Positions 1 to 64,000 of a stretch of DNA of 64,000 nucleotides are shown one piece after another (the stretch's first letter is position 1; each line of letters opens with the position of its first letter). Origin of the DNA: Desulfosporosinus sp. FKB (GTDB lineage: Bacteria; Bacillota; Desulfitobacteriia; Desulfitobacteriales; Desulfitobacteriaceae); contig NZ_NADJ01000040.1 in the NCBI RefSeq assembly GCF_002196705.1, forward strand, positions 620,001 through 684,000, in the 5' to 3' direction. The position numbers were made by a program, and so were the translations under genes. The notes beneath the pieces were generated by a model. That model had not been told where the DNA came from, made no database searches, and saw only the letters and a list, made by a program, of their open reading frames with translations.

Positions 1-1575
1 AACACTGCTGTTAGTTCCAACAACTGACGATTGCTTAATATAACCCACATTATATAACAGGAAGTAATTCAAACTCGAAGGAACAGTATATTGCGGAACC
101 ATAGCAACAAACCCACCTTGTTTAGCAGCTAAAGCCGCTGTTACCAAAGCATCCGCCTTGGGATTTCCCGAGCTTACATCACCTTGGCGTACAAGTCCGG
201 AAGCGAAATAGAGAGGGGTTTGAGGCTTCGAGGTGTTAAAAAGATTTTGGAAGATGATATTTTGCGTGTCATATTGATCATAGCCGCCCCAACGCTTAAC
301 GTGATAGTTGGAGCCTAATTGATTCTGCACAGAATTTCCAATAACCGCCGTGCCTCCCAGCAAAACGACGTTACTTGCCTTAAGGTCTGCCAAAGCCTTG
401 GCCGTGGAAGAGGGTACGGAATCCTTTTCCGTGAGCAGAATCGGGCTTCCTTGTTCAGCGGCAAAAGCGCTGATGGCGATTGCATCGGGAATCGCGGCAT
501 AATTAGCGATATAAACGGTCTGGGTGGGATCAATCCCCACAGTCGCAGAGATCTGGGCCGCAGTATCATATGCCTGCTGGCCGGCAATTCGGGTGACGGT
601 AAACTCACCGTTCAAACTGTCCTGGATCCCTTGGGAGACTGCAACAGTCCCGCCGACAATATAGATATTTTTTGCTCCCAGATTGCGAATCTCCGTTAAC
701 GTGCGATCATCCAATTGAGAAGAACCAGTCATAAGAATCGGTGCATCAAGCTTTTTCGAAAGGGGTGCAGCGGCAAGAGCATCCGAAAATTGGTCGTCTC
801 TGGTTAAAATGACATTTAGAGAACCGGAATTCCAGCCGCTTTGTGCCACACTGATGGCCAAGGAGACATTGTCCCCGGAATTCCCTCCAATACGGGAGCT
901 TTGCGTGTAAGCCGGAAGAACCGGTATGGTACCGATAATATGCCCGGAATAGAGAATATTGACATTCCCGAATTGGGTCGGTGTCATATTGAAGGTAAAG
1001 GTTCCATCGCTAAGAGTTGTATAGGAGACTGAGGAAGCGCCGACTAATGAGCCGTCAATCGTTCCGGATTTACGCATCAAAGGATTACCGTTGGTATCCG
1101 TTACTTTGACCCTGATCGTATTATCCGTATTAATATACATAGGATCGGTGACGATAGTCTTGGCATCTAAAACTGTGATCGTTCCTGCGGCATAGGCTGT
1201 TCCTATGGCACCTTGACGAATCACTAACTGATAATCACCGGCTGTATCGAGCGTTACATTGCTAACTGTATAATCTCCGCTGTTTCCGGAGACTTGATAA
1301 ATTTTCGAAACTCCGCTTGAGTCTGTGATCGTTGCACTGGCAACTGAGCCGGAGAAAGGATTAGAGTTATTATCCCAAAGCTGAACATTAATGTCACCTG
1401 TTTCTCCGGCAATCAGTGTGGAATCAGCACTGGTCGCAAAACTGAGATATGCCAGCCAAGTACTGTAATCGTCGGTGGTACTTGCAGCAGATGCTATCCC
1501 CGGAATCATCCCGATCAGCAAAATCACAATGGCCAGTACACTCATCACCACTTGGGCCCGTTTACTTTTCCTCAC
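1..1575 (-). CDS. CWB2-repeat surface protein, C-terminus cut by window edge
   Basis: Open for 525 codons from a GTG at 1575 to the window edge with no stop, so the 3' end is missing. A GGAAAGG ribosome site lies about 9 nt upstream of the GTG. Residues 1-30 form a signal peptide (hydrophobic core 9-26, likely cleavage after GIASA). Residues about 40-220 look like one or two beta-sandwich (Ig-like) modules. From about residue 228 come CWB2 repeats with the family marks: FSDALAAAPL, a GGT-AV motif near 308 and 407, and AYDTA. The third repeat is incomplete. CWB2 triplets bind proteins to an anionic wall polymer. No catalytic domain is visible in the part present. It follows the ABC permease gene on the same strand by about 95 nt and could be read through with it, or have its own promoter. 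Confidence 0.85.
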   Translation of the reverse strand, partial: MRKSKRAQVVMSVLAIVILLIGMIPGIASAASTTDDYSTWLAYLSFATSADSTLIAGETGDINVQLWDNNSNPFSGSVASATITDSSGVSKIYQVSGNSGDYTVSNVTLDTAGDYQLVIRQGAIGTAYAAGTITVLDAKTIVTDPMYINTDNTIRVKVTDTNGNPLMRKSGTIDGSLVGASSVSYTTLSDGTFTFNMTPTQFGNVNILYSGHIIGTIPVLPAYTQSSRIGGNSGDNVSLAISVAQSGWNSGSLNVILTRDDQFSDALAAAPLSKKLDAPILMTGSSQLDDRTLTEIRNLGAKNIYIVGGTVAVSQGIQDSLNGEFTVTRIAGQQAYDTAAQISATVGIDPTQTVYIANYAAIPDAIAISAFAAEQGSPILLTEKDSVPSSTAKALADLKASNVVLLGGTAVIGNSVQNQLGSNYHVKRWGGYDQYDTQNIIFQNLFNTSKPQTPLYFASGLVRQGDVSSGNPKADALVTAALAAKQGGFVAMVPQYTVPSSLNYFLLYNVGYIKQSSVVGTNSSV

Positions 1576-1669
1576 GTATTTTTTCCCCTTTCCAACTTTC
1601 CGATAACTAAAAATTGCACAATCGAAGCAAATACCTGAAACAAGCAGCAAAACCAAAAGAATTGATAGA

Positions 1670-2887
1670 TTACTCATACCTTAAAGCGTCAATTGGATCC
1701 ATCGAAGCCGCTTTTCGAGCCGGAAAAACCCCGAAGATTATGCCGATGGCTGCAGAGAAACCGAAAGCGACCAACACAGACGTCGGGGAAATGCTGGTAC
1801 TCATTTTTAAGGCTTTCCCAGCCAGGGTTGATCCTCCAAAGCCGAGAACAATACCTATTCCGCCTCCCAGAATACTAAGTACGATGGCTTCAATGAGAAA
1901 TTGCATCATGATATCGAGACCTTTAGCCCCGATGGCTTTACGGATTCCAATCTCCCGCGTTCGTTCGGTAACCGAGACAAGCATGATATTCATGATGCCA
2001 ATTCCTCCAACCAGGAGAGAAATTCCGGCAATACCGCCAAGGAGCATAGTCAGGGTTTGAGTTACTCCCGTCATAGTTTGTAACATATCCGCCTGATTTT
2101 GAATATTGAAATCATCATTTTTCCCGGCTTGGATATTATGAGCCCTTTCCAGCTCGGCTGTAATCTGATTTTGAGCGGCTTGCATTTGATCCGCCGATGT
2201 AGCGGAAACCAAGATATTACGAACGGTCTTTTTCCCCAGCAAGCGCTGCTGAATGGTCGAAATCGGTGCGGTAATCATATCGTCACTGCTCATAAAACCG
2301 GTTGATCCTGTTGATGTTGTCACTCCGATAACTTGGAAAGGTACATTGTTGATTTTAATGACTTTGCCGATCACTGAAGCATTGGCATCACCGAAAAGGT
2401 CTGTAACTACAGTAGGGCCAAGGACAGCCACACGTGCGGCCTTATCAACATCATCTGTTGTAATGAAACGCCCCGTTGCCATCGTTACGTTTTTAATTTC
2501 CTGATAATCCTGGGTCGTACCCATAATCGTGGTCGAGGTGTTTCCCGAACCAAAAACCACTTGTCCATTGGTGTTCGCGACAGGAGCGACTGCTTTCACA
2601 GCCGTTCCGATCTGGATTTTATCGACATCCGTCATTTTTAAAGTGTCCGAACTGCCCATTCCTCCCCGGACTCCTCCGGAATTGGACTGTCCCGAGCTGA
2701 TGGTCAGGAGGTTCGAACCTAAACCTTGAATCTGAGAGGTAATCGAAGCTGTAGCCCCGTTGCCAATGCCCACCATGGCGATAACAGCCGCTACCCCGAT
2801 AATCATCCCCAGCATGGTTAAGGCAGAGCGCAGTTTGTTGGCCCGCAAGGCCCGGAGAGAGACCCGAATACTTTCCAAGAAGTTCAC
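1670..2887 (-). CDS. MacB/YknZ-like ABC transporter permease
   Basis: The 405-residue protein has the FtsX/MacB layout: a membrane segment near residues 20-40, a long extracytoplasmic MacB-type domain (about 45-250), then three membrane segments in the last 130 residues, with the family motif ERTREIGIRKAIGA between the first two of these. It is the permease half of an ABC export complex; MacB-type systems export peptides, antimicrobials or lipids by mechanotransmission. Its ATG overlaps the ATPase gene stop by 4 nt (2884-2887), so the two are translationally coupled. The adaptor, ATPase, permease order matches Bacillus YknXYZ. Substrate cannot be read from the sequence. Confidence 0.92.
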   Translation of the reverse strand: MNFLESIRVSLRALRANKLRSALTMLGMIIGVAAVIAMVGIGNGATASITSQIQGLGSNLLTISSGQSNSGGVRGGMGSSDTLKMTDVDKIQIGTAVKAVAPVANTNGQVVFGSGNTSTTIMGTTQDYQEIKNVTMATGRFITTDDVDKAARVAVLGPTVVTDLFGDANASVIGKVIKINNVPFQVIGVTTSTGSTGFMSSDDMITAPISTIQQRLLGKKTVRNILVSATSADQMQAAQNQITAELERAHNIQAGKNDDFNIQNQADMLQTMTGVTQTLTMLLGGIAGISLLVGGIGIMNIMLVSVTERTREIGIRKAIGAKGLDIMMQFLIEAIVLSILGGGIGIVLGFGGSTLAGKALKMSTSISPTSVLVAFGFSAAIGIIFGVFPARKAASMDPIDALRYE

Positions 2888-3609
2888 TTTGCTACTCCCT
2901 CCTCTACGATCTGGGCTCGAGCTTTACGGGGATTGGCGACTTTCTCATCCCCTTCAATATTGCCATCACGGAAATGGACAATCCGTTCCGTAAATTCCGC
3001 AATATCCGGTTCATGAGTTACCAGAACAATCGTGTTCCCTGACTCGTGCAGCCGCTGAAAAATAGCCATAACCTCTTCACTGGACTTGCTGTCTAAATTT
3101 CCCGTGGGTTCATCCGCTAAAATGATCGAAGGTTTGGTAACAAGGGCCCGGGCAATGGCTACCCGCTGCTGTTGACCTCCTGAGAGTTCTTTAGGTTTGT
3201 GATAAATCCGGCCGCCGAGGCCGACAGATTCCAAGGCTTCAATGGCACGAGTCCGCCTTTCTTTGCTGGGTACTCCGGCATAAAGCATGGGAAGCTCAAC
3301 ATTTTCTACAGCCATCGTGCGGGGCAAGAGATTAAATCCCTGGAAGACAAAGCCGATCTTACGATTGCGAATCACTGATAACTGGTCACCGCTTGCTTTG
3401 GCCACATCGGTTCCGTCGAGAAAATATTCTCCTTCTGTGGGGGTATCCAAGCAGCCCAAAATATTCATCATTGACGATTTACCGGAACCAGAGGGTCCCA
3501 TAATGGAAACAAACTCACTAGCCCCCACGTGAAGATCCACCCCAGCTAAGGCAGCAACTTGAATATCACCGTTGGCATAGATCTTTTTAATCCCTTTAAG
3601 ATCGATCAA
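2884..3609 (-). CDS. MacB/LolD-type ABC transporter ATP-binding protein
   Basis: The 241-residue ATPase carries all the nucleotide-binding marks: Walker [10 protein letters not shown] (residues 38-46), Q-loop at VFQGFN (about 88-93), signature LSGGQQQR (142-149), Walker B IILADEP (162-168) and a switch His in VTHEPD near 200. LFNLLPR-like spacing and the leader of the family (LKGIKKIY) place it with the MacB/LolD/YknY group that pairs with FtsX-type permeases. The start is a TTG at 3609, 8 nt after a GGAGG. It lies 37 nt after the adaptor stop and overlaps the permease start. Energises export of an unknown substrate. Confidence 0.93.
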
Positions 3610-3646
3610 ATTGCATCCCTCCTAACGTATTCTTAAAGCTAGTCAC

Positions 3647-5263
3647 TTAATTTCCTCTGGGACGTGCACCGCCGCCACCGGTTATTGCTCTGGCAGCGCC
3701 GCCGCCAAGGCTAAATCCCGATTTGGAACTGGAATTTGAATTGGTCGTCGTTGTGTTGGAAACGGTACCGGTAATGACTTCCTGCCCTTCTTGTAAACCG
3801 CTCTTGATTTCCACATTGGTGCCATCATCAAGGCCAACCACGACGGGAACCATACGGACATTAGCCATGGCATTTCTGCTGCCGGCACCACTTCTTGTTC
3901 CCGAATATCCGCTGCCTGAGTTTCTGGCACCGGAATATCCGTTAGCCGCGTTGCCGGCTTGGCTGGTACCGGTTTTAGATTGCCCTTGAGATTGAGACTG
4001 TGCTTGGGAATTGGCTGTTCCGGAAGTAGTGCCCGGAGCTGCAGGTACCATTACATAGCTTTGCGTACCTCTGGTCTTAACCGCTTCACTCGGTATCGTT
4101 AAAACATTTTTCGCTTCAGAGACAATAATATTGATATTGGCATTCATACCTGCCCGGAGAAGGTCGCTGTTTTGATCAACTGTCGCGGTAACCTGATAGG
4201 TGGTAACATTTGAGGTCGTTGTGCCCTGCAAGGCAACCGCATTCACTGTCCCACTGATATGGTTATTCGGATAGGAATCAAGGGTGATATCTACTTTTTG
4301 TCCTACTTTGCATTGCGTAATATCTGCCTGGTCTATTGCAGCATCTACTTCAAGTTTGTCGCCTACAGGAGTGATGGTAATGATGGATTTGGAATCTGAA
4401 TCTTGCCCCAGTTGAAGCGGGCAATCCACGACCACAGCATCCACCGGCGCAATAATCGAAGCATTAGCTAAGTCCGCCTGAGCGCTGGCGAGCTGAGCCT
4501 GAGCGATTTGAATACTGGCCTGAGACGATTGAACATCGGAGGATTTCGGACCCTGCTTCTGTTGATCCACTTGATATTGAGCCGCAGTAACATCAGCCTG
4601 AGCAGCAGCTAAAGCTTTTGCCGCCCCTCCATTTTGATTGTTCTGAGCTGTCGTTAAAGCATCCAAAGCTGAATTCAGAGAGTTTTGCGCCGATTGAATG
4701 GAGGAAGAATTCGTACTCAACTGCGCTTTCGCCAAATTGTCGCTGGCTTGTTTGACGTTATTGTTGGCCAAAGTCACTTGATTGGCCAAATAACCAGGAT
4801 CTGCATTCTGCTGAGCAGTCGTTAAACTCTGCTGCGCTTTGGCAAGGGTCGATTCAGCCTGCGCAACAGTTTGAGCATTATAGGAATCCTCCAGGTCCTG
4901 ATACTTGGTTTCGGCGGAAGTCACATTGGCTTCAGCCTGCAAAACAGAGGTTTTTAATTTTGTATCGTCAATCTTGGCAAGGACTTCCCCCGCTTTAACC
5001 GTATCCCCTGCTTTTACGTTCAGTTCTACGATTTTTCCGGCAGAAGAGGCGTTTCCTGAGGTTGGAAAGGTTAAGGTAATCGCGTGGGGATAATTAACAG
5101 TTCCGGTTGCCGTAATCACTTTTTGAACATCACCCATTTTAGCCTTGGAGGTCGTATAAGAAGCCGCCGCCGGTTTCGCCGTAAAATGCTTATACGCCCA
5201 ATAGCCCCCTCCCAAGACCAGAAGAACACCAATTACCCCAATGGTCACCTTTTTTTTGTTCAT
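3647..5263 (-). CDS. HlyD/MacA-like efflux adaptor (YknX-type)
   Basis: The 538-residue protein has an N-terminal membrane anchor (residues 7-25), a lipoyl/barrel-sandwich half (KIVELNVKAGDTVKAGEVLAK), a long Ala/Gln-rich coiled coil from about 105 to 265, the second lipoyl half and a beta-barrel region ending near 400. This is the membrane fusion protein fold. Unusual is a Ser/Gly/Gln-rich linker of about 60 residues (roughly 405-465), followed by a final beta domain and a Gly-rich tail. It is longer than typical MacA (about 370) because of the long coiled coil and this linker. First gene of the adaptor, ATPase, permease operon, preceded by a promoter candidate and a putative response-regulator box. 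Confidence 0.9.
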   Translation of the reverse strand: MNKKKVTIGVIGVLLVLGGGYWAYKHFTAKPAAASYTTSKAKMGDVQKVITATGTVNYPHAITLTFPTSGNASSAGKIVELNVKAGDTVKAGEVLAKIDDTKLKTSVLQAEANVTSAETKYQDLEDSYNAQTVAQAESTLAKAQQSLTTAQQNADPGYLANQVTLANNNVKQASDNLAKAQLSTNSSSIQSAQNSLNSALDALTTAQNNQNGGAAKALAAAQADVTAAQYQVDQQKQGPKSSDVQSSQASIQIAQAQLASAQADLANASIIAPVDAVVVDCPLQLGQDSDSKSIITITPVGDKLEVDAAIDQADITQCKVGQKVDITLDSYPNNHISGTVNAVALQGTTTSNVTTYQVTATVDQNSDLLRAGMNANINIIVSEAKNVLTIPSEAVKTRGTQSYVMVPAAPGTTSGTANSQAQSQSQGQSKTGTSQAGNAANGYSGARNSGSGYSGTRSGAGSRNAMANVRMVPVVVGLDDGTNVEIKSGLQEGQEVITGTVSNTTTTNSNSSSKSGFSLGGGAARAITGGGGARPRGN

Positions 5264-5336
5264 ACTCTTTCTCCTTTTTCGCTCATTTAAACAACAAATC
5301 TTAAGTATCTGCTTATCTTAAAAATAATTCTTGCTT

Positions 5337-5392
5337 AGAATACCATAGACTTTTGTTCAAACAAGGAAGGACTTCTTAAGATATTGTTAAGG
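5337..5392 (-). promoter_or_regulatory. putative promoter and response-regulator box of the efflux operon
   Basis: Reading the minus strand, two CTTAA half-sites 11 nt apart occur at 5392-5372 (CTTAACAATAT then CTTAAGAAG). They are followed by TTGTTT (5364-5359), a 16-nt spacer and TATTCT (5342-5337), about 75 nt before the adaptor ATG. Direct repeats with about 11-nt period are the usual OmpR/PhoB-family operator form. A similar pair lies upstream of the response-regulator gene at 7681-7701. The box overlaps the stop codon of the kinase gene. Seen: the repeats. Inferred: binding by the adjacent regulator. Confidence 0.4.
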
Positions 5393-6919
5393 ATTGACAT
5401 CTAACGTGTTTTTGGGCTTCACAGGCAGTAGAATCCGAAAACTGCTTCCCTCACCAAGTTCACTCTCAACCTTGATTCTTCCTCCATGTGCTTGGATGAA
5501 TTCCTTGGCAATAGCTAAACCCAAACCAGTTCCGCCGTTCTCTCGTTCGCGTGATTTGTCAACTCGATAAAAGCGATCAAAGATATGGTCAAGTTCTTCC
5601 GCAGGAATTCCTTCGCCGGAATCTTTTACGGTTACCTGCACCCATCTTCCGGCTGATTCATCCCCGGGATTTTTATCCCTAGAACCTGCTTCCTCGGTTT
5701 TATCGTCCTTTCTCCGGAAGACATCCCGCAAGCGCCGTGAGACATCCTCACCAGTTATTTCATTTTCCGGAGGATTTTCCACTTCTTCTAATAGAACGTT
5801 CAGAGTTCCTCCTGAGGGAGTATGCAAAAGCGCATTGCCAATTAAGTTAACAAAAACCTGAGTTAATCGATCAGCATCTCCAATGATCTCAGGAATTTTC
5901 CCGCCGCTGATGTTGATGTTTAAACCACGTTCCTCAAATTCTATTTGAAATTGTTCAATAATTTTTCCGACAATAGTACGAAGATTAACTGTACTAAGGG
6001 CCATAGGCAATTTGCCCGCTTCCGCCAGACTTAGCTGCTGCAGGTCGCGAACCAAGCGAATAAGTCTTAAGGTCTCATCCTGGATTGGCAGAATTGTCTC
6101 CGGAGTTGAAGGCAGCACTCCCTCTTGAATGGATTCCAGTTTACCAAGAATAACCGCCAGAGGAGTCCGCAATTCATGGGCAATATCTGCCACCATGTTG
6201 CGTCTTACTTCTTCATTGCGATTCAATTGCTCCGTCATTTTATTAAAATCACGGGCCAGAAGGGCGATATCGCCATTGCCGTCGACTTCGACACGAGAAG
6301 CCAGATCCCCGTCACCAACCCGCCGCACGGCTTCCATCAGGCGATTTAAGGGCTTGGTAAAATGCCGGGTTAATAACAGTCCTAAAAGCAGCGCTATTAA
6401 AGACGTAATAATTAAGCCGATAATCATTCCTTGAATAATGGACGTTCCAATGGTTTTCGCCAACTTGCTGTCCACCACAGAGGTGTGTATCGCCTGCCAA
6501 TAATGCCCCACTGTTTTCCCATTGACTGTAATCGGCTGCCATTGCTTTTCGATTTTGCCATAATCAGGAAAAGTAGTGAGCTGTTTACCCAGCTCGTCAT
6601 TCGAGGGATCAACGATGACTTTGTTGTTTTGGTCGAAGACTAAAAAACGTTGAAAATCTCGGGGAGGGTGGGCAAATTTAGGATCAGGCGGTGTTGTCAT
6701 AACCTGGGAAACGTGGTCCTGAACCCCCTCCCAGCTGTTGTGCCCCCCATAATAGACGCTGAGCAGTTGGCTCAAATGATCTCCAAAAGACTGCTGCACA
6801 TAGGTTTCAGCATGTCCAATCAAAGCCTGAGTTGAGGTAAGAGCGATACCGGCAAAAACAATGGACATAAAAACAACCATGCCGATTAAAGCCAGAATAA
6901 ACTTACGCCTTAACGTCAT
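5387..6919 (-). CDS. sensor histidine kinase (HAMP, HisKA, HATPase_c)
   Basis: The 510-residue membrane kinase has a first membrane segment (8-30), an extracytoplasmic sensor of about 125 residues, a second segment (about 161-184), then HAMP (185-238). The phosphoacceptor box is DIAHELRTPL with His248. The ATPase domain shows the N box (NLIGNALLHTP), G1 (DSGEGIP) and G2 (GGTGLGLAIAK). An acidic insert of about 45 residues rich in Glu, Asp and Arg sits between the N and G1 boxes and is not usual. The gene overlaps the response regulator by 4 nt (6916-6919), so the pair is coupled. Ligand unknown; the adjacent efflux genes suggest envelope or drug stress sensing. Confidence 0.94.
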   Translation of the reverse strand: MTLRRKFILALIGMVVFMSIVFAGIALTSTQALIGHAETYVQQSFGDHLSQLLSVYYGGHNSWEGVQDHVSQVMTTPPDPKFAHPPRDFQRFLVFDQNNKVIVDPSNDELGKQLTTFPDYGKIEKQWQPITVNGKTVGHYWQAIHTSVVDSKLAKTIGTSIIQGMIIGLIITSLIALLLGLLLTRHFTKPLNRLMEAVRRVGDGDLASRVEVDGNGDIALLARDFNKMTEQLNRNEEVRRNMVADIAHELRTPLAVILGKLESIQEGVLPSTPETILPIQDETLRLIRLVRDLQQLSLAEAGKLPMALSTVNLRTIVGKIIEQFQIEFEERGLNINISGGKIPEIIGDADRLTQVFVNLIGNALLHTPSGGTLNVLLEEVENPPENEITGEDVSRRLRDVFRRKDDKTEEAGSRDKNPGDESAGRWVQVTVKDSGEGIPAEELDHIFDRFYRVDKSRERENGGTGLGLAIAKEFIQAHGGRIKVESELGEGSSFRILLPVKPKNTLDVNP

Positions 6920-7617
6920 AGGTCCTCACCAAACCGATAACCGACCCCAAATACGGTTTCAATATATTTAGGATCACTGGGATTATCTTCGATTTTTTTA
7001 CGCAAGTTCGAGACATGGGTATCGATAGAACGTTCATAATAAAGATACTCTTCTCCCATTGCCTGCCGCAGAAGTTGGAGCCGGCTGTAGACCGTCCCCG
7101 GACGCAGGGCCAATAAGTGAAGGATATTAAACTCCGTCGGTGTAAGTAACAATTCCTGTCCTTTTTTCGTGACCTTATGGCTTGTCACATCAATGGTCAA
7201 GTCTCCCCGCATGAGGAGAGATGAATTGGAGTTCTCCTGAGCGCCCCCGGCGGACCGCCGCAGCACTGTTTTTATACGGGCTGCCAGCTCCCTCAGGCTA
7301 AAAGGCTTAACGATATAATCATCTGCGCCAAACTCAAGGCCTAAAACACGATCGATCTCCTCTGACTTGGCCGTTAACATAATAATGGGGATTGTGCTTG
7401 TCTCACGCAAGCGCTTACACATTTCTAACCCGCTCATTCCCGGCAGCATCCAATCAAGCAGCACCAAGTCCGGTTTTTCCTTTTCAATGAGTTCAATTCC
7501 CTCAAGACCATTCTGCGCCGTCACAACATTAAAACCATCCCTCGAAAGATAGTCTCGCACGAGGGTTAAAATCTCAGCCTCATCATCCACTAATACAATT
7601 TTGGTTCCCACGTCCAC
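6916..7617 (-). CDS. OmpR/PhoB-family response regulator
   Basis: The 233-residue protein has a receiver domain with the acidic pair DDE (11-13), phosphoacceptor Asp55 (LLDWMLPG), the switch Thr in LTAKS (near 82) and Lys104 in YIVKPF. It is followed by a winged-helix DNA-binding domain from about 130 to 233 with the typical LLTPTEFNILHLL and RSIDTHVSNLRKKIE segments. It is the partner of the kinase directly downstream (4-nt overlap). Likely controls its own promoter and the efflux operon, as similar direct repeats precede both. Confidence 0.95.
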   Translation of the reverse strand: MDVGTKIVLVDDEAEILTLVRDYLSRDGFNVVTAQNGLEGIELIEKEKPDLVLLDWMLPGMSGLEMCKRLRETSTIPIIMLTAKSEEIDRVLGLEFGADDYIVKPFSLRELAARIKTVLRRSAGGAQENSNSSLLMRGDLTIDVTSHKVTKKGQELLLTPTEFNILHLLALRPGTVYSRLQLLRQAMGEEYLYYERSIDTHVSNLRKKIEDNPSDPKYIETVFGVGYRFGEDL

Positions 7618-7655
7618 AGCTCCCTCCAGCTCTCGATCTAAAATTTAATAGTCTC

Positions 7656-7701
7656 AGTATACCGCGTAAATTTTAGTTGTATTTAAGATTATTTTAAAGA
7701 T
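7656..7701 (-). promoter_or_regulatory. putative autoregulated promoter of the response regulator
   Basis: On the minus strand, the tandem sites ATCTTTAAAATA and ATCTTAAATACA occur at 7701-7678, followed by a TATACT -10 candidate at 7661-7656. No good -35 is seen at the expected place; the repeat covers it, as at activator-dependent promoters. The half-sites resemble the CTTAA pair before the efflux operon. The match is by eye only. Confidence 0.35.
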
Positions 7702-7752
7702 TTTATGGAGATTTCGCTACCATATTATTCTGGGCAGATGATACTCACTTCT

Positions 7753-7808
7753 TAATATGCCAAAAAATACCTCCGCTTAAGCAAGCGAAGGCATTTTTTG
7801 GCATATTA
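7753..7808 (-). terminator. long hairpin terminator after marR-like gene
   Basis: A near-perfect inverted repeat of about 25 nt per arm around a short AAGC loop. It lies 5 nt after the MarR-family stop codon and 135 nt before the response-regulator start. The arms contain A and T runs, so it could also work from the other strand. Confidence 0.7.
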
Positions 7809-7812
7809 ATTA

Positions 7813-8247
7813 TTATAAGTTCATCCGCTGTTCCAGAAGTTCTAAGCTCTGAAGCAGCTTCTGATATTCCTCTTCTGAATAATTCCTGAGAACGTCTCCC
7901 AGAAAGTTTTGCCGTTCAGAGATGACAGCATCAACAATTTCATTGCCTTTGCCCAATAAACGCAGCCGAACCATTCTCCGGTCATTTTTATCCCGAACCC
8001 GTTCCACCAGCTGCGCTCGTTCCATTCGATCTGCTAAATCTGTGGCAGTGCTGCAGGCTACAAATAAATGTTTTCCCAGTTCACCCATGGTTAGCGGCCC
8101 AAATTCCCAGATACTTAAGAGTGCATTGAACTGAAGTGAAGAAATTTCCATACTGACTAGAATCGATCGTCCGCGCTTAAACAAAATGGTGTTTGCTCGT
8201 CTTAAGGTCTCCTCTAATTGTTTGGTCAGATCTTCCGTTGACGCCAT
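7813..8247 (-). CDS. MarR-family transcriptional regulator
   Basis: The protein is a small winged-helix regulator. The core MGELGKHLFVACSTATDLADR is interrupted only by the recognition helix, followed by the basic wing RVRDKNDRRMVRLRLL, the classic MarR wing. Two starts are possible: ATG at 8268 (151 residues) or ATG at 8247 (144 residues). The second is chosen because GGGGGACGAGAG sits just upstream of it. The substitution of Cys in the recognition helix (ACSTATD) leaves a thiol redox sensor possible but unproved. It stands alone, downstream of the GerMN lipoprotein gene on the same strand and before a strong terminator. Target unknown. Confidence 0.88.
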   Translation of the reverse strand: MASTEDLTKQLEETLRRANTILFKRGRSILVSMEISSLQFNALLSIWEFGPLTMGELGKHLFVACSTATDLADRMERAQLVERVRDKNDRRMVRLRLLGKGNEIVDAVISERQNFLGDVLRNYSEEEYQKLLQSLELLEQRMNL

Positions 8248-8330
8248 CTCTCGTCCCCCATTCCCCATTTAGCTCTATTTTAGCATAGATTCGGGGGTTG
8301 TACACAAGGAAAATATACCTTTAACCCTCG

Positions 8331-9104
8331 TTAGGTAGAACTCGGCGGGTAATTAAAGAGATTGATGGAACTGGGAGAATCAGGGAGCGCACCGTTCGTT
8401 TTATCCGACTGAGAAGTACCGCTTCCCGAAGGCTGGGAGGATTGGGAGGATTGAGCACTGCCTCCGAGATTGGGAATTATCGTCGTTACAGGTGTTGATC
8501 CCTTTACCAAACTCGGCTTGCTGACTAAATTCGTGGCATCAATTGTGCCATACTTCGTAAGGGGTTTACCTTCGATGCGGATTTGGACTTGTTTTATCGT
8601 CGAATATTGGGTCAGAGTATCGACAAGTCCGTAGAGTGCTGCTTCCGGTGTAACTTTGGAACTAGGCTGCAAAAACTCTTTGCTTAAATCCACGACCGCT
8701 AAATCACCTTTCACAGCGATATCCAAAAGTGTTGTTGAGGTCGGGACAGCGGCTTGATCTGTTGTTCCTTTCGCTGCTGCCGGTCCTTTTAACCATTCAG
8801 TTACCGTCTCTCTGGCGACACTTATAGTCTTAGGCAATGTACGTTGTTCTTTGACAAGATACTTTCCTGTCGAGTCCGGAAAATAGAGACTAATTACCTT
8901 GTTATCCCCCGGAGCTGAAGCTGAAACCGCGGCCGTGGCTGCTGCAGAAATTGCTGCCGTTTTGTCCCCGCCAATAAAGTTTCCGAAAGAGCTGTCAGTC
9001 CCATCCTTGTTGACAAGAGTCTCCAAGGTACCGCAGCCTGTCAGAGACAACAGACTTAGGACTATAATCCCAATTAGTAGTTTAGACCCTGCTCTGATTT
9101 TCAA
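8331..9104 (-). CDS. GerMN-domain lipoprotein
   Basis: The 257-residue protein has a lipoprotein signal (basic start, hydrophobic 9-21, lipobox LTGC with Cys24). After a short Ala/Ser linker comes one GerMN (sporulation/germination) domain, about residues 70-185, with VISLYFPDSTGKYLVKEQR and the helix-strand pattern ending QIRIEGKPL. The last 60 residues are a Ser/Gln/Gly/Pro-rich tail. GerM in Bacillus has two such domains and acts in spore cortex formation and engulfment; single-domain lipoproteins of this type are common in Clostridia and less defined. It lies on the same strand as the MarR gene, 63 nt apart or more depending on the start. Confidence 0.88.
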   Translation of the reverse strand: MKIRAGSKLLIGIIVLSLLSLTGCGTLETLVNKDGTDSSFGNFIGGDKTAAISAAATAAVSASAPGDNKVISLYFPDSTGKYLVKEQRTLPKTISVARETVTEWLKGPAAAKGTTDQAAVPTSTTLLDIAVKGDLAVVDLSKEFLQPSSKVTPEAALYGLVDTLTQYSTIKQVQIRIEGKPLTKYGTIDATNLVSKPSLVKGSTPVTTIIPNLGGSAQSSQSSQPSGSGTSQSDKTNGALPDSPSSINLFNYPPSST

Positions 9105-9301
9105 TGATTGATGCCCCCTCCCAGATCTTTTAACCTATGATCCCATTGTGGTTTCCTCACAATAAGCCTATGCTTTGTCCGCAGAAATAGTACAAGAACT
9201 CTGTCTTGAAGATGAATTTGGCCTGCAGAAAATATTTTGTATAAAGCTCAGCTTTACACATAAATATGATAGCGGTTAAATGTTTGGAAAGGAGATCCCC
9301 T

Positions 9302-10048
9302 ATGCAGGATCTATGGGAAGTATTTAAAATCAGTACCATCGCAGGGCTGGCTACGACCTTAGGAAGTTTGCTCGTTCTTCTGTTCGGTAAACCGCAGGAA
9401 CGCATTCTGGCTTCGCTGTTAGCAGGGGCCGGCGGAGTGATGCTTGCAGTGGTAAGTGTTGATCTGCTGCCCAATGCCTGGAAAATCGGTCCGCCTCTTC
9501 AGGTTGGCTTGGGCTTTGCTTTAGGCTTGCTCTTCATGTTGTTTGCCGATCGTCAGCTCAAGACACCGGGAAGTGACTCGTCACTCCCTTTGACAAGACG
9601 TCAGCGTCTTAAACGGGCCGGCCTTCTCGTCGCAACAGGGATTGCCTTACACGATATTCCGGAAGGAATGGCCATTGCTATCAGCCAGGAAGCCGCTCCC
9701 AGCCTCGGTCTTCTCATTGCCATCGCTATTACCTTGCATAATCTGCCCGAGGGAATGGCTACGACTGCACCCTTAACCATGGCTGGAATCCGTTGGTGGA
9801 AAATATTAGCTTTAAATATAGGAATTGCTGTCTTCACGCCTTTAGGAGCCTTAATCGGTCTTCTGGCACTGGAGGGAGCAGCAAACTCCCTGGCCTTTTT
9901 TCTGACCTTCGCCGCAGGAGCTATGGCCTTTCTTGTCTTCGCTGAACTGATCCCCCTCTCACGGGAACGTCATCCTCATTATGCTCTCCTCGGCGGAACC
10001 ATCGGTTTCCTTTTCTTCGCTCTGGTCAGCATGTTACTTCCGGCGTAA
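9302..10048 (+). CDS. ZIP-family metal transporter
   Basis: Start set at ATG 9302, with AAGGAGA 7 nt upstream; an in-frame ATG at 9266 has no ribosome site. The 248-residue protein has about eight membrane segments. The two metal-binding motifs of the ZIP family are present: HDIPEGMAIA and, one helix later, HNLPEGMATT. It most resembles the ZupT/GufA branch, which takes up zinc and other divalent metals. The loop between segments 3 and 4 is short and lacks a His cluster. The gene is alone on the plus strand, convergent with the SGNH-like gene 10 nt downstream. Confidence 0.92.
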   Translation: MQDLWEVFKISTIAGLATTLGSLLVLLFGKPQERILASLLAGAGGVMLAVVSVDLLPNAWKIGPPLQVGLGFALGLLFMLFADRQLKTPGSDSSLPLTRRQRLKRAGLLVATGIALHDIPEGMAIAISQEAAPSLGLLIAIAITLHNLPEGMATTAPLTMAGIRWWKILALNIGIAVFTPLGALIGLLALEGAANSLAFFLTFAAGAMAFLVFAELIPLSRERHPHYALLGGTIGFLFFALVSMLLPA

Positions 10049-10058
10049 CTGTCTTTAT

Positions 10059-10760
10059 TTACTTCAAGAGTTTGGCCGCATAATCTCCCATTTCTTCATA
10101 ACCTTTGGCATTGGGGTACTTTCCATCTTTAGAGACTAAACCATCAACGGATTTCTTGGAGCTATCAAACAGCACTGTCGTAAAATCCAAGGTCATGAGC
10201 GACTGTTTTTTGGCGTAATCAATCTCCCAATCTCGAAATTCCTGGATATTCGTTTGATACTTTGGATACCAAACGGGCAAGGCCAATACAGGAATAATGT
10301 TATTGGCTTTTGCTTTTTCGACCATCGCTTGAATATTCGTTTGATAATCTTTCAGAGAAACGCCTTGGATCGCGTCCCCGGTGCCGACAAAAATAATCAC
10401 TCGGCCCGGCTTTTCACTGACCACATCGGCATCGAAACGAGCCAGCAAATCCTTGGCTGTCTGGCTCCCTTTTCCCTTATTGACAACACTTATCTTCAAA
10501 TCATCGGCTAAGCGCTGAGTCCAAGAATGTTTTGTGTCCAAGGGATATCCCAGGGTAAAGGAGTCCCCTAAGGCTACGATCTTTGAATTGCTGGGAGTTT
10601 GCGCGGAAGCAGCAGTTCTCTGAGTTTCCGCAGCACCTGCTGTCGATCCCGATGGCTGACCGGCTTGACCCCACAATCCGAGAAATCCGGTGATAACGAC
10701 GATTAAAGCCAGCGCAGCGGCGGCTTGAATCAGACGTATCTCCAATCGATAAGTTCGCAT
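10059..10760 (-). CDS. SGNH/GDSL-fold hydrolase-like protein with altered catalytic residues
   Basis: The 233-residue protein has an N-terminal anchor (about 11-31), an Ala/Ser/Gln linker, then an SGNH fold. Block I is GDSFTLGYP with the nucleophile Ser67. In block III the expected GxND reads GTGD, so the oxyanion Asn is Asp129. In block V the expected DxxHP reads DGKYPN, so the catalytic His is Tyr215; the codon is TAC. With Ser and Asp212 kept but His lost, ordinary lipase or esterase action is doubtful. It may bind a substrate, or use another base. Extracellular, membrane-anchored. Convergent with the ZIP gene. Confidence 0.82.
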   Translation of the reverse strand: MRTYRLEIRLIQAAAALALIVVITGFLGLWGQAGQPSGSTAGAAETQRTAASAQTPSNSKIVALGDSFTLGYPLDTKHSWTQRLADDLKISVVNKGKGSQTAKDLLARFDADVVSEKPGRVIIFVGTGDAIQGVSLKDYQTNIQAMVEKAKANNIIPVLALPVWYPKYQTNIQEFRDWEIDYAKKQSLMTLDFTTVLFDSSKKSVDGLVSKDGKYPNAKGYEEMGDYAAKLLK

Positions 10761-10930
10761 AGAAACTCCTCCTTTTCCTTCTAGAAACTACTTATTCTAC
10801 ATCGTTTCCCTCTTTCCTTCTAACAAATTTTAGAACTATATCCCAGAAACCCTCTCCTGAAGGTCAATACCCCATACACCAGCAGGCTTCTCAGCGCATA
10901 TTTTATAGGAGGAAATAAGGAGGTGCCCCT

Positions 10931-11413
10931 ATGAGTTACATTGATAAGGCCCGCGAATTGGGAGAAGCCCTGTCTCAGACTCCCGAACTTCAAGGACTAA
11001 AGGCAGCAGAAACTGCCATTATGGCTGACCCTCAGACCAAAGAAGCATTCAGCGAGTACCAGGAAAAAGAACGCAATCTCGTCACTGCCCAAATGATCAG
11101 CAAAGTGGTTCCAGAGAAAGAGTCTCTAGCTCTGCTTGATCTTAAAGTCCGGCTTATGAATAAATATCCTCTGATTAAAACCTACTTTGTACAGCAGCAA
11201 AATTATGAGAAACTTATGGCCATGGTTAATCTGACCTTGACAACTGCAATGCATGGGCTGCCTTCAGCAAGCGACCTGCCCATTCCGGAAGAGCTAAAGG
11301 GCATGGCCCAGCAAATTCTTGACAAAATCAGCGGCGGAAACCCCATGGAAAAAATGCAGATCACCCCTGACATGGTAAAAAACCTTAAAATACCGCCATT
11401 AACTCAAAAATAG
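10931..11413 (+). CDS. YlbF/YmcA-family protein
   Basis: The 160-residue helical protein matches the Com_YlbF family: AKELG-like start (KARELGEALSQTPE), TAIMADPQTKEAF, and a helical core ending in TLTTAMHG. In Bacillus, YlbF works with YmcA and YaaT to support the sporulation phosphorelay and RNase Y. Here a tail of about 45 residues follows the core (PIPEELKGMAQQILDKISGG and on). The start has AAGGAGGTG 6 nt upstream. It begins a plus-strand run with three small genes that I do not recognise. Confidence 0.82.
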   Translation: MSYIDKARELGEALSQTPELQGLKAAETAIMADPQTKEAFSEYQEKERNLVTAQMISKVVPEKESLALLDLKVRLMNKYPLIKTYFVQQQNYEKLMAMVNLTLTTAMHGLPSASDLPIPEELKGMAQQILDKISGGNPMEKMQITPDMVKNLKIPPLTQK

Positions 11414-11431
11414 TCAAAGGCAGGAGTTAAC

Positions 11432-11551
11432 ATGATCAATGGTTATCGGGGCCCGCATTTTATCAATGATATAACACATCCTGTAACATTCATAGCTTTC
11501 CTGATTGTCATTATCTTAGGAAGCTGGGCAACGATTTGCACCTGGTTCTAA
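11432..11551 (+). CDS. 39-residue single-pass membrane microprotein
   Basis: A short ORF with an AGGAG ribosome site 5 nt before the ATG, 18 nt after the YlbF-like stop and 24 nt before the next start. A polar start (MINGYRGPHF) is followed by one membrane segment, VTFIAFLIVIILGSWATICTW, broken only by Gly, and it ends in Phe. Size and shape recall the small membrane proteins made during sporulation, but no family is recognised. Coding is supported by the ribosome site and tight spacing. Confidence 0.6.
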   Translation: MINGYRGPHFINDITHPVTFIAFLIVIILGSWATICTWF

Positions 11552-11575
11552 AACGTAAAGGAGAGGAGGAGGGCC

Positions 11576-12175
11576 GTGATTCAAAGAACTGAATGTGCTC
11601 CCCCCTTACCGGCTACTTCTTTCTCCTTTACTATTTTAGTCGATAGCCCCATTCGCCGCAATTTACCCTTCTGCCCTGTCAGTGCCATGTTATTTCCGAT
11701 AGCCACAACGGAAATCGAGTTTGCCTCCATGATTGTTGCCGGTATTGATGTACTGATGACGTTTCTTTTTAAGCGCTCATTAGCTCATCCGCCGAACTTG
11801 GGCCGTCCAACACCGGAACATTATCCCGTGACTCTTACCCTGCCCCAGCTAACACAGCTTATGCAGGCCTCAATCAACGGTCAAATACCTATGCAGCCGC
11901 TCCCTCAGCCTGTCCCCGGCCAGGGTTTTGGCCCTGTCGGCACTGATGAACCTCTATTCCCTGATAACCTAAGCGTTTCCTTAGTAATTTCTGCTCCTTT
12001 TGCACCATTTGATGGAAGTCCTGACACATCCTTTAACGTCCCCTTATTTGAAATTCCGGGAGTCCCCGGCAACTTAATCATTGCTATGGGAATCATCATC
12101 GCCCAGTTCTTTATCGAGCGCAGCGGAATCGGTATTCCTAATGGAAATGGGGGGGATAGCATTGCCACTTTTTAA
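11576..12175 (+). CDS. unrecognised Pro-rich protein with C-terminal membrane segment
   Basis: 199 residues from a GTG directly after GGAGAGGAGGAGGG. Not a family I know. The first 65 residues are mostly apolar with three Cys, including a hydrophobic stretch (about 50-65). The middle is rich in Pro, Leu and Gln (LPQPVPGQGFGPVG). Residues about 155-180 form a membrane-like segment (NLIIAMGIIIAQFFIE). The end is Gly/Asn-rich. The next small membrane protein gene overlaps its 3' end. The antisense frame is also long but has no ribosome site. Probably a membrane or spore-surface component; that is a guess from context. Confidence 0.6.
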   Translation: MIQRTECAPPLPATSFSFTILVDSPIRRNLPFCPVSAMLFPIATTEIEFASMIVAGIDVLMTFLFKRSLAHPPNLGRPTPEHYPVTLTLPQLTQLMQASINGQIPMQPLPQPVPGQGFGPVGTDEPLFPDNLSVSLVISAPFAPFDGSPDTSFNVPLFEIPGVPGNLIIAMGIIIAQFFIERSGIGIPNGNGGDSIATF

Positions 12176-12449
12176 CAGCTTGAAAGACGAATGCTCAAGA
12201 CCCCCGCTCTGCAGCTATCCAAATCCTAAGTCGCCGGCAACCTGGGATTATGGCTTTAACCGTCTGGTTCCCGTACTCCAGTCCCCAACCGTCGGAGCAG
12301 GAATGTTAGCCGTTACTTTTTTCCTATTCATCGCCTTCTTCTCCAACGTTCTCTTAGCTCAGACATCGTTAAAAACCCTTGGCATTGCAGTAACAGTCAC
12401 GACCTACAGCTTAATGGCTTTAATCGTACTCATTTTGTTTTTACTGTAA
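12141..12449 (+). CDS. small two-pass membrane protein, unrecognised
   Basis: 102 residues if started at ATG 12141; a TTG at 12162, just after a GGGGGG run, is an alternative start. It overlaps the end of the previous gene by about 35 nt. A polar region with three Cys and a WDYGFNRLVP segment is followed by two membrane helices (AGMLAVTFFLFIAFFSNVLL and a second one ending ALIVLILFLL), and the protein stops at the membrane edge. Likely coexpressed with the two genes before it. Ends 47 nt before a terminator hairpin. No function can be named. Confidence 0.6.
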   Translation: MEMGGIALPLFNSLKDECSRPPLCSYPNPKSPATWDYGFNRLVPVLQSPTVGAGMLAVTFFLFIAFFSNVLLAQTSLKTLGIAVTVTTYSLMALIVLILFLL

Positions 12450-12496
12450 CGATCTCGGGCATCCTCTTCAAATAAATCAGAATTAACTCAGAGCGC

Positions 12497-12530
12497 AAAA
12501 ATAGCCAGATTTCAATCCTGGCTATTTTTA
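12497..12530 (+). terminator. rho-independent terminator
   Basis: Inverted repeat AAAAATAGCCAG with CTGGCTATTTTTA around an 9-nt loop, closing the plus-strand group that starts at YlbF. Between it and the next gene (12763) lie only AT-rich DNA and a weaker GGCCCTG hairpin near 12712-12736. Confidence 0.75.
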
Positions 12531-12762
12531 AATTTTCTGAACCCTTTACTTTCTTTTTTCTCCATACAGAAAAAAGTTAAATTTTATTATAGTTTTTGCA
12601 TAGAGAAAAAAATTAACAAACTTCCAGTTACTCCGAGTCATTTAATCATACAAAAATTGCAGCGGGTTCTTTAGAACTGCTAAAACTGTGTTAAAAATCT
12701 GCCAACCTTAAGAAGGCCCTGCTATTTACAGGGCCTCCGTGGGATAAAGACCGGGAATATGC

Positions 12763-13605
12763 TTAAGGCGTTGGCGGAGGAAGTATTGTTTCAGTAGGTG
12801 TCATGGCTTCAGGAGCCATCATTGTTTCCGAAGGCACTCCCATCTGACCTGGGACAGGCAGCACCTGCGGTACTCCGGGAAGCCCTTCAGGACTGACCGG
12901 CGGTTTCTTGCCTCTGAACAAGTTGGAGACCTTACCCCAGAAGGATTGGGCCGTATTCTTCATCGGACTGAGAAATGCCGCAGGTCCTCTGGGTTCTTGG
13001 ACTTTCAAAATAATAGGTCCGTTGGGGGCCTGCCCCAGTTGACCGATGCCCTCGATAGAAACTACCGTTCGAGTGTAGGGGTACAAAGGAACAGGACTCT
13101 GAAAATGGGCCCTATAAACACCATTGCCCACAGGACGAAGAACACCTGCTAAAAAACCCATCTTCCCTTTACTATCAACAAGATAGGCCGCATACTGACC
13201 GAGCTGACCTTGCCCCAGGAAGGTTTGCGGCGGCGGGAGATTAGCTACTAAAAGAAAACTGTTATCAGGTGATATGGTCGCCAACCCGTTAGCAGCAATT
13301 CCATCTTGAGCCGGTTGAAGAATAAGCTGTCTCGCCTGATTCATCCCTTGATTTGGCCCTTGAAACTGGGGCTGGGAGAAACCGCCTGGAAATTGGCCTT
13401 GTTTAGGGCCGATAAATCCGCCTCGGAGATTTTGAACTTGACCGTCCTTTTGAAAAATACCGTTGGCTTTGAGTCTTGACCCCAAAGTATCACGAATCGT
13501 TCCGGGAGAGTATCCCGGACCTAATGGAGCATTAGGTAATGTTGGGAATCCCTGCGAACCCATGGGTTCATAAGGATTTGAAGGAGTGTTCCCGCTGAAC
13601 TTCAC
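12763..13605 (-). CDS. Pro/Gly/Gln-rich protein, unrecognised
   Basis: 280 residues from a GTG at 13605 with AAGGAGGGG 8 nt upstream. No signal peptide. Residues 1-110 are low-complexity (Pro, Gly, Gln, Phe; several GPNQG and GFSQPQF units). Residues about 115-205 look like one compact beta domain (LLVANLPPPQTF, YAAYLVDSKGKMGFLAGVLRP, TRTVVSIEGIGQLGQAPNG). That layout recalls the C-terminal domain of some anti-sigma-factor-like proteins, a weak resemblance only. A basic patch (FRGKKPP) and another Pro-rich tail follow. Spore-coat or surface roles are possible but unproved. Confidence 0.6.
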   Translation of the reverse strand: MKFSGNTPSNPYEPMGSQGFPTLPNAPLGPGYSPGTIRDTLGSRLKANGIFQKDGQVQNLRGGFIGPKQGQFPGGFSQPQFQGPNQGMNQARQLILQPAQDGIAANGLATISPDNSFLLVANLPPPQTFLGQGQLGQYAAYLVDSKGKMGFLAGVLRPVGNGVYRAHFQSPVPLYPYTRTVVSIEGIGQLGQAPNGPIILKVQEPRGPAAFLSPMKNTAQSFWGKVSNLFRGKKPPVSPEGLPGVPQVLPVPGQMGVPSETMMAPEAMTPTETILPPPTP

Positions 13606-13718
13606 CTTGCGCCCCTCCTTTATAAATTCAAACTAACCTCTTAACATGATATGATTAAATGAAAGGAAGAGTTCTGATATACTGTTAAGAAAGGTAAACT
13701 ATTCTTGGGGAGGCCGCT

Positions 13719-14666
13719 ATGCCGGATAAATTAACCACACTATTTACGAAAAAAATATCCCGCCGGGACTTTTTCCGCGGAGCCGGCGGCTTTATCGTCA
13801 ACCACTGGCTGCTTTCACTGCTGCCCGTCGGAGGCGCCGGACTGCTCGGCTGGGCAGAACATGATACCGAGGAATTACAGAGCGAAATGTGGGATCTAGC
13901 CTATCCCAAACTGCCAAAAGCCCTGGAAGGAAAAACCATCTGCCAGCTCAGCGATTTACATCTGGAAACCTTGAAAATAACACCCCAACGCATCATCCAA
14001 ACCGCAATGGCCCAAAAACCAGACCTACTCGTCCTGACCGGAGACATCATCTCAACACGAACCGACCTGGATAAAGTCGACTCCTACTTAGAAAAACTCT
14101 CCGCCCCCTACGGAAAGTATGTCGTCCTGGGCAACAATGACTACGGCCACCTCTCCCATTCTTTAATGAAACGCTTTCTGAAACAGCTTCAGGGCCTAGG
14201 CTGGATCCCCCTGCTCAACGAATCATCCTTCATCCCCTCACTCAATCTCTGGATTATCGGCATCGACGACCCAGCAACCGCACACGACAACGTCGATCAA
14301 GCCTACCAAAACCTCCTCACCCCCCAAACCTCACCGCCAACATCCCCCTTCCGCCTGGCCCTGGCCCACTCCTCCGACTGCCTCGACGACGTCGCCTTCT
14401 ACGGAGCCGACCTCTTACTGACAGGACACACCCACGGAGGCCAAATTCGCATCCCAGGCCTGCCGCCCCTGGTTACCAACACCTACCTTGGCGACAAAGG
14501 AATTTACGAAGGATACCATGTCATCCAAGGCATCCCCCTCTACATCAACCGCGGCATCGGCGAAAGTGTCATACCGCTGCGTTTCAACGTACCCCCGGAA
14601 ATCACCTTCTTCACCTTCCACCAAGGAAATGAATCACCCAAACATCAAACTAAAGACGCCAAGTAG
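13719..14666 (+). CDS. Tat-exported calcineurin-like phosphoesterase (YkuE/YaeI type)
   Basis: The 315-residue protein starts with a twin-arginine signal (ISRRDFFRGAGGF, residues about 14-26) and a hydrophobic segment. Metallophosphoesterase motifs follow in order: SDLHLE, TGDII, GNNDYG, AHSSD and GHTHGGQ, which together bind two metals. Relatives include Bacillus YkuE, a Tat substrate of the wall, and E. coli YaeI. In AHSSD the His and Asp are kept. The start has GGGGAGG 6 nt upstream. Ends inside a terminator hairpin. Substrate unknown; lipid or wall phosphoesters are likely by family. Confidence 0.92.
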   Translation: MPDKLTTLFTKKISRRDFFRGAGGFIVNHWLLSLLPVGGAGLLGWAEHDTEELQSEMWDLAYPKLPKALEGKTICQLSDLHLETLKITPQRIIQTAMAQKPDLLVLTGDIISTRTDLDKVDSYLEKLSAPYGKYVVLGNNDYGHLSHSLMKRFLKQLQGLGWIPLLNESSFIPSLNLWIIGIDDPATAHDNVDQAYQNLLTPQTSPPTSPFRLALAHSSDCLDDVAFYGADLLLTGHTHGGQIRIPGLPPLVTNTYLGDKGIYEGYHVIQGIPLYINRGIGESVIPLRFNVPPEITFFTFHQGNESPKHQTKDAK

Positions 14667-14688
14667 CCCCGCAATAGCGGGGCTACTT
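14661..14688 (+). terminator. hairpin terminator overlapping the stop codon
   Basis: Perfect 12-nt inverted repeat (AAGTAGCCCCGC / GCGGGGCTACTT) with an AATA loop. The TAG stop of the phosphoesterase lies in its left arm. Confidence 0.75.
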
Positions 14689-14779
14689 CATTTCCCAAGT
14701 CAGACGGTGCACATAAAATGTGCCGTCACCCAAAAACCGTTTCTCTTATTCTCGTTCCGTTACCAAGCCCAGGACGCAG

Positions 14780-15047
14780 TATGACGCAAGCGCGAGGCCT
14801 TTACGTAAGCAGCCCAGCAAACTTCCGTTCTAGCGACCGACCCCAGATACGGGGCGGTGAACAGGGATGTTCACCGCCGCCATGGCGCCAAGGACGGCGC
14901 CTATGGCACGATAATCTCCGGTGGAGATTATCGCCGAAGGCGGGTTCTCCAAAAAATACTATCGCCGTAGGATGTACCCCGCTCCCCAAATCAGTCGCTC
15001 GAACGGTTAGTTTGCTCTGCGCATGTACGGACGAGCGCTGTGTCATA
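14780..15047. repeat. 268-nt branched palindromic element, non-coding
   Basis: The gap between the phosphoesterase and SleB-like genes holds one long imperfect palindrome. Outer ends TATGAC (14780) and GTCATA (15047) pair, and inward the arms AGCAAACT (14816) and AGTTTGCT (15016) lead to paired segments near CCGTTC and GAACGG. Inside are smaller hairpins: GGTGAACA/TGTTCACC (about 14866-14884), GGCGCC/GGCGCC (14885-14902) and GATAATCTCC/GGAGATTATC (14910-14932). The region is richer in G+C than its neighbours and its right end is 5 nt from the SleB-like stop. No convincing ORF. It resembles a MITE or REP-like mobile relic, or a structured RNA. Confidence 0.6.
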
Positions 15048-15051
15048 CAAG

Positions 15052-15717
15052 TCAGATACTGAACGTATGGTTCCCAATCCTCTTAATCACGGGCCTGCTT
15101 TTTATCCAGCGATCTTTCGTAAGCCGCGGATTATAATAATATATTGCCCCATCGGTGGGATCATCACCTGAAAGCGCTGCTTCCGCAGCCTTGTAGGCTA
15201 CGTCATTCGGATCGAGATGAATCTGCTGATCCTTGACGGCCGTAAAAGCACCGGGTTGATAAATAACACCCCAAAAGGTTTTCGGAAAATGAGGATCCTT
15301 AAGGCGATTTAAAACGACAGCTCCAACAGCGACTTGACCTTCAAAATTCTCTCCCCGCGCTTCTCCATAAATTACACGAGATAACAGATTGACTTCCTCT
15401 TCTGTTACGAAACGCCCCAAACTGCGGGAGAGAACTTGATGCCCTGTATCTGGCAGTGGTCTATCTTGAGACGATTTATCATTTTGATACTGATCATTAT
15501 TTACAATAATATTATACGTTGGAATTTTGGTTGTCGACTTTGTTGGCTGAGACTCATTGGAACGAGATGGTTGGGGTCCGGTGTGAGAGTTGGCAAACAT
15601 GATTTCATATATATCATCTTGACCCAAAACAGGATAGATCTCGGCTTGCCAAAGAAACAAACACATCAACCCGCAAAGAAAGATCGCCCAGGACTTCCGA
15701 CATCGTCGGTGTGGCAA
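15052..15717 (-). CDS. SleB-like cell wall hydrolase
   Basis: The protein ends with a Hydrolase_2 (SleB catalytic) domain of about 115 residues: VNLLSRVIYGEARGE, whose Glu is the expected catalytic residue, then VAVGAVVLNRLKD and the family end GAIYYYNP. SleB enzymes are lytic transglycosylases of spore cortex; similar proteins also act in vegetative cells. Before it come a signal or anchor segment (about 12-30) and a low-complexity linker of 70 residues. There is no peptidoglycan-binding domain, unlike SleB itself. The start is taken as TTG 15717, which has AGAGGTG 6 nt upstream; GTG 15726 is the alternative. Confidence 0.87.
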   Translation of the reverse strand: MPHRRCRKSWAIFLCGLMCLFLWQAEIYPVLGQDDIYEIMFANSHTGPQPSRSNESQPTKSTTKIPTYNIIVNNDQYQNDKSSQDRPLPDTGHQVLSRSLGRFVTEEEVNLLSRVIYGEARGENFEGQVAVGAVVLNRLKDPHFPKTFWGVIYQPGAFTAVKDQQIHLDPNDVAYKAAEAALSGDDPTDGAIYYYNPRLTKDRWIKSRPVIKRIGNHTFSI

Positions 15718-15925
15718 AAAAATCACCTCTTAAGTTCTAAACTATTTCTAGTCTTTCCCAACAAAGGCGATTTTTATAACATGAGAAATTTTAATGATCA
15801 AAGATGCTCTTTTTTATCCTCTTTAAATCATATCCAGCAATCTATTTACATATACTTAGGCAAACCGAGCAAAGCTAGAGTGAAGTCTTATAATTAGAGC
15901 ACGCAAGTAAAGTGAGGGTGATGAT

Positions 15926-16321
15926 ATGCGAGCTATAATTAAAAACCTCTTTTCATCGTATTCTTCACCGAACGAACCACCGCTGAGCGAGGCTGAACAA
16001 TTATTGGGAGAAATTGAGGAATCTCGGGAAAAAATCGAATATGCCTGGAATCATTTTGATTTTGCAAATCCCGAGTATGTGGAAGTTGCCGTCCTTGAAC
16101 TTCTTTTAGCAGAAACTCAATATAGCATTCTTAACAAACGTTATCGTCTAATGTTGGGCATACAGGAAAAATCATTATACCTGGAAACATCTGAAGCCGA
16201 CGTACCCTCATTTTCTCTGGAAAGCCAGCTCCACAGCCATGCCTTCTATGGAACGTTCTTTAAGGGCGAGGAAAATCCTGCCCCGGTAGTCTCTCAGTTA
16301 TTATCCCAGAATCAGAGTTAA
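15926..16321 (+). CDS. YaaL-like DUF2508 protein
   Basis: The 131-residue protein contains the DUF2508/YaaL core of about 70 residues: a pair of helices with AWNHFDFANPEYVEVAV and YSILNKRYRLMLG. A 40-residue polar tail follows that most YaaL proteins (about 75 residues) lack. GAGGGTG lies 5 nt before the ATG. Function of the family is unknown; in Bacillus the gene sits near recR and bofA, but here those neighbours are absent. Confidence 0.8.
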   Translation: MRAIIKNLFSSYSSPNEPPLSEAEQLLGEIEESREKIEYAWNHFDFANPEYVEVAVLELLLAETQYSILNKRYRLMLGIQEKSLYLETSEADVPSFSLESQLHSHAFYGTFFKGEENPAPVVSQLLSQNQS

Positions 16322-16505
16322 GCTCCAGACACCGCCAGTTCGCAGCACAATACTGTAACAGTCAATTTTCAGTACTAATTTCTGTGCTAATCATTCAATA
16401 ATTCTAAGAGCCAGTCTTATTCGGAGTCTAGCAGCATTTCTCCTAACATATGTAAGGAGACAAGATCGGACTAAGAAACGAAGAAAAACCTAGCACATAT
16501 TAAAA
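16322..16505. other. intergenic stretch with a 22-nt palindrome
   Basis: No gene seen. A near-perfect palindrome with arms TCTCCTAACAT and ATGTAAGGAGA lies at 16439-16460. It has no T-run on either side, so a protein-binding site is as likely as a hairpin. Confidence 0.35.
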
Positions 16506-16543
16506 GAGGTTGGTTAAGAATCATCCAGATTCTAACCAACCTC
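16506..16543 (-). terminator. terminator of the TolC-family gene pair
   Basis: Inverted repeat with 16-17 nt arms (GAGGTTGGTTA pairing with TAACCAACCTC, extended by GAATC/GATTC), followed on the minus strand by TTTTAATAT. It lies about 70 nt after the second TolC-family stop. Confidence 0.75.
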
Positions 16544-16613
16544 ATGCCATTTGGTTATTAAAGCTAATAATTACTATTTACATAACAACAACAGTGACTT
16601 CTTCCCTTAATCT

Positions 16614-17852
16614 TTAGTCAGCTAAGTCGTTTTGGAGATTTGCCGCAGCAGTCATGTAAGCATTGATATCTTGTTGGAGAGTATTTTGGTCATTTAAAAG
16701 CGTGTTTTGCAAATTAATCAAGTCCAGGCTGCTTGCTGTTCCCACATCGACATTTTTTTGTTTCGTGTCGAGATTAATCTGATCGGCTTCAGCAGTCAAT
16801 TTATCGGCTGCAATACTATTCTCCAGGGATTTCAAAGAATTATACTCTGTCCGTAAATCTACTTCTTTGTTTGTTCCTAAGTTTGCTAAAGTCTCTTTCT
16901 TATCCTCGATGCTGATTTCAAGTTGATCTGCTGCTTTGTCGTCAAATTCAAGGTCGATATCGTGTTCAATTTGAGTAATGTCAATATCCTGGGTGTATTT
17001 TTGAATATTATAGTCGTTCTTAATGGCTTGAGCAATTTGATCAGCAAATTTTGAGTCATCAAATTGCGCATAGGGAATGAGACTTGACGTCAGCACAACA
17101 TTTCTGCTCAGATCGATTCCCAAATCCTGTTTCAGGGTAATCATATCGCTGTTGATGCTATTCTGAACGGCTTTTTGGGCTGCTTCCAGCTTGCTTTTCG
17201 AAGCGGTGTAGGAATCGATAGCTGACGGAATTTGTAAACCAAGCTTGATTTGGAGATTAACTTGAGCAATAACCTTGTCAATATTAGCAAGCTCAGTCGT
17301 ATAGTTAGTCACTTGCGTCTGAAGCGCTAAAATGGTCTCGTATTGATTCGTGACGTCAACCTTGAGATCTTTTAATTGGGTATCTCTGTCATGCTTAGCA
17401 TTGTCTAAGGTCCATTGTGAGCGTTTGTAGTTTAAATAGATAACCTTTTTAGAGTCCTCATCAGTGACTGCCGTACCGGCACTATGCTGCGCCAAATCGG
17501 TTTGATTTTGCTTATCGTAGATGGCAATTTGACTGTCGGCTAATTTCAGGTCCGGATTGCCTGTTTCTACAGCCTTCAAAGCATCATCGAGGGAAAGATT
17601 TAAAGTCGATGTATCTGCTGGTGTGGCAGGCTCCGTTGTACTTGAAGAACTCGAATCGGCGGAGGAAGTATCCGTTGCAGCTGCACCTGTCGATGCAGAC
17701 GTTGTATCCGTTGAGGTACCGGTTGCCGTTGTCACTGAAGACGTAGTTGAAGCGGTTTGAGCTGAACTATCCAAGGCAAATGTCGGATGAGTCGACAATA
17801 CGATAGAAGCTGATAAAACAAGAGTAAATAATGTTAAATAACTCTTTTTCAA
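16614..17852 (-). CDS. TolC-family protein (second of pair)
   Basis: Start taken as TTG 17852 with GGAGGTG 8 nt upstream, giving 412 residues that begin with a signal peptide (KKSYLTLFTLVLSAS, cleavage near TFALD). A frame extension upstream overlaps the preceding gene and is not used. After the signal comes a Ser/Thr/Ala-rich linker (about 30-75), then long amphipathic helices in two repeats, with motifs such as LKVDVTNQYETILAL and VDVGTASSLDLINLQNTLL that fit the outer membrane efflux protein (OEP) fold. It follows the first TolC-family gene by 19 nt. In Gram-negative cells such proteins are outer-membrane ducts; here the location is uncertain. Confidence 0.82.
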   Translation of the reverse strand: MKKSYLTLFTLVLSASIVLSTHPTFALDSSAQTASTTSSVTTATGTSTDTTSASTGAAATDTSSADSSSSSTTEPATPADTSTLNLSLDDALKAVETGNPDLKLADSQIAIYDKQNQTDLAQHSAGTAVTDEDSKKVIYLNYKRSQWTLDNAKHDRDTQLKDLKVDVTNQYETILALQTQVTNYTTELANIDKVIAQVNLQIKLGLQIPSAIDSYTASKSKLEAAQKAVQNSINSDMITLKQDLGIDLSRNVVLTSSLIPYAQFDDSKFADQIAQAIKNDYNIQKYTQDIDITQIEHDIDLEFDDKAADQLEISIEDKKETLANLGTNKEVDLRTEYNSLKSLENSIAADKLTAEADQINLDTKQKNVDVGTASSLDLINLQNTLLNDQNTLQQDINAYMTAAANLQNDLAD

Positions 17853-17871
17853 GTTAGACACCTCCAAAATA

Positions 17872-19059
17872 TTAGTGACGATTGGCTGCTTTATCTGGCT
17901 TAGTTGAGACAGTTTTATTAGAACCGGTGGTTTGAGCAGCACCTGATGTCCCAGTGCTGGGAGGAACATAGCCGGCACCGCAGGCTGAATTCATCGTGGC
18001 TTGCGCTAACCAGGCGTCTAATTGGGCATTTTTGTAGTTCACGTCGGCTTGGGCTTTAGCAACTTTGGCGTCATCCAAGTCCTGCAGGGAAATCTGAGCA
18101 GTCTTATATTTCGTTTCAGCCGCAGTATAATCTGCCGCTGCTTGATCATCGAGATCCTTCGCTGCTTCCATGAGCTTCATGGCACTGTCTAAGGATTTGT
18201 AAAGAGTGGTAACACTTTGCTGAACTGTTATTTTAGCAAGGTCCAAATTATTTTGGTCATTATCCATGTTGTAATTTAGCTTCTGCATGGCGAAATCATA
18301 ATCGGTAACTGGGGCAGCCTTAATGTAGTCATATTCTTGTTTAGCCACATCCAAGGTACTCTGAGCATTCTTGACTTCTGATCGACTAGCCACAGCTATG
18401 GCAATGTAATCAGATAACGATTTGATTTGAGCTGCAGGCTTAACGTTATTATCCTGCAGGGTTGAATATTGCTTGGCGAGATCCGCGCCCATCAAGTTAT
18501 CGATGGCCATGGAGGCCGAGTCGAAACTCTTTTGAGCACTGTTATAACTATATTGTGATTTAAGATAGGTAATTTCAGCTAAGCGCAAATCGGAGGCTGA
18601 AAGCAAACCCAAGGATTCCTGTTGCTTCGCTGTTCTGAAATCAGCATCAAAGCCATTCATCAGACCTTGCTGGATGTTTAAAGCATAATTTGCTTTTAAG
18701 AGGTTGATATAAGCTTGATAGGCAGAAAGCCTGACAGCATTCGTCACCACTTGTTGGTTATTGGTATACTGATCCATGCTGCTTTTGGCCTCTATCGGAA
18801 GAAAAACAATTTGTTCTAAGGTACTGTATGAATTCTGATACTGTAAGAGACCTTTCATGGCCTCAGCGCCTGATGTCGCATCCGAATAATATTTCTTGGT
18901 CAGGTCTACCATTTTATTGTAGGTTTGAAGGTTTTGGGAGTTTTTTATGGTTTGGATAGCAACTTTTTCAATATCCAAACTATTATCCTCAGCCAAAACC
19001 GAATTGGCGGAAGCGAGCAGCATCAATCCTACGAATAAAACTGATATTACTTTTTTCAC
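17872..19059 (-). CDS. TolC-family protein (first of pair)
   Basis: 395 residues, signal peptide 1-23 (cleavage near VLAED). The rest is almost all helix with the OEP pattern in two halves: AYQAYINLLKANYAL then SLGLLSASDLRLAEITYLKSQ in the first, and SVTTLYKSLDSAMKLM then TAQISLQDLDDAKVAKAQA in the second. The tail is Thr/Ser/Ala/Lys-rich. GGAGGAAC lies 6-7 nt before the ATG. Cotranscribed with the next TolC-family gene. No inner-membrane pump is adjacent; the MacAB-like set is 12 kb away. A monoderm role could be a wall-spanning helical tube or adaptor. Confidence 0.82.
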   Translation of the reverse strand: MKKVISVLFVGLMLLASANSVLAEDNSLDIEKVAIQTIKNSQNLQTYNKMVDLTKKYYSDATSGAEAMKGLLQYQNSYSTLEQIVFLPIEAKSSMDQYTNNQQVVTNAVRLSAYQAYINLLKANYALNIQQGLMNGFDADFRTAKQQESLGLLSASDLRLAEITYLKSQYSYNSAQKSFDSASMAIDNLMGADLAKQYSTLQDNNVKPAAQIKSLSDYIAIAVASRSEVKNAQSTLDVAKQEYDYIKAAPVTDYDFAMQKLNYNMDNDQNNLDLAKITVQQSVTTLYKSLDSAMKLMEAAKDLDDQAAADYTAAETKYKTAQISLQDLDDAKVAKAQADVNYKNAQLDAWLAQATMNSACGAGYVPPSTGTSGAAQTTGSNKTVSTKPDKAANRH

Positions 19060-19211
19060 ATGAAGTTCCTCCTTTGCTGATGATAAACTATTCGCTATTC
19101 ATTTAGTTGTATTGTTATGCAGTTAATTCTCTCCACCCTTCGACGTTTTGTGGGCAATATGTTAAAATACTTTAAATGTATTAACTATGGAAGGAGGAAT
19201 CAGAAAACACG

Positions 19212-19457
19212 ATGGATAAAAACGAGCCGAGAATGCACCTTAGTACTATTGCCGGGATTGCTCTCGCCGGCTGCCTTGCCGGAGCTGTGGCCGGGGTACT
19301 GCTCGCACCGAAACGCGGCAAGGAATTGCGTCAGGATATTCGTAAATTGATGAAGACCTTCCATAAAGACTCTCAAGACTTCCCGCAGCCTGGAAAAACA
19401 GGTTACATTACTCTAAAAAACCCCAAAGATACTCGGTTTTACATGCCGGAGATCTGA
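19212..19457 (+). CDS. YtxH-domain protein
   Basis: The 81-residue protein has one N-terminal membrane segment rich in Gly and Ala (IAGIALAGCLAGAVAGVLLAP) directly followed by KRGKELRQDI, the YtxH hallmark. YtxH proteins of Firmicutes are general-stress or envelope proteins of unclear function. The tail is short and lacks the usual long coiled coil. GGAGGAATC lies upstream of the ATG. Divergent from the TolC pair and convergent with the DUF948 gene, with which it forms a functional pair in many Firmicutes. Confidence 0.85.
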   Translation: MDKNEPRMHLSTIAGIALAGCLAGAVAGVLLAPKRGKELRQDIRKLMKTFHKDSQDFPQPGKTGYITLKNPKDTRFYMPEI

Positions 19458-19461
19458 AGAG

Positions 19462-19504
19462 AAGTCCCGGCCGCCCCATTCAGCGGTCAGGGGCTTATTT
19501 TTTA
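19462..19504 (+). terminator. terminator after the YtxH gene
   Basis: An imperfect hairpin (AAGTCCC-CCGC pairing with GCGG-AGGGGCTT) followed by TATTTTTT on the plus strand. The T-run overlaps the stop codon of the convergent DUF948 gene. Confidence 0.6.
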
Positions 19505-19827
19505 TCTCTGAACTCCTGCCAAAGTTCCTTAAGCTGCTTGATTGTCTCTAATAAACTCGTAATCAGATACAAAGGGTCCTTCCTCAATCTCTCTAAACCA
19601 GCCGCAACTTCGCTGACCGTTCCATTGACTTGCTCCGTAGTTTGTCTCACCACGTTAGTCATAGCGTTGACATCCTGCAGCATGTGCGGTATATAGGTGT
19701 TTATGTCCTGAAGAGTATGTTTAGCCTCATCCGTAAGTTTTCGGAGTGAGCGAATCCACATGACTAATTCTATACCAAGCATTCCTAAAATAATAGTGGC
19801 TACGAGAGCACATACTTGATAAACCAT
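19495..19827 (-). CDS. DUF948 (YtxG-like) membrane protein
   Basis: Start set at ATG 19827 with GGAGGCAGG upstream, giving 110 residues; a longer frame back to 19911 would overlap the S41 protease gene. One N-terminal membrane segment (about 2-24) and then a long amphipathic helix with VVRQTTEQVNGTVSEVAAGL, as in DUF948/YtxG proteins. These often sit beside YtxH genes, as here. Role in envelope stress is suspected only. Confidence 0.82.
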   Translation of the reverse strand: MVYQVCALVATIILGMLGIELVMWIRSLRKLTDEAKHTLQDINTYIPHMLQDVNAMTNVVRQTTEQVNGTVSEVAAGLERLRKDPLYLITSLLETIKQLKELWQEFRDKK

Positions 19828-19880
19828 CTTCCTGCCTCCAGCATCCTCCAATAATCCCCTCTTGATTCCATCAAGACGGG

Positions 19881-21542
19881 TTATTTCTTCGTCAAGTCCT
19901 GTATAGCCCAACCATAATCAGGATCATTGGTATTGGTCAAAGGTCTCTCGCTTAGAGGCCGGAAAGATCCAAAAGACTGAGTCTTCGCCTTTGGTTCAGC
20001 TGCAGACCCCTGGGTCGTATGCAGAATAGTCACGGTTCCTCCGCTCATGGCCTTTCCTGAGGTATCTTTAACCGTAGGATGAACAACCAGCCAGTAAGTC
20101 GAATCCGGGGACAGGTCTTTCTCCGGAATCACTTGAACATCAGAGGGACCCAAGGTCTCAAACGTCGTCAGGATTCGTTCTCCGGTCATACTATTAATCA
20201 GCTCGATCGTCGAATCGTTGACGCTCTGCCAATCGACAGCCTTATTAAAATGAACGTTAAATAGTTGATTCAGGGAAACGTTGGCTATTTCAGCCATCTT
20301 CTGATAATCGGGATAATAAAGGGAATAGAGAGCATACTGTTCCGGTTTTACGTCAGAAGACGTTGTGTTTACCAGTTCTCTCCAAGCCTCCCAATAGTCC
20401 GGAGTCTTAGCCATGTCTAAAGCAGTTTGCTTATTCGCGAGCATCAGTTCAGCCGCTTTGAGCGAGTCCGAATTGACGATATTGACATCCGGAGTGACAC
20501 CCACTTTATTGATTTCATGACCAAAGGCAGAGTAAAAATGATCAACTGTCATTTTCAGGACACCACCGTTGGAAAGGGGGAACATGGTCTGAACGGTCCC
20601 TTTGCCATAGGTTCTGGTGCCGACAATAGTGGCTTTCTTGTAGTCTTTCACTGCCGACGTAAGAATTTCGGAAGCACTGGCGCTGTATTCATTGGTTAAA
20701 AATATAATTGGTTGATTCAAGGTAAAGGGTTGATACGGAGCCTGGTATAAATGAAGAACCCCTGTCCGGTCTTTGACCTTCACTGCAACATTAGAACCAA
20801 TGAAGAAACCGGCAATGTCAATTGCTGAGGTTAAGTAGCCGCCTCCATTATCCCTTAAATCAACGATCCAACTGTCAACGTTTTGATAATCGAGCTTTAC
20901 AACAGCGGAAGCGAACTCCATGGGTGTCGAGTCACCGAAGGATTCAAGCTGGATATAACCGATATGTCCGTCCAGTACTGAGCCTTCTACTGTCGGTTCT
21001 GACACAGTTCGCCGGGCTACCGTGAACTCTTTGGTTTCAGTTCCCCGCTTGACGCTGATTTGAACGCTGCTTCCCTCAGGACCCCGCAAATACTTCACAG
21101 CTTCTTCGTCCGATAATCCGGCTAAAGACTGTCCGTCTGCGCTGACAATCACATCTCCCGCTTTTAATCCGACCTCCTCAGCCGGTGAACCTTTTACTAC
21201 TGAAACCACCTTGACACCCTCGGGTAACATCTCAATATGTATTCCGATACCCGTAAAGCTCATGTTGACGCTGTCCACAAAGTCTTGGTATTCCTGAGAA
21301 GAAAAATAAGTGGTATGCGGGTCTCCAAGTCGTCTTAACATTTCATCGATCGTCGGAGCGCTGAGGACGTCTTGAGATACTGGGTCTGCATACTGCTTCT
21401 GCAGCAAGTCACGAACTTCGGGCAAGACGTTATCATTCGTTGCTGCCAGAGCAGATGTTGATGTACTCAAAATTAGCGTCAAGACCAGCAATAATGCGGT
21501 AAAACGGCCTAGTAATTTCTTTCGCCAAAAAAACTCTCTCAT
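19881..21542 (-). CDS. S41 carboxy-terminal processing protease with C-terminal Ig-like domain
   Basis: The 553-residue protein has a signal peptide (1-34), a helical prodomain with RLGDPHTTYF, a PDZ domain (about 92-175; VGLKAGDVIVSADG) and an S41 catalytic domain (about 185-345). The catalytic pair, placed by family spacing, is Ser289 (NEYSASASE) and Lys314 (TYGKGTVQ). Residues about 425-520 form a SbsA/Big_5-type Ig-like domain (FNKAVDWQSVND then DLSPDSTYWLVVHP), an extra compared with CtpA or CtpB and likely a surface-binding module. GGAGGGAG lies 9 nt before the ATG. Exported; probably trims envelope proteins. Confidence 0.93.
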   Translation of the reverse strand: MREFFWRKKLLGRFTALLLVLTLILSTSTSALAATNDNVLPEVRDLLQKQYADPVSQDVLSAPTIDEMLRRLGDPHTTYFSSQEYQDFVDSVNMSFTGIGIHIEMLPEGVKVVSVVKGSPAEEVGLKAGDVIVSADGQSLAGLSDEEAVKYLRGPEGSSVQISVKRGTETKEFTVARRTVSEPTVEGSVLDGHIGYIQLESFGDSTPMEFASAVVKLDYQNVDSWIVDLRDNGGGYLTSAIDIAGFFIGSNVAVKVKDRTGVLHLYQAPYQPFTLNQPIIFLTNEYSASASEILTSAVKDYKKATIVGTRTYGKGTVQTMFPLSNGGVLKMTVDHFYSAFGHEINKVGVTPDVNIVNSDSLKAAELMLANKQTALDMAKTPDYWEAWRELVNTTSSDVKPEQYALYSLYYPDYQKMAEIANVSLNQLFNVHFNKAVDWQSVNDSTIELINSMTGERILTTFETLGPSDVQVIPEKDLSPDSTYWLVVHPTVKDTSGKAMSGGTVTILHTTQGSAAEPKAKTQSFGSFRPLSERPLTNTNDPDYGWAIQDLTKK

Positions 21543-21756
21543 TGTTTTGATTATCTCCCTCCAAGATATAGACAGAATACGAATATTGATTCGACATAGG
21601 AACCCATTTTACCTTCGAGGTTTTGAAAATTTCTTTTACTTGATAAAGAAAATTATTTGCCATTCGCCCTATCTCATTCCATTTCTGGGATAAATTTGGG
21701 GATATGGCCTTATGCTTTCTGATTTGGCATTATCAGAGTAATGAAAATGGGTCGTT

Positions 21757-22250
21757 CGGGTCAGGTAGCTTCGCCCACACCGTTCACTCAGCATTCCAAG
21801 ACTAGCCCACTCGCTTGCGTGGGAGCTACACTGAACCTCAGGGTAGTACCTGATGTGAACCACAGTTCCGCTTTCCCCACGCAAGCTTCGTGGGCTTTAC
21901 CGCCTCTCCATGCAATGAGTTCACTCTTGTGGGCGAAGCTCCCTTCCTCTGTGGTCTAGAGGTTTCCCTAGAGCAGGCAGTCGTGCCGCTGAGGCGGCAC
22001 CATCAACCCATGGGCAAAACATCTGTATGAACCGCTGGCCATGATAATAAGCGGACGAGCTTATCGTCATACTGCGGCTCATTACGCATACCCCTGGAGT
22101 GTGGATTGGCCGGGTGTCCCCGAAGTCATGGACGGCGAATGGGGCTCTTGGCCTCGCTTTCCCCAAGCAAACTTTGTGAGCCTTCCCGCCTCTCCATGCA
22201 ATGAGTTCACTTTGTGGGCGAAGCTCCCCTCCTCTGTGGTCTAGAGGTTT
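21757..22250. repeat. non-coding repeat region: two 97-nt direct copies and an inverted partial copy
   Basis: The 800-nt gap between the S41 protease and helicase genes has no convincing ORF. A 97-nt unit at 21869-21965 recurs at 22155-22250 with about eight differences and one missing base; both end in GTGGTCTAGAGGTTT. A partial inverted copy lies at about 21757-21835 (AGCTTCGCCCACA and GCTTGCGTGGG shared with the complement of copy 1), so 21757-21965 can fold back on itself. Each unit also holds a small hairpin (CCCAC-GTGGG in copy 1). The 190 nt between the copies include a GTGCCGC/GCGGCAC hairpin near 21983-21998. Looks like a non-autonomous mobile repeat that has been duplicated. Confidence 0.65.
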
Positions 22251-22305
22251 TCTGTTTGTGAATATTTTAGTTTATTGAGGCAGCCTGGAAAGAATCCTGA
22301 ATGTT

Positions 22306-22329
22306 AAAAAGGCCAAAAATGGCCTTTTT
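22306..22329 (-). terminator. terminator of the DEAD-box helicase gene
   Basis: Perfect inverted repeat AAAAAGGCCA/TGGCCTTTTT with a 4-nt loop, 17 nt after the helicase stop on the minus strand. Confidence 0.85.
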
Positions 22330-22345
22330 CTTAGATCATTATATA

Positions 22346-23839
22346 TTATTGATCATTCTTAGAACCGTTCCGTCTATTGTCGCGGCTTCTGGGTGCTCCT
22401 CCGCGGACATCGTGGTTCCTTCTTCGCGGCCAGGTATCTTTTTGGCCATAGTTATTTCTATTATATCCGCCTTTGGGAGATCTGGGGCCGGGGTTGCCTA
22501 GGCCTCGAACTCGGATCGGGGCGGTTTCGGTTAGGTGGACTTCTACTGTTTCCGGTTCTTTGGTAATAATTTTCAAAGCGGCGGATAAGAGGGTGACGGA
22601 ATCATTTTCGGCCAGAAGTTCTTCGGCGATGGCTTTATATTTCTCGATATCCTCTTCGGCAATAACTCGCAAAATCTCATTCATGGTCAAGCGCTGTTGT
22701 CCTTGGACAGCTTCAACTATCGTGGGGATTGGCTTGCGGATAATTTTCCGTTTGATGACTGATTCGATGAGTCTTAACATCCCCATTTCACGAGGGGTTA
22801 CGAGAGTGATGGCCAGTCCTGTTTTTCCGGCACGTCCTGTTCGCCCGACGCGGTGGACATAGCTTTCCGTATCTTGAGGAATATCGAAGTTGAAAACATG
22901 GGTTACACCGCTGATATCAAGGCCGCGGGCAGCTACGTCCGTAGCTACCAGAACGTCAATTGTCCCGTCTTTAAATTGCCGCAGGACGCTGTCTCTTTTG
23001 CTCTGGGTTAAATCGCCGTGAATCCCTTCGGCGGAATAACCGCGTTTGCCTAAGCCTTCAGCAAGTTCATCGACGCGGCGCTTAGTACGGGCAAAGACGA
23101 TGGACAAGTCGGGAGATTGGATGTCAAGTATTCTGGTTAAAACATCGAATTTAAGTTTTTCCGCAACTTCAATATAATGCTGCTCAATGTCTGAAACCGT
23201 GACGCCCGTGGCCTTAATTCTCACCATTTCCGGTTCCTTCATAAAGCGCTGGGCGATCGCCTCAATCTGCTTGGGCATGGTTGCAGAAAAGAGCAGTGTT
23301 TGACGTTCCTCAGAAATCTCCTTGAGAATGGTTTCAATGTCTTCTAAAAATCCCATATTGAGCATCTCATCGGCTTCGTCTAAAACAACAATTTTAATAT
23401 CGTTTAAGCGGATAGTTCTTCTCCTCATGTGATCCATCAGTCGGCCGGGAGTTGCTACAATAATATGCGGTTTCTTTTTAAGAGCACGTATCTGCCAGTC
23501 AATCCCTTGGCCGCCATAAATCGGCAAGGCATGAATCCTCTTGAATTGGCCAATTTTATTAAGCTCCTCAGCGACTTGAACCGCTAATTCTCGTGTGGGT
23601 GCCAAGACGATGCCTTGAATTTGTTCAAATTGAGTCATAAGCTTCTCGACGAGAGGAATTCCGTAGGCAGCAGTTTTCCCCGTTCCTGTTTGCGCCTGCC
23701 CGATGAGATCCCTTCCCTGAAGGGCGATGGGTATCGTTAACTCCTGAATCGGGGTTGTTTCCTCAAACCCCATGTTAATAATTGACCGGATAACAAATTC
23801 ACTCAACCCTAAGTCTGAAAACGTTGCCAATAGTTTCAT
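22346..23839 (-). CDS. DEAD-box ATP-dependent RNA helicase (CshA-like)
   Basis: 497 residues with every helicase motif: Q motif ([10 protein letters not shown]), I ([12 protein letters not shown]), Ia (PTRELA), Ib (TPGRLMDH), II (LDEADEML), III (SATMP), IV (IVFARTKRR), V ([11 protein letters not shown]) and VI ([10 protein letters not shown]). After the two RecA domains comes a helical dimer-type region, then a short beta segment and a basic Arg/Gly/Asn-rich tail of about 45 residues that likely binds RNA. This is the CshA/DeaD layout, linked to mRNA decay, ribosome assembly and cold shock. GGAGTATG at the start. The long gap upstream (about 540 nt) leaves room for a long leader. Confidence 0.95.
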
Positions 23840-24385
23840 ACTCCTTTTTAATAGTCTTTAATTATAAGTTTTCCAAAGGCGTCTCTATCTAAACTGCAGG
23901 CAAGAAATAGCTATCCTGCGGTCAATAATTCTACTCTATCACTATCACTAAAAGTGAACATTTACCGGCGCGCGTGAGCTCGCATCCAATTACAAACGCC
24001 ATTGGGACTTAAAAATGTATTATATCACATTATTAGCATAATATACAAGAAATTATCCAATCGTCACTTTCGTCACCGAAGTCCCGATGTTCGGCCTTAG
24101 CTGAACGAGTTCACTGCAGCCTGACCGAACTAAGCCGGCCGAAAGGATCTAACGTACTGGCAAGAACCCTACAGAGCGGGAAGGGAGAAAGAAAACAAAA
24201 TGGCTGTAGCAAAACTTTTTCAGTTTTTGTTGCAGCCATTTTACAAAGTCGCTTATTCAATTTCTACAGTTCATTTTTGGCTTATTTCAGATTATCTTCA
24301 GTTCGTTAAAGACTTTTATTGTCTTCTCTGAATTCCCATTGGAAAATTGCCAAATTGCCTTCTTTTAATAATTCTGACCGTTGGC
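23840..24385. other. gene-free stretch with dispersed inverted-repeat element and a terminator
   Basis: No ORF supported. At about 24073-24140 a G+C-rich palindromic segment (TTCGGCC near 24089 pairing with GGCCGAA near 24141) includes a 19-nt block (24097-24115) that recurs inverted at 50894-50912. At 24197-24242 an AAAATGGCTG/CAGCCATTTT hairpin may be the terminator of the lipoprotein gene (minus strand), about 145 nt after its stop. The part next to the helicase start, 23840-24000, may hold its promoter and leader, but no clear -35/-10 pair was found. Confidence 0.45.
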
Positions 24386-24805
24386 TCACGGTTTGAAGGA
24401 AATAGAGTCGGTAGTTTTCCCGTCGACAATGACTTGAGTGGTAATCTGGCGTTTCGGGTAATTGACCTTCAGTTGAGTTAAAAACTCATTAGCCAATTCA
24501 TGGGCATATGCTTTGTCAACTCCGGTTTTAAAGGTAATCCTGCCAATCATAATTCCTTTTTCTTCGGAAATCTGAGTACCCAGAACATCCTTCTGCGCCA
24601 TCAGTTGTTTAGTTACATTATTATTGGAGGTAACTAAGGCAGTTCCTTTGGGAACGGGCTTCAAATAATCTTTCTTAACTTCCTGAGAACTACTAGTGCC
24701 TTGTTGAGTTTTATTTGTCGAAGTACCGCAACCCACGAGGGTTATACCCAATACTAACACTATTAACCCCAGCGTAATTTGTTTCATGGTAATTCGTCGA
24801 TTCAT
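24386..24805 (-). CDS. small lipoprotein, YhcN/YlaJ-like in outline
   Basis: 139 residues with a lipoprotein signal (hydrophobic 10-22, lipobox LVGC, Cys26 or near). The mature part is about 110 residues and has the alternation of small YhcN/YlaJ-type sporulation lipoproteins: an Asn-rich linker, KDVLGTQISEEKGIMIGRITF, then a helix AYAHELANEFLTQLK and a last strand. That match is weak and by shape. AAGGAAG lies 8 nt before the ATG. Stands alone between the helicase and the CWB2 cluster. Confidence 0.7.
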   Translation of the reverse strand: MNRRITMKQITLGLIVLVLGITLVGCGTSTNKTQQGTSSSQEVKKDYLKPVPKGTALVTSNNNVTKQLMAQKDVLGTQISEEKGIMIGRITFKTGVDKAYAHELANEFLTQLKVNYPKRQITTQVIVDGKTTDSISFKP

Positions 24806-24968
24806 GTAACCACTTCCTTTAGATCAAGATTAACTCCAAGCAACTTTGACTAGTGCTATTATAGCACCGCAAGCTGTGGCCTTCAAAACAAATCGACATC
24901 AACAAAACAACAAATTTCAAAAATCAACATCCATTGAACTCGAAGCAAGGTATGGGAAACAAAGATAA

Positions 24969-27128
24969 CTAATTGTTACTCCCCGGAATACTATCGTTCA
25001 AGTCTTGAACAGTAACCGTCGGATCAGATATATTCTTCGTCCGAAGATCATAGAAGGATGCGGCGACATGATTTACCAGCCATCGTCCTCCGCCGGCGAA
25101 ACTGACTTCATTCTCCGGAAATTGGGGTGAGGCGTAATAGGGATAATAGTCTTGATAAACAATGTTGCCTGAAAAACTTCTGCCGGGATAGTTTTTGGCA
25201 AGATCATTATTAATCTGCACAAAATAGGCCATTATACTTCCTTTTTGATTGGCCTTGAGCAGAGCAACCCAGTTAGCATAATCCTTTGGATTCATATAAC
25301 CCAGAATGCTGAGATTCGATGTTCCGGACTGATTAACAGTAACCTTCCAAAGGAAGTGGACACTCTTATTGTCAATCGTCATGACACTATAGGAACTATC
25401 CAGACCCCTTAAATTATAAGAAGAATTAAGGTAGTTGTCCGGATTTGAAAAATCTGCTGAAGTCAGGTCCGTCTCTACAGGTATTGAAGCGGCAGAACTG
25501 TCATGAGGCAGCTGAGCCAAAGTCTTATTGATATCCTTGGTTAACAAGGGCTTCAAAGAATTACTCGGCATTGCCAAGTAGAAGTTCTGGCCATCCGACA
25601 CATTGACTGTCGTCGTGCCGATAACTTCAGCCTGTTCATTGACGAGGGCTCCGCCGCTCGTTCCTTTAGATATGGCAGCGGAAATTTGAATAAAGGATGC
25701 TTCATTGACTAACTCTGATTTAGTGCTGACTATTCCATCGCTCATTGTATCATCGGTTCCTGAAGTATTCCCCAGGGCGTAAATCTTATCTCCTGTGCTG
25801 ATTGAATCAGAATCGCCCAAGGTCACGGCGGACAGTCCTGCAGCATCTATTTTAAGTAAGGCAATGTCCTGATAGGGATCATAGGCCAGAACTTTGGTGA
25901 CATCATAAGTCTTGCCGTCTTTGGTGGTGACTTTGGCTGAGTTGGCATTCTTAATCAGCTGATAGTTTGTGGCAATCTTACCGCTGGGATCAACAATATA
26001 TCCGCTGCCGCTGGCAATAGGCACACCGCTTGAATCGCTGGTTTCGATATAGACAATCGAAGGACTGAGCTTTTTAGCAATTTCGCTGGCGCTATAGGCT
26101 GCAGCAGGTGTCGTAGGTGTCGTAGGCTGTGCTGGATTCAGATAGCTTTGAACGAGTGCTGAGGGCATCACGACCTCGCCGCCCAAAATATCCAATTGCT
26201 CAATTTGACTGCTCTTAGAGTTTAAATACTCTCCGATGGTCTGCTTATAGGCATTATCGACCAGCAAAACAGGGGCGTTCAGGGCAGCAGCATAGGCCCC
26301 TCCGGCGAGAGCATCTGCAAAACCGTTTCCGGTTGCCATAAACAATTTGCTGAAGTCCAAACTGCTGTCAAACCGATTCAGCACGGCAAGATTACGGGCG
26401 TACTTATCACTGCCCGTTATTCGTTCAACACCAGGAAATTGATCGGCCACCGACTCATTGATTTGATCGGTGCTGCCAATTATATACGTATGAGAAAGCT
26501 GATGAGCCGCCAGATAATCCTGGATACTGTTGGTCAAATGATCTTTTGGTGCCAGGATAATCGGAGCATTTTTTTGAGCAGCGATGGGGGCAATAGATAA
26601 GGCATCGGCATAACCGTCACCGCTGACCACAGCGGCCTCCTGCACATCCCCCAGCTGTTGGGCAACTTCTATAGCCGTATCATACATATCTTCTCCGGCT
26701 AGACGTGTTACATTGATCCCCAGATCACGGACCTGGGCTTCCACGTTCGTGGATACTACAGCAGTCCCCCCCACGATAAACACGTTTTTGACACTTAGAT
26801 CCTGTAACGTTTGCTTCGTTACGGCGGGCAGGCTTTGAGCTTCGGTCAGCAATATGGGAGCATTGAACTTTTTGGCTAACGGAGTTGATGCCAAAGCATC
26901 AGGAAAGTTTTCCCCATAGGCTAAAACAGCATAATCCGACTGTGTCCAGCCTTCCTTAGCGATGGCAGAAGCAGTATCGTACTGAGTATAGCCGGCGATG
27001 CGCTGGCTGGTCGGTGCGGCTATAGCGGGACGGACAAAGGCCATCTGAAGAATACAGACCGAAATAATCAGCAGCAGTGACAGAGAACTCCATCTGGCCC
27101 GCTGGGCATTAAGCGTTCGATAGTCCAT
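24969..27128 (-). CDS. CWB2 protein with trypsin-like (HtrA-type) domain lacking the catalytic His
   Basis: 719 residues. Signal peptide to about 38 (AIAAPT). Three CWB2 repeats at about 42-330, each with a FPDALA-like motif and GGTAVV-like end. A Thr/Pro linker leads to a chymotrypsin-fold domain (about 350-540): SGSGYIVDPSGKIATNYQLIKNA would normally read TNxHVI, so the catalytic His is Gln390 (CAG). Asp421 (DIALLKI) and Ser491 (SKGTSGGALVN) are kept. No PDZ follows. The last 170 residues form an unknown domain with KDYANWVALLKANQKGS. As built it is likely a non-proteolytic binding protein. Head of the wall-protein locus on the minus strand, after a 320-nt gap. Confidence 0.9.
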   Translation of the reverse strand: MDYRTLNAQRARWSSLSLLLIISVCILQMAFVRPAIAAPTSQRIAGYTQYDTASAIAKEGWTQSDYAVLAYGENFPDALASTPLAKKFNAPILLTEAQSLPAVTKQTLQDLSVKNVFIVGGTAVVSTNVEAQVRDLGINVTRLAGEDMYDTAIEVAQQLGDVQEAAVVSGDGYADALSIAPIAAQKNAPIILAPKDHLTNSIQDYLAAHQLSHTYIIGSTDQINESVADQFPGVERITGSDKYARNLAVLNRFDSSLDFSKLFMATGNGFADALAGGAYAAALNAPVLLVDNAYKQTIGEYLNSKSSQIEQLDILGGEVVMPSALVQSYLNPAQPTTPTTPAAAYSASEIAKKLSPSIVYIETSDSSGVPIASGSGYIVDPSGKIATNYQLIKNANSAKVTTKDGKTYDVTKVLAYDPYQDIALLKIDAAGLSAVTLGDSDSISTGDKIYALGNTSGTDDTMSDGIVSTKSELVNEASFIQISAAISKGTSGGALVNEQAEVIGTTTVNVSDGQNFYLAMPSNSLKPLLTKDINKTLAQLPHDSSAASIPVETDLTSADFSNPDNYLNSSYNLRGLDSSYSVMTIDNKSVHFLWKVTVNQSGTSNLSILGYMNPKDYANWVALLKANQKGSIMAYFVQINNDLAKNYPGRSFSGNIVYQDYYPYYASPQFPENEVSFAGGGRWLVNHVAASFYDLRTKNISDPTVTVQDLNDSIPGSNN

Positions 27129-27304
27129 GGTTAAATATGACTCCCCTCCAAGTAATCTCCTCTCACCATAATTTCTACGTTAGTCCTTTTTTCCCTCTTT
27201 TCCTTTGCTTAAAATTAATGGAAAAGCGATTCCATGAAAGCCACTATAAAAGCTTTGAATGAAACCGAAATGCCGGATCAACTAAAAGTTATCCTTGTCG
27301 GAAA

Positions 27305-27370
27305 GAAAAAAAGCTCCTCAATGTAATAACCCGTTTTACGATGAAAACTTGGTTATTACAAAAGGAGCCT
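27305..27370 (-). terminator. long terminator of the smaller S-layer paralog
   Basis: On the minus strand AGGCTCCT and TGTAATAACC pair with GGTTATTACA and GAGGAGCTT around an 18-nt loop, followed by a run of seven T. It sits about 80 nt after the S-layer-like stop. Nothing else is seen in the gap 27129-27448. Confidence 0.8.
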
Positions 27371-27448
27371 ATCACAAACGCTATGAAACGCTGATTATAA
27401 GTATTTGCCCTAGTAGATTAGCCTACTACCGCAGTAGCGACACGTTAC

Positions 27449-30400
27449 TTAACGGGCAACGTCCGTGTAAATTGACATATAGCCGGGATCGGTTGCAACG
27501 ACATGAATTTCAATGGATTTAACCATACCATTGGCTGCAACTCCCGTAAGTTTAAGGACATCTCCCACGTTAGGAGCATTAGTGATCGTACCATCCGAAG
27601 CCATTTTAAACTGACTGGGATTTCCCTTAGCGTCAACAGCCGAGTTTACAATAATCTGAGCCAGGGGCATTCCCTTGGAGCCATATTGATCTACCGCTAA
27701 GAAATAGACGGCGCCGCGGCCTATAATATTTAAATTCGGTGTGTTATCATAACCATTGCCCGTAGGTCCATATTTACCTACTGTTCCATCTTTGTCAAAG
27801 CGCGCCAGGAGTTTATTAGTGGCCAGCCAATTTTGAGCAATTGTGGCAACATCGCCGGTTTCATTCAAGGAATTGCCCGGTAGATAAGTACCCACCGCAG
27901 CAACAAGAGCCATGGCCGAACGAGTTGATGATGAGGATTTAAGCGGTGTCGTAAGGCTGTGCACCAGTCCATCAGCGCCTTGCAGGGTGACCGCTAAGGT
28001 CGTGCTAGATTCCGTGACACCATCGGCTAATTTATTGGCGACAACCTTCACTTTATCATAGGCAATGGGGGCTGAAGAAGCATTGTCTGCAACACTGAAA
28101 TCCTTGGAGTCAACAGATACCCCAATGACGGGTTTTCCCTTTAGTTTTACTTTAGAACCGCTTGATGTTAAGCCATAGACATAGGGATTAGCCGCATAAT
28201 CCTTATCTAATTCAGAAATTGCCGTATTATCGTTAATTGTATAGATGGGCTTGGGAACTGCTGCCATGGTGTAGTCAGTAATGTCTTTATCCGGCAGAAC
28301 GGAAATCGTTACTGATTTTGAATCGATGACCACATGGGGATCTGCCGCATTACCTGCATGGCCATCCCGGGCATTGACCAGATTGAAGATCACCGTCCCG
28401 CTGCCGGCTCCTGTCAGATTATTGGCATTTGCCCCCGCAGCTTGAATGTTAATGCCTTTTGCCCCGGATGCGGCAGGATCACCCACGGCATTTCCGTAAA
28501 TATCCGTTCCGGTAAGTGTGAATTCCGAACTGTCTTTCGTCGTGGCTAATACTTCGTAATCATAAGCCGGAACAGCTAAAGCACCGCCGACATATTGATC
28601 CGGCTCAGTCGCCTTCCCGACCATATCAAGCACCCGGCCATATTGATCCTTAACAACAAGGCCGCCATAATTGATTCCGAAGTCGATAAATTGATTGGCT
28701 CCGTTTTGCATGTTCGTTAATAAGATATCCGGATTCAAAATTAAAGTGTCGGCCTTGGCGGGTTTTTGAATATTCAACGTCAGGTTGCTGACCTTGCCGG
28801 TTGACGTTGAGGCCGTCAATGTTTCCGTTATGCTTTGGCTTCCAGTGTTGGCAAAGGGTTTGTTTAAGATGCTCGCTGTACCATCGGCATTTTCTTGCAG
28901 GATACAGTTCGTCAGGATCAAACCGCTGACGGATTCTTTCAGGTCAGTGTATTTCTTTAATTGAGTTCCATTTTGATCGTAAGCTATGAAAGGAATTACC
29001 TTAGATTCCCCGGACGCTACATCATAAGAAGGAGCCATCAAGCGGATCGAATCAAGCTTTGAGGCTTTATTTAAGGTTGTGTTAAGGGTGGAGGTTGTTC
29101 CTGTCCAGGTCATGGCGGTAATAATAGTCGGCATATCTACCGTAATGGCATTGCCCGACGTATTATTGGCAACGACCTTAATGACTGCCTTCGAGGAATC
29201 GCTGGGATCTTCTTCAACAGAAGCTGTGACATAAGAGTTGGAGGTTGTAAGCAGATTATCATTGCCGTTGTTATCGGAATGCAAAATCAATCCGCCTTTA
29301 ATCAAATCATAACTGGTTGTGGGATTACCGCTGATATCCTTTGCCGTATAGGATGCATAGAATACGCTGGTGTCTCCGTCGGTCAAAGTCAAATCATTAG
29401 CATTGGTTAAGGTCCCTAATTGAAAATCACTCAGCGTCCCAAGCTGTGTCGAGGTTGTCAGGGTCGCACTTGTTGAAATCCCGGATGTCGAGTCATAACC
29501 TGTTATAACAACTGTGGAGAATTGCATCAAGTTTGTAATATTTGAACTGGGGGTTAAGGTCAGCAGTCCATCTTTTGGCTCTACTGCCCCTACACCACTT
29601 TGAAAATTTAAGCTGTTGGCGAGCCCCCCAGTAGTAATATCATTTCCATATTGGTCTAAGACGTTATACGTCGCATATCCCTTTTGGCTGTTGTCCTTGG
29701 AATTTGTGACAACTCCTAATTTCGTGGACGTAATCGTTAGAGAAGCAATCTTTTGTTGATCTAGAGTTACTTCTGAAGTTCCCAGATCTGTTTTGTCATC
29801 CTTGACATTGACCGTATACTTTCCTTGCGGAAAATTGGCCGAATACTTCAAGGTCGCTTCTGTTTTTTCGGTATTCCAGGTTGGCGACACCGTAAAGGGA
29901 TTCGCAAAACTTTCAACTGTAAAGATGATTTTCGCGGTATCTGCCGGGGCGTGATTAAAGGAAACTTTAATACTGTCCGCGCCCACTGCCTTGACAGAGG
30001 TTACAGTCAAACCCTGAGACGAGGAAGACGTATCCTGTCCGGCTACTCCTAAGCGAACCTTTTCAGGTACCACTGCCGTACCTCCGAGAGCCGTTACCAC
30101 TGTTCCCTCGGTGAGTTTATTTTTTATGAAGGAAGCTGCAGACGGAACCGTCCCATTGGTTAAAACGATGGGAGATTTCGTCTGCGCTGCGAGAGGAGCC
30201 CCGGCCAGAGCATCGATTCGGGTTTCACCGTTAGCCACATAAATATTGGTATAATGAAGGACAGAATCGAAATCCTTGATAACTTGGCTATTGGTGTCAT
30301 AAGCTGTAGTTCCGGCATGACGGACAGCACCGGGAAATTGAGCCTTTACGGCATCACTGATGATACCTGTTCCGCCGATAATATCGCTAGCCGTAATACC

Positions 30401-31003
30401 TTTGTTGGCGGCAAGATACCCCGCAACGCTGGCTGGAACGGCGTTTTTGTCTGTCAAAAGGATGGGTTCATTGGCTGCTGAAGCAATCGAAGCAATTGAG
30501 AGCGCATCCGGAATCCCATTGGCCACGGCAACTTTAGTTACCCCGACCATTTTTTTGGCGATATTGACAGAGGTATCTGCTCTGTCGGTGCCGCCAAGGG
30601 AAATAACAGTAATACCCATACTTTGCAGCTGATCGAGGACTGCTTGAGGAATAACTGCCGTCCCACTTGTTACATAGACTGTTTTAACCTTCAGTTTAAT
30701 AAGTTGGGCTTTCGTATCGGACTCAAGTGTTTTTCCCGCACCGGTCAAAAGGATTGGAGCTTTCAGGTATACTGCCAGTGGCCCTGCCGTCAAGGCATCT
30801 ACCATACCATAGGAAGTGGACGATGCCAGAATCGCCGTACCGCTGTATCCCGTCTGATCAGCAATCGCTGCCGCAGTTTGCGCTGCAGTTGCACCAGCTA
30901 AACGAGTTGGAACTGTACCTTCGGCAAAGGTTTCGCCAGGAACCATTGTTAAGGCCATAACCGCGATGGCTAGAGTGGCTAAAACTTTCTTTGGCTTTCT
31001 CAT
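27449..31003 (-). CDS. S-layer-like protein with three CWB2 repeats (paralog of 34456-38424)
   Basis: 1184 residues. Signal peptide 1-28 (LATLAIAVMALTMVPGETFAEG is split by the hydrophobic core at 8-20). Three CWB2 repeats at about 33-318. The remaining 860 residues are Thr/Ser/Ala/Asn-rich beta modules with no enzyme motif, closely similar along almost their whole length to the 1322-residue protein at 34456-38424; shared blocks include KIASLTITSTKLGVV-type and DQYGNDITTGGLANSLNFQ. It lacks the tandem Ig modules at the C-terminus of the paralog. The leader before the ATG (CGAGAGGAGA) is also shared. Codon use is less biased than in the paralog, so lower expression is expected. Likely a secondary or alternative S-layer protein. 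Confidence 0.9.
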   Translation of the reverse strand: MRKPKKVLATLAIAVMALTMVPGETFAEGTVPTRLAGATAAQTAAAIADQTGYSGTAILASSTSYGMVDALTAGPLAVYLKAPILLTGAGKTLESDTKAQLIKLKVKTVYVTSGTAVIPQAVLDQLQSMGITVISLGGTDRADTSVNIAKKMVGVTKVAVANGIPDALSIASIASAANEPILLTDKNAVPASVAGYLAANKGITASDIIGGTGIISDAVKAQFPGAVRHAGTTAYDTNSQVIKDFDSVLHYTNIYVANGETRIDALAGAPLAAQTKSPIVLTNGTVPSAASFIKNKLTEGTVVTALGGTAVVPEKVRLGVAGQDTSSSSQGLTVTSVKAVGADSIKVSFNHAPADTAKIIFTVESFANPFTVSPTWNTEKTEATLKYSANFPQGKYTVNVKDDKTDLGTSEVTLDQQKIASLTITSTKLGVVTNSKDNSQKGYATYNVLDQYGNDITTGGLANSLNFQSGVGAVEPKDGLLTLTPSSNITNLMQFSTVVITGYDSTSGISTSATLTTSTQLGTLSDFQLGTLTNANDLTLTDGDTSVFYASYTAKDISGNPTTSYDLIKGGLILHSDNNGNDNLLTTSNSYVTASVEEDPSDSSKAVIKVVANNTSGNAITVDMPTIITAMTWTGTTSTLNTTLNKASKLDSIRLMAPSYDVASGESKVIPFIAYDQNGTQLKKYTDLKESVSGLILTNCILQENADGTASILNKPFANTGSQSITETLTASTSTGKVSNLTLNIQKPAKADTLILNPDILLTNMQNGANQFIDFGINYGGLVVKDQYGRVLDMVGKATEPDQYVGGALAVPAYDYEVLATTKDSSEFTLTGTDIYGNAVGDPAASGAKGINIQAAGANANNLTGAGSGTVIFNLVNARDGHAGNAADPHVVIDSKSVTISVLPDKDITDYTMAAVPKPIYTINDNTAISELDKDYAANPYVYGLTSSGSKVKLKGKPVIGVSVDSKDFSVADNASSAPIAYDKVKVVANKLADGVTESSTTLAVTLQGADGLVHSLTTPLKSSSSTRSAMALVAAVGTYLPGNSLNETGDVATIAQNWLATNKLLARFDKDGTVGKYGPTGNGYDNTPNLNIIGRGAVYFLAVDQYGSKGMPLAQIIVNSAVDAKGNPSQFKMASDGTITNAPNVGDVLKLTGVAANGMVKSIEIHVVATDPGYMSIYTDVAR

Positions 31004-31415
31004 GCACTGAATTTCTCCTCTCGATTTAGATCTTTGCTTTTCACAACCCAGAACGTCAATTTCGGAATCCCATCACCTCCCTAAGTAATCTTTGGGTGTC
31101 CGGTGGTCTATGAAAATCTGATCTCGGAATTATTTCCAGTTCATGGCTTTAACTTTAATGGATGTATTCTACGTAAATTTGCGTAATCCTCTATATTATT
31201 CTGATTAATCCAAATTTAAATTATTATATAAATTTATTACTTTATTCAGATATTTGTGTGAATTATGATTTGCATTTGCGATTTTGCCAAATAATTTGAA
31301 AGGTAAGAATTTGTTTTTCTACAGTTACGGCTTAAGCGGCGGATAAAATAGCGTAGCGAATTAATCTCTTAACTCTGTTATTCTATTAAAAAGAGTCAGA
31401 TATAGGAGGCTTTTT
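31004..31415. promoter_or_regulatory. leader and promoter region of the S-layer-like gene, with IS66 left flank
   Basis: No gene. The part next to 31003 carries the GAGAGGAGA ribosome site shared with the large paralog. The farther part is very AT-rich. No convincing -35/-10 pair could be fixed. Near 31324 a GTTACGGC...GCGGCGG segment may be the left end of the IS66 remnant that starts coding at 31416. Confidence 0.35.
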
Positions 31416-31754
31416 ATGGGTAGAGATGTGGCCCTAGAACAACGTTGGCGAAACTGCATCGACGAATGCCGTCAGAGTGGACTGACAGCAAAACAATGGT
31501 GCTTACAGAATGGACTCAATATTACACTTATCGTTACTGGAATTAAAAGTTTAATAGAGTGGCACAACAAGAGACAGAAGATAATTCATTCGCCGAAGTG
31601 GTTCTTTTGCCCGAAGGCAAACTCCGCACTAACGAAACATGGTCCACAAAATCGGAAATTTCTTTACGCATTGGAGATTATTCTATCAGTGTACCGGATG
31701 ATTTCAATCCAACTACCCATAGTCGAACTGGTAAAGGTTCTGCAGAAACTATGA
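31416..31754 (+). pseudogene. IS66-family tnpA remnant, frameshifted
   Basis: The start reads WRNCIDECRQSGLTAKQWC, typical of the IS66 TnpA accessory protein. Around 31560-31590 the family sequence moves to another frame (NSFAEVVLLPEGKL, IGDYSISVPDDFNP) and near 31715 returns to the first (VELVKVLQKL, the usual TnpA end). So two compensating frameshifts disable it. GGAGG lies 9 nt before the ATG. Its TGA overlaps the tnpB ATG as in intact IS66 elements. Confidence 0.75.
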
Positions 31755-31954
31755 TTCAGCGTATAGCCGATAGCGCCGAACATATTTATCTCGCACTTGG
31801 ATATACGGATTTTCGGCGGCAGATTACTGGACTAACCGCTATGGTTGCTCTACCTCCCCTATGCTTACTTGCTCTTAGGATATCAGAGAGGAGGTTGTTC
31901 TTCACACCGTTTTGTATTCCACCGATTACTTTAATTATTATTATAAATCCCTAA
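31751..31954 (+). pseudogene. IS66-family tnpB fragment
   Basis: Starts at ATG 31751, overlapping the tnpA stop. The first 30 residues match TnpB (EHIYLALGYTDFRRQITGLTAMV); after about 31850 the match is lost and the frame ends at 31954. The rest of tnpB and all of tnpC are missing. With the tnpA remnant this marks a dead IS66 copy. The following hairpin at 31992-32018 may be a terminator for the decayed gene downstream or for this element. Confidence 0.7.
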
Positions 31955-31991
31955 TCTTTCGTTTTACTAAATTTTCGAAGATTAAAATAAA

Positions 31992-32018
31992 AATTTCCCC
32001 TCACAATGAGGGGAAATT
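31992..32018. terminator. hairpin, possible bidirectional terminator
   Basis: Perfect inverted repeat AATTTCCCCTCA/TGAGGGGAAATT with a 3-nt loop. The minus-strand continuation is TTTTATTTTAAT, fitting termination of the CWB2-LRR pseudogene about 180 nt upstream of it. No gene between 31955 and 32196. Confidence 0.6.
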
Positions 32019-32196
32019 CCATGAGGAACTATCTTATAAAAAGTTGTTTAATTCTCTTTGATAGCTTAAAAAACGTTGTATGTTTGCTATAGCAAAAAAT
32101 TATTGCCAACGGTTTTGAAACTCTCAAAAAGTTGGATAAGCAGGTTTTCCTATACCTACTACATAGAAATTAACTTGCATTCCAAAGCCCATTAAA

Positions 32197-33320
32197 CTAC
32201 TGAACATTGCCTGTAACTTCTACTGTTAAAATTACATATCCATCATATCCATCAACCAAAGCATAATAATAATAAGTTCCTACTTCACTTGTATCAACAG
32301 TAGCTGCATTCCATTTAACTGCCACGTCCCTCCCGGGAATCCCCTTATACACCTTCGCTTTTACAGTTGATGGTAGCGTATAACTATCATTTTGATTCAC
32401 AGATATACTAATGTTATCAATTAAAATTAAATCCTTCCCAAAGTTTCTAGAATTAATTATTTGAGAGCAATTATAATCACCTCCAGTTAAATCTCTTAAA
32501 TTGAGATTTTTAAGGCAAATATATTTTAGAGCATCAAAATCATTATTACTATTATTTAACTGATTATCATTCAATTTGTTACCTTCCAAGTGTAGGGCTC
32601 TTATATTTGATAGACCTTTCAGGGCACTAATATCAGTAATTTGATTATTCTCCAAGTATAACGCCGTTAAATTTGTACAATTTTCTATTCCACTCAAGTC
32701 TTTGATTTGTGAACCATTTCCATAAATACACTTTAAACTTTGAGCATCCTGAATAGTTATATCCCCGTTATTCTTATGAATAGTTTCCCTGACTACATTC
32801 TCAAGGTTATGATCTTTAAATTTGCAAATGGTTTGTGGTGTAGAAAGAGATTTCTTTCCTATATCTTGAATTAAACTATCGGAGACAACAGCTGTACCTC
32901 CAAATACATTAATCGTATTTGTATTATTTAACCGTTCTTGATAGTAACTCTTGTTATATCTTGTGGGGAATTCTTTACAAGAATAATAGGGGCATGTAGT
33001 TTTGCCGCATATACTGATCCCGCAAGTGCATCCGCAAAATTTTCTCCAGTAGCTAAACAAAGACTATCTGAATTAAGATAGGTATTAAACTTTTGATTAA
33101 TGGCTATATTCCTTTCATATTTATCTTCTCCAACGATTCGCTCAGGCTTAAAACCAATAAATTCTTTGAAAACATCATCCATTTATGACACTAGAATCTC
33201 CTACCACATATGTATTTAGCGGACCCGTTCCTGATCTGCTATAACCAATATAATTCACATAGTCCTTAACGCAATCTGGGATGACATCCTTTGGTACCAA
33301 TATAATTGGATCTTGTTTTA
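32197..33320 (-). pseudogene. decayed CWB2-LRR surface protein gene
   Basis: The remnant covers parts of a surface protein in three frames. 33320 to about 33178 encodes part of a CWB2 repeat (PIILVPKDVIPDCVKDY, TYVVGDSSV). After a frame change, 33180 to about 32940 gives the third repeat (RIVGEDKYERN, ATGENFADALAG). After a second, to 32197, come INVFGGTAVVSD, about four leucine-rich repeats (LTALYLENNQITDISAL, IRALHLEGNKL) and an Ig-like Big_4 end (SVNQNDSYTLPSTVKAKVY). The N-terminus and signal peptide are gone; an IS110 remnant abuts at about 33325. Lower G+C than the neighbours. Confidence 0.8.
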
Positions 33321-33324
33321 AAAA

Positions 33325-33615
33325 CGAAAGTCTGGTAAAGCCAAAAAAGTAAGGCAAAAGTTAAGAAGTTCCCTTGTTGAATCCGCCCGAGCTGCGTCCC
33401 GCACGAAAGAAACATATTCATCGTCACAGTACCACCGAATAGCCGCCAGTAAAGGAGCAAACCGAGCTGCTTTGGCTGTTGCCCATAGCATTTTAATCAT
33501 CGCGTACTACATCCTAAAGAGAAGACCGCCCTATATTGAGCTTGGTACAAACTATTATGCAGAACTAAAGCGTCTTACAGTGCTAAAACAGTCAATTAAG
33601 AAACTTGAGGTTTAG
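33325..33615 (+). pseudogene. IS110-family transposase C-terminal fragment
   Basis: 97 codons open to a TAG at 33615, without a start. The sequence has the C-terminal IS110 (Transposase_20) pattern: RKSGKAKK, LRSSLVESARAASRTKETY, QYHRIAASKG and AVAHSILIIAYYILKR. The N-terminal DEDD catalytic part is absent. It meets the decayed CWB2-LRR gene at its left edge, so insertion or deletion here probably removed the 5' end of that gene. Confidence 0.8.
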
Positions 33616-34370
33616 GATACAAATTCACAGTTGAATAGGTAACATAACGAGAAATATTTGAAATTTTGCAGGAGCCAAGTTGTAACCAGATTTGGATATG
33701 CAAGTTGATTTTTATGGGTCTTGTTTTTTGACTATCTTAGGGTCATTTAATTTTCAGGATAGAAGAGGAAACCAATAAGTACGATTATCTATCCGATGCA
33801 CAGTTCAAGATGCTTATCCGTAATCACTACAAATATATCAAAGATGTTGCCAGTGAAGGATTTCCTTATGAATGTGACTTAGCCCCGATTATCAAAAGCT
33901 GAAAATCGGGGCTAGGTTTCGTTCGACACTATTTGTTCCACCGCTTATGCCACGGCTAACCTTTCTCTTATTAGATCAAAATAATCCTGCGTTCTTAAAA
34001 CGCAGGCCTATTAACGGTAACATTAGAAAATCTAATGATTTTCATTATTCCGCGTAAGTGCTATTAACCGAACTGATGAAAAGAGTAAATAACATATCAA
34101 AAGGTTCTGGACTATGAACGAAGATCCAGGTAAATATTAAATTAACATAATATCCTTCGCTAACTAAGGAGAAGACATGGACAAATCCACTTAGTATCAA
34201 TTTATGGGTATTACTTTAACTTGATCAATTTTACTTAATATAATTCCCTTTAAGCTTACTATACGCTAGCTTTGGTTTATTTTTTTAAAAGTATTAGGTT
34301 AAGACTTAACTTAGGTTGCTATCATAGAATAGGATAACACCTATATATTTATTAGCCATAGAAAATTAGA
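33616..34370. other. AT-rich gap with an ORF remnant and hairpins
   Basis: No complete gene. A plus-strand frame at 33741-33902 (53 codons, no start codon) reads YDYLSDAQFKMLIRNHYKYI and GFPYECDLAPIIKS and looks like the tail of a lost gene that I cannot name. A hairpin TAGCCCCGATT/AATCGGGGCTA at 33880-33914 covers its stop and may be its terminator. Another, CCTGCGTT/AACGCAGG, lies near 33991-34011. The rest, 34020-34370, is AT-rich with nothing recognised. Confidence 0.45.
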
Positions 34371-34407
34371 ACATAACCCTCAAACCAAATCGGTGTGAGG
34401 GTTATGT
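34371..34407 (-). terminator. terminator of the main S-layer-like gene
   Basis: Perfect 12-nt inverted repeat ACATAACCCTCA/TGAGGGTTATGT with a 13-nt loop, about 50 nt after the stop, followed by TTCTAATTTTC on the minus strand. Confidence 0.75.
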
Positions 34408-34455
34408 TTCAGTCAGTTCGAAAAACCTTACTTATAGTTAAGCTTTCTGTCCTTA

Positions 34456-37400
34456 TTATGCTACAGTTGCAGTGGCTGGTGCACTAATCGTATCAGGAGC
34501 TAATGTAGCTGTTACTGAAAGAGCGTCTCCAGAAACCAATGCCGGTACTGTTACAGTCCAGTTTCCAGATGCATCAGCTGTTACAGGAGCTTGAGCTGTT
34601 CCATTGACGCTAAGCACAATAGTTGCTCCTGCGACTGATGTACCACTTACGGTTGTAGCACCTGCCGCTGGTGTTCCAGTAATAGCTGGCGTTGCCGTTG
34701 CGACTGGAGGAGCAGCTACAACAGTAGCAGTGGCAGCAGTACTAACTGTGTTAGGAGCTAATGTAGCTGTTACTGAAAGAGCATCTCCAGTAACCAGTGC
34801 TGGTACTGTTACAGTCCAGTTTCCAGATGCATCAGCTGTTACAGGAGTTTGAGCTGTTCCGTTGACGCTAAGTGCAATAGTTGCTCCTGCGACTGATGTA
34901 CCACTTACAGTTGTATCACCTGCAGTTGGCGTTCCAGTAATAACTGGTGTTGCTGTTGCGACTGGAGCCGGAGCTACGCTAGCAGTAACCGTAATATCGA
35001 TGGTTTTGACATATCCACCGGCAACGCCAGATAATGTGATTACATCACCAGGTTGCAGATTAGTACCAGTCGGAATTCTTCCGTCAGTCAGTGTAAGAGT
35101 CGAAGAGGTTGTGGCACCACTTCTGGTCAATTTGGCGCTGAGATATGACAATGCCATAGCTTTTGTGCCATATTGATCCTTAGCATAGATGTATACTGGG
35201 GCACGGTTAGCGCCTGATCCGGCACTATCATATCTTTCGAGGAGAGCACCATCATGCATGTAATCTACGCTGACAGTAGCTTGGTCGCCTAAATCATTAA
35301 GTGTTACACCATCTTTAAAGGTAGCTGCGGATACATAGATACCGGATGCTACAGGATCTGCAGTTGAAGATTGGATAGGAGTTGTTACTGAGTGTACTAC
35401 ACCATCAGCACCATTAATGGTTACGTTTAAGGTGGTGCTGGAAGAAGTAACATTGTCTCCTAATTTCTTCGCATAAACATAAACGTTTTCCCAATCATAA
35501 GGTTCCGAATATGGATCTGCAGGATATGGGGTATATGCGGTAAAGAAGTCTTTGCTGTCAACACTAGCTCCAAGAATACTTCCGTTTTGTAAGATTACTT
35601 TTGAACCGCTTGCAGATTTACCATAGACATATGGTTCAGCTGCATATGCATTTTGTCTAGCAGTAGCAGAAGCTTCATCAGTAGCATCAGCAACATAGAT
35701 CGGATCTTTAACCGTATCTACATAGTAATCCTTGATATCGTTGTTTTTCAGGACGGAGATGGTTACTGATTTGGAATCAATAACGGCGTGCGGATCTGCA
35801 GTAGTTCCAGCATGATTGTCGTCGAGGTTAATTAAATCGAAGCGAACTGTTCCGGAACCGCCATTGGCTTCTAAGCCAGTCTTAGCTTGAATACGAACAC
35901 CGTTTCCGCCGTAGATTACTGGAGCGCCATTCGTCAGATTCTCGCCGGAATCCGAACCGACAACCGAAAGATCACCGGTAGCAGATGCTACAACTTGATA
36001 GTTAAAGTTCGGATCAGCAGTTGATCCCTGACCGCCTTTATATTTACCTTGCATATCAATTACTCGGCCGTATTGGTCTTTTACGGTGAAGCCACCATAG
36101 TTCCAACCAAAGTCAACGCCTTGCAGTGCACCACTTTGCATATTGGTAGCTACTACGGATTGGTCTAATTGTAAGGTATCAGCTTTAGCAGCTTTTTGAA
36201 CATTAATGGTAATGGAGCTGTATTTACCGGTTGCAGTATTGGCTGTAATAACTTGTTGTCCGTCAATGCCAAATCCCTTGCCAGTATTCGGACCGCACCA
36301 CAGGCTGGCAGTTCCATCGGAATTTTCCTTCAGGAATGCATTCGTGATGGTAAGATCAGTTGTGTTAAGATCAGACCACTTGGTGAGTTCTTTTCCGTTT
36401 TGGTCTAAAGCGCGGAAAGGAACTTGCTTGCACTCGTCAACAGCAATGCTGTCTGCAGGAGCCATAATTGTGAAGCTGTCAATCTTCGAAGATTTGTATA
36501 AGGTTGTGTTCAGAGTTGAAGTTGTTCCATTCCAAGTCATAGCTGTAATAACAGTCGGCATGTCCACAGTCAGGGAATTACCTGAAGTGTTGTTAACAAT
36601 AACCTTGATAACAGCTTTGTTGGAATCGCTGGGATCTTCTTCAACGCTGGCTTGTACGTATGAGTTTGAAGTGGTAAGGAGGTTATCGTTGCCATTTCCA
36701 TCGGAATGCAGGATTAAGCCGCCTTTAATCAAATCATAATTGGTTGTTGGGTTACCGCTGATGTCTTTTGCGGTATAGCTAATGTAGAATACGCTGGAAT
36801 CTCCATCAGTTAAATTCTTGCCATCAGCATTGCTTATAGTACCAAGTTGGAAATCACTTAAGGTACCAACTTGAGTAGAGGTTGTTAAGGTAGCACTCGT
36901 TGATACACCGGAAGTTGAATCATAACCGGTAATAACGACGGTTGAGAACTGCATAAGGTTTGTGACATTTGGGGTTAATGTGAGTAAGCCGTCTTTAGCA
37001 TCTACACTACCAACACCACTTTGGAAGTTTAAGCTGTTAGCCAGACCGCCGGTTGTGATGTCGTTGCCATATTGGTCTAATACTTGATAAGTTGCATAAC
37101 CTGTTTGGTTATTATTCTTATCAGTTACAACACCTAATTTGGTAGCGGTGATGTTAATAGCTGCAATCTTTTGTTGGTCAACAGTTACTGAGCTTGATCC
37201 CAGATCTGTTGTGTCGTCTTTAACGTCAACAGTATAGGTTCCTTGCGGAAATGCTGCTGAATTTTGGAGGGTAGCTACTGTATTGTCGGAGTTCCAAGTA
37301 GCAGTTACGGTAAAAGGAGTATTGAACTCTTCTACATCGAAGGTAACTTTTGAAGTATCAGCAGGTGCATGGTTGAAGACAACTTTAAAGCTGTCAGCTG

Positions 37401-38424
37401 CAGTTGCTGTTACGGAAGTTACGGACAACGGACCGTTGTTGTTCGGACCGGTTTGACCGCTAACAATTGCGGTGCGTACAGTTTCAGGAACAACAGCTTC
37501 GCCGCCGAGAGCTGTTACTACAGCGCCAGTAGCAAGTTTGCCGTGTACATAGGTAGTAGCTGCAGGAGCGGTTCCGTTCGTAAGAACGATCGGTGAGCTG
37601 GTTTGAGCAGCGAGGGGTGCTCCGGCAAGAGCGTCAATTCTGGTTTCACCGTTAGCTACAAATACGTTGGTGAATTTCAGAGCTGAGCTGAAGTCTTGGA
37701 TAACTTGATTGTTGGTGTCATAAGCAGTGGCTCCTGCATGACGGGTAGCGCTGGGCAATTGTCCTACAACTGCGTCGCTGATGATGCCTGTTCCACCGAT
37801 AACATCTGAAGATGTAATTCCTGAGTTAGCAGCTAAATAAGAAGAAACGCTGGCAGGAAGTGAATTTTTATCGGTTAAGAGGATCGGCTCATTAGCAGCG
37901 GAAGCGATAGAAGCGATTGAAAGAGCATCGGGAATGCCGTTTGCAACTGCAACTTTGGTTACACCGCTCATTTTCTTAGCAATGTTTACAGAAGTTTCAG
38001 CACGGTCAACACCGCCGAGGGGAACAACCGTAATGCCCATGCCGGTAAGTTCATCAAGAACTGATTGTTTAATAACAGCAGTTCCGCTGGTTACATAAAC
38101 GGTTTTAACGCTCAATTTGGTAAGTTCAGTTTTGGTGTCAGCATCAAGTGTGCTTCCTGCTCCGGTCAAAAGGATAGGAGCTTTTAAGTAAGTAGCGAGT
38201 GGTCCAGCTGTAAGAGCATCAACCATACCATAGGAAGTAGAGGATGCAAGGATTGCTGTACCAGTCCAGCCGGTTTGATCGGCAATTGCATTTGCAGTTT
38301 GAGCTGCAGTAGTACCTGCCAAACGGGTTGGAACTGCACCGTCAGCGAAAGCGTTGAACGGTACTGTCGTCAAGGCCATTCCAGCGATAGCTAAAGATGC
38401 TAAGGCTTTTTTAGTTTTTTTCAT
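34456..38424 (-). CDS. major S-layer-like protein with three CWB2 repeats and tandem Ig modules
   Basis: 1322 residues, the largest gene here. Signal peptide 1-28 (cleavage near FADG). Three CWB2 repeats at about 32-320. Then about 830 residues of Thr/Ser/Asn-rich beta modules matching the paralog at 27449-31003. From about residue 1150 two tandem modules of 86 residues follow (SGTSVAGATIALSVNG, ASGNWTVTVPAL), encoded by a 258-nt direct repeat and absent from the paralog. The gene prefers a narrow set of codons, such as GCT, GTT, ACT and GGT, more than its neighbours, and has a strong GAGAGGAGA site, a leader of up to about 480 nt and its own terminator. This fits a very highly expressed S-layer protein; no enzyme motif. 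Confidence 0.92.
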   Translation of the reverse strand: MKKTKKALASLAIAGMALTTVPFNAFADGAVPTRLAGTTAAQTANAIADQTGWTGTAILASSTSYGMVDALTAGPLATYLKAPILLTGAGSTLDADTKTELTKLSVKTVYVTSGTAVIKQSVLDELTGMGITVVPLGGVDRAETSVNIAKKMSGVTKVAVANGIPDALSIASIASAANEPILLTDKNSLPASVSSYLAANSGITSSDVIGGTGIISDAVVGQLPSATRHAGATAYDTNNQVIQDFSSALKFTNVFVANGETRIDALAGAPLAAQTSSPIVLTNGTAPAATTYVHGKLATGAVVTALGGEAVVPETVRTAIVSGQTGPNNNGPLSVTSVTATAADSFKVVFNHAPADTSKVTFDVEEFNTPFTVTATWNSDNTVATLQNSAAFPQGTYTVDVKDDTTDLGSSSVTVDQQKIAAINITATKLGVVTDKNNNQTGYATYQVLDQYGNDITTGGLANSLNFQSGVGSVDAKDGLLTLTPNVTNLMQFSTVVITGYDSTSGVSTSATLTTSTQVGTLSDFQLGTISNADGKNLTDGDSSVFYISYTAKDISGNPTTNYDLIKGGLILHSDGNGNDNLLTTSNSYVQASVEEDPSDSNKAVIKVIVNNTSGNSLTVDMPTVITAMTWNGTTSTLNTTLYKSSKIDSFTIMAPADSIAVDECKQVPFRALDQNGKELTKWSDLNTTDLTITNAFLKENSDGTASLWCGPNTGKGFGIDGQQVITANTATGKYSSITINVQKAAKADTLQLDQSVVATNMQSGALQGVDFGWNYGGFTVKDQYGRVIDMQGKYKGGQGSTADPNFNYQVVASATGDLSVVGSDSGENLTNGAPVIYGGNGVRIQAKTGLEANGGSGTVRFDLINLDDNHAGTTADPHAVIDSKSVTISVLKNNDIKDYYVDTVKDPIYVADATDEASATARQNAYAAEPYVYGKSASGSKVILQNGSILGASVDSKDFFTAYTPYPADPYSEPYDWENVYVYAKKLGDNVTSSSTTLNVTINGADGVVHSVTTPIQSSTADPVASGIYVSAATFKDGVTLNDLGDQATVSVDYMHDGALLERYDSAGSGANRAPVYIYAKDQYGTKAMALSYLSAKLTRSGATTSSTLTLTDGRIPTGTNLQPGDVITLSGVAGGYVKTIDITVTASVAPAPVATATPVITGTPTAGDTTVSGTSVAGATIALSVNGTAQTPVTADASGNWTVTVPALVTGDALSVTATLAPNTVSTAATATVVAAPPVATATPAITGTPAAGATTVSGTSVAGATIVLSVNGTAQAPVTADASGNWTVTVPALVSGDALSVTATLAPDTISAPATATVA
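34495..34970. repeat. 258-nt tandem direct repeat inside the S-layer-like gene
   Basis: The block starting AGGAGCTAATGTAGCTGTT at 34495 recurs at 34753, an offset of 258 nt (86 codons, in frame), with few differences. It encodes the two C-terminal Ig-like modules. High identity points to recent duplication. Confidence 0.85.
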
Positions 38425-38640
38425 GTAGTGAATATCTCCTCTCGTCTTTGGATCTCTTCTGTCTGGTGAATGACTATCTCTTTTCCTTACCTAAGGACGT
38501 CTTTTAGTCGTCCCTCACCCCCTTAACATGAGTAGCACAATCTTTAGACATTGCGCAATATCTAAAAGTAGACCTAGGACTTTAGCGGGAGCGTCCCCCC
38601 TGAAGATGAAATCTCATCCGCCCTGGTTACCCTTTAGAAC
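38425..38640 (-). promoter_or_regulatory. structured leader of the main S-layer-like gene
   Basis: Transcribed toward the gene, this leader contains several hairpins in a row: GATGA/TCATC (near 38620-38605), GGGACG/CGTCCC type (near 38600-38588), an 18-nt palindrome AGATATTGCGCAATGTCT (38564-38547) and GGACGAC/GACGTCC type (38513-38493), then the GAGAGGAGA site. No known riboswitch consensus was recognised. Long folded leaders are known to stabilise S-layer mRNAs. Confidence 0.4.
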
Positions 38641-38886
38641 CGCATCGAAAATTTGAAACCACAAAAAAGGGTCTACATTAGCTATATGTATTCTCCATAA
38701 TAACTAATATTCCTGCTTACTGTCCGAATTTTTTTTAAGGTCTCTTCAAACCAAACCCCAATTCTCGGACGGGTTTCGAATCTGGACTTAATAGCTTTTG
38801 TCTCAATGTAGTCTAGTTTACACTAAAAACTATTAGTTTTCCACCATTAGCCAAAAAATATACGTAAATGACCAATGAGATAATTG

Positions 38887-38911
38887 AGTATACCACAAAA
38901 TTTAATGTCAA
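38887..38911 (-). promoter_or_regulatory. candidate promoter elements for the main S-layer-like gene
   Basis: On the minus strand TTGACA (38911-38906) and TATACT (38892-38887) are both near consensus but only 13 nt apart, too short for a standard sigma-A promoter. One may belong to a different pair. If the start is here, the leader is about 460 nt. The rest of 38640-39008 is AT-rich with no gene. Confidence 0.3.
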
Positions 38912-39008
38912 ATGTGGAAATTTTGTTAACATCCCATAAAAAATTTGTTTAGAAGATTTCAGAGATGTAAAATCTGGCTTAATTACGTTTTAGTCTTTAC
39001 TGAAATAG

Positions 39009-40598
39009 CTAGTATCCTTTGTACTTTAAAATCCCCTTATATATCCCCTGGGCTGTTTTCTGCTGAAAATCCGGTGATCCCAAGAGCTGCTCTTCCGTAG
39101 GATTGGAAATGAAACCAATCTCAATGAGAACCGCCGGCATCTTCGTGTTTTTGATGACGTAAAAGGGTGCATCCTTTACTCCCCGGTCATATAAACCAAT
39201 CTCTTTAACCAATTCACTCTGAATATTGTTACCAAGAGTCTGAGATTGACCGGCAGCGGAACTGGCTGAACTATAATAGGTTGTTGTACCGTTTGAACTT
39301 GGATTGCTGAAGGAGTCGTTATGGAGGCAGATAAATAGATCTGCATTGGCATCATTCGCTATTTTCGTTCGTGCCTGGAGGTCTGAAAGTTCGGAGTACT
39401 GTCCGACAGCCGGAGATACGTCGGTAGTTCTGGTCATAATGACTTGTGCTCCTGCGGCTCGCAGGACACTGGCCAGATCAAGACCAACAGCCAGAGTATT
39501 ATTCTTTTCATAGGTTCCTGAGGGGCCGATAGCTCCCGTATCCGGGCCGCCATGACCTGGATCGACAACGATCTTCATTCCTGCTAATAAGGAAGGAAGC
39601 GGTATCGTTCCCTCGAGCATTCCTTTGACTTGATCGGAAATAACCGCTGTTCCCCCGACAATGACGACAGAAGTCGAATTTTCGGTGGGTTTGGACAAAG
39701 CAGAAGAGGTTGCTCCGGGCAAGGTGTTCTTTTGAGTCATAATAAGCCCTGCGCTTTCTTTGGCGGCCAACGCTCCGGCAGCCAGGGCATCGGGGAAATT
39801 CTCCCCGGTTACGATGTATGTTTTAGGGGCGGTTAAATCGTCTTGAGTAAAGTCATAGACCTCCGCCGCAGTCTCGTAGCGGTCTTCACCGGCAATGCGC
39901 TGGACATCCGGCAATCCGGTCAGTGTTGAACTAGAGACCACCGCCTCTCCGCCGACGACGATGGTATGAGTATCACCCTTTTGCTGAAAGGCCGTAAGTT
40001 CTTCTTTCGTAACCTCTGGCATGGTCGTGGCTTTTGTCAGGAGAATCGGGGTCTCGGTCTTACCTGCGTAAGCAGAAATGGCCAAAGCATCCGGGAATTG
40101 TTCCCCGCTGACTAAAATAACCTGACCTTTAGACCCGACACGCTCGGCAACCTTTTGAGCCGTTTCATATTGGTCCTGCCCCCAGATTCGCTCCGGTTTA
40201 GCGAGGCCGGCATTTTCAAGGTCTGTTTCCACTTGAGTGCTTAAAGCCGCTGTTCCTCCCAAAAGAATAGCTTTTTTAGCACCCAGACGTTTAATTTCAT
40301 CCAGGACATAGGGATCGACTCCCTGCTTCTGGGTCAGAAGAATAGGGGCATCCAACTCGTGCGACAGCGGCGCTGCAACCAAAGCATCGGGAAAGTGATC
40401 ACAGTTCGCCAATAAGACAGTATCCGCCTGCTGCCAACCTGCCTGAGAAACTTGTATGGCAGTGTCGATTTGCCTCGCCCCGGAAATCCTGGTGGTTGTA
40501 AAGTTTAACTCAGATGCCTGAGCAGGATTTTGCAGCCCTATCAGGAAACAGAAGGCAATAATCACCATTCCTATAACTTTCCATTTTAAATGTGACAC
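39009..40598 (-). CDS. N-acetylmuramoyl-L-alanine amidase with three CWB2 repeats
   Basis: 529 residues. Signal peptide to about 29 (AQASE). Three CWB2 repeats at about 36-335. The C-terminal Amidase_3 domain (341-529) keeps all residues: zinc ligands His349 (DPGHGG), Glu364 and His426 (LHNDS), and catalytic Glu493 (LIEIGFISN). It cuts the bond between MurNAc and the stem peptide. The layout, CWB2 first and amidase last, resembles Bacillus LytC and C. difficile Cwp6 in parts. A minus-strand neighbour of the subtilisin gene, 90 nt downstream. Likely a housekeeping autolysin for daughter separation or wall turnover. Confidence 0.95.
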   Translation of the reverse strand: MSHLKWKVIGMVIIAFCFLIGLQNPAQASELNFTTTRISGARQIDTAIQVSQAGWQQADTVLLANCDHFPDALVAAPLSHELDAPILLTQKQGVDPYVLDEIKRLGAKKAILLGGTAALSTQVETDLENAGLAKPERIWGQDQYETAQKVAERVGSKGQVILVSGEQFPDALAISAYAGKTETPILLTKATTMPEVTKEELTAFQQKGDTHTIVVGGEAVVSSSTLTGLPDVQRIAGEDRYETAAEVYDFTQDDLTAPKTYIVTGENFPDALAAGALAAKESAGLIMTQKNTLPGATSSALSKPTENSTSVVIVGGTAVISDQVKGMLEGTIPLPSLLAGMKIVVDPGHGGPDTGAIGPSGTYEKNNTLAVGLDLASVLRAAGAQVIMTRTTDVSPAVGQYSELSDLQARTKIANDANADLFICLHNDSFSNPSSNGTTTYYSSASSAAGQSQTLGNNIQSELVKEIGLYDRGVKDAPFYVIKNTKMPAVLIEIGFISNPTEEQLLGSPDFQQKTAQGIYKGILKYKGY

Positions 40599-40688
40599 AT
40601 TAACGACCTCTCCTTTTCTACAAAATACTTTCTAATTCGCTATTAATGAGCGATGTCCTGCAAGAAAATATGGTATTTTATCCCACGC

Positions 40689-43370
40689 TTACTGAAGTAA
40701 TGCTTCCACGCTTTGCACAACAGCATCCGGCAGTGCAATTTTTCCTCCCAAAGCCTCTATTTGCTTGCCTTTCCACGAGGTCAGCAGAGTAACCAGGCTG
40801 GAGGGCAGCTCCGACTTGGTCGGGACGAGAACGACCATCGAACCTTGCAGCGCTGCCCTGACTGCTCCCGTCAGAGCATCGGGAAAATTCTCCCCTGTTG
40901 CTAATTCCAGTTTCAACGAACTGGGCGGATACGTCTGCAAAACAGCAGCTGCCGTGTCATAGGCCGTATTTCCGGCAATTCTTTGGGGGAGAGGCAGCTG
41001 ATCTTCAACGGCAGAACTTATAACGGCAGTTCCGCCAATGATCAATGTCTGCGAAACCTTAAGTTCCTTAAGAGATGTTTGAGCATCTTCCGCTAAAGCA
41101 TCTGCGCCTGTCAGCAAAATCGGAACCCCTTGACGCGCCGCCCAGGCGGAAATGGCCAAAGTATCCTGAAAATGATTGACATTGGCAATCACAGCTCGTC
41201 CTTCTGTACCCAGTTCTTTTGCAATAGCCCCCGCGGTACCCTCTGCCGTATAGCCGTAAAGACGTTTTACCGTGTAGGTGCGCTGAAGCTCCAGCTCAAT
41301 CTGCGCTGAAAGAGCAGCCGGACCGCCTAAAAGATAGATGGTTTTCGGAGCAAGGCGCTGGATTTCGCTGCGAACATCAGGTGTGAGGGCGGTGCTGGGG
41401 GTCAGTAAAATCGGTGCCTGCAACTTATAAGCCAAGGGCGCCCCGGCTAAAGCATCAGGAAATTGATTAGCTTGAGCGAGAATTACCGTATCCGCTCCGG
41501 TGGGAAAGGCAGCCTGAGCAATCTGAATCGCCGTTCCTTCGGCCGTTGTGCCTGCAAAACGCTGTACTGACTGACTTGCGGCCTGTATTGTTCCCACGGT
41601 GTAAATCCCCGGCTTAAAAAGGCCGAAATTGATTTCTCCGTTTTGCAGCTCTCCTCCTAAGGTGATCCAGCGTGCGCCGTCCCAATGATAAATAACGGCG
41701 TCTTGCATTCCTTCCAGGGAAGGATCGCTGCAATTTAAGGCCAGCATTTCCTTTGGTGTCTCGCTTCCCCACTCGACGTCAAAGGCCGGCGTTAGAAATC
41801 TTGCCTCATTCGGAAGGGCTTGCGGGATTGATACTGATGTCAGGGAAACATTGGCTGAAGCTGCGAAGGCTTGCGCAGGTACTGACAACGTTAAGGCAGC
41901 GGACCCCTCAATCGCCTCAACACTGCCGCCCAAACTAGTGACATCCGCCGGTGAGGGACGTGTTTCTTCGGTTTGCGCGGCAAGGGTTACGGCCCGGGTG
42001 ACATCAACTAAACCGTAACCGTAATCATTGTCCCGCCCAGGCGTTCCCAAATCTTTGACGCCGGCTTTCAGAGCCTCAACAACCTGGTCCCGTGTCCATG
42101 TAGGATGCTGCCCCCAGACAAGAGCCGCCTCTCCGGCCACAAAAGGCGAAGCCATCGAGGTTCCGCTGGCATCAGCATAGCCGGAACCCTCAGCCAAACT
42201 CCACCAATCGCTGGTAATTTCGTCCCCCGGTGCGGCTAAACTGACTTCCGGACCGGTTGCCGAATAGGAAGCAATGTCGTTATTTTGGTCTGTTGCCGCA
42301 ACAGCCAGGACATGCGAATCTGAGGCAGGATACGTGACCCCGGGATTTTTTGCGGAGGAAGGATCGTAGTTCCCGGAGGCAGCGACGAGCAGGCATCCTT
42401 TATTGTAGGCGTGAAGGACCGCTTGGCCGATCACCTCTGAGAACGCCTCATCATCTGAGCCCAGACTCAGATTGATAATTTTAGCCCCGTGGTCGGCAGC
42501 CCAGACGATTCCGCTGGCAATAGCATCGTCATAGCCATCTCCGTCGAAATTCACTGCTTTGATGGGCATAATTTTCGCCTGATAGGCCACACCGACAATA
42601 CCTGTATTATTTCTCTCTGCCGCAGCGATGCCGGCAACATGGGTGCCATGTCCGTTATCATCTTGATTCGCCCCAGGTGCGTCACTCTGGGTAATCGCAT
42701 TGTACCCCGGGACAATATTATCCTTCAAATCGGGGTGGTTTAGGTCTATGCCCGAATCCACGATGGCGATGGTTATTCCCTTGCCTGTCGCCCCCATACC
42801 CCATGCTCCCTGAACATCCCCGTTCACGACAGACCATTGATCCTTAAAATAGGGATCAGAGGGCAAGGCAGGCAGGGATGCTGCGGCTATCTTGTGCAGG
42901 TGATTTTCCTGGGCACTGAGAACCCCGGGAACCTTTTTTAGGCTTGCGGTCATCGCCGCTATGTTGACCGTTTTCTCAAACCCCAACGTCGCAAAATTCA
43001 GCGGTCCCTGCCGCAAAACCGTGGCCTTAAATTCTTTGGCCAGTTTTGTAATATCGGTTTTAGAAGCTAAGGAGACGACAATCTGTGGGGTGGGCGGGGA
43101 AACAGAGCTTGCTGACTTGGAATCCTTGGCTATTGATTGAGAAGGAATCAGAGCCTGTACTTGTTTTGGGGAAGTAATTGACCCCGAAGACGCCACAGGT
43201 AATTGAGTTAGAATTTGGTTTTGAGTTTGTGACGTTCCCGGTGTAAGATAGTTTTGTTCTGTTAAAGTCACGGACATAAGGCTTACATTCAATCCTATTA
43301 TTAAAAAAGGAACAAAGAGATATTTAACCTTATTAATGAAGAAACTTTTTTTAATACGAATATTTGCCAC
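40689..43370 (-). CDS. subtilisin-like (S8) serine protease with three CWB2 repeats
   Basis: 893 residues. N-terminal anchor or signal segment (about 15-36), a Ser/Gln-rich stretch and an I9-like propeptide (about 95-160). The S8 domain (about 175-470) has the complete triad: Asp205 (VDSGIDLNHPDL), His241 (NGHGTHVAG) and Ser405 (GTSMASPFVAG). A beta region follows (about 480-600), then three CWB2 repeats (605-893) at the C-terminus. Probably matures or degrades surface proteins, a job filled by the cysteine protease Cwp84 in C. difficile; that analogy is inference. No clear GGAGG close to the ATG; GAGGTGGC lies upstream. Confidence 0.94.
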   Translation of the reverse strand: MANIRIKKSFFINKVKYLFVPFLIIGLNVSLMSVTLTEQNYLTPGTSQTQNQILTQLPVASSGSITSPKQVQALIPSQSIAKDSKSASSVSPPTPQIVVSLASKTDITKLAKEFKATVLRQGPLNFATLGFEKTVNIAAMTASLKKVPGVLSAQENHLHKIAAASLPALPSDPYFKDQWSVVNGDVQGAWGMGATGKGITIAIVDSGIDLNHPDLKDNIVPGYNAITQSDAPGANQDDNGHGTHVAGIAAAERNNTGIVGVAYQAKIMPIKAVNFDGDGYDDAIASGIVWAADHGAKIINLSLGSDDEAFSEVIGQAVLHAYNKGCLLVAASGNYDPSSAKNPGVTYPASDSHVLAVAATDQNNDIASYSATGPEVSLAAPGDEITSDWWSLAEGSGYADASGTSMASPFVAGEAALVWGQHPTWTRDQVVEALKAGVKDLGTPGRDNDYGYGLVDVTRAVTLAAQTEETRPSPADVTSLGGSVEAIEGSAALTLSVPAQAFAASANVSLTSVSIPQALPNEARFLTPAFDVEWGSETPKEMLALNCSDPSLEGMQDAVIYHWDGARWITLGGELQNGEINFGLFKPGIYTVGTIQAASQSVQRFAGTTAEGTAIQIAQAAFPTGADTVILAQANQFPDALAGAPLAYKLQAPILLTPSTALTPDVRSEIQRLAPKTIYLLGGPAALSAQIELELQRTYTVKRLYGYTAEGTAGAIAKELGTEGRAVIANVNHFQDTLAISAWAARQGVPILLTGADALAEDAQTSLKELKVSQTLIIGGTAVISSAVEDQLPLPQRIAGNTAYDTAAAVLQTYPPSSLKLELATGENFPDALTGAVRAALQGSMVVLVPTKSELPSSLVTLLTSWKGKQIEALGGKIALPDAVVQSVEALLQ

Positions 43371-43586
43371 CTCTTTATGTACGAATTGATGCTAACCATG
43401 TATTCGACAAAAATCGGCACTTTCCTTTTCTCTTTTTTGCCATGAATTGAAAACAATCTCCTATAATTTCCCTGATTGTTTGGATATTGGCAACCGGACT
43501 TAACTAAATTTCGGCAGGTTTTCTCATTTTTGTCACGAATACTTAATGTCAATTAGTGATTTTAGCTATGAACAAAGGAGGGGAAG

Positions 43587-45662
43587 ATGATTAAATTCTT
43601 CACAAGGAAATCTGAGCAAACTAATCACAATCAGCCATATAACACCAAAAAGCATAAATTACGCATGGTCTCCTGCCTCATTGCCCTTATCTGCGGTGTA
43701 GCCCTCTTGACCAATCTGGTCCCTTTTCAGTCTGTTGATGCCCAGGCTGCTTCTACTGATTCCATCACAGATCGAATCTATGGCACTACCCTCTATGATA
43801 CGGCCATAGAGATCTCCAAAGCTGGGTGGGATCAAGCTCCTGTTGCTGTCCTCGCTACAGGTCAAAACTTCCCGGATGCGCTCACAGGATCTGTTTTGGC
43901 GCATAAAGTAAATGGACCCTTGCTTCTGACAGAATCCGATCATTTAGATCCTGCTGTTTTAAGCGAGCTGAAACGGCTGGGGACAAAAAATGTCTATCTT
44001 CTCGGCGGAACCGTTGCTCTGAGCAGTTCTATTGAGCAAACCCTCAAAGATCAGGGAATTACTCCGACACGTCTTGCCGGGACAGATCAATATGGAACTG
44101 CTGCAGCGATTGCAGGTGTGGCAACTCCGACCTCAGACCAGGCTTTCATCGTTAATGGTGAACATTTTCCCGATGCTTTAAGTATTTCTTCTTATGCGGC
44201 AGCTCATGGGATACCGATTTTGCTCACGCGTCCGGATTCCTTACCTGCGGAAACTGTCTCAGCTCTTGCCCAAATGGGTGTCCAGAAGGTCACTCTGATC
44301 GGCGGAACGGCCGTTATTCAGAAAACCGTAGAAGATCAGCTGGCGAAACTCCCGCAGCCGGTTACTGTTACCGCCCGTTATGCCGGGTATGATCAGTACG
44401 AAACAAATAGTATCGTATTAAATCAGCTCCCTTATGACAGTTCCCATGTCTATGTTGCCACAGGCGAAAATTTCCCCGATGCCTTAGCAGGTGCGGCCCT
44501 GGCGGCAAAAACGAATTCTCCCATCTTTTTGTTTCCTTCAAAACCATTAGCTTCTTATACATCATCTTATCTCGATCAAAAACGATCTTCCGGCACTGCC
44601 TTTACAATTCTGGGGGGGTGGGGCGTAATTAATTACAAGATGGAAAGTATCCTGCGGACAGGAGTTGTGCAGCCCCGGATTTCCCTGCAATTTACCCAAG
44701 GTGCACTCAGCGGGACGAAGGGAATGCTCAGCCAGCTCCAATCAATTCCTTCACCGGCTACCGATTACGCCGATCTGATCGGGCCGAGCTGGTATTACCT
44801 TGATGACGCAGCCAATGGCAATGTCACCGGAGGCTGGGATGCCACCGCGGCAGACTATACTCAATTCACAAGCGCTGTCCATGCCCGCGATCTTAAGGTT
44901 CTGCCCGTAATTCAGTCAAGCTGGTCGACCCCTAAAACCGTAGACACAGTCTTGTCTTCAGCAACAACTCGGGCAGCCTTGGAAAACAAGATCATCGCTT
45001 TAATCCAAAACACCAATTCTGACGGAATTGTCATCGACTTTGAACTGATCAGCGACAGTACAGGGCCCTATCTTACGCAGTTTATGCATGAACTCTATGC
45101 CAAACTTCACCCTCTGAACAAGTTGGTCATTGAAGCGGTTATGGCTCGCACAGGCTCAGAGTCCTGGCTGACAGAATTTAATTACTCTGCTTTAGCCCAA
45201 AACGTGGATTACCTGGATGTTATGACCTATGACTACAGCCATTCAACCCCAGGACCCATTGCACCTCTGGATTGGATGAACAAGGTTATGCAATACACCA
45301 AAGCTCAAGGTGTTGATATGCATAAAGTGCTCCTCGGCATACCGTACTACGGCAACGACTGGTGGACTACGGGCAGCGGAAGCAGCGCTACCTATCAGCG
45401 AAAATCCGGCGGGATGGCCGAACTTCAGGCCTTAGCGCAAGGTCCCATTCAGAGAGATTCCTCGCAAATCCCTTATTTCAATTACACGGATTCTTCCGGC
45501 ACCCACACTGTTTATTACGACGATGCTCAAAGCTGGAACGCCAAACTGTCCCTGCTCAACCAATATAGTCTTGGCGGAATCGGAGCCTGGTCACTCAACT
45601 GGTCACTCACTCCTGCAAGCTCCAACGCCATATTCCCGCTCCTTAAGCAGTATTTGCGCTAA
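43587..45662 (+). CDS. GH18-family glycoside hydrolase with three CWB2 repeats
   Basis: 691 residues, the only plus-strand gene of the wall locus. Signal or anchor segment about 26-45 after a basic, Asn-rich start. Three CWB2 repeats (about 61-355). The C-terminal GH18 barrel (365-691) has the catalytic motif DGIVIDFE with Asp484 and proton donor Glu486, and later LDVMTYDYSH and GIPYYGNDWW, as in the YaaH/SleL and spore-peptidoglycan glucosaminidase branch. Probably an N-acetylglucosaminidase acting on wall glycan. AAGGAGGGG lies before the ATG. Divergent from the subtilisin gene and convergent with the GT2 gene. Confidence 0.93.
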   Translation: MIKFFTRKSEQTNHNQPYNTKKHKLRMVSCLIALICGVALLTNLVPFQSVDAQAASTDSITDRIYGTTLYDTAIEISKAGWDQAPVAVLATGQNFPDALTGSVLAHKVNGPLLLTESDHLDPAVLSELKRLGTKNVYLLGGTVALSSSIEQTLKDQGITPTRLAGTDQYGTAAAIAGVATPTSDQAFIVNGEHFPDALSISSYAAAHGIPILLTRPDSLPAETVSALAQMGVQKVTLIGGTAVIQKTVEDQLAKLPQPVTVTARYAGYDQYETNSIVLNQLPYDSSHVYVATGENFPDALAGAALAAKTNSPIFLFPSKPLASYTSSYLDQKRSSGTAFTILGGWGVINYKMESILRTGVVQPRISLQFTQGALSGTKGMLSQLQSIPSPATDYADLIGPSWYYLDDAANGNVTGGWDATAADYTQFTSAVHARDLKVLPVIQSSWSTPKTVDTVLSSATTRAALENKIIALIQNTNSDGIVIDFELISDSTGPYLTQFMHELYAKLHPLNKLVIEAVMARTGSESWLTEFNYSALAQNVDYLDVMTYDYSHSTPGPIAPLDWMNKVMQYTKAQGVDMHKVLLGIPYYGNDWWTTGSGSSATYQRKSGGMAELQALAQGPIQRDSSQIPYFNYTDSSGTHTVYYDDAQSWNAKLSLLNQYSLGGIGAWSLNWSLTPASSNAIFPLLKQYLR

Positions 45663-45718
45663 GAGAAGAGAATGAAGGCTCGGCCATCCGTGGCCGGCAA
45701 CAGGTAAAAAGGAGAAAA

Positions 45719-45758
45719 GTCGCCACTAATTTACTGAATAAAATAGTGGCGGCTTTTT
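45719..45758 (+). terminator. terminator of the GH18 gene
   Basis: Inverted repeat GTCGCCACTA/TAGTGGCGGC with a 15-nt loop and a TTTTT run on the plus strand. Confidence 0.8.
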
Positions 45759-45842
45759 GGGACAAAATCTGAGTACATATTTGCTATAAAATTTGCACTC
45801 GCACTATTAGGATTAAATTACAAAGTCTCTTCGTACCTATAT

Positions 45843-45878
45843 AGAAACATCAGACTGCTCAGTAGTCTGATGTTTCTG
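45843..45878 (-). terminator. terminator of the GT2 operon
   Basis: Perfect stem AGAAACATCAGACT/AGTCTGATGTTTCT around a 7-nt loop, directly next to the GT2 stop; A and T on both sides allow use from both strands. Confidence 0.75.
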
Positions 45879-45879
45879 T

Positions 45880-46587
45880 TTACTCGGGCCAGATCCGGCT
45901 CATCATTGAGTTAAGAATGATGGCTAAACTCACCTTGAACATATAGTACCCGCTTTTAAAAGGGGTAATTGACGAGTTTCCGGAAATACGGGCGTCCATC
46001 TCCACAGAGACTTCTATGACCCTTACTCCGTTTTTGATCAGGGTTACGATGGCATCGGGTTCCGGGTAGTCTGTTGAATAATGGGCCGAAACCATACGCA
46101 GGGCTTTCTGGTTATAGGCGCGGAATCCCGAGGTGGGGTCCGTATATTTCCTGCGCACCACGGACTGGATCGTTTTGCTTAAGAGATAGATTCCCATGCG
46201 CCGGGACCAGGAGGATTTATAGGCCGTTTTACTCAAAAAACGCGATCCGATGGTGACATCAGCTCTGTCCCTGAGAATAGGCTCAATCAATTTCTGGATC
46301 TCTTCAGCCCGGTGCTGCCCGTCTCCATCGACTTGCAGGGCAACATCATAGTGATTTTTAACGGCATAGAGAAATCCTGTTTGCACTGCTCCCCCGATTC
46401 CCAGATTCACAGGCAAGGAAATGACGTTTGCTCCATGACTGCGGGCAACCTCCGCCGTTTGATCCGTCGATCCGTCATCGATGACCAGAACATCCAGCCA
46501 AGAGGACACTTTTTTTAGATTATCCACCACGGCGCCGATATTCCGGGCTTCATTCAATGCCGGAACAATCGCTAAAATTCGTTGCAT
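45880..46587 (-). CDS. family 2 glycosyltransferase (polyprenyl-phosphate glycosyltransferase type)
   Basis: 235 residues. GT-A fold marks: VPALNEARNIGAVV at the start, VIDDGSTDQTAEVA, then the DxD-like QVDGDGQH and a DPTSGFRAYN segment. This pattern belongs to the DPM1-like branch that moves a sugar from a nucleotide to polyprenyl phosphate. There are no membrane segments of the GtrB type at the C-terminus. It follows a DUF2304 protein (9-nt gap) and a GT39-like membrane enzyme, a set that recurs in Firmicutes wall-decoration loci. The sugar is not known. Confidence 0.9.
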   Translation of the reverse strand: MQRILAIVPALNEARNIGAVVDNLKKVSSWLDVLVIDDGSTDQTAEVARSHGANVISLPVNLGIGGAVQTGFLYAVKNHYDVALQVDGDGQHRAEEIQKLIEPILRDRADVTIGSRFLSKTAYKSSWSRRMGIYLLSKTIQSVVRRKYTDPTSGFRAYNQKALRMVSAHYSTDYPEPDAIVTLIKNGVRVIEVSVEMDARISGNSSITPFKSGYYMFKVSLAIILNSMMSRIWPE

Positions 46588-46596
46588 ACCTTCTTT

Positions 46597-47013
46597 TTAC
46601 ACGTCCTTATGCGGACTCGTTTCCGCTGCTTGTTTCTGCTTCCTGATTTGCGGGGATTTTGTCTGAGGACTCTGCTGCAAATTTCTTAAGTCGTCTTCTA
46701 GTAAAGCAATTCTCTGCACCAAAACACGATTCGTAGAACTCAATCTGGAAATCTCCAGGGAAAAATGGACACAAAGAATAAAAACCAAGACCCCGAAAAT
46801 TACAAAAATCGCGGAGGGTGCGTAGTAAATTCCCATGAGATTCGCCAAATACTCGATCCCGTTTCTCCATAAGGAGAAAAAGATCATGCCAAAGCCCGCA
46901 ACAATCCAAATTAAAGAATATTCAACGGCCAGACGGCGCAGACGTACTTGTTCGATAATAAAACCTGTGACCAGAATGCTCATAATGAGTACGACGATTT
47001 GGACACGCGACAT
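46597..47013 (-). CDS. DUF2304 membrane protein
   Basis: 138 residues with three membrane segments (about 3-20, 32-50, 66-88) and a C-terminal coiled coil (SSTNRVLVQRIALLEDDL) ending in a polar tail. The start MSRVQIVVLIMSI and the EYSLIWIVAGFGM segment fit DUF2304, a partner commonly found just upstream of GT2 genes, as here. Probably helps to anchor or flip the lipid-linked sugar. Gap of 3 nt to the GT39-like gene. Confidence 0.85.
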   Translation of the reverse strand: MSRVQIVVLIMSILVTGFIIEQVRLRRLAVEYSLIWIVAGFGMIFFSLWRNGIEYLANLMGIYYAPSAIFVIFGVLVFILCVHFSLEISRLSSTNRVLVQRIALLEDDLRNLQQSPQTKSPQIRKQKQAAETSPHKDV

Positions 47014-47016
47014 CGT

Positions 47017-48324
47017 TTATGCCAACCTCCCATGGGCTCTTCCCCGTGTTCCCAGCAGCTTCCCGGCTCCTTTAAGGAGCAGTACAAGACCCAGGGACCC
47101 CGCCAAAATCATCGCCGGCATCACCGGCAGGCGATAACGTCCTCCTGAAACGACTGTGATCATACTCACGATAAAGCTGTAGTAAAGGATATAAAGCAAA
47201 AGGAAGCTGTATTTTTTCAGCCAGATGATACTTAAGATAATCCCGCTTAAGCCTAAAAGCAGATACCACTTGTCAAGGAAGTCCCCTTTCATTTTATAAG
47301 CCTGCCCTTCTTGGGAACTTACGGGCTGCCAAAACAGATTCTTTTCTTTGGCCAAGGTGCGCTCCAGAAACAGCACCGGATGACTGACAATATAGGAGAC
47401 TCCCAGACTTTTATACTCCTTTTCCTGCTCCAGGAGAGGAAGTTTATCAATCCTTGCTTTGACCGCCGGGTCATAGCTGGGCTGATCCATGACAAAGTAA
47501 CTATTTGTGATCGTGCGAGGGTTATTCCCTAAATAAAACTCGTAGGAACCATAATTGGAAACAGATATAGACTGGTGATATTTTAACTCATTGCGTATCC
47601 ACCAGGGACTCATGACTAAGACGGTCATGAACAGGATAAGCATAAAATCCCGCAGCGCTTGCTTCAGCCGCCAGCCTTTCATCCAGAAAATCCAAAATCC
47701 CATAACCGGAAAATAGAGCAAAAGAAAGGGACGAACAAGATTAGAAACTCCTATCACTACTCCCAAAATTAAAAGAGTGGACATTTTAGGCCGGCCGATT
47801 TCTCGGGCATAACGTGCCGAACAATAGAGAAACAGCCAAATGGCAAAAACATAAGTCGTTTCTGTTAAGACATACATCCCCCAGAAGGCAAACAAGGGGT
47901 AGCCGAGAGTCAAGACGTAAGGTATCCAGGCATACCTCTTACCAAACAGAAGTTCCCCGGTTTTAAAAGCAAGTACCGCGCTGGCTGCTCCAAGCACACC
48001 ATGCAGAACCACGATCACCATGGCATAACTTTTAAAACCAAAGATTCCATAGATTAAGGCTAAAAGCAGGGGATAAACCGGGCCTACTACATAGTCCCGG
48101 GTCTTAGGAAAAGCTTGGACAACATGATTAACGCCTTCAGCGAAATTCGCAGTGTTCACCAGTCCTTTGCCCTGGAGAAAGTTTTCAGCGATATTGGAGT
48201 AAAGATACCCATCCGGAGAGATAAAATAGTGTACCGAATAGGATTTGATATAAAGAAGCTCAAGGCCTAAGGCTATGAAGAACAGGAGGCCTGTTATCCA
48301 TAGCCTTTTATATTGCTGTGCCAA
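47017..48324 (-). CDS. GT39/ArnT-like membrane glycosyltransferase
   Basis: 435 residues with about ten membrane helices. The first extracytoplasmic loop has the acidic region PDGYLYSNIAENFLQGKG, and a later PVYPLLLALIYGIFG segment is typical of ArnT/PMT-like enzymes that use a polyprenyl-phosphate sugar. The start is TTG with GGAGG 12 nt upstream. Together with the GT2 and DUF2304 genes it can make and transfer a lipid-linked sugar to a wall polymer or surface protein outside the membrane; the acceptor is unknown. Glycosylation of the S-layer proteins is one possibility. Confidence 0.88.
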   Translation of the reverse strand: MAQQYKRLWITGLLFFIALGLELLYIKSYSVHYFISPDGYLYSNIAENFLQGKGLVNTANFAEGVNHVVQAFPKTRDYVVGPVYPLLLALIYGIFGFKSYAMVIVVLHGVLGAASAVLAFKTGELLFGKRYAWIPYVLTLGYPLFAFWGMYVLTETTYVFAIWLFLYCSARYAREIGRPKMSTLLILGVVIGVSNLVRPFLLLYFPVMGFWIFWMKGWRLKQALRDFMLILFMTVLVMSPWWIRNELKYHQSISVSNYGSYEFYLGNNPRTITNSYFVMDQPSYDPAVKARIDKLPLLEQEKEYKSLGVSYIVSHPVLFLERTLAKEKNLFWQPVSSQEGQAYKMKGDFLDKWYLLLGLSGIILSIIWLKKYSFLLLYILYYSFIVSMITVVSGGRYRLPVMPAMILAGSLGLVLLLKGAGKLLGTRGRAHGRLA

Positions 48325-48339
48325 TGAATGTCAAACCTC

Positions 48340-48381
48340 CGTGTTCTTCTCCGCTAATTCCGCGTTCTTCTCCGCTAATTC
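48340..48381. repeat. 21-nt tandem duplication
   Basis: CGTGTTCTTCTCCGCTAATTC is followed at once by a copy with one change, between the GT39 start region and the stop of the next gene. The second copy covers that stop codon. Probably replication slippage; no function seen. Confidence 0.7.
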
Positions 48382-50740
48382 AGGAAGACGTCAGCAGACC
48401 TTCTAAAATCTTCTCATTAGAACTGGAGATAACTCCTGTTCCACCAAGTATATAAGCCTTGGTCGTTTTTCCGCTTTGAGCCTTCAAGTAGGCCTTTGTA
48501 TCAGCGTTTAAGTCCCCTTGAGGAATTAAGAGCAAGGGACTTCCCGTAACGGCAGCAAAGGCTCCACCCGCCAGTCCGTCCGGAAAGGTTTCTCCCGTCG
48601 CTATAACTAATGTTGCTGGGTCCTGCTGAAAATAGTTTACAATCTTGATCATCGTATCATATTTTGTCTCCCCAGCCAAGCGCACCGGCCCGTAGCTCTC
48701 CAAGGGGCCTCCTGTGCTGTCAAAGGACGTGGAAACGGCGTATTTCCCGCCGACGATAATCGTTTTCGTCACTTTATAATCTTGCAAAAGCTGCAGTGTC
48801 GAGTCAGGCAGCGTACTTTTCTCCGTCAACAGAATGGGAATCCCCAAAGCGGCAGCCGGAGCTGAGGCACTTAAGGCATCAGGGAAACTTGTGGCAGATG
48901 CAAGGATAACTTGAGTGCTGGGACCCATTCTGCGGGCAATTGCCGCAGCGGTATCGGCGGCGGAATTGCCAAAAATACGTTCAGAGGGCAAATTGGCCTG
49001 GGTAAGGGCATCCGTTACGTTGGGGCTGATGGCGACTTCTCCCCCGATAACAAAAACTTTGGTCCCTGCACCCAGTCGTTTCAATTCCTGTAAAACGTTG
49101 CTCTCCAGTTCGTCAGGGGCTGTTAAGAGTAAGGGTGCCTTTAATTTTCTGGCCAAAGGGGCTGCCGCCAGGGCATCCTGGAAGCGGTCGACCCGGGCCA
49201 AAAGGACAACAGGGGCAGAATTATCGGCCCAGCCTTCCTGGGAGATCTTAATTGCCGTATCTTCGGCACGGGTCCCAGAAAGACGAGTAACTGCCGCACC
49301 CGCAGGCTGTGGCTCAGCGGGCGAAGTCGGCGTTGAACCGGAAGTTGAACCTGAGGTCGAACCCGGGGTTGAGCCTGACGACGGAGTCGTTCCGGAGCTT
49401 GCCGAACCCGAACCACCGGCTGCCTGATAGCCGGTTTGAGCACGCTCTGTCAGACCGGCATCTAAACTAGGGCCTTGCAAAACTGTTTGATAGTAACCCG
49501 CCGCAGTGGCTTTACCATCTGTTGTCCCTGCAAGGACCAATTTGTCGGCTTCGTCCAAAAGTTTATTATAGGCGGTGAGAAGACCATTGTCTGCCCGTTG
49601 AACAAGGTCGGCATCGACACTGGAGCCTTGTAAAACAGTCTCATAGTCCTGAACCGCGCTTTTAGCTGCTGAAGCATCTCCCGTCTGAACCATGTTGTCG
49701 GCTTCATCCAATAATTTTCCCAAGGCATTCTTTAAGCCTGTGGCAGCCTGGGAGGCAGCATCTTGATTCAAACTTGGTCCTTGGAGAACCGTCCAATAAT
49801 ATTTGGCGGCACTGGCATCGGAGGAGTCCTTCCCTTCCTGCACGAGGGAATCGGCTTCAGCCAGAAGATTCGTTTGAGCACTTTGGATTTTCTGCGTAAC
49901 AACGGTTTTATCGGCGATCGCGGAGCTGTCATAAGCCGTATTATAAAAACCCAGGGCATAGTACGATGCCCAGCGGGCATAGTTGAACCAATAGTCTCCA
50001 TTCGCGGCATCACCACCGCTTCCGCCGCCCGTCGCCAACAATTGATCCTGATCAATCTTCAGGTCACCGGTATGGGTTTCGGCCGGTGTGCTGTATCGAC
50101 TGGAATTATTGGGTGGATTTACAGAGGGCAGGAGGTTTGCCGGGTACTTGGCAGCCCCGGGAGCAAAGGTAACTGCGCTGTTGTATTTTTGACCCATGAG
50201 GCTGAAGATCGAATCCTGATAGGCCGGAGATCCTGTGCTGACATTCGGGTTGTTGCGCGAGCCCCAGTTGTTGTAGGCCCAGACTGCAAAATACCAGTTT
50301 TCCAGGACATTGCGGTCGCCGTTGCCAATTTTAGGCGCAGCCCGCCATTTTTGATTAAGTAATTGACAGCCTATTTCTATGTTATAGTCAATATCGGTTT
50401 TCAGTTTGTCAATCGTCGCTGTATCGCTGGAACTGTAACTCGAGATTTGCATAATCCCAATTCCTATGCCGTCCTTCCCGATTAAAGGCTGGTCAAGTAT
50501 GGGCTGTCCCGAGTCATCGAGTTCATATTGTCTCCAGCCGCTTTCCATCCAAGCGATAGATTTCAAAAGTACCGGAGGGATATTGTATTTGTCTGCCCAG
50601 TATTCCAGTTTTTGTCCGATTCCTGTGTAATATGCTGTTTTATCTACTGCTGCCGAAGCTGTCCTGACGGGTACCAGCTGCATAAAAAAGAGCGCGGCCA
50701 TAAAAATGGCCAATAACTTTTTGTATCGGCGCCAAAACAT
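48380..50740 (-). CDS. lytic transglycosylase-like protein with helical repeats and three CWB2 repeats
   Basis: Start set at ATG 50740, with GGAAGGGG and GAAGA upstream; TTG 50761 is in frame but weaker. 786 residues: signal peptide (1-31), an SLT-type lysozyme domain (about 35-195) with the catalytic Glu66 in SIAWMESGWR and GIGIMQIS, then three imperfect helical repeats of about 57 residues (marks YYWTVLQGPSL, DYETVLQGSSV, YYQTVLQGPSL), a Ser/Thr/Gly/Pro linker of about 35 residues, and three CWB2 repeats (about 490-786). It cuts glycan strands with anhydro-MurNAc formation, by family. Wall remodelling or release. Confidence 0.92.
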   Translation of the reverse strand: MFWRRYKKLLAIFMAALFFMQLVPVRTASAAVDKTAYYTGIGQKLEYWADKYNIPPVLLKSIAWMESGWRQYELDDSGQPILDQPLIGKDGIGIGIMQISSYSSSDTATIDKLKTDIDYNIEIGCQLLNQKWRAAPKIGNGDRNVLENWYFAVWAYNNWGSRNNPNVSTGSPAYQDSIFSLMGQKYNSAVTFAPGAAKYPANLLPSVNPPNNSSRYSTPAETHTGDLKIDQDQLLATGGGSGGDAANGDYWFNYARWASYYALGFYNTAYDSSAIADKTVVTQKIQSAQTNLLAEADSLVQEGKDSSDASAAKYYWTVLQGPSLNQDAASQAATGLKNALGKLLDEADNMVQTGDASAAKSAVQDYETVLQGSSVDADLVQRADNGLLTAYNKLLDEADKLVLAGTTDGKATAAGYYQTVLQGPSLDAGLTERAQTGYQAAGGSGSASSGTTPSSGSTPGSTSGSTSGSTPTSPAEPQPAGAAVTRLSGTRAEDTAIKISQEGWADNSAPVVLLARVDRFQDALAAAPLARKLKAPLLLTAPDELESNVLQELKRLGAGTKVFVIGGEVAISPNVTDALTQANLPSERIFGNSAADTAAAIARRMGPSTQVILASATSFPDALSASAPAAALGIPILLTEKSTLPDSTLQLLQDYKVTKTIIVGGKYAVSTSFDSTGGPLESYGPVRLAGETKYDTMIKIVNYFQQDPATLVIATGETFPDGLAGGAFAAVTGSPLLLIPQGDLNADTKAYLKAQSGKTTKAYILGGTGVISSSNEKILEGLLTSS

Positions 50741-50889
50741 TCTTTCTTCTTCCCCTTCCAATCCTAATTCTTGTCTCTTTACTCATACATCATCATATAT
50801 TCGACAAGAATTAAGGCAGTCCTCCTGGGGAAAAAGAAAACTCGAGTATAGACTAGAGTACAAAAATACTTAGAAAGAAGGCATTTTCT

Positions 50890-51115
50890 CTAGAGTGAAC
50901 TCGTTCAGCTAAAGATGAAAGGCTATTCTTCTAGAAATAGACAAAATAAATTGCCTTAGTCCGACTAAGTTCCGAACTAAGGCAACCAGGCTATTTTATA
51001 TCCAATCGTAAAAATCTCACTTCTAAGGGATCGATACCCCGTACTGCAAACCGGCAACGGCAAGGACAGAGACTCTCCATCCTCGAAGTCTCGATGTTCA
51101 ACTTCCCTGAACGTG
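50890..51115. repeat. dispersed inverted-repeat element with a terminator-like hairpin
   Basis: The left end (50894-50912) is a 19-nt exact inverted match to 24097-24115. The right end (about 51086-51113, GAAGTCTCGATGTTC and CTGAACG) resembles 24082-24108 in direct orientation and pairs loosely with the left end. Between them is a perfect TTGCCTTAGT/ACTAAGGCAA hairpin (50951-50985). No ORF in 50762-51132. Confidence 0.5.
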
Positions 51116-51132
51116 TTTATTACTATTTTGCT

Positions 51133-51801
51133 CTAAATGATGGAGCGCATAAAACTTACCGATGAATCATTACTCTCTTCCACAGTCCAGCCATCTTTTT
51201 TGTAGAAGCGAATGGCACGCTCGTTCCAGGGTAAGGTTGAAAGGCCAACTTTCTTAATGCCCTCTTGTTTCATTTGCGAACAGAAATGTCCGGTTAATCG
51301 ATTAGCAATACCCAAACCCCGAAAGCTGGGAACAACCCCTATAGCCAGGATTCTTGCCGGCGTGAACAAGCTGCGTTCATGAGAACGTTTACTTCTCCTG
51401 GGCCGCCGCCGGAAAAAGGAATTTAAAGCATCTGAAATATAGCTGCGTCTGCTCTTGATATGTTTACGGACGTAATCATCTTTAACGTATCTCGCCATGA
51501 CTAAAAAGACCAGCTTCCAGAAATTCTGGCGATAAAAGCGGGAAAACGGCCGGCCATCGATTGTCCCGAAGACAAAGCCAATGATTCTGCCTTTGTTTTT
51601 TGCCACGTACCCATAGTTTGTGGGAGAATTCATGAATTGGGCACAAAAGAGTCTCAAAAATCCCTGACCCATGTGACCTAAGAAATGATCACTAAAAACC
51701 TCCTCATACAATTGAGCAACTTCTGGAATATAATAAGGACTTAAGATATCGACCTCAATATCTGATGTATCTAACGTATATTGAGGCTCTTTATTTAACA
51801 C
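51133..51801 (-). CDS. GNAT-family N-acetyltransferase
   Basis: 222 residues from GTG 51801, AAGGAG 12-14 nt upstream. The GNAT core is visible: ILAIGVVPSFRGLGIANRLTGHF (acetyl-CoA pyrophosphate loop with GLGIA) and the motif B region WNERAIRFYKKDGW. An Arg-rich insert RRRPRRSKRSHERS lies before motif A. Related acetyltransferases often modify an amino sugar for surface glycans; the polysaccharide cluster next door fits. Substrate not known. Confidence 0.86.
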   Translation of the reverse strand: MLNKEPQYTLDTSDIEVDILSPYYIPEVAQLYEEVFSDHFLGHMGQGFLRLFCAQFMNSPTNYGYVAKNKGRIIGFVFGTIDGRPFSRFYRQNFWKLVFLVMARYVKDDYVRKHIKSRRSYISDALNSFFRRRPRRSKRSHERSLFTPARILAIGVVPSFRGLGIANRLTGHFCSQMKQEGIKKVGLSTLPWNERAIRFYKKDGWTVEESNDSSVSFMRSII

Positions 51802-51994
51802 TGGTCAAAACACTCCTTACGTTTGCTTACAGATTTAACCTTGTTTTCAAGAAATAGCATGCCCATTAGAAGAAAAAGTAACCATAAGTTAACTTTTAAA
51901 ACATAATAGATTATTGGCATCAGGCAGCTTCCTCTATAGTCTATTGTTTTTCCGAAAGGATTCTATATAAATCATAACAGGGAGTTCTTAGCAT

Positions 51995-52099
51995 TTAATG
52001 TCTCTTTTGTGACGATTCTATGAGTATCTTCTTAAGGCCTAAAAGCCCAATCCCAGAAATGGCAAAATAAAGAAAGGCGATGCAGCGAACTAATGGCAT
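51995..52099 (-). CDS. possible 34-residue membrane microprotein
   Basis: ATG at 52099 with GGGGAG 7 nt upstream, then MPLVRCIAFLYFAISGIG, a short hydrophobic helix, and a Lys/Gln/Arg/His tail. The ribosome site and the hydrophobic then basic layout favour coding, but the length is too short to be sure. The rest of the gap 51802-52289 holds a GCAGCGAA/TTCGCTGC hairpin at 52082-52106 that overlaps its start, and nothing else I recognise. Confidence 0.3.
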   Translation of the reverse strand: MPLVRCIAFLYFAISGIGLLGLKKILIESSQKRH

Positions 52100-52289
52100 T
52101 CGCTGCTCCCCTTTCAGTTGTTTCGTATATAATCATCAAATCTGTACTGTTCTGCAACTGTACGACTGTTTGTGAGCTCCCGGTTCCGGCTTTAGCTTTA
52201 GGTGAAATCTGTGTCAATCTGTGGTTTCTCTTATCGCGTATTTACAGCGTTTCTTCTTGTAGGTATAAAAAATGCGGGATTTTAGGATC

Positions 52290-52946
52290 TTAGTATGCAC
52301 CTTTCCCGCTGAAAACTACGAAAACCGTTTGCCAGAGTATTTTTAAATCCAACCAAAAACTCCAAGTCCGAACGTACTCTAAGTCGTAGTTCATGGTTTC
52401 GCCTAAGGTTAATTCACTGCGTCCGTTGATTTGCGCCAGCCCCGTGACTCCGGGCAGAACATTAAGCCTTTGCCGCTGCTGGGGCGTATAAAGTTTGGCG
52501 ATTTCCGGGACTTCCGGCCGCGGACCGACCAGACTCATGTTGCCCAGCAGAATGTTCAGCAATTGAGGCAGCTCGTCTAAACTGGTTTTTCTGAGAAACC
52601 GTCCGCTGCGCGTAATTCGCGGGTCGTCTTTCTCCTGAAAGACGAACCCTTCGAGATCCTTGACCTGGGCCAATTTGTCTTTGATTAGGGCGTCGGCGTT
52701 CTGAACCATGGTGCGAAACTTGTAAATTGTATAAGGTTTCCCATGCAAACCCACCCGGGTCTGCGTGAATATGGCAGGACCCTTGGAATCTGACCGTATC
52801 CAGAGGACGATGAGAAGCCAAAAAGGCGATATAAGTACAAGGAGAAATAAAGCGACCACAAAATCTAACAACCGTTTTAAAACAAGCTGCCACTGGGGGT
52901 AGGTAAACCTAAGGCTCTCTACGGATGCCGAAGATCGCTGATTCAT
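52290..52946 (-). CDS. initiating sugar transferase (polyprenyl-phosphate glycose phosphotransferase)
   Basis: 218 residues. One N-terminal membrane segment (about 28-50) and the bacterial sugar transferase domain: KRLLDFVVALFLLVLISP, GPAIFTQTRVGLHGKPY, YKFRTM, DELPQLLNILLGNMSLVGPRPE and PGVTGLAQINGRS. It is the short form without the extra N-terminal membrane part of WcaJ or WbaP. It moves a sugar-1-phosphate to undecaprenyl phosphate, the first step of the polymer. Last gene of the polysaccharide run on the minus strand; 83 nt after the GT4 gene. Confidence 0.94.
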   Translation of the reverse strand: MNQRSSASVESLRFTYPQWQLVLKRLLDFVVALFLLVLISPFWLLIVLWIRSDSKGPAIFTQTRVGLHGKPYTIYKFRTMVQNADALIKDKLAQVKDLEGFVFQEKDDPRITRSGRFLRKTSLDELPQLLNILLGNMSLVGPRPEVPEIAKLYTPQQRQRLNVLPGVTGLAQINGRSELTLGETMNYDLEYVRTWSFWLDLKILWQTVFVVFSGKGAY

Positions 52947-53029
52947 TGTAACGTCTCCTTCCTAATCAAGGACAAATACTAGAGTCCACGGTATTAACGC
53001 TTAGTTATTGTTTATATCTCAAGTATCGT

Positions 53030-54241
53030 TTATATGCCAAGCTCTCTAAGCCAATGAACAATTATTTGCCTCCAGGCATAATGCTCTTGGACAAATTTTC
53101 GTCCTTGCTGCCCCATTTCCCGCCGCTGCGGATTCTGCTTTAATTCCAGAATCGTCCGGGCTAATTCAGCACTGTTTTCCGGTTCGACAACAACGCCTCC
53201 ACCGGAGGATAACACCAAATTAGCTGCTTCACCTTCTCCGGAATAAATCACCGGAACTTCCGACCCAAGGGCGGGAAACATTTTCGAAGGACGTGCTCCT
53301 TCAAATAGTTTATTCTTTTTTAGCGGAACAATACTTGCTGAAGCCAGAGAAAAATATCTTGGCACTTCCTGAACCGGCTGAAAATCAACAAAGCTTACCT
53401 TCTCCAGGCCCTTTTCCTTGACTAAACCTTCCAGCATAGGTTTCTCCGTGCCGTCACCGACGAATAAAAAGCGAATCCCCGGTTCCTCCCGGAGGAGCTC
53501 CGCCGTTTTGATCACGGATTCCAACCCCTGAGCGTAACCCATTGTCCCGGCGTAGATAAGAACAAAGTCTTCCTTTTGAATTCCCAATTTTTCGGCCAGT
53601 GCTTCATCCCGTTCCCGCGGAGCAAAAAGATCCAGGTTCACCCCGTTCGGTAAAAAAGTAACTTTATGGCTGGGTACGCCTCGTTCCAGTAACGAAGAAC
53701 GTATTCCTTCCGTCTGACAGGATATTTTCCAGGACCGACGGTAAAGCAGCTTTTCAAGCCATTCGGCGGCACTGATCATCCAGCGGCTGTTGACCAGTCC
53801 CAGGGCCACCGCTGATTCCGGCCAGAGGTCTGAGATATTCATAATAATCTTTGTACGAGTAAACCAGCCATAGATTAAGGCTGTAATTCCCAGAAATAAG
53901 GGTGGTGATTCAAAGAACAAAATATCTTGTTTTCCGGCTTTGCTTAGACCCCAAAAGGATGAAAAAACGAAGGAAAAATAGTTCAGCAGACGTTTCCAAA
54001 AACGGCCCCGCTGAACGGGATAGATCCAGGTCCGCCAAAGGGGAATGCCATCGACCTCGTCCTTCATTCGCCAATGCCCTCGATATTCAGGGGGAATGAT
54101 GCCGCTGGGATGGTTGGGGAAGGCTGTAACCACTGTCACTTGATGACCGTTGGCCTGCAGCCCCTTGGCAACTTCTTTAAGCCTGACCTGTGCTGCCCCG
54201 GACTCAGGCGGAAAATATTGTGTTAACATTAAAATACGCAA
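53030..54241 (-). CDS. GT4-family glycosyltransferase (WcaI/WbuB-like)
   Basis: 403 residues from TTG 54241 (AGGAGCGG upstream; ATG four codons in is possible). GT-B marks: LTQYFPPESGAAQVRL at the start, LPNGVNLDLF, IYAGTMGYAQGLE, FVGDGTEK and the donor-site EGARPSKMFPALGSEVPVIYS. This pattern is typical of enzymes that add a GlcNAc-like or fucosamine residue in capsule and O-antigen loci. It acts in the cytoplasm on the lipid-linked primer made by the sugar transferase. Part of the same minus-strand run. Confidence 0.92.
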   Translation of the reverse strand: MRILMLTQYFPPESGAAQVRLKEVAKGLQANGHQVTVVTAFPNHPSGIIPPEYRGHWRMKDEVDGIPLWRTWIYPVQRGRFWKRLLNYFSFVFSSFWGLSKAGKQDILFFESPPLFLGITALIYGWFTRTKIIMNISDLWPESAVALGLVNSRWMISAAEWLEKLLYRRSWKISCQTEGIRSSLLERGVPSHKVTFLPNGVNLDLFAPRERDEALAEKLGIQKEDFVLIYAGTMGYAQGLESVIKTAELLREEPGIRFLFVGDGTEKPMLEGLVKEKGLEKVSFVDFQPVQEVPRYFSLASASIVPLKKNKLFEGARPSKMFPALGSEVPVIYSGEGEAANLVLSSGGGVVVEPENSAELARTILELKQNPQRREMGQQGRKFVQEHYAWRQIIVHWLRELGI

Positions 54242-54327
54242 TCGGAACGCCGCTCCTTTTTTACTCCTTGGTGAATGTTTTACTCCATTTTAACACGACA
54301 CACCTGCTTAGCCAAAGGGAGCCTCGA

Positions 54328-55350
54328 TCAGGAGCGTTTGAGGAATTTCTTAATCGTGTCACTGTGCTTGGCATATACAGATCGTCCGAGTTTTGCCGCC
54401 ACAGTCCGGTTACGGTAGGCATAGAGATAGTTGCGCTCTGTGCTGCCAAAGCTTTTCTTAAATTTGGCGATGCTCGGAATGTTGGCACCTACCATATCAT
54501 AGAGTTCAATCCCCAGGGCTTGGGCCCGTTTGAGATATTCCCACTGCACAAGGTTGTTGGACATCACTTTACTGTATTCCCGATCGGATACCCCGTCTAA
54601 ATAATAGGCGACATTTTTGTCCCGGGGAAAAATACCTCCCGCTATTATCTTACCCTCATAGCGAGCCAGCAAAACGACTAAATCTCCTGGCGGATGTAGT
54701 TTTTGCCATAGCGCTGTGAAGTATTCCTTGGTGAAAGGCGGCTCTTTATCCTGGCGGCGATAAACCCCGACTGAAAGCTCATAATAGGGGTCCAGCCATT
54801 CTTCCAAAGTCGCCGGTTCAAAAACTGCGACGCCGGATTTTTCCGCCTTGCGTACGGCGTTGCGGCAGCGTACTTCCAGGCCGGCCCATAAGGATTCTTC
54901 ATCATGGGGCATCGCCAGATCCAGCGTCAATAATTCTTCGACGGTATACCCCTGCTCTTCGAAAATATCTTTTCCCGCCATATCCGGAAGCCGAACCTCG
55001 ACATAATCGATATGTTTCTTCATCAAATAATCTTCCAGGGCCGGGAGTACGTCCTGCAGCGGCACCGCTCCCCAAGGTCCTGCGTGAGGAGTTGCCGCAC
55101 CGGACAAGGCACTTCCGGCTAACTTTAAGAGACTCATCTTCCGTTCTGCTAAAGGAAGCAGCCCTCTTAAGACCCCTTCTTGATCGAAAAGGCCCAGCCG
55201 GTTAACCTTTAAACCGAAACCTATTTCGATAATATCCTGCCATTCCCAGCGGTGAAACAGCGATCCCTGTGTAATTCCTTTGAGGAAATCGTCCCATTCC
55301 TCACGCTCAATTGGCTGTATCGTTAAACTCACGTCTATTTTCACTCCCAA
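54328..55350 (-). CDS. FemAB/GNAT-like protein of the polysaccharide cluster
   Basis: 340 residues, with two GNAT-like halves typical of FemAB-related proteins: GSLFHRWEWQDIIEIGFG near the start, LLARYEGKIIAGGIF and LVQWEYLKRAQALGIELYDMVGAN later. The close match is to FemAB-like proteins found in exopolysaccharide loci, where they may add an amino acid to a sugar, and also to lipid II aminoacyltransferases. The start TTG 55350 overlaps the upstream gene by 44 nt; GTG 55344 or 55332 are alternatives. Role in this polymer: amide-linked amino acid is inferred. Confidence 0.85.
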   Translation of the reverse strand: MGVKIDVSLTIQPIEREEWDDFLKGITQGSLFHRWEWQDIIEIGFGLKVNRLGLFDQEGVLRGLLPLAERKMSLLKLAGSALSGAATPHAGPWGAVPLQDVLPALEDYLMKKHIDYVEVRLPDMAGKDIFEEQGYTVEELLTLDLAMPHDEESLWAGLEVRCRNAVRKAEKSGVAVFEPATLEEWLDPYYELSVGVYRRQDKEPPFTKEYFTALWQKLHPPGDLVVLLARYEGKIIAGGIFPRDKNVAYYLDGVSDREYSKVMSNNLVQWEYLKRAQALGIELYDMVGANIPSIAKFKKSFGSTERNYLYAYRNRTVAAKLGRSVYAKHSDTIKKFLKRS

Positions 55351-56698
55351 CTTTACCCACCAACAGGTGCACCATCATTCCCATGCTGATCCAGATCATA
55401 GGATCTTCAAAAAACCGTGCTTCAGACTGTGAACTGATAAAGACGGCAGCAATCCATAAAAAATAGCCGACACCCAACAGGTAGTTTACCTGATTATGAT
55501 TAGTACCGTTAAATCCTGCACCTGTACTGCTTACATTTGTCTCGACTTGTCTGCTCCTGCGCAGCTTCCACAGGTCTCGGAAAATAGCCAGCCAAACTAA
55601 AGCCAAGGCTGTCAGTCCGACTATACCTAATTCCGCCGTAATGGTCAAGATCGTTGTATGCGAGAGAGTCACCCCCTGCACATAAGGAATAACTGTCTTA
55701 TAACTCGGGTAATTCGTTAAAAAGGATTTCTGAAATCCGCCTAAACCGACCCCGAAGATGGGGTGATCGTGAAACATGGCCAAAGAGACCTTAATCAGAT
55801 AGGCTCGCTGCGCATCTAAAGCCCCCAAGCCGTTGCGGATGGTCAAAAGCCGATCCCAAACCGTCGGTCTGAGGACCACGATCACGACACCGACGACCCC
55901 CAGCACTCCAATAGGCTGAACTATTCCTTTGCGGGGAATAAGCAGACACAATAGAACCAAAACAACCACCAGGGTCACCACACCGCTGCGGGATAAGGTA
56001 ATGTCTAAGGCACCTAATAAACCTATGAGTGTTCCAAAGTAGAGAAACCGCTTGCGGGACTCCTGGCACATATATTGAAGCAGCAAATTGGCCACAATTC
56101 CTAAAACAAGATAACGGGCAAAGATATTAGGATCGACAAAGGTCGCGTTAACCCGGGCGATCATTCCCTCGGCTAAATACCCCCGCCACAGAAAATGCTT
56201 CGTGGCACCTTCATAGATTGTCAGGGGAATCAAAGCCACACCCAGCCAATGAACAACCTGCAGCGGGAGCAGACCGGTATTCTTTTCTGCCAGCAGGTAA
56301 ACGCCCAAATACAGCAAAAACATGGTCAGAAGCCGGATGACACCTATGATTGTATCGGCTTTGCTGATCGTGTAGACAAGACTGAAAGCGCCGACCGCGA
56401 TATAAATCAGCAAGGCAATGGTTAAAGGATGCTGCAAAAGCTTCTTTAATTCCCGGCGTTTCTCAGGTTCCCGCCCCAGAGACCAGAGGAGTACCACTAT
56501 AATTCCTACTGTAAAAAGGCGGGCCAGACTGTTAATTTGGGAACCGATGCCCCCGAGAGGGGGAAACCAAGTAATGGAGACATCTAAGGCAACGGCTCCG
56601 GCCAAAAAGGAGATTAAAGCGCTTGGCTTTTTCCAGCCGCAATAAAAGACAACGGCCAGACTGAGAAGAAAAAAGCACCATTGCAGAACCAGCATCAC
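55307..56698 (-). CDS. O-antigen ligase/polymerase-like membrane protein (Wzy_C)
   Basis: 463 residues with about eleven membrane segments and one large extracytoplasmic loop (about 305-345) that holds GVGLGGFQKSF and THTT-like residues, the Wzy_C hallmark. SRSGVVTLVVVLV marks the ligase/polymerase family. It probably polymerises repeat units outside, or attaches the polymer to an acceptor. ATG overlaps the stop of the deacetylase-like gene by 4 nt. A second protein of this type lies at 63386 in the same cluster. Confidence 0.88.
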   Translation of the reverse strand: MMLVLQWCFFLLSLAVVFYCGWKKPSALISFLAGAVALDVSITWFPPLGGIGSQINSLARLFTVGIIVVLLWSLGREPEKRRELKKLLQHPLTIALLIYIAVGAFSLVYTISKADTIIGVIRLLTMFLLYLGVYLLAEKNTGLLPLQVVHWLGVALIPLTIYEGATKHFLWRGYLAEGMIARVNATFVDPNIFARYLVLGIVANLLLQYMCQESRKRFLYFGTLIGLLGALDITLSRSGVVTLVVVLVLLCLLIPRKGIVQPIGVLGVVGVVIVVLRPTVWDRLLTIRNGLGALDAQRAYLIKVSLAMFHDHPIFGVGLGGFQKSFLTNYPSYKTVIPYVQGVTLSHTTILTITAELGIVGLTALALVWLAIFRDLWKLRRSRQVETNVSSTGAGFNGTNHNQVNYLLGVGYFLWIAAVFISSQSEARFFEDPMIWISMGMMVHLLVGKVGSENRREFNDTAN

Positions 56699-58407
56699 CG
56701 CGGTTCATCTCCTTCCACTTCTAAGGTTACCAGGGGCCGGGCCGGGATATCGATATACCCTTCGCCTGCCTCATAAGCAACAGAACATTCTTTAATTCTG
56801 CCTGGATCCAGATAAAGCCGGACTCGCAGAGGAGGCAGGGGAGTATCTGTTGGCCCATAAGAGGCTTCCCCTGCGGGTTGAGTACAGAAAATCTGCCATT
56901 TTGATCCTTCCCTGGTCAAGGTTACCTCAGCTTCCCGTCTCAGGGCAAACCATTTCAGCACCTGGCGGGGAATGGCAATCCAAGCACCATCCTGCTTCCC
57001 TTCGGCAATCAAACGTTCATAGACTTCTCCCCAAAAACGAGGCGCCGTAAAACTCTGATTGTGCCAAAGCAAGCTGACTGCTCCGCCGAAGCGCTTGGCC
57101 CACGCCAAGACCGGTTTTGCTTGCTTAAAAGCCTCTTCCCGTGTTAAATCAAGGTGTTCCTCAGCCAAAAGAGCTCCGTCTTGGATGTGTAAGGGTAGTT
57201 CCCATAGGGTTTGGCAGTTCAAGGGATGATAAGGCTGAAGAGTTCCGGCTCGGAAACCTACAACTTCATTATAGCCAAAGGTAGCATCATATAAAAATCC
57301 GCCCTCTTCCATGGCCCGGAAAGAAGCAGGGGTTTCAAAATAGAGCCAGTGCATGCGCACCCCCAGTTCCTTCTGTCCTGTCAGCTGAGAAATTCTCTTA
57401 TACTCTGCCCGGGCTGCCGGTGCCGAATGCCAGGAATCAATGCCATGAACTCCGGCTTCCCAACCCTCTTCTTCCACGCGGGTTATCGTTCTGCGGTGTT
57501 TAGCAGCATCATAAAAAGAGGCCCGATTGGCAGGAGCGGCCGCTTCAGCCTCACCTTGGTTTTTGCCGTCTTGCAGCGCTTGCGGCAGCAGGCCGGGCTT
57601 ACCCGGGAAAGGCATAAAATATAAACTCGAGCGAACGCTCAAGCGTTTTTCCAAATCCAGGAGCAGCGGCAAGGCCCTCTGCCAGACATCCCGGCCAATA
57701 CCAAGTTTCGCCGCCAAGGTGCGAACCATTTCCCAAAGGGTCTGGAGAAATTCCGGGGTCGTCACCTTGCCGGATCGCCAACGCTTCCAGTTGACAAGGG
57801 AACTGCGGTAAAAATACCCTAAAAACGTGCGGGCGACGGGCATTTCCCTGAGACTTAATATGTCAAGATCGTGAGTGAGAATCATAATGTAATCATTGCC
57901 CCAAGGCTTCGGCGGAAGTTCCAGATAGTTTTTAACTTCCTGGCGCAAAACACTGCGGAGTGTCTCAAGCATCAAATCAAGAGATGGCTCCTCTACTCCC
58001 GCTTCCCTATACTCCCGCCCCTCCATGAGTAGACGTGTTCCCTCTTGGCCAAGATTAAAAGGCAAGGTCGTAAGACGAAGACCGGGGTTTTCTCCTTGAA
58101 TTGGTCCGCAAACAATAATTAAGGGGCTTGTCCCTGCTAATGGCGTTGTTCCTGCTGCTTTAAAATCCTCCAAAGAAATACCGTCTACGATAACAACATC
58201 ACAAGCAAAAAAAGTCTCAGTCTCAGTTTCACTTACAGACTCAGTCTCCGTCTCAGACTCAGCCTCAGGCCCTCCTTGCCGGGCCTTTAGCCATACAGGT
58301 GCGGGGATTCCCATCAGGGCTGTCAGCTCCTGATAGACTCTCTCCAACTCCTCGGCTACGAAAATCCCAATCTTTCCAAGTTCGTTACGGCTGCTCACCC
58401 AACTCAC
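56695..58407 (-). CDS. polysaccharide deacetylase-like protein with N-terminal extension
   Basis: 570 residues from GTG 58407, overlapping the epimerase stop by 4 nt. The C-terminal two thirds are a NodB-like fold of a divergent group: LTHDLDILSLREMP (metal-binding HDLD), VHGIDSWHS (zinc His pair), GVRMHWLYFETP and LLWHNQSF at the end. The N-terminal 170 residues are an extra domain, interrupted by an acidic run of Glu, Ser and Thr (about 50-68). No signal peptide is clear, so it may act in the cytoplasm. Probably removes an acetyl group from an amino sugar of the polymer or its lipid-linked unit. Confidence 0.82.
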   Translation of the reverse strand: MSWVSSRNELGKIGIFVAEELERVYQELTALMGIPAPVWLKARQGGPEAESETETESVSETETETFFACDVVIVDGISLEDFKAAGTTPLAGTSPLIIVCGPIQGENPGLRLTTLPFNLGQEGTRLLMEGREYREAGVEEPSLDLMLETLRSVLRQEVKNYLELPPKPWGNDYIMILTHDLDILSLREMPVARTFLGYFYRSSLVNWKRWRSGKVTTPEFLQTLWEMVRTLAAKLGIGRDVWQRALPLLLDLEKRLSVRSSLYFMPFPGKPGLLPQALQDGKNQGEAEAAAPANRASFYDAAKHRRTITRVEEEGWEAGVHGIDSWHSAPAARAEYKRISQLTGQKELGVRMHWLYFETPASFRAMEEGGFLYDATFGYNEVVGFRAGTLQPYHPLNCQTLWELPLHIQDGALLAEEHLDLTREEAFKQAKPVLAWAKRFGGAVSLLWHNQSFTAPRFWGEVYERLIAEGKQDGAWIAIPRQVLKWFALRREAEVTLTREGSKWQIFCTQPAGEASYGPTDTPLPPLRVRLYLDPGRIKECSVAYEAGEGYIDIPARPLVTLEVEGDEPR

Positions 58408-59471
58408 CTTCTTTGCTTTTCCAGAGCCGCTGCGATTTCTTCGCTGGCTCGGCCGTTCCCATAGAGATTCTCTTGATAAGGGGGTAAGGGATTCCGGCGA
58501 TAACTTGCAACTGCCGCCGCAATCTTATCAGCAGAAGCACCTGTGAGGGTATTCCAGCCTATTTGCACTGTCTCCACCCATTCCGTTTCATTTCTCATGG
58601 TTACACAGGGTACCCGCCAGAGGTAGGCTTCCTTCTGAACTCCCCCTGAATCTGTGAGAATGAGCTCTGCTCCTTTTTCCAAGAGGATCATTTCTAAATA
58701 GCCCACGGGCTCAATCTGCTTAACATTTCCCGGAAGGGAGATTTTATGGTCCTGCAGAAGCTTTTTCGTACGGGGGTGAAGGGGAAGAACAATCTGTCCC
58801 TCAATGCGGGCGAAGGCTTCCACAATCCCTCGCAAGTGCTCGGGGCTATCCGTATTTTCGGCGCGGTGAACCGTAGCCAGAAGATACGATTTTTCCGGAT
58901 AGCGCAGATTATCTCCCAGCTGGCGATCTTCAGCCCTCCGGGCGTGATAATAAAGAGCATCTGCCATGACATCCCCGGTGCGTACGACGCCTTCAGTTAA
59001 TCCTTCCTGGGCCAAATTTTCCACAGCCCGGTCTGTGGGGCAAAAAAGCAAGGCTGACAGATGGTCTGTCAGGACACGATTGATTTCTTCAGGCATTTGG
59101 CGATTATAACTGCGCAGCCCAGCCTCAACATGTGCAATGGGAATATGAAGTTTCGCTGCCGCCAGGGCCCCTGCCAGGGTTGAGTTCGTATCCCCGTACA
59201 CCAAAACCCAATCCGGTTTTTCTTGCAGTAAGACCTCTTCCACTTTAGTTAACATTTCCCCGGTCTGAGCTCCGTGCTGTTTGGAACCCACTCCCAGAAA
59301 ATAGTCCGGTTCGGGAATGCCTAATTCTTCAAAAAAAACATCCGACATCTGATAATCGTAATGTTGTCCCGTGTGGACAATTTTCTCGTTATGGTTCTTG
59401 CGCAAAGTCTCGGAAAGAGGTGCCGCTTTAATAAACTGGGGCCGGGCACCGAGGACGGTAATGATTTTCAT
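58404..59471 (-). CDS. wecB: UDP-N-acetylglucosamine 2-epimerase (non-hydrolysing)
   Basis: 355 residues. GT-B fold with family marks: GARPQFIKAAPLSE, HTGQHYDYQMSDVFFEELG, VYGDTNST, HVEAGLRSYNRQMPEE, DSGGVQKEA and RNETEWVETV. It turns UDP-GlcNAc into UDP-ManNAc, the donor for ManNAc or ManNAcA units in wall polymers and capsules. That it is in this cluster suggests the polymer holds a ManNAc-derived sugar; no dehydrogenase for ManNAcA is seen in the window. Overlaps the next gene by 4 nt. Confidence 0.94.
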   Translation of the reverse strand: MKIITVLGARPQFIKAAPLSETLRKNHNEKIVHTGQHYDYQMSDVFFEELGIPEPDYFLGVGSKQHGAQTGEMLTKVEEVLLQEKPDWVLVYGDTNSTLAGALAAAKLHIPIAHVEAGLRSYNRQMPEEINRVLTDHLSALLFCPTDRAVENLAQEGLTEGVVRTGDVMADALYYHARRAEDRQLGDNLRYPEKSYLLATVHRAENTDSPEHLRGIVEAFARIEGQIVLPLHPRTKKLLQDHKISLPGNVKQIEPVGYLEMILLEKGAELILTDSGGVQKEAYLWRVPCVTMRNETEWVETVQIGWNTLTGASADKIAAAVASYRRNPLPPYQENLYGNGRASEEIAAALEKQRR

Positions 59472-59582
59472 ATTAGTTCTTACCTCAATTCTAATTTATT
59501 CGAACTATCCCTGCCCTAAGGCAACACCTATTTTCAAATTACCATCATTTATTTTGGATTGTGCTGTCTTTTTACTTCATAT

Positions 59583-60998
59583 TTATAAAACTTGTTTTGC
59601 CCGACGCCAAACATAGCCGCCGATGCGTTGAAAGTCACGATCCAGGCTGATCAAAACTGCAAGATAAACAATCCCTGCAATTCCTCCTGAAAGTAAAGGA
59701 TGGAGATAACGCAGGAAATGAGCGACTGCCGCCATAACTGCGGACGCCAAAACAATAACCGGCAGCTGCCGCCAGATGCGTATGTTATAGACTTTTAACC
59801 TGACAACTCCGTAATACATGACAAAGACATACAGCTCTGTAATAAGTGTTGCCACACTGGCGCCGTAAATACCATAACGGGGAATTGCGTAAAGGTTGAT
59901 CCCGATATTTAAAAGTGCAGCCCCGCCCTGAATCCAGGCCCTGGTCCATTGCCGGTTGGTTGTCGTTAAAACATCACCTAAGGAGAAGCTCAGGCATTCA
60001 AGGGCGAAAAACCAACAAAGAATCATCATAATGGGAATTGATTCCTGATAGCGATGACTGTAAAGCCAGGATAATAAAGGGTTGGCTAAAACAAACAGCA
60101 GCACACTGCCCGGAATCCCCACGGCGCTGAGGACCTTAAAGATTTTTTCGATGGTTTCCCTGTGTTTATCGCGGCTCTCTACCCCCAGCTGGAACAAGAT
60201 GGGATAAATCACACTGGTCAAAATGCCCGGGATAAATAAGAGTACAGCGATCAAGCGATAGGACGCTGAATAAATTCCTATTTCCCGGTTAGTACGCATT
60301 AAGGTAAGCATGAACATGTCAATTTGGAAATAGACATATAAAAAAATAGCCGCTGCTCCAAAGGGCAAGCCCTTTCTCAGCATCTTAACCAGAAGCTGTC
60401 CATTAAACTTAAGGCGAATGCTTCTTCTCAGGTGAATATAAAGCAAGATTGAAATGATCAGGGTCGCGGCCAGTTGAGCAAAGGTAATCATCACAACTTT
60501 CCCTTTGCCTAAAACCACCAGGATCGTCAGTAAGCCGATGAGAAACGTCGATAAGAATTGGTACAGTGCCGCATAATACATTTGCTGTTTAGCCTGAAAA
60601 TAGTTGTAAACCGAACTGTCTAAGGCATTTAGCGCACTGGCCACCCCAAAAACAATAACCATGTCCCTGGTCGCTAAACTAAATTTGGCAGGCATCAGAA
60701 TAAGCATGAGTGCGTAAATAGCCAGTGAGGTAAATGTCTTAAATGCCAAAGTGTTTCCTAAATAAAGGGGCAAAACACTCTCATCGCAGGAGCCTTCCTG
60801 AACCATATAGTTGCTCAGGCCAAAATCTACAAAAAGGATAAACGTACTGACAAAGGCCAGGGCAGCATTATACTCCCCATAGATGTCCGGTCCCAAATAA
60901 CGGGTAACGGCAATGGCCACAACAGCAGTGATAGCTTTTGAAAGTACACTTGCCAGACTTAAGGCGGCAGCATTCTTAAGAACTAAACGAAGTTCCAC
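59583..60998 (-). CDS. polysaccharide flippase (Wzx-type, MATE/MOP superfamily)
   Basis: 471 residues from GTG 60998 with twelve or so membrane segments. The MOP start (LSLASVLSKAITAVVAIAVTRYLGPDIYGEYNAA) is split between the first two helices; SASYRLIAVLLFIPGILTSVIYP follows later. It moves lipid-linked repeat units across the membrane, the Wzx step of a Wzy-dependent path. This matches the presence of an initiating transferase and polymerase-like proteins in the same cluster. About 110 nt separate it from the epimerase. Confidence 0.92.
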   Translation of the reverse strand: MELRLVLKNAAALSLASVLSKAITAVVAIAVTRYLGPDIYGEYNAALAFVSTFILFVDFGLSNYMVQEGSCDESVLPLYLGNTLAFKTFTSLAIYALMLILMPAKFSLATRDMVIVFGVASALNALDSSVYNYFQAKQQMYYAALYQFLSTFLIGLLTILVVLGKGKVVMITFAQLAATLIISILLYIHLRRSIRLKFNGQLLVKMLRKGLPFGAAAIFLYVYFQIDMFMLTLMRTNREIGIYSASYRLIAVLLFIPGILTSVIYPILFQLGVESRDKHRETIEKIFKVLSAVGIPGSVLLFVLANPLLSWLYSHRYQESIPIMMILCWFFALECLSFSLGDVLTTTNRQWTRAWIQGGAALLNIGINLYAIPRYGIYGASVATLITELYVFVMYYGVVRLKVYNIRIWRQLPVIVLASAVMAAVAHFLRYLHPLLSGGIAGIVYLAVLISLDRDFQRIGGYVWRRAKQVL

Positions 60999-61027
60999 TC
61001 AGGTTCACCTTTCTATTCAACCATTAA

Positions 61028-62257
61028 TCAAAGACGTTCTCTGGCCTTCTCATAGACTGCGAGAGTTTTCTGAGCATTGGAGCGCCAGGTAAATTCACGA
61101 GTCACAAGCGCTCTCCCCCGAATTCCCATTTCCTTCCGCCGCTGAGGATCTCTGAAAAGCTCCCTCACTGCAGCAGCAATCGCTTGAACATCCTTAGGGG
61201 GAACGGCTTTGCCCACGTCATTGTGATCTAAAATTTCGGCAATCCCCTCACCTTGAGTGCCTATAATCGGCTTTTCATGAGCCATGGCTTCAAGATAAAC
61301 AACTCCAAAGGCTTCTTTCCAGCTGGGTAATATGAAAACATCGCACCTGGACATCTCACGCATAGCCTCAGAATGGGGCAGACTCCCTAAGAAAACGACA
61401 TGGTCTCTCAGGCCTAATTCCTCGGTGAGAGCCTCTAACATCGAACGTTCCGACCCATCTCCCGCAATCCGGTATTCTAAGTCAGGAAATTCCCGGATCA
61501 GCTCCGGCAGAGCCTGCAAGACCACAGCATGGCCTTTATCAGGGCGCAAGAAGCCGACACTTAGAAGGCAGCGGCGGCCGCCGCTTTTAGAATCGCCATC
61601 GGAAACATCCATTTCAGCCTGCCTTTCCTTATCGTCAGAACTTGGAACGACATCCTCCAGATCAACGCCATTGTAGATGACCTGATATTTTACTAAATTA
61701 TCTGCCCATGTTTCCAGACCGTACTGAGTTTTAAGCTTTTGACTGACCAGGATCACCTGCGAGGCCCCTTTGAGGGTCTTTTTCACACTGTCTGCGCAGA
61801 CACGGCTCCGCTGCAACGTATAGGCAAAGTCCTGGCCATGAATCGTAACGACAACAGGAAGATGGTACTTCAGTCCGAATTTTAAAGCGACTGCTCCGTC
61901 GGGATGAGCCACGTGAGCATGAATCACGTCTACACCTTGCCTGATCTGTTCGGCAACTGCCTTTTGCAGCCCCTGAGCAAAGGTTTGAGGATAATACTCA
62001 AAAAACAGGGAACGGGGAAATTCCAGAACACGAGGATGAAATACGGGAAATCCATCGGGTTCCTCTAAAAAAGGAACAGACGGATATCCTCCCCATTTTC
62101 CCCGCCCGGACATAAAAGCCGGCACCCATGGTACCGGAGCTACCACCCTCACCTCTGCGCCTAATTGAGTCAAGGCGGCAGCTTGTTGGCGGACGAAAAT
62201 CCCCCCTAAAGGAGATACGGAATTCGGGTACATGTGAGACAAGATTAAAACACGCAT
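61028..62257 (-). CDS. GT4-family glycosyltransferase
   Basis: Start set at ATG 62257, with AGGAAG 7-8 nt upstream, 1 nt after the stop of the previous gene; a longer frame to 62365 overlaps that gene and is not used. 409 residues. Marks: LSHMYPNSVSPLGGIFVRQQ, VIHAHVAHPDGAVALKF, VIYNGVDLEDV, VGFLRPDKGH and ILPSWKEAFGVVYLEAMA with a donor-site Glu. A polar insert (about 220-240, rich in Asp, Ser and Lys) is not usual. Adds one sugar to the lipid-linked unit; which one is unknown. Confidence 0.92.
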   Translation of the reverse strand: MRVLILSHMYPNSVSPLGGIFVRQQAAALTQLGAEVRVVAPVPWVPAFMSGRGKWGGYPSVPFLEEPDGFPVFHPRVLEFPRSLFFEYYPQTFAQGLQKAVAEQIRQGVDVIHAHVAHPDGAVALKFGLKYHLPVVVTIHGQDFAYTLQRSRVCADSVKKTLKGASQVILVSQKLKTQYGLETWADNLVKYQVIYNGVDLEDVVPSSDDKERQAEMDVSDGDSKSGGRRCLLSVGFLRPDKGHAVVLQALPELIREFPDLEYRIAGDGSERSMLEALTEELGLRDHVVFLGSLPHSEAMREMSRCDVFILPSWKEAFGVVYLEAMAHEKPIIGTQGEGIAEILDHNDVGKAVPPKDVQAIAAAVRELFRDPQRRKEMGIRGRALVTREFTWRSNAQKTLAVYEKARERL

Positions 62258-62258
62258 C

Positions 62259-63389
62259 TTACAGCTTCCTCGCAGACAAAATTCTCTCATAAAGTCTGAG
62301 CAGTTTGTTTTGTTCTTTCTCCCAGGTATACTCGCGCTGAAAGGCGTCCCAGCCATTTTGGGCATAGGTTAAGGATTCTGCGGGATTTTCAATGAATGTA
62401 CATATCGCTTGGGCCAGACTCTCCGGATCACCGGGTTTACAAAGCAGCCCACACTGGTTCTTCTCAATAATTTCTTCAATATAGCCAAAACGCGAGCCTG
62501 CTACTGGCAGTCCGGCGGCCATGTATTCCAAGAGCTTGACAGGAATTGCTTTCCGGTAATTTAAGGTGGGCAGCAAGGGAACTAAGGCTATGGAACTCTG
62601 AGCCAGGATTCCCGGAACCTGCTCATAGGGCACTTTGCCCCGCAGGTGAACGTTTCCCCGCTCTAACCAGGGGGTAAGATCTGAAAAGTCCGGCCCCAGA
62701 TCTTCAGTTTCTGCCGGCCCCACTAATTCGCAGACGGCCTCAGGATGCTTTTCGCGGACTAAAGGCATCGCCCGCAAGATAATCTCCATGCCTCGTTCCC
62801 GATTGATTCCGCCGAGATATAAGATGACCGGTGGTTTGCTGCCTGCCGGCCGGGAAAATTGGAATTGCCGCTGCAGCGGATAATTGTGCAGGATCTCTCC
62901 CTCAGGGTTTTCCCGCTTAAAAAGATCTGCCATATGATTGTTCACCGTAATAATACCGGCAAACGAACGTGCCGCCCGTTTTTCAACCCGATCCACAGTT
63001 TTAGCCACAAATTTACGCATGGGTTTAGGCAGCCAGTAACGTGTGAGAAGACTGTCGCCGTAATATTCATGAACATCATAAATGACCGGCTTCCGATGTT
63101 TCCGGCTCAGCCGCAAGCCTACGGGAATCAAATCCGGATCATGGAAGTGATAGATATCCGCCTTTTCCCGCAGCGCCGTTCGGTATAAAGATCTCAACCG
63201 CCAAATTCGGTCTGACCTGGAGGATAAGGGCGGCACGGCCTGAATCCTGATCCCGTCCTTAACCATTGAGGCCGTGTAAGGTGCAGCAATGACCACTTCG
63301 TAACCTGCCTCAGCTAAGCTGCGGGCTTCCTTATGAAATATTCGCTCATCAAAAGGAGAATGGGCCGTGGTTAATATGCAGACTTTCAA
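62259..63389 (-). CDS. GT4-family glycosyltransferase
   Basis: 376 residues. GT-B marks: TAHSPFDERIFHKEARSL at the start, the pattern of GT4 enzymes of Firmicutes capsule and spore-glycan loci; HFHDPDLIP, VIYDVHEYYGDS, LYLGGINRERGM and a donor-site stretch LEYMAAGLPVAGSRF. ATG overlaps the upstream gene stop by 4 nt (63386-63389) and its own stop touches the next start. One of three GT4 enzymes in the cluster, so the repeat unit has at least four sugars including the primer if all act on it. Confidence 0.92.
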   Translation of the reverse strand: MKVCILTTAHSPFDERIFHKEARSLAEAGYEVVIAAPYTASMVKDGIRIQAVPPLSSRSDRIWRLRSLYRTALREKADIYHFHDPDLIPVGLRLSRKHRKPVIYDVHEYYGDSLLTRYWLPKPMRKFVAKTVDRVEKRAARSFAGIITVNNHMADLFKRENPEGEILHNYPLQRQFQFSRPAGSKPPVILYLGGINRERGMEIILRAMPLVREKHPEAVCELVGPAETEDLGPDFSDLTPWLERGNVHLRGKVPYEQVPGILAQSSIALVPLLPTLNYRKAIPVKLLEYMAAGLPVAGSRFGYIEEIIEKNQCGLLCKPGDPESLAQAICTFIENPAESLTYAQNGWDAFQREYTWEKEQNKLLRLYERILSARKL

Positions 63390-64000
63390 TCGTTTTCCCC
63401 TTCTATCCTATAAATCAAACCCATAAACAAGGCAAAAAAAGTCATTAATTGAAGATTGTAAAATATCCCGGCAGTAATATTGTAAATAAAGATTGCCCCT
63501 GTCGCAGCCACGTAAGCGATGCTGAGCAGCGTTTTTGTTTCTCTTAAGCCTTGATCAGGACTTGAGAAATCAAAAAGTCTGACCTTTCCAAGAGCACCTT
63601 TGAGAGGACGCAGAAAAAGCCAAAGATACATGGCTAAGCCAATCACACCATAGCGCCGGGTAATCAACGCATACTCATCATCAACCAGCGTCGTCATCGT
63701 AGTTTTAGCTGTACCCCAGCCCAAAATGGGCGATTCCTTAATATACCCAAAGGCATTCCCTGCTCGCAGAAGATGGCCCTGAGCTGACGTGCTTGTGTCA
63801 AAATTCGTTGCTTCGTTAATTCGCGTCGTAAAACCGCGCGGCGAGGTAAAGAAGATGAGTAAGGTTAAAACGAACAAGGCCCCTACCTTTATAAGCATGT
63901 CCTTTTTCCAGCGGTGTTTAAACAGAGCCCAAAGGCTTAACAACGTGAGGACAAAGGCTGTTCCCAAAAGAGCGGTGCGGGAAATTGTCATAAAGACCAG
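63386..64000 (-). CDS. O-antigen ligase/polymerase-like protein, N-terminus cut by window edge
   Basis: The frame runs unbroken to the window end, so the 5' part is missing; an internal ATG at 63991 is unlikely to be the start. The 205 residues seen include SRTALLGTAFVLTLLSLWA, a Wzy_C-type loop (GNAFGYIKESPILGWGTAKTTMTTLVDDEY) and three more membrane segments. This is the C-terminal half of an O-antigen ligase/polymerase-like protein, the second in this cluster. Confidence 0.82.
   Translation of the reverse strand: MVFMTISRTALLGTAFVLTLLSLWALFKHRWKKDMLIKVGALFVLTLLIFFTSPRGFTTRINEATNFDTSTSAQGHLLRAGNAFGYIKESPILGWGTAKTTMTTLVDDEYALITRRYGVIGLAMYLWLFLRPLKGALGKVRLFDFSSPDQGLRETKTLLSIAYVAATGAIFIYNITAGIFYNLQLMTFFALFMGLIYRIEGEND

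Follow-up and report, generated by a model that had tools for sequence, protein, structure and literature searches.

The window, a 64,000-nucleotide stretch of Desulfosporosinus sp. FKB (contig NZ_NADJ01000040.1 of a 5.12-Mb draft genome in 40 contigs), encodes what is probably, with a likelihood somewhat above even, a CWB2-anchored surface system whose ligand is predicted to be a Wbp-type wall polymer made by the adjoining polysaccharide cluster. The locus is kept across three families and its sugar pathway is identifiable, and hence it names a candidate for the ligand of CWB2, one obtainable in pure form from harmless strains. To our knowledge, such a ligand has been demonstrated in one species. 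Among the best literature matches, drawn largely from outside subscription journals, no title reports a linkage of CWB2 and polymer genes in Desulfosporosinus; the two terms were found together in the available text of an editorial, which uses each word once. The features of the window are as follows.

1..1677, minus strand: CWB2 triplet protein with C-terminal anchor and weak Big_1 cargo, extending beyond the window start (Pfam)
24969..27128, minus strand: CWB2 triplet with trypsin-like (Trypsin_2) domain, catalytic His replaced by Gln (Pfam, paralogue comparison)
27449..31003, minus strand: SlpB, CWB2 triplet with about 850 aa of beta domains, SlpA paralogue (Pfam, structure model)
32197..34300, minus strand: decayed CWB2 gene with LRR_4 and Big_4, upper end estimated (Pfam, frames)
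34456..38424, minus strand: SlpA, CWB2 triplet with beta domains, predicted main S-layer protein (Pfam, CAI)
39009..40598, minus strand: CWB2 triplet with Amidase_3 (Pfam)
40689..43370, minus strand: subtilase S8 with CWB2 triplet at the C-terminus (Pfam)
43587..45662, plus strand: CWB2 triplet with GH18 (Pfam)
45880..46587, minus strand: GT2, polyprenyl-phosphate sugar synthase-like (domain match)
46597..47013, minus strand: DUF2304 small membrane protein (domain match)
47017..48324, minus strand: membrane glycosyltransferase, PMT_2, GT-C type (Pfam)
48380..50761, minus strand: SLT transglycosylase with repeats and CWB2 triplet at the C-terminus (Pfam)
51133..51801, minus strand: GNAT acetyltransferase (domain match)
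52290..52946, minus strand: initiating polyprenyl-phosphate sugar-1-phosphate transferase, PF02397 (Pfam)
53030..54241, minus strand: GT4 glycosyltransferase (domain match)
54328..55350, minus strand: FemAB/GNAT-like protein (domain match)
55307..56698, minus strand: Wzy_C membrane protein 1 (domain match)
56695..58407, minus strand: deacetylase-like protein (weak VimE match)
58404..59471, minus strand: WbpI-like UDP-GlcNAc3NAcA 2-epimerase (nearest solved structures)
59583..60998, minus strand: Wzx-type flippase (domain match)
61028..62365, minus strand: GT4 glycosyltransferase (domain match)
62259..63389, minus strand: GT4 glycosyltransferase (domain match)
63386..64000, minus strand: Wzy_C membrane protein 2, continuing beyond the window (domain match)

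The preliminary description had counted seven intact CWB2-triplet genes and one decayed gene, with another at the window start, and Pfam and frame analysis agree: seven and the decayed one lie within 24969-50761, the further one at 1-1677, and each of the eight intact genes carries three stretches of PF04122. The cargo types are also as described (Trypsin_2, two paralogous beta proteins, Amidase_3, S8, GH18 and SLT), and the Pfam matches place the anchor at the C-terminus in the subtilisin and transglycosylase, as had been claimed, and likewise in the 1-1677 protein. The trypsin-like protein was rightly called a pseudo-trypsin, as it reads NYQ where a paralogue in the same genome and another strain (G028) read NYH; the loss of the catalytic His makes a part for this protein among the processing enzymes of the earlier reading doubtful. 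In the decayed gene, the open frame matches LRR_4 and Big_4 and has no CWB2 match in Pfam. Its single CWB2 match is partial and falls in an 84-aa frame (C35:652958-653140), stops interrupt all three minus-strand frames across 32901-34460, and the GC content across 32001-34000 is 0.348. With regard to a possible phage origin, the hydrolases have matches in PHROG.

CWB2 occurs in many Firmicutes, and an Ile-Leu-Leu motif in its repeats is reported as essential in C. difficile (PMC4973711). Exact ILL is present in 11 of the 21 repeats of the seven proteins, the other 10 having related hydrophobic triplets (IIL, VLL, IVL, LIM, VVL, LLL and IFL). A profile search of the whole genome gave 64 CWB2 matches, which are read as 21 genes (20 triplets and one with two repeats), a fragment and one sub-threshold match; seven of these genes fall within 24969-50761. 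Elsewhere in the genome the same anchor is joined to fn3, a second trypsin-like domain, LRR with Big_4, Big_3, VanW, SH3 with amidase, and peptidase A4. Hence the mixing of cargo is genome-wide, and 24969-50761 is its densest part.

The assignment of an S-layer in the preliminary description is supported by codon usage and, less clearly, by fold, short of proof. SlpA has the highest CAI (0.787) among 169 ORFs of at least 200 aa from 17 stretches of its own genome, which lie mostly around CWB2 genes and hence are not a random sample. With ribosomal and elongation-factor genes as the reference, EF-Tu, itself in the reference set, scored 0.80, rpoB and rpoC 0.70, and a third S-layer copy on contig C19 0.787, while SlpB (0.712) was unexceptional among the 169 ORFs. 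On this index the codon usage of SlpA is that of a putatively highly expressed gene. The SlpB cargo is modelled (855 aa, mean pLDDT 75, pTM 0.42) as a chain of beta domains. A Foldseek search of the PDB with this model placed the B. anthracis Sap S-layer protein at rank 1 (E 3.2e-15), SbsB at rank 3 and SbsC at rank 5, with low TM-scores and with cadherin-type chains scoring similarly. Recombination among SlpA, SlpB and the third copy as a variation system was rejected: aligned DNA identity never exceeds 0.78 in any 150-column segment, which speaks against recent gene conversion. The apparent split of the third copy falls at an assembly N with duplicated overlap, and hence is probably an artefact.

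A Wzx/Wzy-like polysaccharide cluster had been reported to adjoin the CWB2 group, and domain matches from about 51 kb onward bear this out. The cluster measures 25 kb and extends about 12 kb beyond the window to galU, with WbpD-, WbpB- and WbpA-like genes, CapD, acyltransferases, orf262, orf270 and galU following the second Wzy_C gene (galU and the second acyltransferase were labelled by eye). Four of the five enzymes of the Wbp pathway to a 2,3-diacetamido-uronic acid are predicted in the cluster, the WbpD-like one being probable, with the assignments of WbpA, WbpB and WbpI resting on nearest solved relatives. The 2-epimerase is nearest to 8sxv, a UDP-2,3-diacetamido-2,3-dideoxy-glucuronic acid 2-epimerase (E 4e-123), followed by the UDP-GlcNAc 2-epimerase 4neq (6e-98) and WecB-type chains (about 4e-43). 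Likewise, the Gfo/Idh (WbpB-like) enzyme matches 3q2k (5e-88) and 3q2i (3e-83), both presumably WlbA, ahead of the next structure at 4e-36, and the 6-dehydrogenase (WbpA-like) has the UDP-ManNAcA dehydrogenase 4r16 as its nearest structure. The WbpD-like acetyltransferase is assignable to the hexapeptide acyltransferases only (nearest QdtC, 1e-22). The deacetylase-like protein has no Pfam match, and its match to the VimE diacetamido-uronate deacetylase (63.4 bits) is far under the cut-off of 440. A WbpA-like gene is present in 71 of the 73 genomes of the order, counting a copy of about 55-56% in G007; the two genomes lacking it are 85% and 77% complete. Clusters that have no epimerase (genus g3 and genome G050) may use the gluco form of the sugar, by analogy with PMC4031482.

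A candidate for the fifth enzyme, a DegT 3-aminotransferase of WbpE type, is encoded in the cluster of most mapped relatives, where the protein matches WbpE structures at 1e-91 and has another transaminase as its best match. The gene is absent from the cluster in the clade of the window itself (G000, G008, G009 and G017), whose members share a DegT pair elsewhere that is 44-45% and 34-35% identical to the in-cluster gene. The description of the system as self-contained does not hold: the 3-aminotransferase of the relatives has no close homologue in the window's genome, and both LCP genes of this genome are encoded outside the cluster. A scan of all but two genes of the block found no mannose-activation or LCP gene, nor, among the same genes, a Wzm/Wzt-type ABC exporter or Rml gene, a Wzx being present instead. 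The locus marker orf270 has a membrane helix and a helical bundle in its model (pLDDT 57), with no PDB match at E up to 0.001. A diderm envelope, an idea prompted by two OEP genes, was discarded, as no Omp85 was found in this genome as against 7 of 14 controls.

The comparison of locus order in related genomes, which had been set beforehand as a test, found CWB2 genes linked to the polysaccharide block in most relatives. The comparison had been framed for Peptococcaceae, whereas NCBI places Desulfosporosinus in Desulfitobacteriaceae. Scoring of 43 stretches of 41 relatives combined BLAST labels with a profile made from the CWB2 anchors of the seven window proteins, and 38 relatives were testable; in G020, G022 and G044 a contig break separates the two halves. 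Of the 38, 34 have a CWB2 gene no more than 8 kb from the WbpA-holding block (12 genera: g1, g2, g3, g6, g8, g9, g10, g11, g14, g15, g16 and g20; three families); these relatives are related to one another and so are not independent counts. The gap to the nearest CWB2 gene is 80-7878 bp, and in 14 of the 34 further CWB2 genes lie 85-1199 bp beyond the far end of the block. The common order is S-layer gene, (amidase), (subtilase), divergent GH18, polymer genes, (CWB2 genes), orf262, orf270, galU; 16 of the 39 named loci were annotated. Three relatives fail the comparison. In G070 and G072 some of the polymer genes persist, the 40 kb around them contain no CWB2 gene, and the genomes have 6 and 3 weak CWB2 matches, respectively, among the matches listed; G065 has at least 162 CWB2 matches, and the lone WbpA-like gene on its 40 kb lies 9.7 kb from the nearest CWB2 gene. 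G007 is ambiguous, as its WbpA paralogue lies 294 bp from a CWB2 gene and its group of S-layer, amidase, subtilase and GH18 genes is 40 kb off, beside Dlt-like genes. Outside the 38, the short contigs of G060 and G062 (two further genera) have CWB2 genes adjoining CapD, and the 6.8-kb contig of G049 has no CWB2 gene. CWB2 matches occur 2-5 kb from a WbpA-like gene in G058 and G061, among the matches listed. In the MAG loci L251-L253, galU, orf270 and orf262 are the sole labelled polymer genes of the available stretch.

The interior of the cluster is exchanged between strains as a cassette. Among the 18 mapped Desulfosporosinus genomes, the window's own included, eight have polymer type A and eight type B, G033 has another type and G020 is untyped. 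The FemAB/GNAT-like gene is confined to type A within the genus and is also present in G047, and relatives of the GT4 at 53030-54241 occur in both types and in most other mapped clusters, with none seen in G005. G015 (type A) and G028 (type B) are mutually nearest in most comparisons, and are 89-95% identical in amidase, GH18, GT2, WbpB, WbpA, CapD and galU and 66-91% in most remaining shared flank genes. In the interior, identity is 64% for GT4a, 58% for the epimerase and 23-31% for Wzx, one Wzy_C and one GT4, and FemAB, the deacetylase, another GT4 and the second Wzy_C are without a counterpart. G018 and G013 show the same pattern, while in a control pair of type B (G011 and G014) almost every gene of the span from amidase to galU reaches 91-100% identity. 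Label shuffles of anchor against polymer type gave p 0.43 for S8, 0.38 for GH18 and 0.37 for SLT (16 genomes) and p 0.0002 for the amidase (15 genomes), a test that ignores phylogeny and hence is weak in either direction. Co-evolution of anchor and polymer was not seen for S8, GH18 and SLT and was seen for the amidase. The anchors of three of the four enzymes appear to track the strains and not the polymer type, and that of the amidase may follow the swap. If the polymer is the ligand, CWB2 should read a conserved part of it, because the middle is swapped with most anchors not following. Strain pairs such as G015 and G028, whose anchors are 86-92% identical despite the swap, would permit a direct test of the part that is read.

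Within the CWB2 group lies a trio of genes (45880-48324). The GT2 matches NCBIfam polyprenyl- and dolichyl-phosphate sugar transferases, all under the cut-off; the DUF2304 protein is one that we take to be GacJ-like; and a sequence search of the PDB gave the GT-C protein no relative with E of 0.1 or below. DUF2304 is above the cut-off in 23 of 45 genomes of the family, 22 of them in the genus (the window's own included), and the sole case outside, G004, has it far from its S-layer locus. In all 16 other mapped Desulfosporosinus genomes that have the trio, it sits between the CWB2-GH18 and SLT-CWB2 genes; G008 has a second DUF2304 copy elsewhere. This constant placement would suit a trio that itself makes the group recognised by CWB2, the big cluster having no such part. 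However, CWB2 genes are numerous in genera of the family that have no DUF2304 match, e.g. G007, with 63 among the matches listed, so the trio is no general requirement. This explanation is regarded as very improbable.

Two further explanations bear on the cluster itself. It could be an S-layer glycosylation locus of slg type, in which the glycan is attached covalently to SlpA and SlpB, one Wzy_C protein serves as the oligosaccharyltransferase and other loci produce the ligand of CWB2. Such clusters are known from organisms with S-layer glycoproteins, e.g. Geobacillus (PMC2943079), and a glycosylated S-layer is reported in a C. difficile strain of SLCT-11 (PMC6254364). All eight type A clusters encode two Wzy_C-type proteins, one of which could be a ligase, and of the 17 other mapped Desulfosporosinus genomes, 16 have S-layer-type genes on the CWB2 side. 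Against this, the CWB2-polymer block of the seventeenth, G033, is retained on a stretch devoid of S-layer-type genes, and it is CWB2 enzyme genes, beyond the S-layer genes, that flank the block on both sides in the 14 relatives noted above. That the scanned genes of the block include no Wzm/Wzt-type exporter or Rml gene also counts against glycosylation. Some clusters have a Dlt-like acylation set (MBOAT, AMP-binding and DltD; in G014, of type B, with relatives in G033 and G007), and acylation of this kind is usual for wall polymers. Glycosylation of the S-layer is regarded as unlikely, though not negligible.

Alternatively, the polysaccharide could form a capsule or be an exopolysaccharide that plays no part in CWB2 anchoring, its genes being retained by descent in a block of envelope genes. 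The interior is indeed swapped in the manner of a capsule or O-antigen locus, the two halves are dissociated in G065, G070 and G072, and a gene beyond galU is also common to most Desulfosporosinus stretches, as retention by descent would have it. Against this, the linkage survives inversion of the block's inner part in g3, rearrangement of the S-layer genes and the polymer swaps. Three genes that lie to the left of the CWB2 group in the window are not beside such a group elsewhere in the genus, bar one 26% lipoprotein-type match in G010, a weak control since the left margins fetched reach about 7 kb at most. A capsule is judged improbable to a similar, slightly greater degree.

In the preferred reading of a CWB2-anchored surface system, the host would be a monoderm in which SlpA, and less so SlpB, form the S-layer, and the amidase, transglycosylase, GH18 enzyme and subtilase would use the same anchor to remodel or process the wall. 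The product of the 25-kb cluster would be an acidic secondary cell-wall polymer, assembled in the Wzx/Wzy manner. The PF02397 enzyme would begin the repeat on undecaprenyl phosphate, the Wbp-type enzymes would provide 2,3-diacetamido-2,3-dideoxy-uronic acid, Wzx would flip the repeat, a Wzy_C protein would polymerise it, and attachment of the product to peptidoglycan would fall to an LCP ligase whose gene lies elsewhere. The CWB2 triplets would bind a conserved polymer part non-covalently, leaving the variable middle exchangeable, and the trio may add a side sugar outside the membrane, onto the polymer or the S-layer. A broader version is offered tentatively, as possible at less than even chance: throughout the order the ligand of CWB2 would be the conserved part of a wall polymer containing diacetamido-uronic acid, strains would switch the outer polymer by cassette exchange with the S-layer kept, much as O-antigens or capsules are switched, and one anchor type would serve unrelated polymers in different clades (PSII and Wbp-type).

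The nearest known system is the slpA/cwp locus of C. difficile with its AP (PSII) genes, where a CWB2 S-layer protein, anchors at either end and adjoining polymer genes are likewise described (PMC4973711). The equivalence proposed in the preliminary description stands for this linkage and fails for the predicted sugar chemistry, which is unlike PSII: the scanned genes of the block here include Wbp-type uronic acid genes and none of the mannose-activation and LCP kinds of the AP locus. The C. difficile locus is reported as 95-100% conserved across 32 isolates (PMC5065235), whereas the strains compared here have exchanged the interior of their polymer clusters. The trio resembles GacI/GacJ/GacK/GacL of Streptococcus and WpsA/WpsB of Lactococcus in combining a GT2, a small membrane partner and a GT-C protein; GacI/GacJ produce GlcNAc-P-undecaprenol, which is used by GacL (PMC10821137). 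No Wzx-type GacK adjoins the trio here, and an EamA-type small protein lies near it in several relatives, though not in the window.

Another likeness is to Pseudomonas aeruginosa, whose Wbp pathway has counterparts here in the WbpA-, WbpB- and WbpI-like and probably the WbpD-like enzymes. The modelled S-layer cargo, a chain of beta domains, may be similar to that of SbsB and SbsC of Geobacillus/Bacillus stearothermophilus, whose anchors are SLH or the SbsC N-domain as against CWB2 here. The wall of B. stearothermophilus contains a polymer with diacetamido-dideoxy-uronic acid (cited in PMC4031482), the sugar predicted here. P. gingivalis has a Wbp-dependent A-LPS as a carrier of surface proteins, and 19 of about 30 CTD proteins are reported as LPS-modified (PMC4031482). 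That carrier is the LPS of a diderm, whereas the locus described here would serve an apparent monoderm, in which surface proteins would be held through non-covalent CWB2 anchors.

A third S-layer-type gene is located on another contig of the same genome (C19):

L041:14246-17804 (numbered stretch L041), third S-layer-type gene

Its first ORF has a codon bias like that of SlpA, the predicted main S-layer protein, and the gene is broken at an assembly N, where the overlap is duplicated. Across the decayed CWB2-LRR gene, the GC content goes down to 0.348 (measured for 32001-34000 of the window), and contig C24 carries an intact CWB2-LRR-Big_4 gene. The trypsin-like CWB2 protein at 24969-27128 is devoid of the catalytic His, which is present in the homologue of the Desulfosporosinus relative G028 and, unlike in the window copy, also in an own-genome paralogue at C35:417k.

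A DegT aminotransferase-like gene pair is found on contig C29:

L254:9075-11494, DegT aminotransferase-like gene pair

Its counterparts occur in G008, G009, and G017, the strains that have neither of the two aminotransferases in the polymer cluster. Two genes at the far end of this cluster encode proteins with no family match above the cut-off and, in many of the order's genomes, serve as markers of the CWB2/polymer locus:

L032:8978-9766, orf262, N-terminal membrane helix
L032:10199-11011, orf270, N-terminal membrane helix

CWB2 is strongly expanded in genus g19 (43 to 162 matches per genome in G063-G067); on the stretch inspected in one of these genomes, G065, the polymer block was not found.

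MacB-type and HlyD-type genes lie at 1670-5263 of the window, and Omp85 had no match in the own genome. Two overlapping ORFs at 16614-19059 match PF02321 (outer-membrane efflux protein) and point to a TolC-like protein, in what appears to be a monoderm organism.
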